Assembly (NCBI RefSeq): GCF_019059575.1
Contig: NW_024881504.1
Coordinates: 1,302,001-1,366,000, forward strand
DNA: 64,000 nt
DNA from: Amphibalanus amphitrite
Taxonomy: Eukaryota > Arthropoda > Thecostraca > Balanomorpha > Balanidae
Direction: 5' to 3'
Each line of letters starts with the position of its first letter. Positions within the stretch are counted from its first letter, which is position 1. Positions 1 through 64,000 of this stretch are shown one piece after another. Below the pieces are notes generated by a model. It was not told where the DNA came from. It did no database searches and saw only the letters and a program-made list of their open reading frames with translations. Made by a program: the position numbers and the translations under genes.

Positions 1-442
1 AGTGCTCACTGCTCTTATCAAGTGGACTGGCATGGAGGTAGGTAAGTGTATTGAATGGTGCGCTTGATCGTATGTAAACGTCATGATTTTGACTGAGTTT
101 CACGCCATCAAACATGAAGCTGAATAGGTGTTCAGCCTAGCGACTTATAATACCCTCGCTCAGAAAAGCCGCATTCCGTGCCTTTATATCTTTGTGAAAT
201 ACCGGCACTTCTGAACCAGGAAAATGAAACACAAAACACAAATATTTATCTACTTATCACCGAGCACGCTCATTCTCTGTCCTTGTTGAAAATCGAATGA
301 ACATTTTATACGGATCAATGAGAAGTGCTTTTACAGTATTTGCAACAATAAGTTATTTTTCAAGCAAACATGCAATGTAAATTAAACCAATTAACCTCTT
401 GAATATGTTTCAACGCTAATTTGAGAGACATTGTAACAAATA
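1..442. other. Unassigned AT-rich sequence
   Basis: I see no convincing open reading frame, RNA gene or terminal repeat here. The stretch is AT-rich and leads directly into the perfect hairpin that starts at 443. Confidence 0.5.
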
Positions 443-641
443 GTAAGAAAATTAACCTCACTCTCATTCTATCTAAAAGTAAATTCCGGATTCGAAATAA
501 AACAAACTTTTTGAGCTGATGGAGATGGAGCTGATGGAGAGCTGATGATGGCGCAATGCCGAAAGCTTCTCAAAAAGTTTGTTTTATTTCGAATCCGGAA
601 TTTACTTTTAGATAGAATGAGAGTGAGGTTAATTTTCTTAC
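443..641. repeat. Perfect 73-bp inverted repeat (hairpin) with 53-bp loop
   Basis: Arm 1 (443-515) and arm 2 (569-641) are exact reverse complements over 73 bp when compared base by base; neither end extends further. The loop (516-568) holds imperfect GAGCTGATGGAG repeats. No target-site duplication is obvious. It could be a young foldback, a hairpin-RNA source, or an artefact of template switching or assembly. Confidence 0.9.
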
Positions 642-1050
642 AATTAACCTCTTTTTCAGGTACGTACTATTAGAGCAAATGGTTCCAAGTCATACAAACC
701 AGGACCGGGTGGACGCCGCAGTCTCCCTCGCCAAGTGGTTTAGCGGAAACTGCCTACTTATTTAAGTAGGTATACCTACATATACGGAAACTGCGCCGAA
801 AGCTGGCCGACCTGCAGATGTGTGTGTGTGTGGAGGAGCCAGACGCCTCCAAAGCTCCCATTCACCAGAGTGAAGTTCCTTATAAACGATTGTTTGCTAA
901 TTGCTTTATGTCTTATGAGCGATTACTTGCTGTCCCTACTTTATGCTTTCGGTTGAGTGTTCAACCAAGTATTAGGTATGAACGGGGAGGGAGGCCAGCG
1001 GGCCTTGTGATTGTTGTTATAGTTTTGATGGCGCTTTTTCATGGTAACCG
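642..1050. other. Unassigned sequence
   Basis: There is no recognisable gene. It contains short direct repeats of a TATACCTACATATA-like type near 768-783. A 114-codon open frame starting at 818 runs into the AAAAAGTCAAA minisatellite and looks fortuitous. Confidence 0.4.
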
Positions 1051-1498
1051 GACAAAAAGTCAAATGACAAAAAGTCAAAAGACAAAAAGTCAACAGACAA
1101 AAAGTCAAATGCAAAAAGTCAAAAGGGATAAAAGTCAAATGGAAGAAAGTCAAAATGTATAAAAGTCAAAACGTCAAAAAGTCCAAACTAAAAATTCAAA
1201 AGAGCAAAAAGTCAAAATGGCAAAAAGTCAAAAAGTAGAAAAGTCAAATGTGAAAAAGTCAAAACGGATAAAAGTCAAAAGCAAAAAGTCAAATGCGGAA
1301 AAGTCAAAACAGATAACGGTCAAAATATAAAAAGTCAAAATGGATAAAAGTCAAAATGTTAAAAGTCAAAAGTAAAAAGTCAAACCGACAAAAAGTCAAA
1401 GAGATAAACGTCAAATGGCAAAAAAGTCAAAGAGACAAAAGTCAAATGTCAAAAAGTCAAAAAGACAGTAGTCAAATGGCGAAAAATCGTCAAAAGTC
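1051..1498. repeat. AAAAAGTCAAA-type minisatellite
   Basis: Tandem, imperfect units of about 11-16 bp with the core AAAAAGTCAAA, separated by short variable linkers (ATGG, ACAG, GCGG and others). The same motif recurs in the opposite orientation at 4795-5148. Open frames through it encode only Lys/Ser/Gln-rich repeats and are not genes. Confidence 0.9.
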
Positions 1499-2265
1499 CC
1501 CTGTTATTACGTGTTTTCCAGAAAATTATTTTAAACATATCAATATGAAGACATTACCCCTTCAACATATGCATCATGCAATTGTTGATCGATTAATACC
1601 ACTCAAAGGTCAGATCAGTCGGGGAAACTGTGGTCAAATCTTCCATTGTTGGAAGCCTTCCATTTTTGGAAGGATTTTCCAATGGGTACGCAGCATAATA
1701 TAACCATTGACTGTTACTTATTGAACGACCTAATAGATACCTGTCTGAAACTGATGTAATCAGTTCATTTCATGCTTTGCATCACAATGCTTCATATACA
1801 CTCTTAGACGTCCTGAATAAAAGACAAAGTTGAAGTTAGGACACCTATGTACCCCATTATAGTCGAGGTCACGAACGGTCACCAGAGGTAAAAAGGGGTC
1901 AATGACATTCCCCTGACTTCCTTTTACCTTGATAAGGTCACTCATGCTCCGAAATAGCCAGCAAAGTCTTTGTTGTGGTTGATATTTCCCAATAACACGC
2001 GATAGTCTGTGATTTTACGCACTTCTGGCCAGAGGCTGTACCTCTTATAACGTCATAGCTTTGTGACCTGACACGACCCGGTCAATTATTTTTTCCTTTT
2101 TAAGTTACGCAAAGATGCCGCTTAGGAAATGCAAAATATTGTCGCGCTCTGCTGATCTGTTAAGCATCCATCTCAGAAAAAAACTAATGGGGGCTGCATC
2201 ACCCCCCCCCCCATGCGAGGGTTGATTCAGACCGGACGTAGGGCCTGGCAGGGAAAAGAGCGCTA
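1499..2265. other. Unassigned sequence with a decayed TTAA-element end
   Basis: No gene is visible. Near 2190-2225 a G-run, a C-run and a CGAGGGTTGA string resemble a mutated right end of the TTAA element family (GCGAGGGTTAA), so an old element may end here. The rest has no assignable content. Confidence 0.4.
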
Positions 2266-3463
2266 TTAACCCGCGCCCTGGTGGGAGGGGGGCTATTTCC
2301 CCCCCCCCTCTAGACTTTTCGATATATCTCCAGAACCGCTGCGCCGATCATCACCAAACTTTCAGTACCCTCCCGGACATCAATTTTACACATTGTGACC
2401 AAATTTTTTTCCAAAGGCTATGATAGGTTGGCCAGAAATGACGTCAGAGTGACGTCATGTTCTGCCGTTTTCGACCCAAAAAAGGGTTTCGCGGGAAGAG
2501 CTGTCAGGCCTATAGCTTTGCAACTACAGAAAAACGATATAGACATAAAAGCTGCAGAATTGACAGGGCTACAAAACTGTTATCTCGGATTCTTAAAATT
2601 TTTGGATTTTGACCCCCAAAAATCAATAAATAGATTTTTTGAAAATACTAGCCGAAAAATCCAAAACGTTTTTGAATTTCGCAAAAACCGGAACATATGT
2701 GATGGTTCTTACCGCCTTCTATCCACATACCGAATTTCAGATTGATACCTCTTTTTTTTGGCGAAGTTATAGCGAAAAAACTGTTCAAAATTGATGACGT
2801 TAAATTTTCAAACTCAATTTTTAGCAATTCTAGACCCCGTAGCGCAAAAAAAAGACCACCATTAGACTCCCCGTGACGAGCTGCATCGAATCAATACCCA
2901 TTTTATGCAAAACTATCAATCTTGAAATTTGACCTTTTTTGACCTTTTTTGACCTGACCTTCACCAGAAAGTGACCTAAGCCGTACCTGATAGTCTTATA
3001 ACCAACACCATTGAGTTGGAAATGAAAAATTGGCCATAAAACATGCATCGCACAACCATAGTACCTAAAGTTAGGTTCATGTGACCTGACCTGTGACCCT
3101 TGGTGACCTGACCTGTGACCTGACATGGTATTGTCAGTGACCTCTTATAGCAACATATGTACTAGGCTCCTGACGCCCTATCGCTGATTTTCGACAAAAT
3201 GCGTTTTCTTCGGTGTTATAGCGCATTCCCTAGAAGACCCGTGAACGGTGAAACATTTTATCTTTGACCTGTACTGTGACGTCATCGGTGACCCCGAGGT
3301 CAATGAAATTTGGTTTTCCTCGACAAATTTGACAGGGCTATCGAACGCTGTTTGAAGTTTGTGGATCCGTCCAGTAGTTTCGGAGATGCGAGGGGGGGGC
3401 AAAAAAAAGCCCCCCCCCCCACCAGGTCGCGTTATAAACAGACCCCACCAGGGCGCGGGTTAA
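2266..3463. mobile_element. TTAA-flanked MITE (tag CCCTGGT), piggyBac-like
   Basis: It begins TTAACCCGCGCCCTGGT and ends ACCAGGGCGCGGGTTAA, a clear terminal inverted repeat whose outermost bases are the TTAA target. Both ends have G-run/C-run hairpins (about 2285-2312 and 3392-3420). The interior is non-coding and carries repeated AGGTCA/TGACCT motifs (2930-3125). TTAA targets with CCC-initial termini are typical of piggyBac-type elements; no transposase is present, so the assignment rests on the ends alone. Confidence 0.8.
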
Positions 3464-4348
3464 CCCTATTAGTGGCAGGCTCCTGGCTACCCCTATTAGT
3501 GGCAGGGGGGGGGGGCTGTTTACGAACCCCCCTTGATATCTCGAGATCTAACGGGCCGATTTTCAAAATTCAAACGGCATTCGATTTCGCTCAACGTGAT
3601 CTACATTTCTAAAAAATAAACATTAAAAAATGTCAATAGGGGGGGGGGTAGAGGGGGGTAAAAACGGGCAAATTGCAGATACATTTTAGACTGTTTATCA
3701 CGGCCAGGTTTCTGAACCAATCTTAACGCAACTTTTGCCGATCGATAGAAAATGAACCAGGAATTCACATGGATCCTAAATATATGCATTTTCAAAAATC
3801 ATAGGCGGATACAGATCATTGAGATTGGGGGTACACAAAAAGTATAGTAAATAAGGTTTTTGTTGGTACTGTTTCTAAAAAGGGTGGTAATGGTCTTGTT
3901 ATGTTACAATTTTCTTATGAGAGAACAACTAAAACTGTATTGGTCATGCATAGACGGTGTCAGGGCACCTATGTTGGGAGGTAAAACATAACCCCCCTTT
4001 TTGGACGCCTGGATCCGCCAATTATAGCAAAAACATGTCAAAAGAGGATGCACAATAACTGTTTATGTTATCACATGATACCTTTCATTCACTGTTCGTA
4101 AAACTGGTGCAGCATCGTGATCTTCGCCCAAATGACTCGCTTCACGAATAGGACCCCCCAATTCCCAGTGCTCTGGAGCCGCCCCTGGTAAAGTTATGAA
4201 CTTGAAATTTTTAGGGAATGTGCCCAATTTAGTTTTAGGAAAAGTCAGAAAATTTCAGCATCGTAGCTTCAGCGGTTTCGGAAATATTCCCGAAAAACCT
4301 GAGGGGTGGATGAAAACAACCCCCCCCCCCTGCCACTAATAGGGTTAA
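3460..4348. mobile_element. TTAA-flanked MITE (tag TATTAGTGGCAG)
   Basis: Starts TTAACCCTATTAGTGGCAG and ends CTGCCACTAATAGGGTTAA, a perfect terminal inverted repeat. It shares a single TTAA (3460-3463) with the preceding element. The left end has the tag twice (3464-3476 and about 3489-3501), then a G-run hairpin. The interior is non-coding. Confidence 0.85.
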
Positions 4349-4794
4349 GTCGGATTCCTCGAAAACAGGTGGTGATAGGAGGCTGAAATTTGGGCAACAG
4401 ACGTTCAACTTATCCATCCAAGACGGACCTTTTGACGTATCGCAAAAGAGTAAAGTCAATTCACGGACATCTTACGTTTGACCTTGGAGAGCAAGAAGAC
4501 TACTCACAACGGCAAGTGACCTAGTCAAGGGTAAATGGTCATGAAATGGTTACGTTTTTGCTAACAAAGCTCAAAGTTTTTCATAGATTTATTCCCGGAT
4601 CTCGTATGAAATCAGATCCAAGTAGATAGACGTACGACGAATGCTCTAAGACGTCGTCGACGTCGAAATCTATGTGACACGTCGAAAGTTACTCAATGAT
4701 TTCGAAGTCACATTTCGTCATTGAACCACCATTCTTCAGATTTCTGCCATTGAAATTATTATTTTGTTGTGTTGACTCTTATGTAATTATTATT
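4349..4794. other. Unassigned sequence
   Basis: No gene or terminal repeat recognised. A few isolated TGACCT-type motifs suggest old TTAA-element sequence. Confidence 0.4.
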
Positions 4795-5148
4795 TTTGTT
4801 TTTGACTTTTTGTATTTGACTTTTTATCCTTTTGACTTTAAGCTTCTTTGACTTTTTTCCATTTGACTTTCTGCTTTTGACTTTCTGACATTTGACTTTT
4901 ATATTTTTGACTTATAGCCTTTTTGACTTTTATCTTTTTGACTTTTCGTGGTTTTGACTTTTTGCTTTTGACTTTTTGCATTTTTGACTTTTGGCTTATT
5001 TGACTTTTAGCCTTTTGACTTTTTGTCTTTTGGCTTTTAGCGGATTTGACTTTTTGCCATTTGACTTTTATCTTTTTCACTTTTTGTCTTTTGACTTTTT
5101 GGCATTTGACTTTTGGCTTTTGACTTTTTGTCTTTTGACTTTTTGTCA
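4795..5148. repeat. TTTGACTTTTT-type minisatellite (inverse of 1051-1498)
   Basis: Imperfect tandem units with the core TTTGACTTTTTG, the reverse complement of the repeat at 1051-1498. Linkers vary in the same way (CCAT, GTCT, GCAT). Flanking sequences of the two arrays do not match, so no transposon ends can be shown. Confidence 0.9.
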
Positions 5149-5844
5149 TGTAATCCTTTTTCATGACTCATGCCATATTATTGCTGCAGTTTGTAGTCCA
5201 CTGTTTCATGTATTTGTGTTTCATTTGACGTGTCTGTAGTCATTTGAAATATACATCCAATCAAAGTCAACCACTACTTTCCTTTCGCAATGCTCGATGA
5301 CCGGTTAACAGAGCATATGAGTGACCGTAACAATTTTAAATATGCATTGAAACCGCACAACCTGCTGAAAGTGAATTGGCCGCTCCTTGCTACTTGATCC
5401 AGTGTGAAGCAAAAGCAAGATAAAGTCAAGTCGAGACTTGAGAAAACAGGAGCCGTCACTCGAGCCGAACCCGAGCAAAGCCACAGCAGTTTGCAATGTA
5501 TAAACCCCATTCACTTCTATGGGGATAGACAGGGCACACAAAGTGGGCTCGCCGGAGTTCAGCCCGCTCGGGCCCAGAGTAATCTCCATTATATTAATGG
5601 ATTCACTGCTCGGGCTTAAATTGGGCTAACGCCAATCGTCGCTCAACTAGGGCTAAACTACGGCTGTCCGGAGCTCGCAGAGCGGGCATACCTCCGACAG
5701 AGCATGGGCTTTAGTCGGCGTTTTTGTGTCATACGCCGACTTCAGGCCAAGCCCTAGCCGACTTTAGCCCGACTAAAAATCTCGGGGAATCCGCATTTGA
5801 GCTTGCTTGGGCCCGGAGCAAAATTGCTGGCTGGGAAGTCAGTG
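5149..5844. other. Unassigned region with small foldback structures
   Basis: No gene recognised. From about 5560 to 5820 the sequence is rich in self-complementary GGGCTTTAGTCGGCG / GCCGACTTTAGCCC strings (for example 5706-5720 against 5757-5770), consistent with a small decayed foldback element. Ends and target duplication are not clear. Confidence 0.35.
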
Positions 5845-6679
5845 GGAGAAAATTGAAATGCGCCTCTTTTGGACGAAAGACATTATAAACACTCCCAAAC
5901 ACTGAATTACAAGTGGTTTAGACACAATGAACATAAAAATGTGTCCGTGACCCCTGTTTATGCCCTGAGGTCATCTTAGGTCACGAATGGTATCTAACAG
6001 TTTTTCGCAAATAACTTTTGATAGAGGCATGCTAGAGCGATGAAAACGCCTTAGATGTGTTCAGCTCGACGATACGCATCGACTGATATGCAACATGACC
6101 CTTTCCGGTCAGGTCATGACCTTGACCTGAGGTCAAATTTTCAAGTTGACCTTGCAAGGTCAACTTATAGTTCATTCGATGCGTCTTGACAAGAGGAACA
6201 CGATGCCGGTAATAGTAAGCTCGTACAAGGATTGGGTCAAAAGTTATTGCAGAAAAACTGTTTCCGAAAAAATCGGCTATTTTTGCAGTTTTTGCCCCCT
6301 GCAGGCAAAACCGTTGACGTTAGGTCAAATCTGAGAGAACTATTCAGAAAGGGCGTTTATACGGCTATCGAATGCGCTTTTCCGCGGCGCTGTAGCTCTA
6401 TTGGTTCCCGAGTTATGCGTTGGCTTCTTGGAAATTGTCGACATTCTACCTGGAAATCGGCGAAGTTTTGCCTTCAATGACCTCTGGTGACCTGACCTTT
6501 GACCTGACCAAAAAATTGACCGAAGTGATTTCCTCATTATTTTTGACGCTCTTTCGAAGCCGCCTTCCGCTTATCGCTACCTGGCCCAGGAGTCGAGTTA
6601 GAAGGGGGGTGTTCAAACACCCCCCCCCCCTCCCCAGCAGGGCGTGGAAATCCAGGACCCCCAGCCGGGCGCGGGTTAA
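5845..6679. mobile_element. TTAA MITE, left-truncated (Y family)
   Basis: The body matches the complete element at 53820-54995 from its GGGAGAAAATTGAAA segment onward, including the AGGTCATGACCT palindrome (6111-6122) and the right-end hairpin with GGTGTTCAAACACC around 6605-6623. It ends GGGCGCGGGTTAA at 6679. The left third is missing. Confidence 0.75.
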
Positions 6680-7515
6680 CCCTCGCACTTGTGGGGAGGA
6701 GGAGGGGGAAGGGGTCGGATAAAACCCCATGTTTTTCCGCAAATTACTCGCGCAAAAAGCGGCCGATCGCGACGAAACTTTCGGTGCCCTGGTGATCATC
6801 AATTTTACATATAATCTAAAAATTTCATAAATCTGACCCAACTGACCTTTGACCTGTGGCATATTTCTCGAGACCATGTTTGGCCGGAATCGCGATTCGG
6901 CGTATATGCCAGCTCACATTATCCGCAGTTTCCAGTCTTTTTGTGGTTTTAAACGTTCAAATATGTGAAATGATGTTGGTGCTATGCATTATGGTGGGTG
7001 TCAAGGTCACGTGAAGGTCAAGTCAAGGTCATTGACCTTAAATGACCTCGGTTCACTTTTTCGAGTTTTACATGTTTCTAGGCTAGTTTTTGGAGCTGAA
7101 TTCGAATTTAGCAACCATTTGAACATTTATGAAGTAGTTTTGGTGCCTTCGTAACATGTTACGACGCCGTCGGTGGTAGCTGACACCTACTATGGATAGC
7201 CGGTAGGACGCGTACTGGTTGACCTGACCTGACCTGACCCGACCTAGCCTAAATGCATAAAGACATCATCTCTGATCAAAACTAACATGATATTTGTGAT
7301 CAGCACACCGAAAAACCCCATAACAGCTTTACTTTAAGAAGTTCTAGCAGGTCCCGATTTTCCCGACTTTTGGGTCATTGACCTGACCTGGAAGCTCAAC
7401 CAATGACCAAGGACCCTAAAATTTGGTATCATCGGTTTCCTCTCGTCACGGGCAGCACGCTCGTTTTTTCCGCGAAGCTCTAGCTCAGTCAGGGGCCGAG
7501 CGGCAGGGGGGATCC
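6676..7515. mobile_element. TTAA MITE, right-truncated (H family)
   Basis: Begins TTAACCCTCGCAC, sharing the TTAA of the preceding element. It follows the 17636-18519 copy through the AAAAAGCGGCCGATCGCGAC segment, the TGACC pentamer run (7220-7242) and the block before the right end, then switches near 7515 to sequence of another family. The right terminus is therefore missing or recombined. Confidence 0.7.
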
Positions 7516-8254
7516 AACTGATCCAGCCTTTGGGACCAGCTAAGGTTACGTTTTGGTGAAGGTCAGGTCAAGGTCAGGTCAATTTAGGTCAAATTTCAAA
7601 ATTGATATTTTTGCATAACATGTGTATTGATTCGATGCAGCTTGTGACGAGGAGTCTAATGGTGGTCTTTGTTTTGCCCTACGTGGTCTAGCATTGCCAA
7701 AAATTGAATTTAAAAAATTGACCTCATCATTTTTGAAGTTTTTTCGCTATAACTTGGTCGAAAAAACGAGATATCAATCTGAAATTTCGTATATAGATAG
7801 AAGACGGTAGGAGCCATCACATATATTCCGTTTTTCCGAAACTCAAAAAGGTTTTTGGATTTTTTGCTAATATTTATATATAACCTTTTTTCTGGTGGTC
7901 GAAGCTCAAAAATTTAAAAATTCCAAGATGATGGTTTTGTAGCCCTGTGAATTATACACCTTTCATTTACTGATCATTTTTATGTATCTTCAAAGCTGTA
8001 GGCCTGACGGCTCTTCTTGCGAAGGTCTTTTTTCAGTCGAAAATGGCAGAACAAGACGTCATTCTGACGTCATTTGTGGCCAACCTATCATAGCCTTTCG
8101 AATTGTTTTTAGTCACAATGTGTGAAATTGATGCCCGGAGGGATCCTGCATGTTTGGTGGCGATACCTGCAGCTGTTTAGGAGATATCGACGGAAAAGGA
8201 CAGGGGGGCCGTTTCGCCCCCCCCCCCCACCCACCCCTACAGGACGCGGGCTAG
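7516..8254. mobile_element. TTAA MITE fragment (reverse of the 2266 family)
   Basis: From about 7930 onward it is the reverse complement of the 2310-2900 part of the first TTAA element. It ends in a G-run/C-run hairpin (about 8203-8231) and GGACGCGGGCTAG, a mutated GCGGGTTAA. The left part (7516-7700) matches sequence flanking the LTR element at 11945-11985 and 16829-16990. Confidence 0.65.
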
Positions 8255-8366
8255 GTTGACATTGACCCTGACCTTGACATCTGTATATCGTCGAACAACA
8301 TGCTCCATGATAAGTGGGAGGTAAGACTGGGAAAAAAGGCCGAAATCAAGGTGTCCAAAGCTCATA
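8255..8366. mobile_element. TTAA MITE fragment (X family), left of an insertion
   Basis: Matches 53729-53820 of the X-family element. The homology resumes at 11080 after the 2.7-kb TA-flanked insertion, so this fragment and 11082-11212 were once contiguous. Confidence 0.7.
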
Positions 8367-8638
8367 CCCAGTAAACATGCCGACGTCGGCCCGACGTCGG
8401 CCGACGTCGGCCGACGTCGGGGTGACGTCGGCAACTCGGCATCGGCATGCCGACGTCGGCCCGACGTCGGTCCAACCTCGGCACGACGTCGGCTGGATGT
8501 CGGATATGCCCGCATGTTCCGACGTCCAGCCGAGGTCCAGCCGACGTCGGGCCGACGTCGGACCGAGATCAATTGCTGAGGTCCAGCCGACGTCGGGCCG
8601 ACGTCGGAGCGACGTCGGACCGACATCGGCCGCTGTTT
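8367..8638. repeat. CCGACGTCGG palindromic array
   Basis: Dense imperfect repeats of the self-complementary string CCGACGTCGGCC, opened by the element terminus. A second such array occupies 10845-11079, with its own CCCAATAAACATG start at 10845. Because both strands read nearly the same, several frames stay open and encode Arg/Ser/Pro-rich repeats; these are not genes. Confidence 0.85.
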
Positions 8639-8694
8639 TGACCGTTAAAATAATATAAAATACATGTTTCATGTTTCATAAAGAGCTTCTGTAT

Positions 8695-8960
8695 TGTCGC
8701 GGAGGCGCGGATGGAGAGAAGACTGAGCGGGCCGAGACTTGTATTCCAACTGTCGTTCTGATTCTGATTGGGGTTCGCCAGTGCCTGTGCGTTATATGCA
8801 AGGTGGTTGCACAATGAAGGACCGGTCCGCCGACCTTCTGGTATATCTAGGTCGTCGGGCGGTGCCGTCACGAAGGGGAAAGTGACGGGTATTTCATTGT
8901 AACAAAGCTTGAACGTGTACTCTCTTTATCATGATATGGAAGAAGGGAATCGGTCCCACA
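8695..8960 (-). repeat. 3' LTR of the TRIM-like element
   Basis: 266 bp, matching 9920-10185 by eye along the whole length. Orientation is taken from the purine tract immediately inside it and the primer site beside the other copy. Confidence 0.85.
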
Positions 8961-9919
8961 TTATCTTCCCTCCCCCAGGGAAGCGTAGGGAACCGAAGCG
9001 ATCATAACAAAGAGAGGAAACGTTTAGCTGACGGAGAAAGAAATTTCCATATGAGCGTATCACAAAATGGTATGAACAGATAAGTAAGTTTCGTGACAAT
9101 TACACCATACTACCGGGCGATCCCTCCGCACTCTTGGCGGGGACCGTCCCTGGGCATCTCCATGGCCCTCGGCATCTCTGGCCGAATATCAATACAATAT
9201 AATTTCAGTGAATTGACCACGATTAACGTATTTGAATGTTCATACCGACTTCAGAATATGCTCTTTTTATGCTTATTAGTGTCAAAGTGACACTGCAAAA
9301 TGCAGGCAAAAATTAAGCGCATTTGCAATTTCTCCGTAAATTTTGGGGTGAGCAACCACAATGAAGCACAACAAACGACAGAACACTGACGAAAACGGAT
9401 AATGAAACAGTACGGTTTTTGAAACACATCGAAGTTAAAACAAATTTCACAGCACAATTTCACTGTCACTTTTTGACGAAAATACAGCAAAAGTTCATAA
9501 TTGGTGAATTTTCTTGATTTCGGTGCCAATTTGTCTTGCATTTAGCGTTGAAGTTTTTGTTTTATCTTCTCTCCTCCGAGCTTGAGTCCTTCAGCGAGGT
9601 GGTGTCCATCACTCGATGATACTGAGGAGGACGGCGAGGGCTGATGAGCCGTGCGCTGTCGGCGGGCTCCGTAGCGAGTCCAGGGCAGCTGATGACGTTA
9701 CCGCAGGGCAGATGGTATTGCCGGGCAGAGCTACTCACTGGAGACGGTGATGTCGGACGATGACGAGTCCAGGATGGTCAGCTCCCTAGTCGATGACGTG
9801 ACGTACGGGAGATACACCGTCACGGAGCACGGACTAACCAGACTGCGATGTCAGTGCAGATGTAGAGGCTAGGGTCCGTGGTGAGGGGCACAAGTCCCCT
9901 CGACCGCCGCTGCCACCAT

Positions 9920-10185
9920 TGTCGCGGAGGCGCGGATGGAGAGAAGACTGAGCGGGCCGAGACTTGTATTCCAACTGTCGTTCTGATTCTGATTGGGGTT
10001 CGCCAGTGCCTGTGCGTTATATGCAAGGTGGTTGCACAATGAAGGACCGGTCCGCCGACCTTCTGGTATATCTAGGTCGTCGGGCGGTGCCGTCACGAAG
10101 GGGAAAGTGACGGGTATTTCATTGTAACAAAGCTTGAACGTGTACTCTCTTTATCATGATATGGAAGAAGGGAATCGGTCCCACA
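9920..10185 (-). repeat. 5' LTR of the TRIM-like element
   Basis: 266-bp direct copy of 8695-8960. On the minus strand it is followed after one base by the TGGTGGCAGC primer-binding site. No TATA signal was assigned with confidence. Confidence 0.85.
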
Positions 10186-10194
10186 GTATTCAAA

Positions 10195-10668
10195 ATATCC
10201 TCAGGAAACTCAAATCTTCCTCCACGCCGCAGCCCCCTGATCCGGACTGGACGGGAAACTTTATCCCATTTGGGATTGCCCGTAAGCCGAGCTCGCCCGT
10301 AGCCGGGTGCGGTGAGTGCTTGGGGGCTGCTCGGCCTATCCTTTGGTCAGGCTCAGCCCCGGCAACTCACCAGGGCCGGGCCCAGTTCATATAGAAAGGC
10401 CAGTCGGCAAGTGTCACTTTGCCAAAGTGCCACTTATCAAAGGGACACTTTGGGAAACGTTGGTGCAGGTGTGTAAGAGTGGCTATATGAATCCATTGTG
10501 GGGTCGCCCTTTCCAATAAGTGTCACGTAACAGCAATGGGACCAGGGACTCTATATGAACTGGACCCAGGGTGCTCACCAAGAAGACCAATGTCTCCATC
10601 CTATGATCCTTCCGGCTCTGAAATGGTCTTGTCAGACCGAAAGGGCATAACCCAACAAAACAAAACAA
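10195..10668. repeat. Dispersed repeat, SINE-like tail
   Basis: A second, shorter copy lies reversed at 25925-26248: both share the CTGATCCGG block, the TCAGACCGAAAGGGC block and an AACAAAACAAAAC tail at one end. The A-rich tail suggests retroposition, but no clear A and B boxes are visible. It is non-coding. Confidence 0.55.
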
Positions 10669-10680
10669 ATTCGTTAACTG

Positions 10681-10752
10681 GCTGCGTGATGTAGTGGTTA
10701 GCGCACTAACCTCGCGTTCGAATGACACGGGGTTCGAATCCCATCGCCGGCT
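10681..10752 (+). repeat. tRNA-derived sequence (SINE head)
   Basis: Contains an A-box-like TAGTGGTTAGCGCA and a perfect B box GGTTCGAATCC at tRNA-like spacing. The acceptor stem does not pair well, so it is not a normal tRNA gene. A related tail (B-box-like GGCTCGAATCCC, then TTTTGGCGCGTTG and CCCAATAAACATG) recurs directly downstream at 10804-10858. It looks like a tRNA-derived SINE fused to or inserted in the palindromic element. Confidence 0.55.
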
Positions 10753-11081
10753 GATGCTTTTGGCGTGTTGTCCCAGTAAACATGCCGACGTCGGCGACTG
10801 GGGGGCTCGAATCCCGCCGCCGGTTGATATTTTTGGCGCGTTGTCCCAATAAACATGCCGACGTCGACCCCGTCGGTCCAACAACAAACGATCTCGTCAA
10901 CCTCGGCAAACGATCTCGGCCCGACGTCGGCTCGACGTCGGCTGGACTTCGGCTGGACGTCGGAACATGCGGGCATATCCGACGTCCAGCCGATGTCGGG
11001 CCGAGGTTGAACCGACGTTGGGCCGACGTCGGGCCGAGCCTCGGCCCGACGTCGGGCCGACGTCGGCATGTTTACTGGGTA

Positions 11082-11212
11082 GCCAACGCAAGATATTGGG
11101 TATTTGTGATTTGGGTCATGACATGACCTGAAGAACAAGGTTTTATCTCCGAAACTAAAAACCACAGAAACTTAACATTTTCAGTGAATATCAAGATAGG
11201 ATAGAGGTGCCT
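11082..11212. mobile_element. TTAA MITE fragment (X family), right of the insertion
   Basis: Matches 55014-55142, including the GGGTCATGACATGACCTGAA string, and continues the fragment at 8255-8366 once the TA-flanked insertion is removed. Confidence 0.7.
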
Positions 11213-11506
11213 GAAGAACAACAGAGTTTCCATGACATACCATGCATTACTGAAAAGGGTGGAACACTGCTAACTGCTGAAAGTTTGAAACCAACAACTC
11301 ACCAGTGTAGAACTTCCGCAGGTGTGGTTTATCGCGACGGATTCTTGCTGCCTCCCACACATGCACCAGCAGAAGAGGGAACATGCCGGCTATGTAGTCG
11401 ACAAGTCCACTGGGAGTCGAAAAGCCCATACTGGATCGTACCTCTTCAGACAGTTCATTGAAGTGGTGGAGCTGCAGAAAAAAGTGCAACACTGCTGATA
11501 TTTGTG
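11213..11506. other. Unassigned sequence with an open minus-strand frame
   Basis: A minus-strand frame from 11729 to 11247 is open, but its upstream part lies in the adjoining TTAA element. The remainder has no motif I recognise and no second copy in the window. It could be unique host DNA; I cannot call a gene. Confidence 0.3.
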
Positions 11507-11985
11507 TTAACCCGCGCCCCGTTGGGCTCTGCCGAGCAACGCGCCCCGTTGGGGTGGGGGCATTTTGGCCCCCTAAGATCTCGAGAACCACGCAACCTAG
11601 CGACAAGCGGCAAACGGTGTTGGATAGCCCTATCAGGGAACTACCTTGTGACCCAATTTTACTGACCCAGGTCAAACCGATGACGTCACAGGTCAGGTCA
11701 AAGGTCCAATTTTCACCGTTTACAGGCATTTAAAAAAATGCGTTGTAAAATCGAGTAAAATGCATTTCATTGAAAATCATCGATGGGGAAATGTTCTTCA
11801 AACACATATTTTGCTATTTGAGGTCACTGATACCAGGTCAGGTAACAGAGGTCAGGTCACTGGGGGGTCACAATATGAAAGTGTCGTGTGATACATGTTT
11901 TATGGCCCATTTTACATGACAAATGCGATTATGTGGGTCAGGCAGCCTTTGGGGCCAGCTTAGGTCACGTTTCGGTCAAGGTCAG

Positions 11986-12313
11986 TGAAGCGATTTAGAA
12001 CTCCTGCGTCCACGTAACCAAGAAAACTATATTCCGCTCTCCTCCGAGCCTCTCAGCCAACTGCCCAGCAATCACACTCCCAACCAGACCATAGCTCTCA
12101 CGCACACGTCATCGCGCATCATCATTAGCCAATCACATTGTCATACGTCATCCCCTGTGCAACTGATCAGGGGGCGTAACCCGGCCGCCCCGACGTCCGG
12201 CGGCGGCGGCGGATGACTCACTCTGGGTCACCGGGTCACGTCCCGCAGCTCAGTCTCGCCGCGCGCCTGACTCATACGCTACTCATATTCCTTATTGTGT
12301 CCATCATGCTACA
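11986..12313 (-). repeat. 3' LTR
   Basis: 328 bp; reads TGTAGCATGATGG...CGCTTCA on the minus strand. Directly inside it on the minus strand is a short purine tract, CCAGGGGGTGA, a plausible polypurine primer. Confidence 0.92.
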
Positions 12314-12351
12314 TCACCCCCTGGTTCTAAAGAACCACATCACACATCATG

Positions 12352-13506
12352 TCATTCACTCAACTCATCAAGTACATCCCCCGTCACAACAATACCATAT
12401 CTGTCTGGTTCCCGTCGCTCACGTGCGCTGCGTCGCAATGTAACGGTCGCGGGTGATTCGCCCTCGGACAATTCGCCGTCTATTAGCTCGCTCGATTCCG
12501 TTGACACCTCAGACTGGGTCGGTGGATCGACCCTCGCGGTCTGATCGACGGTCGGCGGCCGCGTGTGTGTCTCCGTTACATCAGTCGGAAGTGTTGCCAT
12601 ATACATGCCATCACATTCATTGTCACTGTCCTCGCACCGCTCCGCCGTCGGGGCGTGCACAGTCACCGGTCTCGGGGCATCAGTCATGGTCAAACGGTGG
12701 CGGAGATTGCGCACATGACGCGGCACATTGTCGACTTCGACTGTTTGAGCCGACACGACGCCTGTCACAGTTCCCTCGTCCGATTTCACAAAACATCGGT
12801 CGCCCCGCCGCCGGACCCACACTTTGTCCCCCACCTGGTATACACCTGGTGTTTTCAGCGGCAGGGCGTCGCACTGTTGTCCATTTGTTCGTCCGCGGGG
12901 CGTCACGTCAACGTCGCGGCCAGGGTGTCGGAACACCTCGTTGATCGGAGCTGTTGCCGGGTCGCTGCCATCTTTAGGTGTCACGTTGTAGCGGTGGACT
13001 GCCTCAGCGACGGAGCAGGCCTGCCGGGCCACCATCACTTTGATGGTCCGGTGATGGCGTTCTACAACGCCGTTACCGCCGGGCTCATAGGCGGCGCGGA
13101 ATCGCATCGCCACGTCCCAGCGGGCCGCGAGCGCCATCATAGCCCGGCCGCGGAACTCCGTCGCATTGTCCGTGAGTATTTCGGCCGGGGCTCCACGCTC
13201 TAGAAACACGTCCTCGAGATGCTGGACGATCTCCAGAGCCCCCGACCGGCGCAGCCGGCGCCAGATGGCGTATCGCGACGGCCCGCAGTCCACCAACGTC
13301 AGGTACGGGTGGCCGTGCAGGTGGGTGACGTCCATGGCCAGGCGATCCCACGTACGTTCCGTCTCAAGTGACCCACCAAGCCAGCGTTCCGGAGCCGGGT
13401 CAATCGACGCGCACGTCTGACACCGCCTGACCACGTCCCGCACGGCCGTCTTCGTGACGCGCCTCACCCCCAGCTCCCGTCGGGCGTACCACAACGTCCT
13501 CCTCAC
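12352..13506 (-). pseudogene. Integrase domain of Gypsy-like pol
   Basis: The 384-residue frame begins just after an in-frame TAG (13512-13510) that falls within the HHCC zinc finger: the His-containing GH lies before the stop, while the Cys pair (RRCQTC) follows. The catalytic core shows the three acidic residues of the DDE family: D in AMDVTHLHG, D in ILTDNATEF, and E in GNGVVERHHRT. A basic C-terminal module (GDKVWVRRRGDR) and an acidic Ser/Thr-rich tail follow. Integrase inserts the cDNA copy into host DNA. With the stop it would be made only by readthrough, so I class this copy as broken. Confidence 0.85.
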
Positions 13507-13509
13507 GCC

Positions 13510-13965
13510 CTAGTGGCCAATGTTCTCGTGTATGGCGCGGATGTCGCCCGGCGAGGCACTCGATGTGATGGCTGCGACAGCAGCCGGTGGTGACTTGTCG
13601 GGCGAGTCGGCGGCCGGCCGATCGGCGGCCTGTAGCCAGGCGTTGGGCACCCGCGTCATCTCATCGGCGCGGTTGGCAGCTGAGCCGACCAGTTCGATGG
13701 TGACCTCAAGTTCGTACTCGGCGACCAGCTGACGGAAAACAGCCACGCGCCGTCGGATAAGCATTTCGGACTGCCCCTTGGTGCGCAGCCTTGCCTTGCC
13801 CGACAGCGCATCGCTCAGCCAGCGGTGCACAGTCACCGAGTCCGTCCGGAGCGTCAGGCGACGGAAGCCCCATGCCAGGGCCATATTGACGCCGTTGAGA
13901 GCGGCGTCCAACTCCGAGATGTTGATGTGAACGTCCCGCTCAGCCGCAGCCAGGACGCATCCTCG
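13510..13965 (-). pseudogene. RNase H distal part and integrase N-terminus
   Basis: This frame holds the later RNase H motifs (SELDAALNGVNMAL, LRTDS, then ANRADEMTR), continuing the RNase H that starts with VWTDAS in the preceding frame. It is in the -1 frame relative to PR-RT; comparing both frames places a single-base indel around 13950-13975. It ends at the TAG in the integrase zinc finger (13512-13510) and is in frame with the integrase. RNase H removes the RNA strand during reverse transcription. The indel could be a real mutation or a sequencing error. Confidence 0.8.
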
Positions 13966-15809
13966 ATGATGGCGTCTGTGACAGGGTCGGCTAGGACGAC
14001 GCCGCGAGCGATGGAGCTGGCGTCAGTCCACACGGTGACATTTGACCCTGTCACACACCACTGGCCGCATGCCGGGTCACAGGCTAGCACCCTTCGCGAC
14101 ACTTCATCCACTTGGCGTTGCAGCTCCTCATTGACGATCGGAGTGTCCCAGTCCGGGCTGAGACGGTTGGCTGTCCGCTTCATCCACGCAGCGGCCGGCC
14201 GTAGCCAGCCCGCGACCGGCACGTGAGATGTCAGTTGGCCGGCCCACGCGAAGACAATTCGTCGCGTCAGCACAGGTGGAGGCTGCGTGGGTGACCCTCC
14301 GTCCCTGGTCCACTGGAGCGCCGGCCCGTCACTTTCGGCGACACGGAGGCCCAGCATGCGTGCGCCGCTCGCAACTCGCTCCGGCGGCTTACACTCGAGT
14401 CCGAAACGGGCAAAATGCTGGGCCACCTCGTCAGCTGAAACGGCTGCTTCGTTGACCAGCAGATCATCGGCGTAGGGCCGCACCGCCTCAGCCAGCCTCG
14501 GGTTCTGCGCGAGCACCTCCCTGACCACCGACTTCATGATCAGAGGCGCTATGGAAAGCCCAAAGCCGACCCTCGTGAGGCAGTATCGTCGCCCCCGCAC
14601 GATGACCGTCTGGTACGGCCACAGGGCCGGGTCCACACGGAGCTGAAGAAAAGCTTTCTTCAGATCGAGGACCGCGACCCGGCGGCCGTGGCGTCGCCAT
14701 CGTCGAAGCTCCTCCACGCAGACGTCCGCGTCAGCCGTGTGAGGCGTCGGGTGTTGATTAAGCTCTCGATAATCAAGCACCGGCCGCACCTTGTTCTTTG
14801 CCGCCTGAGTTACCGCCATGAACGGGAGCAGTCCCTGTGCCGGACCGCACACCGTCTCGTCATATTCACGCAGCCAGCCCTCACTTATCCACAATGACAG
14901 CTCGGCATCGAATTTCTCTCGCGCACCCCTCGGTATGCCGTACTGAGCCGTGGAGTTGCGAAGCGGTGGCGGGTCCACACCGCCCGCCCACTTCCAGCGA
15001 ACCGTCCACACCCCGGCATCGAACACTGCCGTGAAGTCGGTCTCGTTGATCCTCAACTCTGGCCCCATGTCGACCGCTCGGCACGCCTCCCGCCCCGGTG
15101 GCGCCTCACGCTGCACGCCCGCAGCCGTGCCGACCGCTCGGCACGCCTCCCGCTCCGGCGGGGCCTCACGCTGCACGCCCGCAGCCGTGCCGACCGCTCG
15201 GCACACCTCCCGCTCCGGCGGAGCCTCACGCTGCACGCCCACAGCCGTGCCGACCGCTCGGCACACCTCCCGCTCCGGCGGGGCCTCACGCTGCACGCCT
15301 GCAGCCGTGCCGACCGCTCGGCATACCTCCCGCTCCGGCGGGGCCTCACGCTGCTCCGTAGCAGCCGGGTCTTCGCTTCCGAAGCGAACAGACCCCCCAC
15401 TCACACTTACGCCACGCAGAGCGTCGATGCCCGTCATACCTAGCAACACGTCCACGCCTAACAACCGGGCCGGTACGACGACCGCCCGCACATTCACTGT
15501 CGTTCCGCGCACACCCAGGCTCACCGCAGCCTGCCCACAGCACCGAACTGGGCTGTCGTTGACAGCCATCAAACTGGTGTCACTCCGCTCCCATCGGGAC
15601 ACCACGCCCTTCCACACCACTGTCTCACTACATCCCGTGTCGACCAGTGCTCGGCACCTGTGCCCATTCACGGTGATGGCGATGATGGGCGTTCCCGGGC
15701 TGTTGCGGCGGCTGGCGACGGCGGAGCCCGTGGCGCTGATGTAGCGCCGTCGCCACGTCCGTTTGGGCAGAGCCGGGCGATGTGGCCCATCTGGCCACAG
15801 GTCCAGCAC
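13854..15809 (-). CDS. pol: Protease, reverse transcriptase and RNase H start of Gypsy-like pol
   Basis: The open frame starts at 15809, but translation most likely enters it by -1 frameshift at 15767-15761. Order: aspartic protease (ALVDTGCSETVV), a linker with five 20-residue repeats, RT with RPVLDYRELN, LDLKKAFLQL and the catalytic PYADDLL box, then the RNase H start VWTDASS. It copies the element RNA into DNA. The frame stops early at 13854 because of the indel near 13960, so RNase H is split. The RT palm motifs are all present. It is Gypsy-like by motif and order, though divergent; a host function is unlikely. Confidence 0.88.
   Translation of the reverse strand: MLDLWPDGPHRPALPKRTWRRRYISATGSAVASRRNSPGTPIIAITVNGHRCRALVDTGCSETVVWKGVVSRWERSDTSLMAVNDSPVRCCGQAAVSLGVRGTTVNVRAVVVPARLLGVDVLLGMTGIDALRGVSVSGGSVRFGSEDPAATEQREAPPEREVCRAVGTAAGVQREAPPEREVCRAVGTAVGVQREAPPEREVCRAVGTAAGVQREAPPEREACRAVGTAAGVQREAPPGREACRAVDMGPELRINETDFTAVFDAGVWTVRWKWAGGVDPPPLRNSTAQYGIPRGAREKFDAELSLWISEGWLREYDETVCGPAQGLLPFMAVTQAAKNKVRPVLDYRELNQHPTPHTADADVCVEELRRWRRHGRRVAVLDLKKAFLQLRVDPALWPYQTVIVRGRRYCLTRVGFGLSIAPLIMKSVVREVLAQNPRLAEAVRPYADDLLVNEAAVSADEVAQHFARFGLECKPPERVASGARMLGLRVAESDGPALQWTRDGGSPTQPPPVLTRRIVFAWAGQLTSHVPVAGWLRPAAAWMKRTANRLSPDWDTPIVNEELQRQVDEVSRRVLACDPACGQWCVTGSNVTVWTDASSIARGVVLADPVTDAIIEDASWLRLSGTFTSTSRSWTPLSTASIWPWHGASVA
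15064..15363 (-). repeat. 60-bp in-frame tandem repeat, five units, in pol
   Basis: Five near-identical 60-bp units encode the 20-residue unit QREAPPEREVCRAVGTAAGV between protease and RT. As 60 is a multiple of three, copy number can change without breaking the frame. The units differ at a few bases only. Confidence 0.92.
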
Positions 15810-16528
15810 CGCAACGGTGGCCGGCGAGCAGTTCCTCTGGTCGCCCGCTGTTGCTGTACCGATGGTGGCGGCAGTTGGACGGCAGCCACCGGTGCAGCCG
15901 CTCTCTCCCTGGCAGTTATCGCCAACGTCGACCGGGCGATGGCGACCGCTCGCTCCAGGGTGAGCGTGCCATCTCCAACGCTGTTTCGTACCGTCAGCCG
16001 CACTTCCGCTGGCAGGCCTTGTAGGAAATGAACCGTCATGACCGTGCTGGACACATAGCCGATTAGAGACATCAGACGTTTGATGGAGCCCAGGTAAGCA
16101 TCAACAGACTCACCCGGCTCCAGACGTCGACGATATAGCTCTGACATTGCGGCGTCCGGTCCCATGGCAAAGGCGCTGTGCAGCTTGTCACGGACGATCT
16201 CAGCGTCTCGTTGTTCGGTCTCGGAGAGGCTGGCCCAAACTTCGTACGCCTGGTCCCGCAGGCGCGTCGGCAAAACAGCGGCCAGGGAAACGCGTCTCAG
16301 GGCGCACAGCTGTTTCGCCTGCTCCAGCCATTTGACGACGTCACCGGTACCGTCGAACTCTGGTATTGCCCGCAGATCGAAAGCAGGTGCAGGAAGTTCG
16401 GGTTCCGCCGCATTGGTATCGACCACCGCGGCACCACTCTCCTCTTCCACGTCAGACATTGTCACAAGCACTGATTGTTCTGAGAATGGCCGAAATAGCT
16501 TTAAGCGATTTAGAACTCCTGCGTCCAC
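15668..16528 (-). CDS. gag: Gag of Gypsy-like retrotransposon
   Basis: Up to 286 residues. The first ATG (16528) lies inside the 5' LTR; the next in-frame ATG at 16459 (MSDVEEESG) just beyond the LTR is the more likely start, giving about 264 residues. The central part is helical in character, typical of retrotransposon Gag (for example WLEQAKQLCALRRVSL). Near the C-terminus is one CCHC zinc knuckle, CWTCGQMGHIARLC, used to bind RNA. A low-complexity Pro/Ala/Ser tail follows. The stop lies 100 bases past the frameshift site, so most ribosomes make Gag and a minority Gag-Pol. The frame is intact. Confidence 0.88.
   Translation of the reverse strand: MDAGVLNRLKLFRPFSEQSVLVTMSDVEEESGAAVVDTNAAEPELPAPAFDLRAIPEFDGTGDVVKWLEQAKQLCALRRVSLAAVLPTRLRDQAYEVWASLSETEQRDAEIVRDKLHSAFAMGPDAAMSELYRRRLEPGESVDAYLGSIKRLMSLIGYVSSTVMTVHFLQGLPAEVRLTVRNSVGDGTLTLERAVAIARSTLAITARERAAAPVAAVQLPPPSVQQQRATRGTARRPPLRCWTCGQMGHIARLCPNGRGDGATSAPRAPPSPAAATARERPSSPSP
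15714..15767 (-). promoter_or_regulatory. -1 ribosomal frameshift signal, gag to pol
   Basis: On the minus strand the heptamer CCCAAAC (15767-15761) sits in the gag frame as C CCA AAC, exactly the X XXY YYZ rule. Slipping gives CCC AAA, which is the pol frame. After 6 bases a GC-rich 10-bp stem follows: GGCGACGGCG (15754-15745) pairs with CGCCGTCGCC (15723-15714), loop 21 bases. Heptamer, frame, spacing and stem all agree with known -1 signals; function is inferred. Confidence 0.85.
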
Positions 16529-16828
16529 GTAACCAAGAAAACTATATTCCGCTCTCCTCCGAGCCTCTCAGCCAACTGCCCAGCAATCACACTCCCAACC
16601 AGACCATAGCTCTCACGCACACGTCATCGCGCATCATCATTAGCCAATCACATTGTCATACGTCATCCCCTGTGCAACTGATCAGGGGGCGTAACCCGGC
16701 CGCCCCGACGTCCGGCGGCGGCGGCGGATGACTCACTCTGGGTCACCGGGTCACGTCCCGCAGCTCAGTCTCGCCGCGCGCCTGACTCATACGCTACTCA
16801 TATTCCTTATTGTGTCCATCATGCTACA
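16501..16828 (-). repeat. 5' LTR
   Basis: 328 bp, same length as the 3' LTR. The only difference I found is the second base from the inner edge (CTTAA here against CTTCA). No TGG-initial primer-binding site is visible next to it on the minus strand (AGCTATTTCGGCC follows). Confidence 0.9.
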
Positions 16829-17635
16829 GTCAGGTCAAGGTCAGGTCAAATTAGGTCAAATTTCAAAGTAAATGTTTTTGCATAAAATGGGTATCGAATC
16901 GATGCAGCTTGTCACGGGGAGTTCAATGGTGGTCTTTAATTTGCCGTACGTGGTCTAAAATCGCTAAAAATTGAGTTAAAAAATTTGACGTCATCATTTT
17001 TGAACAGTTGTTTTCGCTATAACTTGGCCAAAAAACGAGATATCGATCTGAAATTTAATATGTATATAGAACAGCGCAGGGACTATCACATTTATTCGGT
17101 TTTTTTTTCGAAATTCGGAAACATTTTGGATTTTTTTAAAGTTAAAAAAAATCATTTTTTTTGTATTTTTTGGGTCAAAAACCCGAAATTTTGAAAATCC
17201 GAGATTGTAGTTTTGTAGCGCCGCTTTTTGTCTACTAGACCATATAAAGAACTTTGAAATTGCTTGATAACTGTAGATTTGGTGAGCGTTTCAAGATTGC
17301 ATGTTTTTTGCTCATTTTTGCTCGAACATGACCTCAGTTTGACCTCAATAATTCCTGACCTAAGGTGACCTAAGACTTGAAATTTAGTGTGAAGGTGTAA
17401 AATTGATGCCCGGGAATGTACTGAAAATTTGGCGGCGCTGCGCGCCGTCGTTTTCTTGCTATTCAGGAAAAACCACAGGGGGGGGGGGCAAAATGCCCCC
17501 CTTACGGGGCGGGGGTTCCGCGCCCCACAGGGGAAGCCCTTATTCCTTATTCATAGACCCCTTTCGTTTTTCTGCAATATCTTCTAAACTACTAGACGTA
17601 TTGTGGCGAAATTCAGTACCTTGGGCTGCATCAAT

Positions 17636-18519
17636 TTAACCCTCGCCCGTATGGGGGGAGGGCGTCGAACGCCCCCCCCCCCTCGGTTTTTCGCGAATAA
17701 CTCGCGTAAAAAGCGGCCGATCGCGACGATACTTTCAGTACCCTCGTGTTAATCAATTTTACACCTATCCTGAAATTTTCATGAACCTGACCTTAATGAC
17801 CTTTGACCTGTGACCTACTTTTCGAGACCATGTTTGGCCGGATTCGCGATTCGGCGTATGTCGGCTCGCATTAGCCGCGCGTTTGCAGTCTTTTCGTGGT
17901 TTTAAGCGTTCAAACATGGGATATGATGTTGTGCCCATGCATTAGGGTGGGTGTCAAGGTCACCGAAAGGTCAGGTAAGGTCATTGACCTTTGATGACCT
18001 CGTTTCACTTTTTCGAGTTTTACATGTTGCTAGGCCAGTTTTTGGAGCTGAATTCGAATTTAGCAACCATATGAACATTTACGAAGTAGTTTTGGTGCCT
18101 TCGTAACATGTTACGAAGCTGTCAGAGGCGGTTTCACCTACTACGAATACCCTTACTGGTTGACCTGACCTGACCTGACCCGACCTGGCCTAAATGCATG
18201 AATATATCATCTGTGATCAAAACTAACATGATATTCGTGATCAGCACCCTGAAAAAACCCATGGCAGCCAGCTTTACGACTTTCTAACAGGTCCCGATTT
18301 CCCGACTTTTGCGTCATTGACCTGACCTGGAAGGTCAACCGATGACCTAGGACCTTAAAATTGGATATCATCGGCTTCCTCTCGTGACGGGCAACACGCT
18401 CGTTTTTTTCCGCGAAGCTCTAGCTCGATCAGGGGCGAAACGGCAAGGGGAAGGGTCCAACGGACCCCCCCCCCCTATACGTTCGCGACTGGAAAAACAC
18501 CAATACGGGCGAGGGTTAA
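17636..18519. mobile_element. TTAA MITE, H family, complete
   Basis: Starts TTAACCCTCGCCCGTA and ends TACGGGCGAGGGTTAA. Terminal hairpins carry GGCGTCGAACGCC (left) and GGGTCCAACGGACCC (right). Subterminal AAAAAGCGGCCGATCGCGAC and a run of TGACC pentamers (18160-18184) are present. The same element in reverse occupies 43186-44074 with conserved length (884 and 889 bp). There is no coding capacity. Confidence 0.88.
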
Positions 18520-18528
18520 GTCTTTTCG

Positions 18529-18655
18529 TTAACCCTCGCCCTGGCAGGAGGGGGTCGATGCGCCCCCCCCCCTAAGGTTTTTCGAAGATAGCGTAAAAAC
18601 GGCGACGCGCAGCGCCCTCAAATTTGGCACAGCCTGTGGGGCACCCATTTTACAT
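18529..18655. mobile_element. TTAA MITE, left end only
   Basis: TTAACCCTCGCCCTGGCAGG, hairpin with GGTCGATGCGCC and the GC palindrome GGCGACGCGCAGCGCC, then an abrupt change at about 18656 into a different repeat. The start is 9 bp after the end of the previous element. Confidence 0.7.
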
Positions 18656-18840
18656 ATAGTCAGGGGAAGGAGGCCCAATTTTGGGCCGAATAACGCAAAA
18701 TTGGGTAGAGCTTAGCAAAGGGTGGTTTCTGGGACAAAAATGACTGTTGAGCCCGAATCTGACCGGTGCGCACCTCTAACTAATGCTGCACCACTTCCAG
18801 AGCACGTGCAACTGCGTGGTTCTTCTTTTTTGAAGAATGG
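18656..18840. repeat. Conserved repeat block, reversed copy at 41530-41700
   Basis: About 170 bp starting TAGTCAGGGGAAGGAGG is nearly identical to the reverse complement of 41530-41700. Both copies begin at a CAGGGGAAGG edge next to TTAA-element sequence, as if this were one end of an hAT-like element; the opposite end was not found. Confidence 0.65.
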
Positions 18841-19603
18841 TACCCTTTTTATATATCTTAAAATAAAATTAGTCGTGTAGTTGTGTTGTATTCCAAAACT
18901 TTAATATTATAGTCAAAATTCATTGCAATAAATGAAAATCCTAGTTAACGCATATCGCAGACAATCTATGACGTCACTGTGACGTCATTTATTCGTAAAC
19001 TGACCGGAAAATGAGGTGTGACAACAAAACATTTAACTTTATTCACAGGATACGCTCATTGGCGGGTTCAAAATGCACTGAGCATGCTCAGAAAATATCT
19101 CCCCGTTGCAAAAAGTAAAACATTCGGCGACTAGGCTCCGACGGGTGCGGACGTGTTCTGCCACGGTCCGCATTAGTTAGGTTGCTCCGATCCGAATTGC
19201 GCGCTGGTTGGGTTGTTTCAAACAACAGACCGGTGCATTTCCCTCCCTTTTCCATCATCTCGTTTATTCAAGTCATTATTTCGCTTTGTCTTCTAAATTA
19301 TAATATTAATATTCACATCCTCGCTCTCCCTCCATCGGCTTCCGGCTCCAATCCATTCCTCGTCGGTTGCGGCCGGCAGCGGTAATTGGCCGACGCCGGT
19401 CACGTGATCGTGACGTCAGCCCGCCGGCTAGCGGCGTTCGCGCGGTTTCTTGGCGCGGTTTATTGGCGCGCTTTTTTTTCTAACCGCGGGCGCGCCTGAG
19501 CACATCTTCGCGGGTAATTCCAGTTCTGTTCCGGCCGTAATAATTTGTCAAGCCCTCTATTTTTGCCACTGAATTTGATCATTCTACTTCTGAGAAAACA
19601 AGG
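18841..19603. other. Unassigned; includes probable 5' UTR of the I-like element
   Basis: The segment just before 19604 is GC-rich (19385-19500) and probably holds the 5' untranslated region and internal promoter of the following retrotransposon. The 5' end of that element cannot be fixed without a second copy. A direct CGCGGTTT...GGCGCGGTTT motif occurs near 19440-19460. Confidence 0.4.
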
Positions 19604-21118
19604 ATGGCACCCACGCTGTCTCGCCCCCGCCCACCCCTCGTCCTCCCTCTCATGGGCCCCTATCCTTCTGACCCCGCCCCCGAACCCCTCCCTGACCCGA
19701 TGATGGACCAAGTTCCAGAGGGTCAGTCCTTCGTCCACCTGACTCCTGAAGACTCGTTCCGCCGCCTCTCCCCATTTAAACTGCAGAGGGAGATGGACAT
19801 GGCAATCGGCCCGTGCGTGAACGCCAAAGTGATCCGGTCAGGAAACATTCTGATCCGGGTCTTCAATAAAGAGCAGGCTCGACTCGCCCTGAGCATCACC
19901 ACCTTCTGTGGCACGGCCGTTACGGCCGCCCCGGCTACCCGCCTTAACACCGTGGCGGGTACGTGCTACTCCCCGGCACTCCAGTACATCGAGGAGGCTG
20001 AGATTCAGGCGGAGCTCCGCTCACAAGGAGTGGTAGAGGTGACGCGCCTCCGATCCAAAGGGCCTAACCCAAACCCGCTGCTAAAGCTGAGGTTTCTTGG
20101 CCTCGAGTGCCCACCTGCCATATACGCCGGATACGAGGTACTGACTGTGAGCCCGTGGGAGGTGAACCCGCGACTCTGCCGGCGCTGCGGACGTTACGGG
20201 CACCTCCAATCGACCTGCCGTTCCAAAGAGGCAAATTGTCTCCGCTGTGCCACATTGGGACACAGTTCGGATGAGTGCCAGAGGGAGGAGGTCCAGTGCG
20301 CCCACTGTGGCGGCCCTCATCCCGCCTGGGATAAGAAGTGCCCGGCGTGGCACTTCCATAAGGAAAAACTTAACCGGAAGCCGCCCTCTGCCCCTCCACC
20401 CCGCCCGGCCGGGCACTCTTTCCCTAGCGAGCGCAGATACGCCGACGCCGTCCGGGGGAGTAAGCCCCGCTGCTCAGGACCTCAGGCTGGACCCAGGCAG
20501 CGCTCCGACCCGAACCTGACCCCGCCGCCCCGTACAGAAGTGGAGCCTCCTCGTCCGTCGCACCCGGAGTCGACGGAAACTGTCACGACACCAGTCCTCC
20601 AGGCCGCTCCCACCCCCGACGAGACGGACACGGTCATAGATACTTCGGCGGGAGCAGCTCAGCCTCTGGCCGAGGTGCCAACTGAGACTCAGCCAGACCA
20701 CGTCCACAAGACCCCTGCAGCAAATCAAACTGACGCGGTCGCTGTAGCCAAAGCATCTCTCGACGACCCAGAGCCGGTGACCCCTGTCAAGGAGATGCCC
20801 ATTGAAACCCCTCAGACTCCGCTTCTCGCAGACTCCGCGGTCCCAGAGACCCCAGACGTTGCCAGCACGTCTGTTGACTCCGCAGAATCTCTAGATTCTC
20901 TTGATTCGCCCAACGATACTGTCGTTGAGGCACAGTTCACACAGGAACTTTTCGAAAGTCCCGTCTCCGCCGACCACCTAAAACCCAGGCCCATGTCTTC
21001 TCGAGCATCCTCTCCCGCTCGTATTCGAGAAAGGTCTTCATCTCGCTCCAGCTCTCGCTCCCTTTCGACGGGAAGACGACTTACTCGTTCGCACGCTTAT
21101 ACCCAAGAACACCAGTAA
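19604..21118 (+). CDS. ORF1 (nucleic-acid-binding, Gag-like) of the I-like retrotransposon
   Basis: 504 residues, intact. The N-terminal half is Pro-rich and then globular. Residues 192-246 contain three zinc knuckles: CRRCGRYGHLQSTC, CLRCATLGHSSDEC (both CX2CX4HX4C) and a variant CAHCGGPHPAWDKKC. The C-terminal half is low-complexity, rich in Pro, Thr and Ser, and ends in an Arg/Ser stretch (RSSSRSSSRS). Such proteins coat the element RNA. The stop is followed 19 bases later by the ORF2 ATG, so ORF2 is probably translated by reinitiation or a similar route. Confidence 0.88.
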   Translation: MAPTLSRPRPPLVLPLMGPYPSDPAPEPLPDPMMDQVPEGQSFVHLTPEDSFRRLSPFKLQREMDMAIGPCVNAKVIRSGNILIRVFNKEQARLALSITTFCGTAVTAAPATRLNTVAGTCYSPALQYIEEAEIQAELRSQGVVEVTRLRSKGPNPNPLLKLRFLGLECPPAIYAGYEVLTVSPWEVNPRLCRRCGRYGHLQSTCRSKEANCLRCATLGHSSDECQREEVQCAHCGGPHPAWDKKCPAWHFHKEKLNRKPPSAPPPRPAGHSFPSERRYADAVRGSKPRCSGPQAGPRQRSDPNLTPPPRTEVEPPRPSHPESTETVTTPVLQAAPTPDETDTVIDTSAGAAQPLAEVPTETQPDHVHKTPAANQTDAVAVAKASLDDPEPVTPVKEMPIETPQTPLLADSAVPETPDVASTSVDSAESLDSLDSPNDTVVEAQFTQELFESPVSADHLKPRPMSSRASSPARIRERSSSRSSSRSLSTGRRLTRSHAYTQEHQ

Positions 21119-21137
21119 ACAAACACACACAGGGTAA

Positions 21138-24062
21138 ATGACTCAATTTTCTGAATTCTTTCTCCAATGGAATACGAACTCGTTGGTATCCCATTGGGGG
21201 GAATTCAAGAACTATATGTTAAATAAAAAACCGTTACTAGCCGCCGTCCAAGAGACCCATCTTAAAGATTCAGATACATATAATTACAATTTCAACATTC
21301 GTGATTTCTCTTTATACACAAATAACGTAAATGAAACCCACCGCCGGGGCGGCTCGGCTCTTTACGTTTCAAATAAACTTTTGCATCATGAAATTTTCCT
21401 CCGAACTACGCTTAACGCAGTCGGAGTAAAAGTCAAAATTGCACAACTAGACCTCACTGTCCTTTCGATCTACCTTTCACCTAGCCTCCCACTTTCTTGT
21501 CCTCTACTCCTAGACCTTTTCTCCCAACTTTCCCCGCCTTTTATAATCATGGGGGATTTTAATGCACACCACCGCACATGGGGGTGCACAGAAACAAACT
21601 CGCGCGGAACACAACTCCTTAACGTAATTAACTCACTCGATTTAATGCTCATTAACAATCTTACACCCACATTCACACGCACACGCAATGGAGAGGTCAT
21701 ACACTCCGTCCTAGACCTCGCCATTACCGACACAAACACCGCGACACTTTTTACACAACACGTTGAAGATGACTCCCTTTTCAGTGACCACTATCCCATA
21801 CATTATTTAATTAACGTCCCTTCAGGGCAGACAAACTTTAATTTTTTGCCAAGGTGGAACTTTAAGAAGACCGACTGGGCGTCTTTCCAAAATTATATTG
21901 ATGAATCCTTGTCTACACCTCCACCAGATATAAACACATTTCTTAACGTCATTCTTGCCGCTGCGCATCAAAACATCCCCCATACTGGCCCCCCAAAAGA
22001 ACATAGAAGAGCTCCCTGGTGGAATGCAGACTGCCAACGCGCCGTAGCCCTTCGGAAACGCGCACTCCGCCAGTTCCACCGCCGCGTGTGCGAGGCAAAT
22101 GCGGAAGCCTATCGCAAAGCAAAGTATGAAGCCTCTTTGATAATTAACCACGCTAAAACCACTGGCTGGCAAAACTTTTCAAATAACTTTAATCGTTTTA
22201 CTCCTTTGTCCAAAATTTGGTCACTAATAAAATGTTTTTCGGCAAGACGCAGCAACCCTTACAAAATCCCTCACCTTCACATCAACAACACCCACTACAC
22301 TATCCCTTCAGACGTTGCAACACTCTTCGCACAGCATTACGCGGACATCTCCTCAGCACAACAATACACACCGCAGCTCGCCGAAACACTCGCACACGAA
22401 CTGTCTACACTGAACTTTCACTCAAACAACCGCGAACTGTACAACACACTTTTTACGAACCACGAACTTACACATGCCATCTCGCGGTGTGGCAACACAT
22501 CAGTAGGACCGGATCAGATTTCTTACTCCTTTTTCAAAAATCTGACTGAATCCGGTCTCAATACCTTTTTGACTTGTCTAAACTCTCTATGGGAGAACAA
22601 CAGCTACCCAGAACCCTGGCGCACCAGCACCCTTATACCTATCCTAAAGCCCAGAAAACCGCCTTCTAACCCATCTAGCTATCGTCCTATCTCTCTAATT
22701 AGTTGTGCCTCTAAAATAATGGAACGTATGGTCAATGGGCGAATTAGGGCTTACCTAGAAGCAAACTCCCTTCTCTCCCCGTTTCAAAATGGTTTTCGTC
22801 ACGGCCGATCAACTGCAGACAATATAACATACATTATAGATGATATCCAACGTGGTTTTCAAACAAGAAAATATACCGTTGCTGTCTTTATTGATCTCCA
22901 AAACGCATTTGATAAAGTAAATAAAATTGCCCTCCAAATAAAACTTCATAAAAAAGGATTGCGGGGCAGAATGGCCTCATACATTACAAACTTTCTGAGC
23001 AACCGAACTTTTAACGTAAGATGCGGCAACACATATTCACCTCCTTTCCGACAGGAGCACGGGCTACCACAAGGCAGTGTGTTGTCCCCGACCCTTTTCC
23101 TAGTAATGATTGATGACATAATATAAACAAATACTACTAAACTTAAATTTTCAATATATGCCGATGACATAGCCGTCTGGGTTACTGATTCGTCTGTACA
23201 AACGGCGTATTCTTACATGAACATGGCACTTGATGATATTAGAAAGTGGTGCGACAAATGGGGACTTACCGTGTCCCCAATTAAAACAGTGGCAATGATA
23301 TTCGCTCCCCCTAGAAGCCGTTTTACTAACCCCCCTAGACTACAGATAAACAACATACCTATTGAATATGTAAACCAATTTAAATATTTGGGAGTCACCC
23401 TTGACAATAAACTCACATTCAATAAACACTTCGAAGATATAGCCCAACGCTGCGAAAGGCGTATAAACATACTTAAATGTATAGCTGGTAAGAAGTGGGG
23501 TGCAGATAGAAGCACACTTCTCAGACTATACATTTCCCTAATTCGCCCTATCTTGGACTATAATGCTTTTCTATTTGATGATATAGCTTCTAAGAAAATT
23601 GAGTCATTGCAAGTAATCCAGAACAAAGCACTCCGCATAGTTGCGGGCGCGATGTCCACCACAAACATAATATGTCTCCATATCGAACTCAATCTGCCTC
23701 TACTTGCACAGCGCCGGAAATACCAGCTCCTTCGGTTCTTCGCACGGTCGTGTTCCTTTCCTTCACACCACACATTTAAAATACTAAACAACCGTTACAC
23801 TGAAGCTCTGCAGCCGACTGCTCCTCAAAGGCGCTTCCCGGTTATCGCCTTTCGAATTCAAATGGTGCTCAACGTCTTTCGAATATCCCATCCGAACATC
23901 ATGCCCTCACCTTCACTTTCCTCTTTCTTCTTACAACAAATCAAGCATATCGATTTCCTATTCACCGATAAAAAGACAAAAATTACAAAAGAGGAAGCAC
24001 AACAGCTGTTCTTTAAATACAAAGCAGAGCATCAGGCAGACGCATATATTTATACCGATGGC
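21138..24062 (+). pseudogene. ORF2 first part: endonuclease, RT and RNase H start
   Basis: Residues 1 to about 235 are an AP-like endonuclease (QETHL, GDFNAHHRTWG, SDHYPIHY), which nicks the target. The RT follows, with RPISLISC, VFIDLQNAFDKV and LPQGSVLSP. An in-frame TAA at 23124-23126 falls just before the catalytic YADD (23157-23168); the same frame then continues open to the hAT insertion. RNase H begins at YIYTDG immediately before the break. If the stop were absent this copy would be nearly intact, so decay is slight. The translated product here ends before the catalytic Asp pair. Confidence 0.87.
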
Positions 24063-24100
24063 CAGTGGCGTATCTAGGATTTCTCTCAGGGGGGATCCGC

Positions 24101-24186
24101 AGTCAAAAGGGCCCTTGACTGACTGGGTTGAAAGGGCCCTTAAGTGGCAAAAGGGCCCTTGAAGCCTGAGTTGAAAGGGCGTTAGC
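24101..24186. repeat. Subterminal AAGGGCCCTT repeats of hAT-1
   Basis: Three AAAGGGCCCTT palindromes spaced about 30 bp apart; a fourth lies near the other end (29460-29480). Subterminal repeats in hAT elements often bind transposase, so this is a plausible role. Confidence 0.65.
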
Positions 24187-24189
24187 CCG

Positions 24190-25094
24190 CGCCCCGTAAG
24201 GGGGGGGGGGGGCGAAACGGCCCCCTGTCCTCTTCCGTAGCACAGTGGGCCAGGCGCTTCAAAAAAGCGGAATTAAATCAATGAGCACAGCTGCGGTGCC
24301 AAAAATGATTCGCTACAGGGTAAAATATCATGCTAAAGCCGAATCCGATATCCATTTTCAAATTTGATTGGTTACGCTAGGTCATTGACCTATGACGTCA
24401 TTATTTAATTTCTGCGCTGCACATATGCCTGGGACAGGAGGGCACTATGCCGCATTGGCCGCGCGTTTGCAGTCTTTTCGTGGTTTCAAGCGTTCAAACA
24501 TGTGATATGATGTTGGTCCCATGCATTAGGGTGGGTGTAAAGGTCACCTGAAGGTCAGGTCAGGTCATTGACCTTCGATGACCTCGGCTCACTTTTTCGA
24601 GTTTTACATGTTTCTGGGCTAGTTTTTGGAGCTGAATTCGAATTTAGGAACCATTTAAACATTTACGAAGTAGTTTTGGTGCCTTCGTAACATGTTACGA
24701 AGCTGTCAGAGGCGGGTTGACACCTACTACGAATACCCGGCAGGACCCATACTGGTTGACCTGACCTGAGCTGACCCGACCTGGCCTAAATGCATGAAGA
24801 CATCATCTGTGATCAAAACTAACATGATATTCGTGATCAGCATCCCGAAAAACCCCTTAGCAGCCACACTATGCGACGTTCTAACAGGTCCCGACTTTCG
24901 GCCATTGACCTGACCTCAGAGGTCACCATTTGACCTATGACCTTAAAACCGGGTACCGTTGGCTTCGTCTCGTGACGACCTACACGATGGTTCTTTCCGC
25001 GAGGCTCTAGCTCAATTAGGGGCCAAACGCGAGGAGGGTCGCATCCCCCTGTGCCGTCGAGGGATGCAAAACGGCCTATGCCGGCGAGGGTTAA
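24190..25094. mobile_element. Chimeric TTAA MITE inside hAT-1
   Basis: The left end GTTAGCCCGCGCCCCGTAAGG resembles a mutated TTAACCCGCGCCCCGT terminus with a G-run. From about 24440 the body is H family, and it ends CCGGCGAGGGTTAA at 25094. The two halves belong to different families, suggesting recombination or gene conversion. A TGACC pentamer run lies at 24757-24781. Confidence 0.6.
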
Positions 25095-25920
25095 ACCCTT
25101 ATTTGTCCATTTCGCGCAAAAATGCGCAAAATATTTGCATTGGGCAGCAAGCTATACACCTTGAGGAAAGTCAGGCAGCAAATATCTTCGTGTTGTTCGG
25201 TGACGTTTTCTTTATATCCTTATATAAATTCATTGCGTCGTTGCACTACCACGGTTCCGAACAGGCACTGTAAAGTGTAAACCCCACCGCTACTAGTAAG
25301 CATGAAATAGTTCCCGGGAACTTGAGTACGAGAAACATGCGCAGAAATACCGGCTGTTTTTTTAAAGCTATTTTGTACGGAATAACTTTAATGATTTTAC
25401 GCTGAGAGCTTTTGAATCGGGGAACGGAATATGGTACACAGCAGTCATTTCCATCTCCAGTCGGTAAGTCCTACTTTGCGACGTTATAGCATTATCTGCC
25501 TTGACATTGGGGAAAGGAAACTTGCTTATTCGGAAACTTTGGACATTTTTACAATACTCTATCCCATAATTACAGGAATTTCACCGAAGTTGATTTTCGA
25601 CTTAATTCCGCTTTTTTTGATGCGCCTGGCCCACTGTGCGTAGCTATCTCCTAAATGACTGCAGATATCGCCACCAAACTTTCAAGACCTCTCCGGGCAT
25701 CCATTTTACACATTGTGACCTTTTTCCAGAGGCTATGATAGGTTGGCCGCAAATACGTCAGAATGACGTCATGTTCTGCCATTTTCGACCCAAAAAAGGT
25801 TTCGCAGGAAGAGCTATCAGGCCTACAGAGCTGTAGGAACATGAAAATGTTCCGATATAAAAAGTGTACAATTAACAGGCTTAGGTCAAATCTGAGCACA
25901 GTTTACAGAAAGTGCGTTAA
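25095..25920. other. hAT-1 interior with a TTAA-element fragment
   Basis: 25095-25620 has no assignable feature. 25650-25850 matches the 2340-2530 part of the first TTAA element (AGGCTATGATAGGTTGGCC, then GACGTCATGTTCTGCC). It is non-coding. Confidence 0.5.
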
Positions 25921-25924
25921 AAGA

Positions 25925-26248
25925 GCTTTGTTTGTTTTGTTGGGTTGGACCCAGGCCCTTTCGGCTTTCGGTCTGACAGGCCATTTCAGGGCCGGAGGGA
26001 TGATAGGAATTGAGGGAGACATTGGTCTGGGCGGGCACCTTGGTGACTCACTGGGGCTGAGCCTGTCCAACAGGACAGGCCGACCAGCCTCCCAAGTGCT
26101 CACTGCGCCCGGTTATGAGTGTGCTTCCTTAGGAGCTGCAGTGCGCTCCAATGGGAGCCGCCCGCATGGAATAAAGTTGCCCGTCCAGGTCCAGCCCGGA
26201 TCAGGGGTTGCGGCATGGAGGAGAAGGATTTGAATGTCTTGAGGATGG
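25925..26248. repeat. Dispersed repeat, reversed short copy of 10195-10668
   Basis: Shares the TTTTGTTGGGTT tail, the GCCCTTTCGG...TCTGACA block and the CCTGATCCGGGCTGG block in reverse. Its middle portion differs from the longer copy. Confidence 0.55.
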
Positions 26249-27010
26249 AAACGGCGAAAGGGGTGTTAAAAGAGCTATTAACTACGCTTTTCCCCGGTAC
26301 TGTAGCTCTATTCATTTCCGAATCATGCGGTGGTTTGTTGAAAATTGTCGAAATTGGACCTGAAAATTGGCGAAATTTAACCTTGGATGACCTATGTGAA
26401 CTGAATTTTGAACTGATCTAAAAAGTGACAGGCGTAATTTCGTCATTATTGTTTGCTTGCGTCCCTTCGAACACTGCCTTAGGCGTGTTGGTACGTGGCT
26501 CAGAAGCCGAGTTATAGATGCAGGGGTGCGGAGCCGGAGCTGGAGCCGGAGGAGCCGCCGGTGCCGGCATATTTTGCCTGGAGCTGGAGCCGGAGCCGGA
26601 GCCGGAGCCGTGAAACAATATAGCCCGGAGCCGGAGCCAGAGCGGTAAAAAAGGCGGCGACTCCGGCTGTTTTTTTTTTTTTTTTTGAAGAGGAAAACAT
26701 TATTGACCTACGAGTAGTTCGGTTCCACAGTGCCTGCAAGGCAGTAAAATATGTGGTATTCAAAATAGCCTTGTTATGCAAATACAGAAACAACGTGAAC
26801 CAATCCTTCATCTTTTCTTTTCCACCCGTATTTATTTGTATAAAAGATGAACTGAGTACTGGAGTCGGAGCCGGAGCCGAAGCCGATTTTTTTTTCTCCG
26901 GAGCCGGAGCCGGAGCCGTCTGAAATTTCCACGCCTCCGCATCCCTGGTTAGAAGGACCCTGGCCGGGCGGGGGGGGGGGGGCGTGGGTGCCACCACATC
27001 GTTTTTTTTG
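26249..27010. mobile_element. Decayed TTAA MITE (Y family) carrying a GGAGCC-rich element
   Basis: 26250-26520 follows 6360-6605 of the Y-family copy. The inner element 26521-26947 starts CAGGGGTGCGGAG and ends CCTCCGCATCCCTG, an imperfect inverted repeat of hAT type, with GGAGCC microsatellite at both ends (26530-26640; 26862-26920). Y-family sequence (GTTAGAAGG) resumes after it. The 8-bp duplication is not exact. Confidence 0.6.
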
Positions 27011-27104
27011 CGACAGCTCGGAACACGTCGGCAGGCAACAGAGAGCCAAAACCGGGCATAGCTACCTGACCTTTGATGCAAACCGGGCCTTGTGACGCCC
27101 GCAT

Positions 27105-29370
27105 TTTCACGGAGGGCCTCTGGTCGTCTTAAGAACCCTCTGTTACCCTCAGAGGGACCCTCTGATGGCCTCTGAAGACCATCACTGGCCTCAAAGGGTC
27201 CTCTAGTGGCCTCCATAGACCTTCTGGGTACCTGAAAGGTCCCTCTGTTTTCTCTCCAGGGGCCCTTTTTACCTCAAAAGGTTCTCTTTTACTTCAAATG
27301 ACCGTATGTTGGTCTAATACATGAGGCCCCTAGTGGCCTAAAATAGCCCTCATATCATCTAAGGTGACCCCCTGTTTGCCTTAGAAAAGAGGTCCCTCCG
27401 GGTACCTGAGAGGCCCTGTTTGTGTCCCAAAGGGTCCTTTGCTGGCCTCATAAGGCCCCTAGTTGACCTAAAAAGTCCTCTGATTGTCCAAGGGTCCTCT
27501 GTTCGCCTCAGAGCTTTTTCCTTAGAGTGCCTGATGACCTCATAGAGCCCATAGTGGCCTGACATAGCCTTCATATCACCTCAGAGGGCCCTCTGTTGTA
27601 AGGCTCAAGTGGCCTTCTCAGAGGGCTCCGACTGCCCTGTGACTGACAATTGTCCACTCTTATCCCTCTTTTGGGTGACCTTTTCCCCCTCTGACACCCA
27701 AGCCAAAATACGATTTTGGGACACTGACTCCGAGGGCCAGTTGATTTTCAGAGGACCCTCTTTGAGGTGGATGTTAGGGCCCTCTATTCGCCTCAGAGGG
27801 CCCTCTGGTGGCTTCAGACTTCAGAGGACCCTATTTTGGCATCAGAGGGCGCCTCTCTGTGGCATCAGAGGGCCCTCGGAGGCCTCAAATGGCCCTATTA
27901 CATCTCAGAGAGCTGTCTTTGACCTCAGAGGGATCTTTTTTACCTCTTTGTGGTGTCTAAGGGGGCCCTCTGGCCTTTGTTCGCCTCAATGAGCCTTAAG
28001 GGGTACTCCGATGACTTCCAAGGACCCTCTTTGATCTCAGAGGGCCTAAACCTCATAGGGCTCATGGTGGTCTGACATAGCCTCATATCACCTCAGAAGG
28101 CCCTCCAGTGGCCTCAGAGGGCACTTTGTGACCTTTGAAGGCCCTCCATTCGCCTTAGAGGGCCCTCTTTGATCTCTTTGATCTCTTCGATCTCAGAGGG
28201 CCCTTTGTTCACCTCAGAGGGCCCTTTGGTGACCTCCAGGGACCATCTTTGATCTAAGAGGGCCGTCTGGTGGCCTCATAGGGTACCTTGTGGCCTGACA
28301 TTGACCCTCGTACCTCAGAGGACCTTCTGTTCGTCTTAAGGGGCCCTCTGCTGGTCTCAGAGGGCCCTTTGTGTGCTTGGGAGGCCCCCCTGAGTACCTG
28401 AGAGGGCCTTCTGTGTGTTTGAGAGGGCCCTATGTGTGCCTGAAAGGGTCCTCTGTGTACCTGAGACGGCCCTCTGTTCGCCTGAAAGGGTCCTCTGTGT
28501 GCCTGAAAGGGCCCTCTGTGTACCTGAGAGGGCCCTCTGTTTGCCTGCGAGGGCCCTCTGTTTGCCTGAGAGGGGGCCTCTGTGAGCCTGAGAGGGCCCT
28601 CTGTGTGCCTGAAAGGGCCCTCTGTGTACCTGAGAGGGCCCTCTGTGTGCCTGAGAGGGCCCTATGTGTGCCTGAGAGGGCCCTCTGTGAGCCTGAGAGG
28701 GCCCTATGTGTGCCTGAAAGGGCCCTCTGTGTACCTGAGAGGGCCCTCTGTTTGCCTGAGAGGGCCCTCTGTGTGTCTAAGAGGACCCTCTGTGTACCTG
28801 AGAGCGCCCTCTATGTGCCTGAAAGGGCCCTCTGTGTACCTGAGAGGGCCATCTGTTTGCCTGAGAGGGCCCTCTGTGTGCCTGAGAAGGCCCTATGTGT
28901 GCCTGAGAAGGCCCTATGTGTGCCTGAGAGGGCCCTCTGTGAGCCCTAGAGGGCCCTCTGTGTGCATGAGAGGACCCTCTGTGTGCCTGAGAGGGCCCTC
29001 TGTGAGACTGAGAGGGCCCTCTGTGTGCCTGAGAGGGACCTCTATGTACCTGAGAGGGCCCTCTGTGTGCCTGAGAGGGCCCTCTGTGTGCCTGAGAGGG
29101 CCCTATGTGTGCCTGAAAGGGCCCTCTGTGAGCCTGAGAGGGCCCTCTGTGTGCCTGAGAGGGTCCTCTGTGTGCCTGAAAGGGCCCTCTGATTGCCTGA
29201 GAGGGCCCTCTGTGTGCCTGAGAGGACCCTCTGTGAGCCTGAGAGGGCCCTCTGTGTACCTGAGAGGGCCCTCTGCGTGCCCGAGAGGGCTCTCTGTGTA
29301 CCTGAGAGGGCCCTCTGTGTGCCCGAGAGGGCTCTCTGTGTGCCTGAGAGGGCCCTCTGTATCCTTCACA
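27105..29370. repeat. GAGGGCCCTCTG minisatellite
   Basis: About 2.2 kb of repeats built on the palindrome AGAGGGCCCTCT. The left half (27105-28370) is degenerate; 28371-29367 is a regular 21-bp array (unit TGCCTGAGAGGGCCCTCTGTG). As 21 is a multiple of three, three frames stay open and encode 7-residue repeats such as VPERALC or LRGPSVC; I do not regard these as genes. The core resembles the subterminal GGGCCC palindromes of the host hAT element. Confidence 0.9.
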
Positions 29371-29581
29371 AGATCCCTCATTGGCCTAAATGTGTCATCT
29401 AATAATCCTCAAAAGAGTTCTACAATACTTTTTCTTTTAGCGAATAAAATGGGAAGTGGTCAAAAGGGCCCTTGAAGTCATTTCAATTTTTTTCCGTGTT
29501 ATAAAAAAAAACTTTTTCTAAGCTCCAGGGGGGATCCTAGGATCCCCAGGGTCCCCCCTTGGATACGCCACTGCCGATGGC

Positions 29582-30403
29582 TCGCGGAGAGACGGACACT
29601 CTGCCGCAGCTATAACTTCGCAAAATTATGAAAAAACAAACAGACTTCACGACAGCCACAGCATATTCAGCGCTGAATTGATAGCGATTAGTTCGGCTCT
29701 TAAATATATTGTAAGTAAACATTTTCAGAAAGCAGTAGTATGTACAGACTCGGCTTCTTCTGTTAGAACTCTGATGACAAGAAAAACGGAAACACATCCT
29801 TTGGTATACAAAATAAAAAAGCAGCTGATTGCTCTACAGAAAGAACATAAAGAAGTAAGAATCCTCTGGATCCCCGCACATATGGGGATCCAAGGTAACG
29901 AACGGGCAGATAACCTTGCCAAAACTGGACTTCTCTTCTCGTCTCGAAATCATCTTCCGCTTCCAGTTATAGATTTTATCAACCACATTTTCGTCTCTTT
30001 TATGCAACTTCGACAAAGAGACTGGGACACAATCAAACATCCACATCTCTATCCGATTAAACCATCAATTTCCCATTTCTCTTCTTCAAATCAACCTACA
30101 AGACAAAAAGAAACCGTGCTGGCCAGACTGAGGCTAGGACACACGTATCTTACACACTCGCATATATACGACCATGTACCACCTCCAATATGTCACTATT
30201 GCCCCACACATCCAAGATACACAATACAGCACTTCATACTCCACTGCCCACGCTTACAGCACCACAGGAGACACATTATAAGACACATTACCACACATGG
30301 CCTCAGTCTTGATTTGCCAACTATCCTTGGCGACGATCATCCAGAGCTACATGATTTGCTTTTTACCTTTCTTCAGGAGGCACGTCTTATTAACAACATA
30401 TAA
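29582..30403 (+). pseudogene. ORF2 second part: rest of RNase H and C-terminus
   Basis: Once the hAT insert and one 8-bp duplication are left out, the frame continues exactly from 24062. The remaining RNase H motifs are visible (SAELIAI with the catalytic Glu, VCTDSAS with Asp, IPAHMGIQGNERAD with His, Asn and Asp). After RNase H lies a Cys/His motif (CHYC, HFILHC), common at the C-terminus of I-type ORF2. No further lesion is apparent. Confidence 0.85.
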
Positions 30404-30930
30404 AAACCACCTCACTGATACAAACGGAACCCCGAGCACGGGCGTGAGTGGGTGCCGTGGGGACGATAGTAACGCGGCGCCCAGTTCCTTACACGTGCAA
30501 CCTAAATTCCGGTCGTTTATTTACATTTTCCTTCTGATTGCATCGTTTGCTCGCGCTCTAGCCATTGATGTTTCTTGCATTGCACTATGTGTAACTGGCG
30601 GCCCCCTATTGCGCTCTCCGACCCGCTAAGGCGGAGTCGTTGAGAGCCAACGCCGACTGGCGGCCAAGGTGTTTACGCCTGTGGTCGCCGGGCGCCCCTC
30701 CCCAGCACGGGGCCGTCATTATCCCTTCCCTTCTACCTCCTACACATTAGATTAAACAACTGTAGGGGTTTTTTCCCTGCGCTCTTTGGCTTCAGCGCGG
30801 GGTTTTCCCCTTTGCAATAGGCGTCAGGTTTTTTGTTATTTAGGACTTTTTCCCTGACAATACACCCCACACCAGTACACTGACACCTTAAACAAGTGTA
30901 TGAATATGTGATGTAAATAAATGTTACCGT
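30404..30930 (+). other. 3' UTR of the I-like retrotransposon
   Basis: Non-coding and GC-rich at first, with a polyadenylation signal AATAAA at 30916-30921. No poly(A) or simple tail is obvious after it, so the true end could be some bases further on. Confidence 0.6.
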
Positions 30931-31940
30931 TTCTTCATCTGTGTTTTTTGTTCCGGCTTTTTCGGCACTTCGGCAAAAGTAAGTTCCCCATTAGATTTGC
31001 TCATACACGCTAAGGATAGGCTCCCACGTTGCTATTGCTTCCGGGTTCACATAAACCGGCTTAACGTAAAACTTTGTTCCTGGCCAAAATTGCCAGATGT
31101 AATGACCCCCGGCTCCAGACTGGCTTTAGGCTGGCGGAGCAAAAAAAAAAAGTAAAAATCGTCTGGATGGAGGTGCCATTTTGGCCTACAGGGGGCGAAA
31201 TCCGCGGAGGGTGCGTCTTTACCCCAAATAGTTTTTGTGCAATAACTTTTGATACAATGCTCGCATGTCGTCCATTTTACCATCGTTGTGATTCTCTCAC
31301 CGAGACGCATCGATTAGTATGCAAATTGGCTTCGATTGGTTAATATTACATTTTACCGCAGGTCATGAGCTCAGGTCGATTATCACGCTAGTGAAGGTTA
31401 TGACCTGACTGGGAATGGTCATGTAGTTTACCAATCACTTTGGATTATCAAGATAATCGCATGGAAAATGCTTTCGTTGTTCTTATGTGGTTTGATCAAA
31501 AGCTATAGCTGAAAAATTACTGATGACGTTTTCAGGACGTCACATGACAAAATTCAAAGGTAGGGATAGAAGTCGTTCATACCTTTATGTATTGGCGCCG
31601 CAAAGCATTCGTAAGGCATGCAGCATGCTGGCGAGATTTTAGAATTAGATGTGTGCCTAACAGGCGCAGTTTTATTCTTCGGTGTTGTTTTCATCCGCTG
31701 GGACTGAGAGCGTGAGATGAAGCAGTGGCAGCCGTATGGCTACCCATCTACGCTGGAGTACGAAAAACATCATCTCAGGCGTAGTTTTAGTTAATTACGT
31801 TGGCATACGTCCCTAATAAGGTGGGCGTAAATTTCGTCATAGAGGGTTTCACATGTGTTATGTCCCAAGTTCTTATCAATGGCTTGTGGTCATTCATGTT
31901 CTTAGACGTCACACACCCGAGCATTGAAGAACACGTAAAA
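30931..31940. other. Unassigned; TTAA-element fragment at 31140-31460
   Basis: 31190-31460 resembles TTAA-element bodies (AATAACTTTTGATA, GAGACGCATCGATTAGTATGC, then TGACCTGA). The remainder shows no gene or repeat that I recognise. Confidence 0.45.
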
Positions 31941-31959
31941 TTAACCGGAGAGAATTTGA

Positions 31960-33111
31960 TTCTGGTTGGTTGTATTTATCTCTTCTGGTAAATATACACA
32001 CATACGCACAGGCGAACACACATAATGTAGCACGGCTACTATCAGGAGGCGTTCGGCTGCCGGCCGCCGGCACGGTGACTCTGTGCACCCTGGGCGGTGG
32101 CCTTCGCCCAGGACGTCTGCCTCGTCCATCCAGCGGACGCGTCTCGTCGTAATGATACAATATGTTCCGTCCCATTCTGTACAGTACCCGGCATACGCAC
32201 ATAGGTAGTATCCCGAGTGCTTGGCACCGCCGTTAAGTTGTAAGACGCCAACCAGCCGGTTATACATGAAGTCGCCGGCCAGGTCGACGGAGCGGAGCGA
32301 CTGGTGGTTCTCGACGCAGGACTCGGATAGATGCGCCTGTTACGATGCGTCAGCCGGCTCTCCCTTCTTCTTCTTCCGCGCACTGCCGGCCGTGCCCTAG
32401 GGCGCGGCAGACCAGGGCTGGTCCACAGGTGGCGTGGTCCGCCCCACTCGGTCGAGGAACTCCGTGACGTATTTAGCCGGCCCCGAGAGCACATCCTAGA
32501 GGGTGGGGAGCGGCCCCCAGAGCCGGGTTCGCGCGCTGCCGGGCCTCGGCTGAGCAGTTGGAGGCCGGACAGGGAGTCCGAGCAGAGCAGGACAGACCGA
32601 ATGGTAGCGAGGGATGGCTCCGGCAGTCCCAGGAAACATTTTAACGCCTTGGCCATCGCCGCCAGCTCCGCCTGCATGCTGCTGCATACGACTTCTGCCG
32701 GTACGGTACATTCGATCTTGCGCCTCTCACGGTGCAGTTCGAGGAGGGCTCCTCCGCCGCCTTTCTTGGTACCGTCGGGCAGAGCCATCAGACCAGATTA
32801 TGAGGTCTGGATTTGGGTAAGCGGCCAGGGCCTCCAGGGTTGCAGCCTTCCGTAATTCTGGTGGGTCAGTCCTCTTGGTAGATTTCGGAAGCTTCAAGCC
32901 GAAGTGGGCGTTGGTGTTGTACTGCTTCCACGGTGGTTCTCCCTGGTGCAGTGTTAGTGGGGCTACCCGCTACGGGCACTCCACCCAGTCCAGCTTCCTC
33001 GCACACCCACTTCCCCTGTCCCCACTCGTCGGAAACAGGGTCGATGCTGGAGGCCAGCAACGTCCTCATCTGGCGGCGACGGCGCCGGCACTCCCACCCA
33101 GGGTATATTGA
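31960..33111 (-). pseudogene. Decayed retrotransposon RNase H fragment
   Basis: On the minus strand, pieces in different frames read IIWSDGSA (first RNase H Asp, near 32800), then MQAELAAMAKAL (Glu) and LLCSDSLSG (Asp) at 32690-32570, preceded by a Pro/Lys-rich stretch (LKLPKSTKRTDPPEL). At least two frameshifts separate them. This is the C-terminal part of a non-LTR ORF2 of the RNase-H-bearing group; RT and endonuclease are absent. The downstream limit is uncertain. Confidence 0.6.
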
Positions 33112-33385
33112 GTGAAGGGTAGGACGAACTTTGGTAGGAATTTCTAGTATAACTACTAGAAAACCTACTATATGTGGTCGGGACTAGCAAAAAGTTAGTT
33201 CAAACTAGAATATGGTAGCGCTTATGGTTGGCAGTCGTGACGCGCACGTGACATTCATTTCTTAAATTTCTTAAATAACAGGTTTTAGGGGCCGATTAGT
33301 GGTCAAATACATTCAATTAGCTATTAATAATTGATTATGCAAACATTCAAGAATCTACATCATTCAATTCTAGCCAAAATCACGC
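33111..33385. other. Unassigned AT-rich sequence
   Basis: Short repeated TAGTATAACTACTAGAAAACCTA-like strings occur near 33148-33175, otherwise nothing recognised. Confidence 0.35.
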
Positions 33386-33457
33386 GGCGCTCCCAAGATT
33401 CGAACTCACGACCCTCGGATCCGTAGCCCGATACGCTACCGACTGCGCTACCGCGGA
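33386..33457 (-). pseudogene. tRNA-Arg(ACG)-like sequence
   Basis: On the minus strand the D arm (GCGC-AGTCGGTA-GCGT), an anticodon stem-loop with loop CTACGGA (anticodon ACG), and a T loop TTCGAAT are at normal tRNA positions over 72 nt. The acceptor stem fails to pair at several positions and the T stem has one mismatch, so this is more likely a tRNA pseudogene or SINE head than a working gene. Confidence 0.55.
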
Positions 33458-33662
33458 CCGCGCGCCGACGATCGGAGAGGCGGATCGCGGGTGCTGGCGT
33501 GCAGAGAAATCTTTACCCTGTACGCCGTAGAAGATCGGCTGGGTTTCGTGAAAAATGGTAGAGGAATTGTCGAAAGAAAATTCATCGATCTATCATTTGA
33601 GACTAAGAACCATTGAGTCCTTCAAAGGTTGACCGAGATATCGCTCGCCGAAAACCGGCCAT

Positions 33663-34844
33663 TTAACCTTCGCCCCAGTGGGGGGGGGCATATGTTACCA
33701 CCCTGTCGCGTTTTTTGCGTGTAAATAAAAAACCGCGGCGCGTAGCGCCGCGCCGCTTGGGGCAGCTTTTGGTACATCAATTTTGGACAATGTGTGAAAT
33801 TTTTGACCCCAGGTCATGTCAGGTCAGGTCACCAGGTCAAGTTAACTGACCAAGCCTAAAAAAAAGTTTGCAATCATGTCCAGCCTGTAGTGTTTTTCGG
33901 AAAGGTTTTAAACTTGGTGGATTGCATGATGTTATGGGCGCCTACAATTTGTATATCTCGGATTTTTTATATCCGTGACCTAAGGTCAGCTCAGTGGCGT
34001 GACCTTTCCATAACAAGTCAATGGAGAAAAATGAAAATGCCTCTAGATCCGTGTGTACGCATAGGAACAGTCCAAATATTTCAGAATCACAATGATTTGG
34101 ACCACCCGTGATGACCAAGGTGTCATTTTTGCTGATAGCCTCTAGAAAGGTCATCCGAGGTCATTTGAGGCTACAAGCAGTTTTTTGCCAATAACTCGAG
34201 ATTGGAAAGAGATAGAACGCTGGGGATGGTCTCATTGTGTTTGTCTTGCCGAGACGCATCGAGTGATATGCAACATGACCTTTTCCGGTCAGGTCATGAC
34301 CTTGACCTGAGGTCAAATTTTCAAGTTGACCTTTCAAGGTCAAATTATAGTTCATTCGACGCGTCTTGGCCAGAGGAACACGATTCTGGCAATAGAAATG
34401 TCGTGGCTTTTTGTAGTCGAAAGTTATTGTCGAAAAACACTTTTCGTAAAAACAGCTATTTTTGGAGTTTTTGCCCTCTGGAGGCTAAACCTTTGACCTG
34501 AGGTCAATTTTGATGATGACCTTATCAAAAGAACAGTTCAAAAGCTATCGATTGCTGTTCCATGCGTTTTTCTAGCTACCATAGTTCCTGAGATAACGGC
34601 ATGTTTTCTGAAAAATATAATGACCATTGGCAAATTTTGACCTTTGATGACCTCTGGTGACCCCAATATTGCTCTGAGATGAAAAATGACCGATATACTT
34701 TCAAACGTACGCATTGAGAGCTATCGACTGCTTTTTACCGCGTCTTTCTAGCCCTCTTAGTTTTTGAGTTAGAGGTGGGTGGTAACATATGCCCCCCCTC
34801 ACTAGGGCGAAGTTGGCTGAGACCGCCACTGGGGCGCGGGTTAA
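33663..34844. mobile_element. TTAA MITE, M family, complete
   Basis: Starts TTAACCTTCGCCCCAGTG and ends CACTGGGGCGCGGGTTAA. Left G-run hairpin GGGCATATGTTACCACCC and its exact reverse complement at the right end. The GC palindrome CGGCGCGTAGCGCCG lies at 33735-33749. The body carries AGGTCATGACCT (34291-34302) and many TGACCT motifs. A second, reversed copy is at 59815-61016. Small frames conserved between copies (33890-34111 and its counterpart) follow DNA similarity and have no recognisable domain. Confidence 0.87.
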
Positions 34845-35789
34845 CATGTAAACCCTATGGGCTGGTAGGAAATGTACGCCGTGGAGCAGCAGTGCTACCA
34901 ACTAACTTCGGCGGGGGCCGCTCCCACCTCTTGGGCTTCCTGTTTCTTCCGCATCCAATGGAGGTGGGCTCTGTACTGCAGTCTAGGTGGCGGTGTCTTA
35001 TCAATGAGCTTCCGAGCGGGATCGTCCGGAGGGAGTTGCGTCAGGCGTCCATACTCCCGGCCTGCCAGCTCCTTGGCCCGTACTGCCAGCTCCGGCTCTT
35101 CCTTCTCCAGCAGCCAGCCGCATGCTGGTACTATTCAATCTCTTTTGGACTCAGACGGGCGAGTCGGGAGAGCTCTGTGTTCAGCTCGTCGTGCCCGTCA
35201 TCATCAATCTGCAGCTTTGTCTAAAACGGTTCCATGTGTGCACCAAGAGCATCTGATAGTGTCGAGCCGAATGCATGTTGAAGGCGTCACCAAGCTTCAA
35301 CTTTATAGGGCAATCACGAATCCATGCTCGTTTGATACAAATGAATTTTCACATGCAATGTAGTCCCAAGAAAATGCACTTCATACAAAACAGGTTGACG
35401 AGGAGGCATTCGGTTGTCAGATCATCATTTTCTTATAAAGAAGCACCTCCTGGTATGGCGCCTCTCCTTGGTTGGAAAACCTTCGTGTGACGTCTGCTCT
35501 ACTAATACCCATTTTTATAGGTACTATTTTGTTCCTGCATCGTCTATCGTGTGGTCTCGCTTCGATCTTAGATTGTTTTCCTCAAATATCCAAGATATTT
35601 CACTTTCTTACAAATGTGATTTTTGCCCTTGTTGATAAACCACAGCTGTTTATTTTATTTTCTTTCCCAGTCTTCATGACAAGCACAATTCTGGATCATT
35701 TTTATCGCTTGCCAAACGCGCGTAACTACTAGGCTGAACCCACGCTGACTTTCCGTTTTTCATAGGAATGGATATTTACTTGAAATAAA
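34845..35789. other. Unassigned; possible retroelement scrap
   Basis: On the minus strand around 35040-34880 a frame reads like a retroelement linker (RLQYRAHLHWMRKKQEAQEV), but there is no catalytic motif. The rest (35300-35789) is AT-rich with nothing recognised. Confidence 0.3.
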
Positions 35790-36718
35790 TTAACCCGGCA
35801 GTTGCTGGGGTATTTCGCCACCCACCGTTTGCTGGGGGGGGGGGGGGGCGTTAAACGCCCCCAGCAGATAACTCGAGAACCAATAGGCGCAGCGAAACGC
35901 ACGAGGCGGCAAACGAAAGAACGCGACGAGACGCTTCAGATGAGTACTTAAAAGTTGACTTTTGAGGTCACAGGTCGGGTCAAGGTCAGGTCAAACACCT
36001 GAAATCGGGCTTTCAGTAGCATGGAGTTCAGGACTTCGCAATGGGCGCCTCTCGTCATAAACTCTGTCAAAACGGTGCACAATCCATCATATAAGGCCTA
36101 CAAGAGTGTCAGCTCCATGTAGGGGTCAGTCAAGCATAGGTCAGGGTCAAGGTCAGGTCAACCGGGTAGGCACATATCCCCGAAAATCAAAACTGATATT
36201 CGCAGCCTGTGACACATGTTTTATAGGTAATTTGGGGCGTAGAACACGATGGTGACATTCATTTTATCATATGTGTACGTGTTTGGCTCAAAAAGTTCAA
36301 TTTAAGAAATGCATGTATCATGGTCGTGAAGTAGTCACGAGAAATTGCCAAGATTCAGTTCAAGATTATGGAAAATGCGGAACGATAATCAATAATCGAA
36401 GATAGCTATTTGATTGATCAAGGTATTGGCAGTCTAATGGCGTTTACGGCATGTCTGTATGTCTATTTTGTGATTTTATATGATTTTTTGAACATATGCC
36501 GTTTTTGGTCGAAAACTCAGAAATCATGACGTCATAAAACCTCGATATCTCACAAATTTTCCGACCGATTTTTTTGAAACTTTGTCACAATAAACTCTAA
36601 TCAATTCCCTACAGGTAACCAAAATTTGGCGCGCCTGCGGCGCGCCGTTGTTATGCTATGGCCCGGCGAAAAAAGTGGGGGCGTTTAACGCCCCCCCCCC
36701 CAGCAACTCGCGGGTTAA
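35790..36718. mobile_element. TTAA MITE, N family, complete
   Basis: Starts TTAACCCGGCAGTTGCTGGG and ends CCCAGCAACTCGCGGGTTAA. Both hairpins have GGGCGTTAAACGCCC, so each loop contains another TTAA. AGGTCA motifs run at 35964-35996 and 36135-36160. The GC palindrome GGCGCGCCTGCGGCGCGCC is near the right end (36629-36647). Confidence 0.87.
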
Positions 36719-37891
36719 TAAATATAAAATCTATCTTACTATTTGAGGAGGGTGCGTCTGTCCGTTACCGAGGTCCCGACTTGGTGGTGCTTTGCGTGGA
36801 CTGCAGGCCAGACCGTTGCACCTAGCCCGGTGAAATTTGCACAACTCATAGATCAAGGATGCGCGACGTGCCTTTGAGGGGTCTCAGCTCGATCGGGTCG
36901 ATAGGGAGCGCGTGGTGCGTGCTCAAAAAGTGCAAATTCGCGTCATAGACTTTACATGTATAAATCGGCGTGCGAAATCGGGCGAAAATGGCTAATTTTG
37001 GCCGACACGGGTCCAGTTCCCGTGCAATATCTTGGTGACCAGGGATCCGACCGGCACGGGGAAAACAGCATCGTGTACAGAATTGAACGGGCTATTGAAT
37101 GGTGTGCAATGCAGAGGATAGCACGCGCCACGTGCACCGGAGAGGGCACTTTTATTTGAAAAATTGCGGTTTTTGAGGGATTTTGGAATTAATTTTATTT
37201 TTAGGTGACCTTTAAATGGAGCGAGTTGAATCAACGCCTATTTGCAAGAGAAAGGTACCGCCTCTCATATAAAAATTATGAAAAGCTGATTGATCCAAAT
37301 CAAGGTGGTGCAAATCACAGGAGAAAATGGTGTTTGTCAATTTTGTGCCACTTTATTAATCACACGGGGTTTGCTGCATAACCTGATACCTTTGGCAATT
37401 GAATATGGTACCATTGGATAGAGCATTCAAATCTGTCCAATATTCACTCTTCATTTTTGCATAATTAGCAACAGTATCCTTAAAAATGTAAATGTTCCAA
37501 ACCATTACATTGTCATTTTTAGCGAAATTCATCGATGGCCCTCAAAAGACTTCACGCCAGTTTTCGAATCATTCTAAAGTAGAACGCATGATAATAGGTA
37601 CGACACGGGCACCTCGATGCGATGTATCTTTTTGTTTTCTTACAAAATGCTTGGCCGTCAAAAAGCAATCGAACGAAATGGATATTTACCAACCAAATCG
37701 ACACAGACCAACCCACGGGTCAAAAAATCCCCCCTTAGCGTTGCGGAGCACGCGGGTAACCCTAGTCTTAACTATAAATAAGACCAAAGGAACGATATCT
37801 AGTCAATTCAACGCCAACAGCATTTTCATTTAAATGCCGTCGCAGCGCCAGAACACGGTAAAATGATATAAAAATATCCTGTTTCACGTGA
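36719..37891. other. Unassigned sequence
   Basis: 1.2 kb without a recognisable gene. 36830-37150 contains phrases such as CACGTGCACCGG and AATATCTTGGTGACC that recall the tandem repeat at 47200-47650. There are no terminal repeats. Confidence 0.35.
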
Positions 37892-39045
37892 ATTACACTA
37901 TGCAACAAAAAATGAAACATTTTCTGTTCCTGGAAAGCGACCGAATTTTTCTTATTCATTGGGTCCTATTATAACCGAAATGGGCATTAGTTTTGATCTG
38001 AAAATGCTTTTCCGGTTTTCAGAGACGATTTTCGATTTTTGGCCCCGAAATTCGGTTTTTGGCCCACCGTGTCCGATGTAATTGAGTAATCGACTCGCGG
38101 TAACTTTCATCGCCTTTCCTATGCCACAAGCTTTCGAATGATATCTGGTTTTGCATATTTGCGTGCAAAAATAACGTCATAAATCTATGTTAAAGTAAGA
38201 AAATGTTGAAATTTTGTAAAAATTTGACTTTTTTTCTATTTCATTTCAAAATAGAGGAAAAATTAAAGGCCCCATCCAAATTCTGAGCCCAGTTCCTTGA
38301 AGAGCATTCAATTTCCGTTCGGAAGGTACCTTTTTAGTGCATTTTATCGGATTCCTGTGGCGTCCAGATTGAGTTAACCTAAACACATATCCTAAGTCAT
38401 ATCACATAGCATTAACCTGATAACGTATGTTAACGCCATAGGATCAACGAGGGGTCAACTGAGGTCATTTTGTTGACCCCTTGTGACCTCGGGTCACACG
38501 AAGGAACTTACTTTTGAGCAGTCCTGTCGCTCAGAATCTTGATCTGTTGGGGGCCCGTTTTTCAAGTGACTCAATCTGGACGCCACAGTAAACCGATAAA
38601 ATGCACTAAAATAGTACCTTCCGAACGGAAATTGAATGCTCTTCAAGGAACTGGGCTCAGAATTTGGATAGGGCCTTTAGTTTTTCTCTATTTTGAAATA
38701 AAATCGAAAAAATGTCAAATTTTTACAAAATTTCAATATTTTCTTACTTTAACATAGATTTATGACGTTATTTTTACACGCAAATATGCAAAACCGGATA
38801 TCATTCGAAAGCTTGTGGCATAGGAAGGGCGATGAAAGTTACCGCGAGTCGATTACTCAATTACACCGGACACAGTGGGCCAAAAACCGAATTTCGGGGC
38901 CAAAAATCGAAAATCGTCTCTGAAAACCGGAAAAGCATTTTCAGATAAAAACAAATGCCCATTTCGGTTATAATGGGACCCAATGAGTCCAAAAAAATCG
39001 GTCGTTACTCAGGAACAAAATGACTGTTGCATAGTGTTATCAATT
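37892..39045. mobile_element. Foldback element with inverted arms of about 480 bp
   Basis: Arm 1 (about 37892-38377) is the imperfect reverse complement of arm 2 (about 38567-39045), with outer edges ACACTATGCAACA / TGTTGCATAGTGT. The spacer of about 190 bp holds TGACCT-type motifs. Arms differ by scattered substitutions and a few indels. No clear target duplication; the superfamily is unassigned. Non-coding. Confidence 0.8.
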
Positions 39046-39221
39046 GTACTACTTCATCCAGTTTGACCAAATCTGTCAGGTGGTGACTTGGACTGTCACG
39101 TTCTCAACGTGACTTACATGTACCTCTGCAAAAACGATTTTAGCATGGTTCGATTCAGAAATGTTCATAGATCATATTTGATTATTTTCCCTTCTCTGAT
39201 TTGCATACGACGGGAATAAAG

Positions 39222-41295
39222 TTAACCCTCGCCCATGTAGGGGGGGGGGGTTGGTGCAACCCCCCCCTGAGGTTTTTCTTAGCTACACGCCGAACCGTTT
39301 CAGATAGCCTGCTCAAATTTTCAGTACCCTTTGGGGCATCCTTTGCGCAACCTTTGTTTTTTTGTCAAGGTCATGTCAGGTCACGGAGTTATGACGTCAT
39401 AAAGGGAACAACCTCCGGCCAGATTTACGCTAAATTGGAGATTGCTTCACATTGGTATAAATGCCGACTGGCCTGACACACTGATGGATTGTTTTAGAAT
39501 CACAACTGGCTGATTTGACATTGGCAACAATGTCCGTTGACATTTTGAAGGTTACTAAAGGTCAAGGTAAGGTCAGTGACCTCGGTTGACCTGTAATGAC
39601 TTCTTGCACTTGTATGCCTTTTCGGGGTATTTTGATGCCCTGAATTCGAATTTGCTATCCATTTCAGGCATCGTCGGTTGTTTCTTGTAGTTCATTTTGG
39701 GTCAGGGTCAGGTCAGTGACGTCACACGCCTGACGTGACCCAATGCACAAATGACCTTGCAGACTTCCACTGAACTCTATAATGTGGAATGCGCATCGGC
39801 CGCCAGATGGTGTCCAACGGTGCCGCCATGTTGCGCAGACCAGGAAGCGGCCGCCGCCTGTGTTGGGGAATAGGGAATTCGGGACCTCGATTTACGTTTG
39901 CGGTCGCTGCATCCGTTACGTTCAAGCTATGTGGACACGGAACCCGGCATCTTACGCAGAATTGAGTGGAAAATAAGATGAAATCCTAAAAAAATTCTCA
40001 GATACAAGGAACTAATACGTTAAACCCTTATAAGTCAATGGGGAAATATGAAAATTGCTATTTTGGCGCCGAGAATGATCTGAAACTATCTCAAGCATAT
40101 AGAATCATGATTTCATGCACTCCTTGCAAGGTTCTATGCTTCATATTTGCATTGTTGCCCTTGCGTGACGTCATTTGTGACGTCACAAGGGTCACAGTTT
40201 TTCTTCAATAACTCCCGATCAAATTGAGCTAGCGAGTCGGGAAAGCCACCAATGGACTCAGAAAGACCTGCCGAATCGAATGATATGCGACATAACCTCT
40301 TTCGACCAGCTTCGTGACCTGGGGGTGCTGACTTGACCTTGACCTGAGGTCAACACCCTAAGTTGACCTGACCCGAATAAAAAGTATATCACTCGATGCG
40401 CCTGAGCTAGCTGAACACGATGATGCTAAAATCGCGGCTCTACGGCCATTTTTGGCGAAGTTATTTACCAAAAACCGAACCAGTGCCTTAGATCACTTGA
40501 CCTGACCTCAGAGGTCACCGGTTGACCCGGGACCTTTACAGTGGGTTCCTACCAGTCACTCTGCATTATACTTTGTCGCAAACGACCACTTTACCGCTAA
40601 ATTCTAGTTTAATTAGCGGCGCATTAGCGAGGTGGGTTCAATCAACCCCCTCGGCCGGGGCAAATGTAGGTCCGGCGAGTGAATTTGGGGAATTCTGAAG
40701 ATACGATCGTGTTCCCCACTCAATTCTGCGTAAGATGCCGGGTTCCGTATCTACGTAACTTGAGCGTAACGGATGCGGCGGCCGCAAACGTAAATCGAGG
40801 TCCCGAATTCCCTATTCCTCAACACAGGCGGCAGCCGTTTCCTGGTCTGCGCAATATGGCCGCCACCGTTAGACACTACGGCCAATAGGGTTGAAGCGGC
40901 ATTGCTCCCCTGTGCAGACTTCCGATGCTCCCAACGCATCATTTTTAGAGTTATGACATCGAAATACACACCAAACGATAGATAATTGATCAAGGATCAC
41001 GATAGTGAAGGTTTCAAGTCGATATCTCTTACCGTTTTGCCGCAATCGGCGCGGAAATCTGAAAAAGTTAGATTTTTTCCGAAAATTTGACATTTGACCG
41101 GTCATAAGTAGGTCAAATGTTGACCTAGGACCAAAAAATTTACCACCAATCGCGAGATCTCGTTGAGAGCAATCCGTTGGTCTTTTCCGCTAAGCTCTAC
41201 GACGCTCCGTTTTCAAACGCCAAGGGGGGGTCGCACCAACCCCCCCCCCCTGCATGGGCGAAGGTGGCAAAACACCGTTTACGGGCGAGGGTTAA
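39222..41295. mobile_element. TTAA MITE, O family, 2.1 kb with inner inverted repeat
   Basis: Starts TTAACCCTCGCCCATGTAGG and ends TTTACGGGCGAGGGTTAA; hairpins GGTTGGTGCAACC (left) and GGTCGCACCAACC (right). Inside, 39800-39972 and 40713-40895 are imperfect inverted copies (shared AATAGGGAATTCGGGACCTC), so a foldback of about 1.1 kb may be nested here. The section 40000-40560 matches the reverse of 61420-61920. Confidence 0.8.
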
Positions 41296-41529
41296 ATGCT
41301 TTAAGGACAAGACGACTTTTTCAACTCATTTATAGGTAAATGACGTCACGGTGACATCATCGGCTGCCCGAACATTGCAAAACTTCAGCTTTCAATTACG
41401 CCATGTGTTTTTAGCACAGGGACAAAATTTCAAAACAATATCTCAAATGTCAACGACGTTACACTGCAATTCATTACAAAGGTACCTAGGTCAAAGGTCT
41501 CCTCAAAGGTACAAAGGTCTCCAAAAAAG

Positions 41530-41966
41530 ATGAACCACGCAGTTGCACGTGCTCTGGAAGTGGTGCAACATTAGTTAGAGGTGCGCACCGGTCAGATTCG
41601 GGTTCAGCGGTCATTTTTGTCCCAGAAACCACCCTTTGCTAAGCTCTACCCAATTTTGCGTTATTCGGCCCAAAATTGGGCCTCCTTCCCCTGACTAATA
41701 TGACCTGAAATTTTCGGGTCCGGGTGACCTTGGGTCAGGTCACCAGGTCAGAAAAACCAGTACAAGGTCATGGTCAAATTTCAATTTTATTTCTACGCCT
41801 GTCCAACTTACAGTTTTGGACTGATTTCCATCAAACTTTATGGATGTGCTCAGTTCACCGAGTTGTATAACATATAGCTCGGGTTTTTTGAGGTCACTGA
41901 CCTGAGGTCAGTTAGAGGTCATTACGTGGTAATGTTAACATTACTAATTATTATTAATAGGCTTAA
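41530..41966. repeat. Conserved repeat block and TTAA-element scrap
   Basis: 41530-41700 is the reverse of 18656-18840, near-identical. 41701-41966 is TTAA-element-like sequence with AGGTCA motifs (41733-41751 and 41889-41919) but no ends. Confidence 0.6.
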
Positions 41967-43189
41967 TTAACCCGGCACCGCCTGGGCTATTTCCGTACCC
42001 ACGACAGCCTGGGGGGGGGGGGTCGGATCTGACCCCCCCCTGTTATCTCGAGAACCAATGGTCGTATCGAGCCCCGCGAGGCGGCGTTCGAAAGGTCTCT
42101 ACGAGACCTTCCCAAAGCACTCTTAATATTTTAAGATTGAGGTCAACTTTCGGGTCAAGGTCAGGTCAAAAGTCAAATTCAGGGGTTTTGCATGATTGGG
42201 CTTACGGACAGCGGAATCGATAGCTGCTGCTCGAAACTCACCACAAATGACCTCAAAGACCTAGTGAAGGTACCATGTGCGTATAGGGGTCATACTAAGT
42301 ACGGGTCAAGGTCAGGTCAGGTCATGAAAGGTCACGGTTTTCACTTTCTGCTACATGGGCGTGCGACACATGTTTTATGGCTTATTTTTCACGCCAAATC
42401 CGATGGTAATGGTTATATGTGACCCCAAGTCACTGTGCTGGTGAAAAGTGTGCATTGAAAGCATAAAAAATCGTTTATACCATACAAAACTAAACGAGGG
42501 CTAAGAAAAAAGTCAAGTTTTCAACTTTTTATTTTTGACATAAAAATGCACTTTTCTAGACGAGCTTTGTCCCAGAAATCTAGTGGTGCCATTTGTTTTC
42601 ACATGCGATGTTCAGAAAAGCCTCTAATTCGCGAAAATGCTTATGACGTCACAATGCCCTATGCATGTTGGAGCTATTTTTTACAATTTGGGGTAAAAAA
42701 TCAAGATAGAAAGTTGAAATTTGGGACATCTAATGATCTAATAGAGCTCTATAACATATATTCCGGTTTTTTGGAAATTCTCAAAATTTTGGATTTGATT
42801 AGCTGTTTTCCAAAAAATATAGTTTTTTGAATTTTTAGGGGTGAAAAACGCATTTTATGGAAAATCCGAGATAGCCATTTTAAAGAACTTGTTAAGCTGC
42901 GTCTTTTCGTTTCCTTAATTTGCAATTTGCTTAAAACCTCGATTTTTGGCGATTTTTTAAACATTTACCATTTTTTGACTGAAAACGCCATGTAGTTACA
43001 TCACTAAAATCAATATATCTCAAACATTTTTGAAAAAAAAAAATCTTAAAAATTGCACAGGAGACGTCAAATTGATGGGGGAGAAGGTATGCCAAGTTTA
43101 AAGTTGATAGCGCAAGGGGTTCATGAGTTATTTAAGAAAAACGGAGGGGGGAGTCGGATCCGACCCCCTCCCAGGCGGTCGCGGGTTAA
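41967..43189. mobile_element. TTAA MITE, Q family, complete
   Basis: Starts TTAACCCGGCACCGCCTGGG and ends CCCAGGCGGTCGCGGGTTAA. Hairpins GGGTCGGATCTGACCC and GAGTCGGATCCGACCC. The left end has two tag copies (CGCCTGGG, then CAGCCTGGG). AGGTCA motifs at 42305-42335. Non-coding. It shares the TTAA at 43186-43189 with the next element. Confidence 0.87.
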
Positions 43190-44074
43190 CCCTCGCCCGT
43201 ATTGGTGTTTTTCCAGCCGCGAACGTATAAGGGGGGGGGGGGTCCGTTGGAACCCCCCCCCCTTGCCGTTTCGCCCCTGATCGAGCTAGAGCTTCGCGGA
43301 AAAAAACGAGCGTGTTGCCCGTGACGAGAGGAAGCCGATGATACCCAATTTTAAGGTTCTAGGTCATTGGTTGACCTTGCAGGTCAGGTCAATGACCCCA
43401 AAGGCGGGAAAATCGGGACTTGTTAGAACGTCGTAAAGTGTGGCTGCTATGGAGTTTTTCGGGGTGCTGGTCACGAATATCATGTTAGTTTTGATCATAG
43501 ATGATGTCTTCATGTATTTAGGCCAGGTCGGGTCAGGTCAGGTCAGGTCAACCAGTAAGGGTATTCGTAGTAGGTGGCAACCGCCTCTGACAGCTTCGTA
43601 ACATGTTACGAAGGCACCAAAACTACTTCGTAAATGTTCATATGGTTGCTAAATTCGAATTCAGCTCCAAAAACTGGCCTAGAAACATGTAAAACTCGAA
43701 AAAGTGAACCGAGGTCATCAAAGGTCAATGACCTGACCTGACCTTCAGGTGACCTTGACACCCACCCTAATGCATGGGGGCAACATCATATCACATGTTT
43801 GAACGCTTGAAACCACGAAAAGACTGCAAACGCGCGGCTAATGCGAGCCGACATACGCCGAATCGCGATTCCAGCCAAACATGGTCTCGAAAAGTAGGTC
43901 ACAGGTCAAAGGTCATTTGGGTCAGGGTCATGAAATTTTCAGGGTAGGTGTGAAATTGATGAACGCGAGGGTACTGAAAGTTTCGTCGCGATCGGCCGCT
44001 TTTTAAGCGAGTTATTCGCGAAAAACCATGGGGGGGTCCGTTCGACCCCCCCCCCCTATACGGGCGAGGGTTAA
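43186..44074. mobile_element. TTAA MITE, H family, reversed copy
   Basis: Reverse of 17636-18519 along its full length. Starts TTAACCCTCGCCCGTATTGG and ends TATACGGGCGAGGGTTAA. The AGGTC pentamer run is at 43525-43551. The left end carries the extra inner tag (GAACGTATAAGGGGG). Confidence 0.88.
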
Positions 44075-44262
44075 GCCTATGGGAAAATACTAAATTCGGA
44101 AAATACTAGAGTCATCCGTTTCGTTCCATCACTTTTGTGCTTTGATACCACAGTACTTAACAGCAGGTCACTTGCTGCTTCTTTGTTTGGTGTACTTATC
44201 CATGGGTCAGGTCAAATGAGGTCAACTGAAATCAAATGACGTTTTTGCCAATAACTTGGCAC

Positions 44263-45480
<1,218 letters not shown>

Positions 45481-45483
45481 TAT

Positions 45484-46080
45484 CTAATGTCTATTCTAGT
45501 GAGAAAATCTCTTCGTTTGGAGAATGAAGCGCTGGACAGCCAGCGCAACGTTAGTTTCAGAGTCCCTATTTGTTTTAGATGGACCCTTCGTTAGAATTTC
45601 AATTTGGGCTTCCCGCGGAATATTTCTGAAGTTGTTTCCAAGCACTGCTGATAAATTGTCGTATAATGTCGTTCGTTCTACATTAAATAGTGGGCATACG
45701 AGTAAGAAGTGTTCCACGTTTTCTTTAGCGCCTCCACATCCACAAGCTGTTGTATTGTTTTTTCCAAATTTATGTTGATCCTCGTGTATGTAGATCAGAG
45801 GCCCTCAGTCTGATTCGTGTATGTAACATGTTTCCTATTTTGGACCCTACATTAAAGAAAAAACGCGGTGGCGTGATTCCTATATATGCGTAGGTAATCT
45901 TATGATATATGTAGTTTCAGCCTGTGGGTGCGGTGCCTATCTTGTAAGGTGGTCCAGCCAAGCTCAGTCCTTAGTCCGGAGGTGGATGTCCGGCGGTGAG
46001 TGGCAGTGATGAGGCGTGCTGCCCTGTTCTTCGCCTTCTCCAGTCGTGATTTGTCAATTGAGGTCTCCGGGCCGGCGCAC
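45484..46080 (-). pseudogene. C-terminal relic of a non-LTR retrotransposon ORF2
   Basis: On the minus strand, 46080-45900 reads KNRAARLITATHRRTSTS...LGWTTLQDRHRTHRLKL, the thumb/connection region that follows RT in CR1- and Jockey-like proteins. After a frame change, 45760-45496 gives a C-terminal Cys/His motif (CGCGGAKENVEHFLLVCPLF). Endonuclease and RT palm are missing, so this is a 5'-truncated, decayed copy. Confidence 0.7.
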
Positions 46081-47022
46081 CGCCGGCGCCCACTATACTG
46101 TGCTTTGGCTGATAATGATCGATCCCTCGCTGGCGCTGCCGCCACCGAGTTCACGACGAATAGGTAGGAAAAAAAAGGAGGGGAAAGAAAAAAATGTAGA
46201 GTAGGTCCCTGTGTCGCAGCGTCACTCCTCTCCTCTCGCGGTCGTGGCCGCTCCCCGACTGAGCTCCCCATGTTATTGCCCGCCCGTCCTGTTTGCGCGT
46301 GCCCGTCCCCCGGGCTCAGTGACGCCGTGGTCGCGGCTGGAGCCCTCAACGGGTCTTATCGGCGGCGGGCGATAAGACGGTCAATATTGTTATATGACAA
46401 TCATATATGGTATCACAGTAGTCGAGGTGAGGACGCACGTACAGGTCCCGCGGGTTTTAAGCGTAGGTTTTGCCTTTCCGGCTATATCTTTTTCGTCTTC
46501 AGCTTTTTAGGCCTGAAGATGTGACCGATTTATTCGTATAGCTCCCTCCCATGATCATGGAAAAAGGTTTGATCGTATGCCGGCTATTTTCGGAGAAATT
46601 AAAAGAAAACCTCAAAATACGCCGTTTGGGGCATTCTGACTGCGGCTTCCCTGCAGTCGCCTATGACTACAGTGGTGCCACCCAACGGGTAGGACGCTGA
46701 AACACAGAGGCATGAATGAATCCAGCGCGTGGTGAACGATGGACAGAGGCGGGACTCGGCAGAGGCTATCACTGCGGCCCGCGCAGGGCGTCCTTGGACA
46801 GCGGGCGAGCCTTCGGGCGCAGTGGTGAGGCCAGAGGTCACGACAGCCAGGCGCTGTTTGGCATAAAGGGAGGGGAGGCGCTCGCCTTAGCCAGCCTCGC
46901 CTCAGCCAACTTAGCCGGTTTGGTGGTAGTGGTGGTGGTGGTGGTGGTGGGTGGGTGGGGGGGGGGGGGCGCAGGCGAGAGGGGCTAGAACGAACGGGAC
47001 TTAAAATAGAATGGAAATGTCG
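46081..47022. other. Unassigned GC-rich sequence
   Basis: No supported gene. A GTG/GGT-rich microsatellite runs at 46920-46970 with a G-run at its end. Open frames here have biased composition and no domain I recognise. Confidence 0.35.
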
Positions 47023-47690
47023 TTACGGAGCGAGCGAAGCGAGCGTAGTCTTTCCTTAGATTAACGGAAATTTCTGAGTATGAGCGGCCGGCCGGCCGGC
47101 CGGCCGTGCGGACGCTTTTGCGAGGCTTATATCTCAGCAACCACTTGACCGATTTACATGCGGTAATTTTTGTAGGGTAGCTTCATTCCTTCTACCAAGT
47201 ATTGGACTATTCCCGATGCATGTGGGTGACCCCTTATGCACGTGCCACGTGCAAAACGAAGAGGTGTCAGTTTTGCAATTGTTGCAATATCTCGGTAACC
47301 ACTGGGCCGATTGGGCTCAAAGTTGGCATGTAGGTAGGCACCCACTAGGCACTGCATATCCATGTGCCAGAGTTGGGGTGCTGCTGCACGTGCGCACGTG
47401 CAGGGGTCGTTTCCAGATCTCGAGAACGGCTCGACAGATTGCGCTCAAATTTGGTACACAGTTAGGGACCGGTTAGTAGGGTGCCGTGCACAAGTCAGTT
47501 ATGACCCATTTTGCACGTGCGCACGTGCAGGGTGCCGCTTCCAGATCTCGAGAACGGCTGGGCCGATTGTGCCCAAATTTGGCACATCGCTAGAGACCGG
47601 TTAGTAGGGTGCCGTGCACAAGTCAGTTGGAGGTACCCCCTCGAAATTCCGCACGTGCAAGGCCCACCCTCTCGCTCGCTCCGTTAGTCG
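47023..47690. repeat. Diverged tandem repeat (about 127 bp) between inverted GGAGCGAGCG edges
   Basis: Units beginning ACGTGCAGGG at 47396 and 47523 are similar over about 110 bp (CCAGATCTCGAGAACGGCT, CCGGTTAGTAGGGTGCCGT), and a weaker unit precedes at 47245. The edges TTACGGAGCGAGCGA (47026) and TCGCTCGCTCCGTTA (47671) are inverted, which suggests a foldback-type element. GGCCGG repeats lie at 47084-47104. Confidence 0.6.
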
Positions 47691-47869
47691 CCCCAAAAGG
47701 CGTTATACTGGTGCCATGGCCAACTTACAATATTTTTTACCTAATAAGCATTTATGAACATTACGAATGAACACACCATATTAAATTGAGAAATATATAA
47801 ATGTTATTTATCGATGTGATCGTTTACTTTTAATGGAAACCCTACTTTTATTAGGGGTGATGAAATGAA

Positions 47870-48509
47870 CCTCTCTCCTTGGTTTTTCCTGAAAAACTCG
47901 GGTAAATAGTAGCGGATAGCAGCGAAGCTTTCAGTGCCGTAAGTTATTTTTCTCACCGTAAGTAAATAAATGCCCATGCGGTCAGGAGTCAGGCTAAGTT
48001 CAGGCCAATGGCCATCTGCAATTGAAAGTTTGCACCTACCCTGAAAATTTCATGACCCTGACCAAAATGACGTCTGGTCTGTGACCAGTTTCTAGAGTCC
48101 ATTATAGGCCAGAATTCGGCGTGTCAGGTCTCATTAACCGTTCGTTTCTAGACTTAAGATTAGAAACGTTCCAACATGTGAAATTGTGTTTGGTCCCTTG
48201 TGTCTTATTTGGCCGAGACCAGCGGAGGAACTTGGCCGGTGCCTTCAGGGCTGCTTAACTACAAATTTGCCGATCTGCGGAGCGCATGGAGCCAATCTAG
48301 CCAGGTTCAAAAGTATCAAAACCACTAGGAATGACATTGCGGCACAGCCAATCTTCAAGGTTTCCGCGCCCCTAGAATATCTGCTGTTTAGCTGCCGGTT
48401 TCCAGTCACATGGCCTAAAGGCGGGGTCACTAGCAATGGAAATGGAAACACGTTGGACAGGCTAGCTGTGAGAAGGATTAACGTTCATTTTAAATACGTG
48501 CATTGTCGC
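47870..48509. mobile_element. Decayed TTAA-element sequence (H-like)
   Basis: Follows the left part of the H family (TTTTTCCTGAAAAACTCGGG, CCTGAAAATTTCATGACC, GAATTCGGCGTGTC) with many changes and no terminus. Confidence 0.5.
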
Positions 48510-49693
48510 TTAACCCGCGCCCCACTGGGGTCTGCGTATAACACGCCCTACTGGGGGGGGGGCTATTCATAGCCCCCCTCCTAACTCCGAAACTACTGGG
48601 CAGATCGTCAAAATTCAAACGGCGTCTGATAGCCCCGGAAAAACTGTCGAGCTAAACCTAATTTCATTGACCTCGGGGTCACCGATGACGTCACAGGTCA
48701 GGTCAAAGTAAAAATTATTAGCATTTTGGCTTGTTCACGTTTTGGGCTCTGGCCGCCGTCTTACAAGTCAGATCAAGCTCATTTTTGGATCACACACTCG
48801 TGAACAGATGCTCTAGATACCCTGAGTGTACCAAGTTTGTACTTTGATTTTCAGGTCAAGGTCAGGTCATCACAGGTCACGAAAATATTATATCATGAGT
48901 CGGTCACGTGACACATGTTTTATGGTCCATTTAGGTCCGAGATTTCGAATTTGATGTCGTCTGTGTCATTGGAGGTCATTTTGAGTTGAATTTAGCTTAG
49001 GTCAGGTCACTTTCAGGTCAAAAAAGGTCAAATTTTGAAGTTGAATTTTTTCAGCAAAAAAGGTGTCTATTGGATGCAGTTGGAGCTCAGAAACACGATG
49101 GTGTTATTTATATTGGCGTACGATGTCAAATACGTGCTGAAAAATTGATTTGGAAAATTAATAATTGTGAATTTTTTGCAATAATGCGTAAAACTTGGCC
49201 ATTTTTGAAGATATTTAGCTAAAACTTGCCAGAGTTAGTTATAATAATGCGTTCTATCACATATATTCCGTTTTTTTCGAAAAGTCAAAAACTTTTTGAA
49301 AAAAATGTAAAAAGATAAATTTTGGATTTTATTATGATAAATTTTCCAAATTTTCAAAAATTCGAAAAGCCGAGATGGCAGTTTAATAGCGCAGTCTATT
49401 CTGAGTCCTCTCATGCAAAGAAATTGGATCTAGCTTAAAAACTGAGCTCTTGGGAGCGATTGCCGTGGTTCAATGTTTTGCGTCGAAATCGGCCGAACAT
49501 GACGTCACTCTGACGTCATTTCCGGCCGACCTATGGTATATACGAAGTTCTTTGACACAAGGTGTCAAATTGATGCAGCCTAAGGTACTGAAAGTTTGGC
49601 GTCGATACGTCAAGCGGTTTGGAAGTTATTGCAGAAAAACGGGAGGGGGGGCTATAAATAGCCCCCCCCCCCCCCCAGTGGGGCGCGGGTTAA
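48510..49693. mobile_element. TTAA MITE, U family, complete
   Basis: Starts TTAACCCGCGCCCCACTGG and ends CCAGTGGGGCGCGGGTTAA. Hairpins GGGCTATTCATAGCCC (left) and GGGCTATAAATAGCCC (right) show the loop sequence shared by both ends. The left end has an extra spacer with a second tag copy (CCCTACTGGGG). AGGTCA motifs run at 48852-48880 and 49001-49030. Confidence 0.9.
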
Positions 49694-49731
49694 TACCTAT
49701 ACCGACCGTTTTCTAAAAAGGCTATTTTTTT

Positions 49732-49918
<187 letters not shown>

Positions 49919-49929
49919 CACGACAAAAA

Positions 49930-50436
49930 CTTCTAGGCAGGTCTAGACCCTTCCGACTATTGGGTCATTAAACTGACTTGGAAGGTCAACGTATGACCTA
50001 TGATCAACGATTGGCCTATGATCTATAAATTGGGTAGGTATCATCGGCTTCCTCTCGTCACGTGCAACATGCTCATTTTTTTCAAAAAGCTCTAGTTTGA
50101 TCAAAAGCCGATCAACTGTGGGGTCTGATCCATCCCCGCCCAAACGTTAGCCATGCGAAAACGCCGATATGGGTGTGAGATATGGCATATTCCTATATAA
50201 ACAATGTTATGTTTTGCTTTTTTAGTGGCTTACATCGATTTTGTTCTAAAAATAACGCAAAAAATCAGCATACAGTGATGTTACTCAAACTTTTACGCCT
50301 AGTTTCCTTTTTTAATGCTGCAAATGCATTCATGCGACATATTTCTTGGTCAGTTTTGTGACAAAGTTTTGGAAACACAGTGCGGCAGAAAGCAAAACTT
50401 TGTTGTGAAACGACCTCCAGCCGCAGCAGGTCACGG
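49930..50436. other. H-family scrap and unassigned sequence
   Basis: 49950-50190 is a decayed right end of the H family (CGGCTTCCTCTCGTCACG, then a mutated terminus). 50190-50436 has nothing recognisable. Confidence 0.45.
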
Positions 50437-51284
50437 TTAACCCTCGCCCCGTTGGGCGGTGGGCAATAAAGCCCCCTGTGTATTTTCCTGAATAGCAAGA
50501 AAACGGCGGCGCGCAGCCCCGCCAAATTTTCTATAGGTACCCGGGCATCAATGTAACACCTTTACACAAAACTTCAAGTCTTAGGTTACCCTAGGTCAGG
50601 AGTTATTGAGGTCAAACTGAGGTCATGTTCGAGCAAAAATGAGCAAAAAACATTATATCTTGAAAGCTCACAAAAGCTACAGTTAACAAGCAATTTCAAA
50701 GCTCTATATCTGGTCGTGTAGAGAAAAAACGGCGCAGAAATTTGACCTAATTTGACCTGACCTTTACCTGGACCTTCACCAGAACATAACCCAAACTGGC
50801 CCCCAAGGGTTGCCTGACCCACATAATCGCATTTGTCATGTAAAATGGACCAGAAAACATGCATCACATAATAGTTATCTTCATATTGTGACCCTCAGTG
50901 ACCTGACCTCTGTGACCTGACGTATCAGTGACCCTAAATAGCAAAATATGTGTTTGACGAACAATTCCCCATCGAAAATAATTGTTATTCATCGATTCCT
51001 TATCAATGAATGGCATGCATTTTACTGGATTTTATAACACATTTCTTGAAATGCCTGTAATCGGTGAAAATTCGACATTCGACCTGAACTGTGACGTCAT
51101 CGGTTTGACCGAGGTCAATGAAATTGAGCCAAAAGGTAGTTCCTCGTTGGGGCCATCCAACACCGTTTGCTGCTTGTCGTTATTTTGCGTGGTTCTCGAG
51201 ATCTTAGGGCCTAGGGGGGGGGGAAATGCTCCCCCCCCCCCAATGGGACCGATGCTCAGGAGACCCTAAGGGGGCGCGGGTTAA
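50437..51284. mobile_element. TTAA MITE, W family, complete
   Basis: Starts TTAACCCTCGCCCCGTTGGG and ends GGGGGCGCGGGTTAA. It is the uninterrupted reverse counterpart of the element split by the LTR retrotransposon at 11507-17518 (shared CCGATGACGTCACAG, GTTTGC(C/T)GCTTGTCG). The right end has an added spacer with a second tag. The GC palindrome is at 50504-50523. Confidence 0.82.
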
Positions 51285-51711
51285 ATGACAGAACTGTTCC
51301 CAAGAAATAACATTACAGTCGTCTCCCGACCTCGGCTAAAACGTTGGACGACTACCTATGAATCGGCACGCTGCCGGCTCACCCCGCCCGCTATCTACGG
51401 GTGGCCTTGACCGTTCAATGCCGATTGGCCAACGGCCGAGGTCGTGCGCTGGTCAGCACGCAGAGAGGACGGGACGCGGTACTGCACATTGTGAGTGACC
51501 TCTGACCTTTCCCCGTCCCCTGACCACATGCCGTGTCGCCGGCCCAGGCGATAAAAACCGGATTTAGCCTCTACGCAGGCTGCCACTCTAACCCTTCCCT
51601 CCCCACTTTACTATGTGCCGTAGTACGCGCTCGCGAGTAACTGGGCGGAGCAAATGGTCACCGATACAGAGGCGGAACTGGTTGCCCTCCCGCTCGCCGA
51701 GCGACCTACCG
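51285..51711. other. Unassigned GC-rich sequence
   Basis: Not similar to anything else in the window. It abuts the truncated RT end of the CR1-like element, so it may be the flank or another insertion. Confidence 0.35.
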
Positions 51712-52632
51712 CTAAAACCCGCGAGACCTGTACATTTGGTATGTATTCAACAATATCTGTCTGGGAATCAAGGGTGCGATTGGAAATAGAGGACTCAGCG
51801 TGCGATTGAATTTTAACAGGACATTATCTACATGTGACTTGAACCTTAGGTCGATAGAAATCGTTACGCCAAGATGCTTATGGGAATCTCGAACGGGAAT
51901 TCCTACGCCACCAAAAACCAGGGTGGGAATTTTACCGTTATTTTTCGTGAAAGTCTGCTGAGTAGTCTTCGTTGCGTTAAAAGTTACAATCCAATTATCT
52001 CCGTAGTGACTGATGCGTTCCAAGTCACGTTGCAGTGATCGTTGAACTTCGTTAACGTTGTCGGCATTGTGACTGGCATACAGTGAGCTGTCATCAGCAA
52101 AAAACAGCATTTCATTGTCGGTGATGCTACTAAGTCCGTTTAAATACAGGATGGCCAGAAGCGGGCCGAGAACAGATCCTTGCGGCACTCCTGCGAATAG
52201 TGTGCGCTGGGTGGATATGGCCTCCCCAACGTGAACTGATTGCTTCCTATCATGAAGGTAAGATTTAAGCCAATCGAGATTTGTGCCTCGTATTCCAAAC
52301 TCTCCGTCACATTTTGCAACTAATCCTTCGTGCCATATCTTTTCGAAATATCTTGATATGTCCAGGTATATGATGGTGTAATCATTTCCGGAGTCCATGG
52401 ATTTGTAAAGTTTGTCGGTGAGGTATGTTAGCTGAAGTTCCGTGTTGTGGCCTGGGCGGTAACCACTTTGTTTTTGTGTTATGAGGGCATTGTTTTGAAT
52501 GTGATCGTATATTTGGGCGAATACGAGCTTTTCGAAGATTTTTGAGAGACAAGGTAGTAAAATGATTGGCCGATGCGATGCAGCTTCTGATGGAGAGCCC
52601 CTTCCCTTATAGATAAGTTTGACAGTTGCCAA
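51712..52632 (-). pseudogene. CR1-like ORF2, reverse transcriptase part
   Basis: About 306 residues of RT: HRPIILLPCLSKIFEK (start of fingers), YLDISRYFEKIWHEGL (first catalytic Asp), VPQGSVLGPLLAILY, and the catalytic FFADDSSLY. The normal SKAFDKVWH box is altered to SRYFEKIWH. The frame changes relative to the upstream part near 52620, and the protein ends after LLNTYQMY instead of continuing into the thumb, so it is truncated. Confidence 0.85.
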
Positions 52633-53171
52633 CTTCCACTGCGTTGGAAATTTTCCTTCGCTTGTTAAAGATGTTAGCTAATGGCTCGGCAGTATACGCG
52701 GCGGTCATTTTAATTAGTTTTACGGGAAGTCCATCAGATCCGCAGGCTTTAGATGCATCCAAACTGTTTATTGTATGCAAAACCGATCTGGGCGTGATAG
52801 GGGTGAAGTGAAATTCCAGTGTTGTTCTGGTGTGACTCGATTTATAGGTCCCAAGTGACTGCAGGTGATGGTCTTTGACGTTTATCTTTGTTTGGGAGCA
52901 GAGGTATGAATTTAGAGCTTCGGCTTTTTCGTGATCTTCGCTAAGAATCTCATCTCCGTCTATTAGAGGAGCCAGTGACGTCTGTTGCTTGAAACCCGTG
53001 ATACTTTTAAGAATTTTATGATATTTATGTGGACTTTTCCTACTTTCCAGTAGTAAATTGACATTAGTTTTTATAGTTTTATTTTTTAGTTTTCTGTTGA
53101 GGCTGGTGACTAGGTTACGCTGGGACCGCCACTTGGCCCAATCTCTCTCTGTTCTTGTGTATTGAGCCCGC
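52607..53171 (-). pseudogene. CR1-like ORF2, region between endonuclease and RT
   Basis: Reads AQYTRTERDWAKWRSQRN...LNRKLKNKTIKTNV, then SITPRSVLHTINSLDASKACGSDGLPVKLIK, the conserved block before RT. The beginning was cut by the TTAA element at 53172; across the element it joins the SELRREMRKRDRLF end of the endonuclease part. Confidence 0.8.
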
Positions 53172-55250
53172 TTAACCCTCGCCCGCACATGCCATTTTCC
53201 CATCCTAGAACGCACATGGGGGGGGGGGGGTGGTTGCCACCCCCCGCGCCATTTCGTTCCTGTTGGAGATAGAGCTTAGCGGTAAAGACCAAAAAGATTC
53301 TTTGGGAAGAGACAAATCCAATGATACCCAGTTTTACCTTCTCAGGTCAGTCATTGACCTTCCAGGTCAGGTCAAACTAAAAATGTTGCTGTTTTAGGTC
53401 ACCGTTGGATATCAAGCGCGCTGCTTGTCATATACCGATGACGATGCCGTTTTCTGGTGCCAAGCCAGCTAGAACCTCTTTGTCACACTACCCGACCAGG
53501 TTTTTGCTGCTAAGGTCATCTCAGGTCAAGTTAGGTCAAGGTCAATAATATGTGTTTGTATGTCTGTGTGTGTCTGTGTGTATACTGATGTGTGCACCGA
53601 TTGTTTATGTGTCCATATTACATGAAATCATGATCTGAGAAGCTTTTACCAAAAATGTAGTCAAAAAATTTCAAAAAAAGTAAATTCAGCTTGCCTAAAA
53701 CGCAATTATCTTAGATGACCTAGGTTGACCTTGACCCTGACCTTGACCTCTGTACATCGTCGAACATGTTTCATGATAGGTGGGAGGTAGGATTGGCATA
53801 AAAGGCCGAAATCAAGGTGTTACCCGCGCCGGGCCGGGGGGGGTGTTTGAACACCCCCCCCTGCGGTTTTTCGCAGATATCTCAAAAACGGCGGCGCGGA
53901 GCGCCGCCGTTTTTGGCACACCTGTTTGTGCATCTTTTCCGCACATGTTGTGAAAATTTCAGACCCAGGTCACCTTAGGTCAGGTCACCAGGTCACGCCA
54001 AGTGACCTCACCTCAGAAAAAATAAGAATGCTCGTCATAGCTATACCGATTGATCGATTGCCTTGAAACTTTCAGCGATTGATTAGAGCAACATTATCTA
54101 TAAAATGGATATCTCGGAATTTTGATATCGGTGACCTAAGGTCAGGTCAATTTTGCGACCTATCCATTATAAGTCAATGGGAGAAAATTGAAAAGCGTCT
54201 GTTTTGCACGAACGTTATTCTAGACACTCTCAAACATCGAGATGTACGTAAAATGGACTCACTGAACCGGAAAATGGCAACTGTGACCCCTCGTTATGTC
54301 CCCGAGGTCATCTCAGGTCACGAACAGAATCTAACAGTTTTTCGCTAATAACTTCTGATAGAGACGTGCTAGAGCGCTGAAAACGCCTTAGATGAGTTCG
54401 GCTCGACGTTGCGGATCGACTGATATGCAACATGACCTTTTCCGGTCAGGTCATGACCTTGACCTGAGGTCAAATTTTCAAGTTGACCTTTCAAGGTCAA
54501 ATTATAGTTCATTCGACGCGTCTCGACGAGAGGAACACGATGGTGGCAAAAGTAATGTCATGACTCTTTTGAGTCAAAAGTTATTGCCGAAAAAACGTTT
54601 TTCGTAAAAACGGCTATTTTTGGAGTTTTTGCCCCCTGGAGGCTAAACCGTTGACCTGAGGTCAAATCTCAGAACATTATTCAGAAAGGTCTGTAAAAGG
54701 GCTATCGAATGCGCTTTTCCGCGGCGCTGTAGCTCTATCGGTTCCCGAGATAGCCGTTGGCAGTTTCCAAAATGTTGAAATAGTGGACATTTGACCTTTG
54801 GTGACCTCTGGTGACCTGACCTTTGACCTGACCCAAAAAATGACCGAAGTGTTTTCGTCCTTATTTTGGACGTTCTTTCGATTGCCGCTTACCGCGTGTC
54901 GCTACGTGGCCCAGGAGCCGAGTTAGAAGGGGGGGTGTTCAGACACCCCCCCGGCCCGGCGCGGAATCTCAGAGCACCGGCCCGGCGCGGGTTAAAAGCT
55001 CACAAGGCCCATAGCCAACGCAAGATGTTGAGAATTGGCCATTTGGGTCATGACATGACCTGAAAAACAAGGTCATATCTCCGAAACCAAAAACCACAGA
55101 AACTTGAAATTTTCAGTGGACATCAAGAAAGGATAGAGGAGCAGCTATACGAAAAATCAGCCTTCTAGCTCTAAAAATGTTGAGTGCAGAGCAGAAAGAC
55201 TACCTGGGGGGGTGGCAACCCCCCCCCCCCCATGTGCGGGCGAGGGTTAA
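53172..55250. mobile_element. TTAA MITE, X family, with a nested element
   Basis: Starts TTAACCCTCGCCCGCACATG and ends CATGTGCGGGCGAGGGTTAA; hairpins GGTGGTTGCCACC and GGTGGCAACC. It interrupts CR1-like ORF2 at a TTAA. Without the nested element it is about 0.9 kb. The left end has the tag twice (GCACATG at 53185 and 53212). Confidence 0.88.
53820..54995. mobile_element. TTAA MITE, Y family, nested in X
   Basis: Left end TTACCCGCGCCGGGCCGG (TTAA mutated to TTAC), right end CCGGCCCGGCGCGGGTTAA with the tag twice. Hairpins GGTGTTTGAACACC and GGTGTTCAGACACC. The GC palindrome GGCGGCGCGGAGCGCCGCC is at 53890-53908. The AGGTCATGACCT palindrome is at 54448-54459. Related copies: 5845-6679 and 26249-27010. 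Confidence 0.87.
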
Positions 55251-56266
55251 AAAGTCGGTCACGCTTACGCATTTCGCGTCTCAGCTCCGACGAGAACCAG
55301 GGTTTGTTGTTACAGATTTTGATTGTTTTCGTTGGTATACGTGATTTAGCAATATGGATGATGGTCGATGTCAGTATCTCGACTGCATCATCGATGTTTT
55401 CGTCCGTAATAGCTTTCCAATCGGTATTTGCAAGTGCTGTAATAAATTCATCGGTGTTCGTTTTTGCATAGTCCCAGACAGTGATTGTTGGGTGCTGATC
55501 TTCAAGCGTTGTCTGAATAGCAAGGGTGATGATCAGAGGCAGATGGTCTATATTGGAGAAGGCCGGCGCGACACCTGATTCTTTTAATAGATAGGGTTGA
55601 TCTACAAAGGCTAAATCTCTGATGTTATGAGTGTTGTTTTGCACGCGCGTTGCAGAATGAATAATTTGCGTTAGATTTATTGCGTCAGCTGTGGTTTTCA
55701 GTTTCGTCTAGAATGAGGTAATAGGGGAGTGGTTTGGCGCATTGGGAGGCGACCAGCAGTTACCCGCGTTTAAAAGTCACCAACGAAAGCTATGAGGTCT
55801 GGACAAAATTTTTGAGCTTCTAAAACACTGTCGGATAGATAATCTAGGAACTCGTCTTGTTCGGTGGAGCATGTGTGAGGCGGGAGATAAGCCGAGCATA
55901 GCAATATGTTTCTTTTGTTTACTCTTACTTTTACCCAAGTGGCTTCAAAGCTTTCACACTCAAGGCTCTGAATTTGTGAAAATGGCAACGTGTTTCATAC
56001 GTAGATCGCTACTCCCCCGCCCTTTCTCGTTCTGTTTTTTTTTTTTTTAACACCGGTGTGTGGAAACCAGACAGGGAATAGAGACTTGGGTGAACTGCCG
56101 TATCGAGTTTAGTTTCGGAGAGGGCAAGAATGCTTATCTCATTCATATCAACAAAGTTTTGCAACTCTTGTAGGCGGACAGGGGCTGTGATAGAGTTAAT
56201 ATTGATCGCAGATATGCTGATATTTTTATAAGGGAGAACGTGACTAGCTTCGGCTTGTGTAGACAT
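55251..56266 (-). pseudogene. CR1-like ORF2, endonuclease part
   Basis: Three frame segments. 56266-56009: NINSITAP and LALSETKLD (catalytic Glu). 55988-55770: LLCSAYLPPHT and FVGDF. 55644-55251: NIDHLPLI (the catalytic Asp-His pair), KPWFSSELRREMRKRDR. At least two frameshifts separate them and a T-run (56034-56048) marks one. AP-like endonucleases nick the target DNA. Non-functional as it stands. Confidence 0.8.
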
Positions 56267-56614
56267 GGGGAAGGCGCTCCGGCTGGCGGCGGGTGATTCA
56301 GCTTAAGTTACGGTTGTGATACAGTTAGTCACAATAGTATGAGACAAACAAAATGAAACATTGAGTACATCGAACACGCTACCTTGATAACACCAAACTA
56401 CGTTCATTGAGATTGGTAATCCATTGGCATAAAACGCTCAGTTATCAACGACATTTCCATGGCTGACACATTCCGGGCCCGACATTGATTGATAGTGCTA
56501 ATCCGCTTAGCCACCCTTCACCACAGTGCCAGGGTACGCACCGAGGATGTGGGTGGTCTGAGAGTGGTTACCTGTCGGCGGTCCGCTGGATTGTCGTTGG
56601 ACGGGCCCTTCCGC
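56267..56614 (-). other. Inter-ORF region of the CR1-like element
   Basis: Lies between the ORF1 stop (56615) and the first ORF2 Met (56266). No feature of its own is seen. Confidence 0.5.
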
Positions 56615-57383
56615 TTAGCTGGGCGGCGCGGCGCTCCCTCTGCGCTTTGATCCGCGGCGGCGCTCCGTCACCCACGCGTCGATGGCCTCCGTCATTTGCC
56701 ACGAGGGGCCGGCGGCTGCCCGCTGTGCGGGCCGGCCGGCGGCGCTGGTTCCGGCGGCGCTGGTCCCGGCCACGTGGTTCGTGGCCCTGCGCGGCTGGAA
56801 CTCGCGCAGCGCGTCGGCTCCCACGATGTCCACCAGATCAGCCAGGCACTTGATGGGCTTTGCCGCCTCCTCTTCTGTCTTTTTTATCTTTACGATGCCG
56901 TTGGTGCTGTATACCGCCCAGAGCGTCTTTTGTTTCTTCAGCTGGCGGGCGACGTACATCAGATGTTGGTTTTTGGGCGTCAGACACTCTGAGATATATA
57001 TCTTGGTGATGGCGGAGCGGGTCAATGTTGGGTGATTGGGGACCCTCTCCGCGGACAGCTCTTTCCTTTTGAGAAACATCTTCTGTCTGGCGTTGAAGGA
57101 TGTGAACTTTACGATGATTGGTCGCACTTTGCCGGGCTGCAGTCGGCCTAGACGATGGCTCCTGTCTAGCGTCTCAGGTGCCAGTGAGATGCCGGCAGCT
57201 CGGCCCACGTCCATCACCAGGCGGTCGGTGTCGTCGTTCGGCGCCTCCGGTACACCGCTGATGATGATAGCGTTGCGTCGGCTGTAGGCTTCCATGTCCT
57301 CCATCTTCTGCTCGGCCTCCTCCAGTCTCATTTTCGTGCTCTCCAGCTCGTCTTCTAGAGCCGCAATGCGTGCCTCCGATGCC
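56615..57383 (-). pseudogene. CR1-like ORF1, main part
   Basis: Minus strand: a coiled-coil (ASEARIAALEDELESTKMRL...) then an RRM-like core (NAIIISGVPEAPNDD, GKVRPIIVKF), and a C-terminal part ending in a Lys/Arg-rich tail with stop at 56615. It resembles the ORF1 proteins with RRM found in L1 and CR1 elements, which bind the element RNA. The 5' portion is cut off by hAT-2 at 57384. Confidence 0.8.
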
Positions 57384-59368
57384 CAGAGGTAAAAAAAACT
57401 TATTTTGTGTCACCTACAAAATTTTTCAACCCCCTTTGTGTCCCCTGCCCCCAGAGGCCGGATAAGTGTTGCACTAGGGTGATAAAATTGGGAAAAAATC
57501 TAGGCTTCATCAGGCCAGTGTTAATGTTAGTGTCGCCAATGTTAGTGTGGCCCTAAACCTGGATAGTGGATAATGTATTATTACAGTGTCCCAAAATTTG
57601 TTGATTTGGGTGGGAAATACTGAGATTCATTTGCCACTCTCACCACCAATTTCTAAGAGCACTTAACCACTCTCAGCCAAGAACACCTTGTTACCTCAAA
57701 AGGCAGTTCAGGTGTGGTGGACTTAAACAGGTGGACAGGTGTGGTGGACTGAGTTGTGTGGATACTTGGAGTTGGTTTATGATCATAATAGATACTCATG
57801 GATAAAAATAAAGGCTATTGATCTTATCTCACTCTTTTTGTATCTATTCTAACCAGCAGTTTCCACCTTCTACCCCTTTTTGGTGGATAATATGCCCCTC
57901 TGACACCCCAGCCAAAACTCAACTTTGGGACACTGAATACATGTGTAACTAATCTTGTGCAGATGCATTTAAGAATTGCTTACATTCTATTTTACATTTT
58001 TCCATAATACATTTAGATTTGTGTTCTATATGGTGAGATTTCACACCTGTTATGACATAACAAATAATAGGTGCCTACCTATGTATAATACAATATACCT
58101 ACCTATGCAACATGTTGCAAAACGTTCCTTTTCCACATCAAGGCCACTAATATTGTTGAACCAAAATTATAATCATTAGATTTTTGTTAATAGTATACAA
58201 TAAGTCAAAATAAAATAGGTGTAGGTGCTAGGTAGGTGGGTTGTATGCTTCGGAGCTTGTCGGTTGGCAGGTTTAAGGTACGGAAGTTGTAACTTGTAGG
58301 TACAGGTAGGTAGAAGGTAGATAGGCTGTAGGCTGGTAGGTAATAGGTGGTATGGTGGTAGGGTAGAAAGTAAGATTAGGTTAGGTAATGATGTTTTTCT
58401 TTCATTCAGAGTTCTTAAACACTTTATGCAAGAGTAAAAGAGTAGAAGTCGGAATGAAGGAAAAACAATTCAGCCTGAACCAAACTTACATAACTACTAA
58501 CCTACAACCTACCTACAACATACCAACACAAAACAGAAAACCTACCAGCCTACAACCTCCCAGCTTACAACCTACATACCAACCTACGACATTTTTTCGG
58601 AGTCCTTGGACTGGTATACCTACTTTTACCAGCTAATGAAAATTGAAATTCCTGCTCTTCTAGGGCTGAAAAGATTAAAATCAAAATGAAATTTGTATCA
58701 ACATTAACAGTAAAAACATCTATTCATTGACAACTTTGGCAAGTGTTTCAAAATCAGGCAACAAATCCACACAGCCTTGCTTTTGATCCCCACCGGGCTA
58801 GCGTTGTTGATCCAACTTACAAGTACCTAAACCAGCAAAATTAGACACCCCAAGATTCCTTACCTCCAGTGTTATTTCCTGCCTTTCATAACCACAATAC
58901 AACAACTCAACTCAGCTTTCATCACGGCGCCAGTCCCTTTCTTGAAAGCATTCAAACTTGTTTGAAAATTGGACAAGCACGCGCGCTACTCGCGAGAGTC
59001 CACTCCTGTTTTGCTACGTGTTCATGATCACAGCATACCTCTCATAGACGTGCGCCGAAAAGGCCCGCTCAAAATCTTTGATGCGTTGGCTCCTGGGGCC
59101 TACAAAATCCACAGTGAAGGCTCCCTGGCGGCTGGGGCGTCAGCTCAGCGTTGTCCCCTCGTGTCACCAGCATCCGATTGGTTCGCTCAGGGTTATTCTT
59201 GCCGCGGATTGGCTGGTTAGTCTGTTCGCTAGCAGTGTGCGAAAACGCCGTCAACAAATGCGATGCAGTGTGTTCACCATTTTCGTGACTTTGTCACCAA
59301 ATGTCTCTGGTGCCTGTCAGCTTCTGTCGCCTACAATGTAAGCGAGTAGGAAGTTTTTTTGACCTCTG
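57384..59368. mobile_element. hAT-type DNA transposon, non-autonomous, 2.0 kb (hAT-2)
   Basis: Starts CAGAGGTAAAAAAAACTT and ends AAGTTTTTTTGACCTCTG, an inverted repeat with one mismatch. An exact 8-bp duplication CCGATGCC flanks it (57376-57383; 59369-59376). No transposase frame is visible. 57855-57940 is similar to 27640-27730 inside hAT-1. Near the right end (59170-59215) are ATTGG boxes in a CpG-rich stretch, possibly a promoter remnant. Confidence 0.88.
58215..58625. repeat. Inverted TAGGT/ACCTA-rich arrays inside hAT-2
   Basis: 58215-58385 is rich in GTAGGT-type strings, 58490-58625 in CTACAACCTACC-type strings, so the two halves can fold on each other. Units are irregular. Confidence 0.6.
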
Positions 59369-59504
59369 CCGATGCCTCATTCACCTTGTTCACGGCTTGG
59401 GCTACAGCCTCTGTCACGAGGTCCAGCAGCCGTGTCGTGAACTCCTCTTGGCACAGGTGTTCCATCACCGCTGTTCGGATATCTTCTGCCTCAATGGTTG
59501 TCAT
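59369..59504 (-). pseudogene. CR1-like ORF1, N-terminal part
   Basis: From the ATG at 59504 (MTTIEAEDIRTAVME) the frame runs to VNEASAE at the hAT-2 boundary. Leaving out hAT-2 and one duplication, it joins the coiled-coil at 57383 in frame, so this is the start of ORF1. An alternative ATG lies at 59537. The GC-rich 5' flank to about 59600-59660 is the likely 5' UTR. Confidence 0.75.
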
Positions 59505-59600
59505 GGTTGTAGTTTTTCGAGATTGTAGCAGTATCACCCGCCGCCGGCTTCACTCACTCTCGGTCGGTCACCTCAATCACTCGCAGTCACACAAAGGCTG

Positions 59601-59814
59601 TACCTGGCGCGCGGGGGGCAGGGGGACACGTCCGTTCCGGCCGGCGGTCAGGGGTCGACTGACGCATAATGACGCTAGAGCTATAAAAATGGTGTCATTG
59701 TGTTCCTGGTGATCAGTCGAATCGAATGATATGCGATATAATGCAATTTGGTTAACTTGAACTTAGTTAAATAATTAAAGTTTACTTAATAATTAAGAAC
59801 AACTTTAAGTACAC
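59601..59814. other. CR1-like 5' flank and TTAA-element scrap
   Basis: 59670-59750 (CGAATCGAATGATATGCGA) matches 40220-40290 of the O element, so the CR1-like element probably landed in old TTAA-element DNA. The remainder is AT-rich. Confidence 0.45.
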
Positions 59815-61016
59815 TTAACCCGCGCCCCAGTGGCGGTCTCAGCCAACTTCGCCCTAGTGTGGGGGGGGGGGGCATATGTTACCACCCACCTCTAACTCAA
59901 AAACTAAGAGGGCTAGAAAGACGCGGCAAAAAGCAGTCGATAGCTGTTGATGCGTACGTTTGAAAGTATTTCGGTCATTTTTCATCTTAGAGCAATATTA
60001 AGGGTCAACAAAGGTCATCAAAGGTCAAAATTTGCGAATTGTCATATTTTTCAGAAAACATGCCATTATCTCAGGAACTATGATAGCTAGAAAAACGCTG
60101 GGAAAAGCAATCGATAGCTTTTGAACTCTTCTTTTGATAGCTTTTAAACTCTTCTTTTGATAAGGTCATTATCAAAAATGACCTCAGGTCAACGGTTTAG
60201 CCTCCAGAGGGCAAAAACTCCAAAAATAGCTGTTTTTAAGAAAAGTGTTTTTCGACAATAACTTTTGACTAAAAAAAAGCTAGGTCATTTCTTATGCCAG
60301 AATCGTGTTCCTCTCGCCGAGACGCGTCGAATGAACTATAATTTGACCTTGAAAGGTCAACTTAAAAAAATTTGACCTCAGGTCAAGGTCATGACCTGAC
60401 CGGAAAAGGTCATGTTGCATATCAGTCGATGCGTCTCGGCAAGACAAACACAATGAGGCCAACCCCAGCGTTCTATCTCTTTCCAATCGAGAGTTATTGG
60501 CAAAAAACTGTTTGTAGCCTCAAATGACCTCGGATGACCTTTCAAGAGGCTATCAGCAAAAAAGACACCTTGGTCGTCACGGGTGGTCCAAACCATTGTT
60601 ATCCTGAAATATTTGGACTGTTCCTATGCGTACACACGTATCTAGAGGCATTTTCGTTTTTCTCCATTGACTTATAATGGAAAGGTCACGCCACTGACCT
60701 GACCTTAGGTCACGCATATAAAAAATCCGAGATAAACAAATTGTAGGCACCCATAACATCATGTAATCCACCAAGTTTGAAACCTCTCTGACAAACACTG
60801 CAGGCTGGACTTGATTGCAAACTTTATTTTAGGCTTGGTCAGTTAACTTGACCTAGTGACCTGGCCTGATATGACCTGGGGTCAACAATTTCACACATTG
60901 TCCAAAATTGATGTACCAAAAGCTACCCCAAGCGGCGCGGCGCTACGCGCCGCGGTTTTATATTTATACGAAAAAAAAACGCGACAGGGTGGTAACATAT
61001 GCCCCCCCCCCCCCCC
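59815..61016. mobile_element. TTAA MITE, M family, reversed copy, right end damaged
   Basis: Starts TTAACCCGCGCCCCAGTGG with the long tag-spacer-tag end and hairpin GGGCATATGTTACCACCC. The body is the reverse of 33663-34844, including AGGTCATGACCT (60386-60397) and the GC palindrome CGGCGCTACGCGCCG (60945-60959). After the second hairpin (60990-61016) the expected GGGTTAA is absent. Confidence 0.82.
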
Positions 61017-62485
61017 ACTGCACAATGGGCGATCCGGCCGGTGTAGCCTCGCGAAACCTATCGGCATTCATAACATCCATGTTTTTGAAGCTAGAAGCAC
61101 AATATTTAGGAGCAACCTTCTTGAATATCCAATGACCATATGTTTTAAATAAGGAGTATCTCTTTTAGGATTTGTGCTCTGTTGCGAGCTTGCAATTTGC
61201 TCAATTGCCGCTCGAATAACGCATGAATACTTTTGAGGGTAGGTAGAAATTTATGACTATATGAGCTGAATAGGACATTGAAATGGTGTGTACCTCCGTA
61301 GAAAATTGCTTCCAAGCCAACTTTTTATTCAAACGATTATGCCCTACCAATTTATACATATCATGAAACAGCGTAAATCTCGCCCGGCAAGACCCCATTT
61401 CATAACGTGACCCAAGCAGCGGGTTTGGTTTTTGGTAAATAACTTCGCAAAAAATGGCCGTAGAACCACGATTTTGACATCGTCGTGTTCGCCTTGCTCA
61501 GGCGCGTCGAATGTTATACTTTTTGTTCAGGTGAGGCCACCGTAAGGTGTTGACCTCGAGTCAAGGTCAGGTCAGAGGTCAACAAATCACGAAGTTGGTT
61601 GAAGGAGGTCATATCGCATATCATTCGATTCGGCAGGTCTTCCGGAGTCCATTGGTGACCTTGTCGACTCTCTAGCTCAATTTGATCGGGAGTTATTGAC
61701 GAAAAACTCGTATGACCCTAGTGACGTCATAAATGACGTCATGCAAGGTCAACAATGCAAAAATGCAGCATCAGATCTTGCAAGGAGTGCATGAAGTAAC
61801 GATTCCATGTACCTGAGACAATTGAATATCATTCCTGGCGCCAAAATAACAGTTTCCATATTTCCCCATTGACTTATAGGTGAGGTGACGTGACCAAACT
61901 GACTTTATGTGACATTTAGGAAAAATCTGAGATATTTAAGTTGTAAGACATGTAAAGGACAATAAGTCCTGCAAGTCTCACCTCCCTGTGAAAGTTACTC
62001 TGGCACTGAGAGCGTTGCAAGGTTGCGACATCTGAGGATCGTGCAGAGGTTCATTTATGACGTCATAGGTCGGTGACCTGACCTGACTTGAAAGTGCAGT
62101 TGGTGTCACAAGATGCAGCGTGCATCAAAGGACAGGTATGCCAAGTCGCAGCTCTCTATTGCCTGTGCGTTTTGAGCTGACGCGAAAACACCCTTTGGGG
62201 CATTTACCACTTGTGCTCAAGTGCACCAAGCCACGGCCAACCCTTAGAAGAAAAAGTGTCTGGATGCCAGGGCTGCAAGTGGCTGCAAAATTTCACTGGC
62301 TCACCTGATAGATAAAGTCTTAGTGCATGCGATAGGGGAAGCGGGGGTAGCACCGCCATGTGGGCAACACCGCCATCCCCTCCATCGGTAAAACTCTGAA
62401 CTGTAAATGTAAACATCCGCCATTTCGGTGTCCGAACGGAAGCGGGGCGCCGCGTGAGGTAGTTTTCGCTAAGATTTATTTGATT
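61017..62485. other. Unassigned; O-type fragment at 61420-61920
   Basis: 61420-61920 is the reverse of 40000-40500 (TGACGTCATGCAAGG, TTGATCGGGAGTTATTG). 61017-61400 and 61930-62485 show no gene. At 62340-62380 a GGGGTAGCACCGCCA string recurs that also appears at 63710-63740. Confidence 0.45.
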
Positions 62486-63496
62486 TTAACCCGCGCACCG
62501 ACGGGGGGGGGGCGGATATCCGCCCCCCCTGAGGTTTTTCGCGAATAGCGGGAAAACCGCGGCGCGTAGCGCCGCGAAATTTGGTATGACTATAACCTCA
62601 TCAATTTTACACATGGTGTGCAAGTTTGAACCTCCTACCCTTTAAGGTCAGGTCACCAGGTCACTTTGAATGACCCAACCTCAAGTCACTTTTTTGCAAC
62701 TTTGTCACCGTGCCAGAGCTACAGTAAATGTCGGAGGCCTTTGAAAGTCGCAGGATATTATTAGGTCATTAGTAGCTACAATTTGTATATCTCGGAATTT
62801 TGATATCGGTGACCTAAGGTCAGGTCAATTTCGCGACCTCCCCATTATAAGTCAATGGGGGAAAAATCAACTCCCTATTTTTACCACTAAAACGGGTCGG
62901 AATGGCCCCATATACCATACATGACTTCATATACGATCAACCTTCACTACCTTGAGGTCTGTTTTGCTGTTGGGCAGCTGTGAGGTCATGTGACGTCATC
63001 AAAGGTCACCAAAGGTTTTTGGCCAATAACTCCGTACAGGAACAAGATACAGACGCGTGGATGGTCTCATTGTGTTCAGCTCGTCAAGACGCATCGAATG
63101 ATATACATGATGACCTCGAGGTCACGTGACCTGAGGTCAACCTTTGACCTTGACCTTTCGAGGTCAACATATATATCATTCGATGCGGATTGACGAGAGG
63201 ATCACGATGATGCCCTTAGTTTGTTCCTATCTTGACTAATTCGAAAGTTATTCGAGAAAAACTCTCTCCATATTTAGCGCCGCCATTTTGACTTTTTCGA
63301 CCCCTGTGACGTCATCTTTGACCTGACCTGAAAATGACCTTAGTAAAAATTGTAGATCTTGACCGTGCGTATCCGATGCCGTTTACCGCTTGTCGCTATC
63401 TTGCTTCGTTCTCGAGATCTCAGGGGGGGGGCGGTCATCCGCCCCCCCCCCCGTCGGTACTAAGTTGGCGCAGACCCCCGTCGGTGCGCGGGTTAA
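62486..63496. mobile_element. TTAA MITE, complete (tag ACCGACGG)
   Basis: Starts TTAACCCGCGCACCGACGGG and ends CCCGTCGGTGCGCGGGTTAA. Hairpins GGGCGGATATCCGCCC and GGGCGGTCATCCGCCC. The GC palindrome CGGCGCGTAGCGCCG is at 62562-62576. TGACCT/AGGTCA motifs cluster at 63111-63166. The right end has the tag twice, separated by about 25 bp. Confidence 0.9.
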
Positions 63497-64000
63497 GATC
63501 GCAATTGCCCATTTTGTGAATTTCTAACCATCGTTGTAATCATTTGGCATGTTTTAGCAGCAAGTAAGTGGTCATTTCATGTCAAAATACCTCGATTTCT
63601 ACGTTAAATTTGAAGGCATAAAGTGCGCTTCGTTGAGAAAGGAATTACAGAAGAATCGCGTCCCGGCTTGTTTTCCCGTCGGGGCGTTGTCGGTCTAATA
63701 CTGGGTGTGGGGTAACACCGCCATGCTCGGCGGTGCTACCCCAAGGGGTGGCAAAGTGGATAAAGCCGCAAGAATGACTCACTCAGCTCGGAGAAGAGCT
63801 TTAGTTAGGCCGCAAACGTCGTCTGTTTTTCAACCTCACGTTCGACTTCATTGGATGTTTCGAAATAAACGTGACTTTTCCTCCACCTTTGTATGCTATT
63901 GTGCGCACCAAACAATCTGATCTGTGACAAACTAACAACCAACTCTTGTGTGTCTTATATGAGTATGAGTTACTATTTCAGACAGCAGTAACGCTACCAA
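63497..64000. other. Unassigned; small hairpin at 63705-63741
   Basis: GGGGTAACACCGCC and GGCGGTGCTACCCC form a stem of about 14 bp with a short loop. No gene recognised up to the window end. Confidence 0.45.

Follow-up and report, generated by a model that had tools for sequence, protein, structure and literature searches.

The window, a stretch of 64,000 nucleotides from Amphibalanus amphitrite (GCF_019059575.1, NW_024881504.1:1,302,001-1,366,000, forward strand), is densely occupied by TTAA-flanked elements (Table 1). The sequence TTAACCC was present 30 times, for 9.4 expected (100 shuffles of the window, sd 3.2, maximum 17). A pattern of G-run, core and C-run followed within 80 nt of the tip at 26 of these 30 sites, but only at 11 of 424 other TTAA. 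Some of the latter may be decayed ends. Eleven elements had TTAACCC on both ends and 15 had both ends recognisable, thus the sequence-only reading was about right with its at least 12 two-ended elements. One decayed end was observed in four elements (33663-34844, 53820-54995, 59815-61014 and 11507-17517). Parsing element by element, with the ends sorted by reading into left (LE) and right (RE), yielded 13 elements. End profiles were trained on 15 left ends and 17 right ends, whose recovery is by construction. Beyond these, they detected the left ends at 2223, 8250 and 17517 (all minus strand), which extend as far as the tip, and a truncated left end at 61014; the right-end profile found no additional full right end in the window. 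The left model matched 33 times and the right model 31 times, the remainder being partial matches or hits of one model to the opposite type of end. Elements and fragments together occupied ~21.5 kb or 34 % of the window, as calculated from a hand-set interval list. Nine of the 11 complete elements had a size of 848-1223 bp; two measured ~2.1 kb and contained other repeats.

Table 1. Elements and selected end features in the window (LE, left end; RE, right end)
Feature	Position	Strand	Details
Complete element	2266..3463	+	LE 2266, RE 3463; tag CCTGGTG; TTAA 3460-3463 common with 3460-4348
Complete element, most divergent lineage	3460..4348	-	Tag TATTAGTGGCAGG, duplicated whole in RE
Element without LE	5836..6679	+	RE 6679; core TGTTTGAACA; TTAA 6676-6679 common with next
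Element, RE tip lost	6676..7524	+	LE 6676; ~84% identical to 17636-18519, tags different
Element with decayed LE tip	11507..17517	-	RE 11507, LE 17517; core CATTTTG at both ends; interrupted by LTR retrotransposon at about 11986-16828
Complete element	17636..18519	+	Tag CCGTAT
LE of an element, no RE assigned	18529..18662	+	Tag CCTGGC
Element, LE lost	24451..25094	+	RE 25094; tag CGGCA
Element with both ends	33663..34844	+	Tag CCCAGTG; CCT in place of CCC at the LE tip; weak, short palindrome (CATATG only)
Complete element	35790..36718	-	RE 35790, LE 36718; LE and RE have the same core GCGTTAAACGC
RE outer tag, example TTGCTGGGG	35802..35810	+	Inner copy 27 bp on, 35829-35837
RE palindrome, example GGGGGCGTTAAACGCCCCC	35844..35862	+	Centre 60 bp from tip
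LE palindrome, example GGGGGCGTTAAACGCCCCC	36677..36695	-	Centre 29 bp from tip
Complete element	39222..41295	+	2,074 bp; contains stretches repeated elsewhere in window
Complete element	41967..43189	-	TTAA 43186-43189 common with next
Complete element	43186..44074	-	93% identical to 17636-18519, tag same
Complete element	48510..49693	-	Tag CCCACTG
Complete element	50437..51284	+	Three tags match in part only
Complete element in LINE ORF	53172..55250	-	Hosts nested element 53820-54995
Element nested in 53172-55250	53820..54995	+	Left TTAA reduced to TTA (one A missing); tag CCGGGCCG
Element, LE tip decayed	59815..61014	-	RE 59815; 91% identical to 33663-34844
Complete element	62486..63496	+	Tag CACCGACG; LE core GCGGATATCCGC

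Insertion site and anatomy of the ends

Inverted repeats were read directly from the 13 parsed elements: the tip was CCC at 25 of 26 ends and CCT at one, and TTAA bordered both ends of 12 elements, with TTA at one end of the thirteenth. Removal of element 53172-55250 with one TTAA left behind restored a LINE frame that is open through the junction. Insertion into TTAA with TTAA duplication, a hallmark of piggyBac, was thus observed for the 13 parsed elements and at one LINE empty site. The flank of 17636-18519 was homologous to a relative of 48510-49693 that has TTTGAC, not TTAA, at the spot. The initial assignment to piggyBac by TTAA target and CCC ends held in both features.

One left and one right end per element were found in all 13 parsed elements, and in two more by profile. 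The left end consists of tip, tag and a G-run/C-run palindrome; the right end of tip, tag, spacer, a second tag copy 26-27 bp on, and the palindrome. When offsets of 25-28 bp were allowed, the second tag copy of all 13 right ends fitted best at 26 or 27 bp, with 5-8 of 8 bases matching. In four elements (17636, 39222, 43186 and 50437) outer and inner right tags agreed in 5 of 8 bases only; in 39222-41295, the inner tag fits the LE tag and the outer one differs. The palindrome centre was located 25.5-33.5 bp from the LE tip and was shifted inward by 21-31 bp in the RE (n = 13). All 13 elements presented the asymmetric T. ni-type end plan. The TTAA edges, CCC-type termini and family-specific tags described from the sequence alone were all found again in these elements, as was the unvarying order in which the parts follow each other. 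Two points of that description need correction: LE and RE are not alike, having one tag and two tags, respectively, and the G-run/C-run hairpin is a palindrome interrupted by a core that varies with the family.

Covariation of tags and palindrome cores

From family to family, tags and palindrome cores vary, but within an element they match. A direct-repeat test on single ends (at most one mismatch) was positive at 17 of 30 TTAACCC sites, but also at 78 of 424 control TTAA and at some left ends, therefore a permutation of the tags was used instead. Within elements, on average 7.46 of 8 bases matched between LE and RE outer tag, 6.38 between RE outer and inner tag, and 6.69 between LE and RE inner tag, in comparison to 3.45-3.65 between elements; for each comparison 0 of 100,000 permutations reached the within-element value, with the 13 elements treated as independent, several of which are related (17636-18519 and 43186-44074 have the same tag). 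The cores, extracted with a hand-tuned pattern that allowed either strand, likewise matched within elements beyond all 100,000 permutations (n = 13).

Most likely, a piggyBac-type transposase supplied in trans would recognise each end through two domains: the core domain would read the tip and the family tag, and a dimer of the C-terminal zinc-binding domain would read the palindrome with the family-specific core between G-run and C-run. The second tag copy, ~27 bp further in at the right end, would give room to a second transposase dimer as docking site. Left and right end would be synapsed asymmetrically, as proposed for T. ni piggyBac, and the element would be cut and pasted into TTAA with duplication of the target. 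We propose that a failure of mismatched ends to synapse keeps the three tag copies and two cores of each family matched; new families may arise when tags and cores change in concert with the transposase lineage.

An exchange of sequence between LE and RE by gene conversion or template switching, in place of selection for a shared transposase, is an unlikely source of the tag match. It is consistent with the few close pairs, in which the tags differ more than the interior: five usable, non-independent pairs at 0.8-0.9 interior identity had values of 0.83 for the interior, 1.00 for the head and 0.60 for the tag (interiors <100 nt excluded; lower identity bins lie near the random alignment level), and at an interior identity of 0.94 the tags were identical (n = 3). 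However, the LE and RE layouts and the right-end spacer were kept distinct while only tag and core match, and some elements exhibit a partial, end-specific mismatch. Both speak against such an exchange.

Interiors and coding content

Interiors were compared with a profile of the other families in a leave-one-out manner. All 15 left and 16 of 17 right interiors exceeded all 300 shuffles; for the right interior of 3460-4348, the one lacking a clear match to other families, 4 of 300 shuffles equalled or exceeded the score. This element also lacks AGGTCA. Since the interiors match the profile of other families, they point to a common ancestor, and by this sequence comparison the families descend from one. 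Global identity was 61-94% in 12 of 15 chosen family pairs and 53-59% in three. The view that families differ in most of their body thus stands for the divergence, but the bodies are nonetheless related. Convergence, in which unrelated elements acquired the same end plan under selection by one type of transposase and carry captured host DNA as bodies, would also present strongly different tags, cores and body parts; the three pairs near the alignment level of unrelated DNA and element 3460-4348, with its poorly matching right interior and its lack of AGGTCA, would fit such an origin. We regard it as very improbable, because the profile matches extend into interiors beyond the region of the transposase sites and the other 12 pairs are clearly more similar.

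AGGTCA occurred in the bodies ~30 times as often as expected, was retained between families and was packed into most bodies. The surroundings of AGGTCA at isolated sites (n about 16) had no clear conservation peak, thus the hexamer itself is not demonstrably selected. As a repeated body module, the 13-base anchor TAACTCGAGAACC was found 12 times versus 3.75 in mononucleotide shuffles, a weak excess. It is conceivable, if doubtful, that the bodies are more than inert filler and that their arrays of AGGTCA, the nuclear-receptor half-site, were kept through the radiation owing to binding by a host protein (nuclear-receptor-type) or by a protein that the elements encode, which would assist opening of the MITEs, transcription through them or their synapsis in the germ line. 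Selection would then act on two layers of cis-code in piggyBac MITEs: tip tags that change fast and, in the body, an invariant code for a host factor.

PF13843 (DDE_Tnp_1_7) is the transposase domain of the piggyBac superfamily. No piggyBac transposase was detected in 19 ORFs scanned in the window. Ten of them belong to the 36 ORFs of ≥75 aa within the elements; the nine others had retroelement or unrelated domains, or nothing. Transposase remnants were absent from the 10 element ORFs, which gave one weak match, to ADD_DNMT3, with an E value of 0.087, below the cut-off. None of these 10 ORFs had a match above the curated cut-off. The notion of one superfamily of non-coding elements is supported. 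Rfam scans at the gathering threshold and tRNA scans of the window revealed nothing, and the tip plus G-run pattern had 0 matches in viral and genome contig collections, from which records of the own genome may be excluded. As expected for MITEs, the elements are non-coding (10 of 36 element ORFs scanned) and short, with inverted ends, and are present in several similarly sized copies; they exceed the <500 bp that PMC2872659 names as usual for MITEs.

Classification and comparison with known systems

The elements are very probably non-autonomous, MITE-like members of the piggyBac superfamily, mostly ~0.85-1.2 kb in size, with one ancestry and many families, whose tags and palindromes would be read by a transposase acting in trans. 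Kolobok, another superfamily that duplicates TTAA, shares the target site, but its termini are 5'-RR..YY-3' according to the available text of PMC9587614, whereas the tips are CCC here; a Kolobok identity was rejected on these termini. Both the asymmetry of LE and RE and the location of the palindrome agree with piggyBac. An identity as non-autonomous Kolobok elements is extremely improbable.

By analogy to piggyBac, each family may be seen as a natural end pair in which the putative core-domain site (tag) and the putative C-terminal-domain site (palindrome core) were both rewritten and kept matched. A genome-wide set together with its transposases would show specificity change in piggyBac-type transposases and would put an ancient origin of the LE/RE asymmetry to the test. 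With the retained AGGTCA arrays, selection on MITE interiors becomes testable, a question left open in the CMITE paper (PMC2872659). Among the literature matches listed, none reported AGGTCA arrays in piggyBac MITEs (subscription journals and Repbase outside the search), three-tag/two-core covariation, or, in a search not aimed at poly-G ends, poly-G-flanked palindromes in piggyBac MITE ends.

The modular end structure, at first considered undescribed for piggyBac MITEs, is the asymmetric layout of piggyBac itself. According to PMC7351741, the right end of T. ni piggyBac (LE35/RE63) differs from the left by an insertion and a duplicated motif. The end sequences are printed in PMC7846023; in piggyBac, we measured a motif repeat at 27 bp and a palindrome centre at 25 bp in the LE and 28 bp further in at the RE. 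Chen et al. describe a CRD dimer on the piggyBac palindrome and a requirement for an asymmetric end pair in cells. The window elements thus share with T. ni piggyBac the TTAA target, the CCC tip, the order of motif and palindrome in the LE, and the insertion and duplicated motif before the palindrome in the RE, with the 27 bp repeat (PMC7351741, PMC7846023). They differ in the palindrome, a G-run and C-run around a short core instead of TGCGT...ACGCA, in the lack of a recognisable gene (10 of 36 element ORFs scanned) and in the many tags within 64 kb. Like piggyBat of Myotis lucifugus, they have a motif near the tip and, after it, an imperfect palindrome, which in piggyBat is read by a CRD dimer and repeated inside the LE; unlike here, the piggyBat RE has no palindrome and the motif-plus-palindrome repeats lie in the LE (PMC11707139, available part). 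As piggyBat is a sure member without this repeat plan, not every element of the superfamily follows it. The CMITEs of Acropora corals, also piggyBac MITE families, share TTAA, CCC tips, several families with different TIRs, interiors better conserved than the TIRs, and tandem arrays; they are ~100 bp long, and LE/RE asymmetry, duplicated tag and palindrome do not form part of their description in the available text (PMC2872659). Within the cited excerpts, the LE/RE end plan is therefore already known from piggyBac, and MITEs with variable TIRs and conserved interiors from the coral CMITEs.

Number and build of the elements

The motif TTAACCC was found 30 times in the window versus 9.4 times in shuffled sequences (shuffle maximum 17), and a G-run, core and C-run lay behind 26 of these 30 sites versus 11 of 424 other TTAA sites. 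Eleven elements carried TTAACCC on both ends, four further ones had both ends with one tip decayed in each; thus the TTAA-flanked superfamily proposed by the sequence-only reading exists, and its constant order of parts was read at both ends of all 13 parsed elements. Element-type DNA, in intervals set by hand, made up about 34 % of the window. Profiles trained on 15 left ends and 17 right ends, which recover their own training ends by construction, added left ends at 2223, 8250 and 17517 and a truncated left end at 61014; no additional full right end was detected in the window.

The two ends were unlike in 13 of 13 parsed elements, the sorting into left and right being done by reading. Left ends consist of TTAA, a head of the CCC(G/T)CGCC type, a family-specific tag, a G-run, a short core and a C-run. 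Right ends start with TTAA, head and tag as well, followed by a spacer, a second tag copy 26 or 27 bp further in, a G-run, the same core and a C-run. Head variants were CCCGGCA in two right ends and CCCTATTAG in 3460-4348 (elements are named by window coordinates). In left ends the tip and the palindrome centre are separated by 25.5-33.5 bp; in right ends this distance is 21-31 bp longer. Most elements had matching cores at both ends, e.g., GCGTTAAACGC twice in 35790-36718 and CATTTTG in 11507-17517; the two cores were nearly reverse complements in 43186-44074 and resembled each other loosely in 50437-51284.

Coordinates of elements with one decayed tip and of other features in the window
Feature	Position	Remarks
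Element with both ends, one tip decayed	33663-34844	
Element with both ends, one tip decayed	53820-54995	
Element with both ends, one tip decayed	59815-61014	
Element with both ends, one tip decayed	11507-17517	
LTR retrotransposon	11986-16828	identical 326-bp repeats; nested in a MITE
Long GA/CT dinucleotide repeat	44222-45000	several frames read as ORFs of ER and SL repeats
Long 21-bp tandem array	28010-29360	open in several frames
Degenerate short-period array	1095-1480	AAAAGTCAAA-type
Degenerate short-period array	4785-5147	

Covariation, descent and insertion

For 13 elements, tags of eight bases were matched against each other, 11507-17517 and 59815-61014 being left out here and for the cores. 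Within an element the mean match was 7.46 of 8 (left versus outer right), 6.69 (left versus inner right) and 6.38 (outer versus inner right, with agreement in 5 of 8 bases in four elements), versus means of 3.45-3.65 between different elements. Permutations, in which permuted tag pairs were given the same search over offsets, reached the observed sums in 0 of 100,000 cases, as did those of the cores, extracted with a hand-tuned pattern; both overstate independence because the elements are partly related.

After alignment of the ends, interiors (left bases 57-210, right bases 93-330) were compared to the profile of the other families, near-identical twins excluded. None of 300 shuffles reached the score of the real interior in any of the 15 left ends or in 16 of the 17 right ends; for the remaining one, the right end of 3460-4348, 4 of 300 equalled or exceeded it. 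Global identity was 61-94 % in 12 of 15 chosen pairs and 53-59 %, near the random level, in three. Matches and identities show that the shared end plan was inherited, with 3460-4348 as the most distant branch.

A minus-strand LINE ORF is interrupted by 53172-55250, in which 53820-54995 is nested. When the LINE flanks were joined with one TTAA, a single frame ran uninterrupted across the join, with 149 codons upstream of it and about 187 downstream, beyond which the LINE continues in another frame. Abutting elements had one TTAA in common at 3460-3463, 6676-6679 and 43186-43189, thus the TTAA of a tip is a target for the next insertion. Neighbours perhaps also share one at about 17515.

Retroelement domains in the window, judged to be of animal type, comprise endonuclease and reverse transcriptases of LINEs plus the integrase, protease and reverse transcriptase of an LTR element. 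The retrotransposon at 11986-16828 looks recent because of its identical repeats and a flanking GTCAG duplication, read by eye. Searches of the window yielded no Rfam family at gathering score and no tRNA.

AGGTCA in the element bodies

In 15 elements totalling 14,963 bp, AGGTCA, the nuclear-receptor half-site, was counted 220 times versus 7.0 under a first-order Markov model (sd 2.5, maximum 14), about 30-fold; outside this count, 3460-4348 had none and 39222-41295 had 18. The density was at least 12.0/kb inside versus 1.3/kb outside the hand-set intervals, the inside count of 243 excluding 39222-41295, whose length remains in the denominator. The motif mostly points inward: left halves of 14 elements held 49 AGGTCA and 25 TGACCT, right halves 26 and 100, counts that are descriptive and carry no test because the copies are related. 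Spacing peaks at 5 and 10, so short (AGGTC)n slippage could contribute to the arrays. TGACGTCA was denser inside elements (14 versus 9 in about 44 kb outside). In 33663-34844, 59815-61014 and 62486-63496, the middle of the body is taken up by an imperfect palindrome roughly 150 nt long.

In motif-masked alignments of 12 family pairs, AGGTCA was intact at the homologous place for 113 of 179 sites, versus 39 of 190 summed over nine other hexamers treated likewise; unmasked, it ranked first among 31 common hexamers (72 %, all-hexamer average 21 %). In eight pairs the hexamer was conserved at 0.70-0.81 and its flanks within 14-20 bases, better than background, at 0.53-0.73 versus 0.56. AGGTCA-rich blocks are retained between families; selection on the hexamer itself is not proven, since flanks are also conserved, isolated sites had no clear conservation peak, and in the masked alignments 2266-3463 retained only 3 of 13 against each of 48510-49693 and 50437-51284.

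Proposed mobilisation and known systems

Anatomy, covariation, common descent and insertion are observed. On the favoured reading, non-autonomous piggyBac elements radiated into families that would be mobilised in trans by transposases recognising tag plus palindrome, the right end bearing the doubled site. The elements are of interest chiefly as naturally varied material for studying end specificity, and for their unexplained AGGTCA arrays.

The termini given in PMC9587614 rule out a Kolobok identity. Higher conservation of interiors than of TIRs is not new, because PMC2872659 reports it for CMITEs, piggyBac MITE families of Acropora corals. Myotis piggyBat, as presented in PMC11707139, lacks this end plan. 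For Trichoplusia ni piggyBac, Chen et al. (PMC7351741) describe asymmetric ends: compared to the left end, the right end has an insertion and a duplicated motif, and both ends carry the palindrome. In the printed ends of Trichoplusia ni piggyBac (PMC7846023), a motif repeat at 27 bp and a palindrome shift of 28 bp can be measured, compared to 26-27 bp and 21-31 bp here. The plan is therefore piggyBac's own, and the earlier view of an undescribed end structure is not supported.
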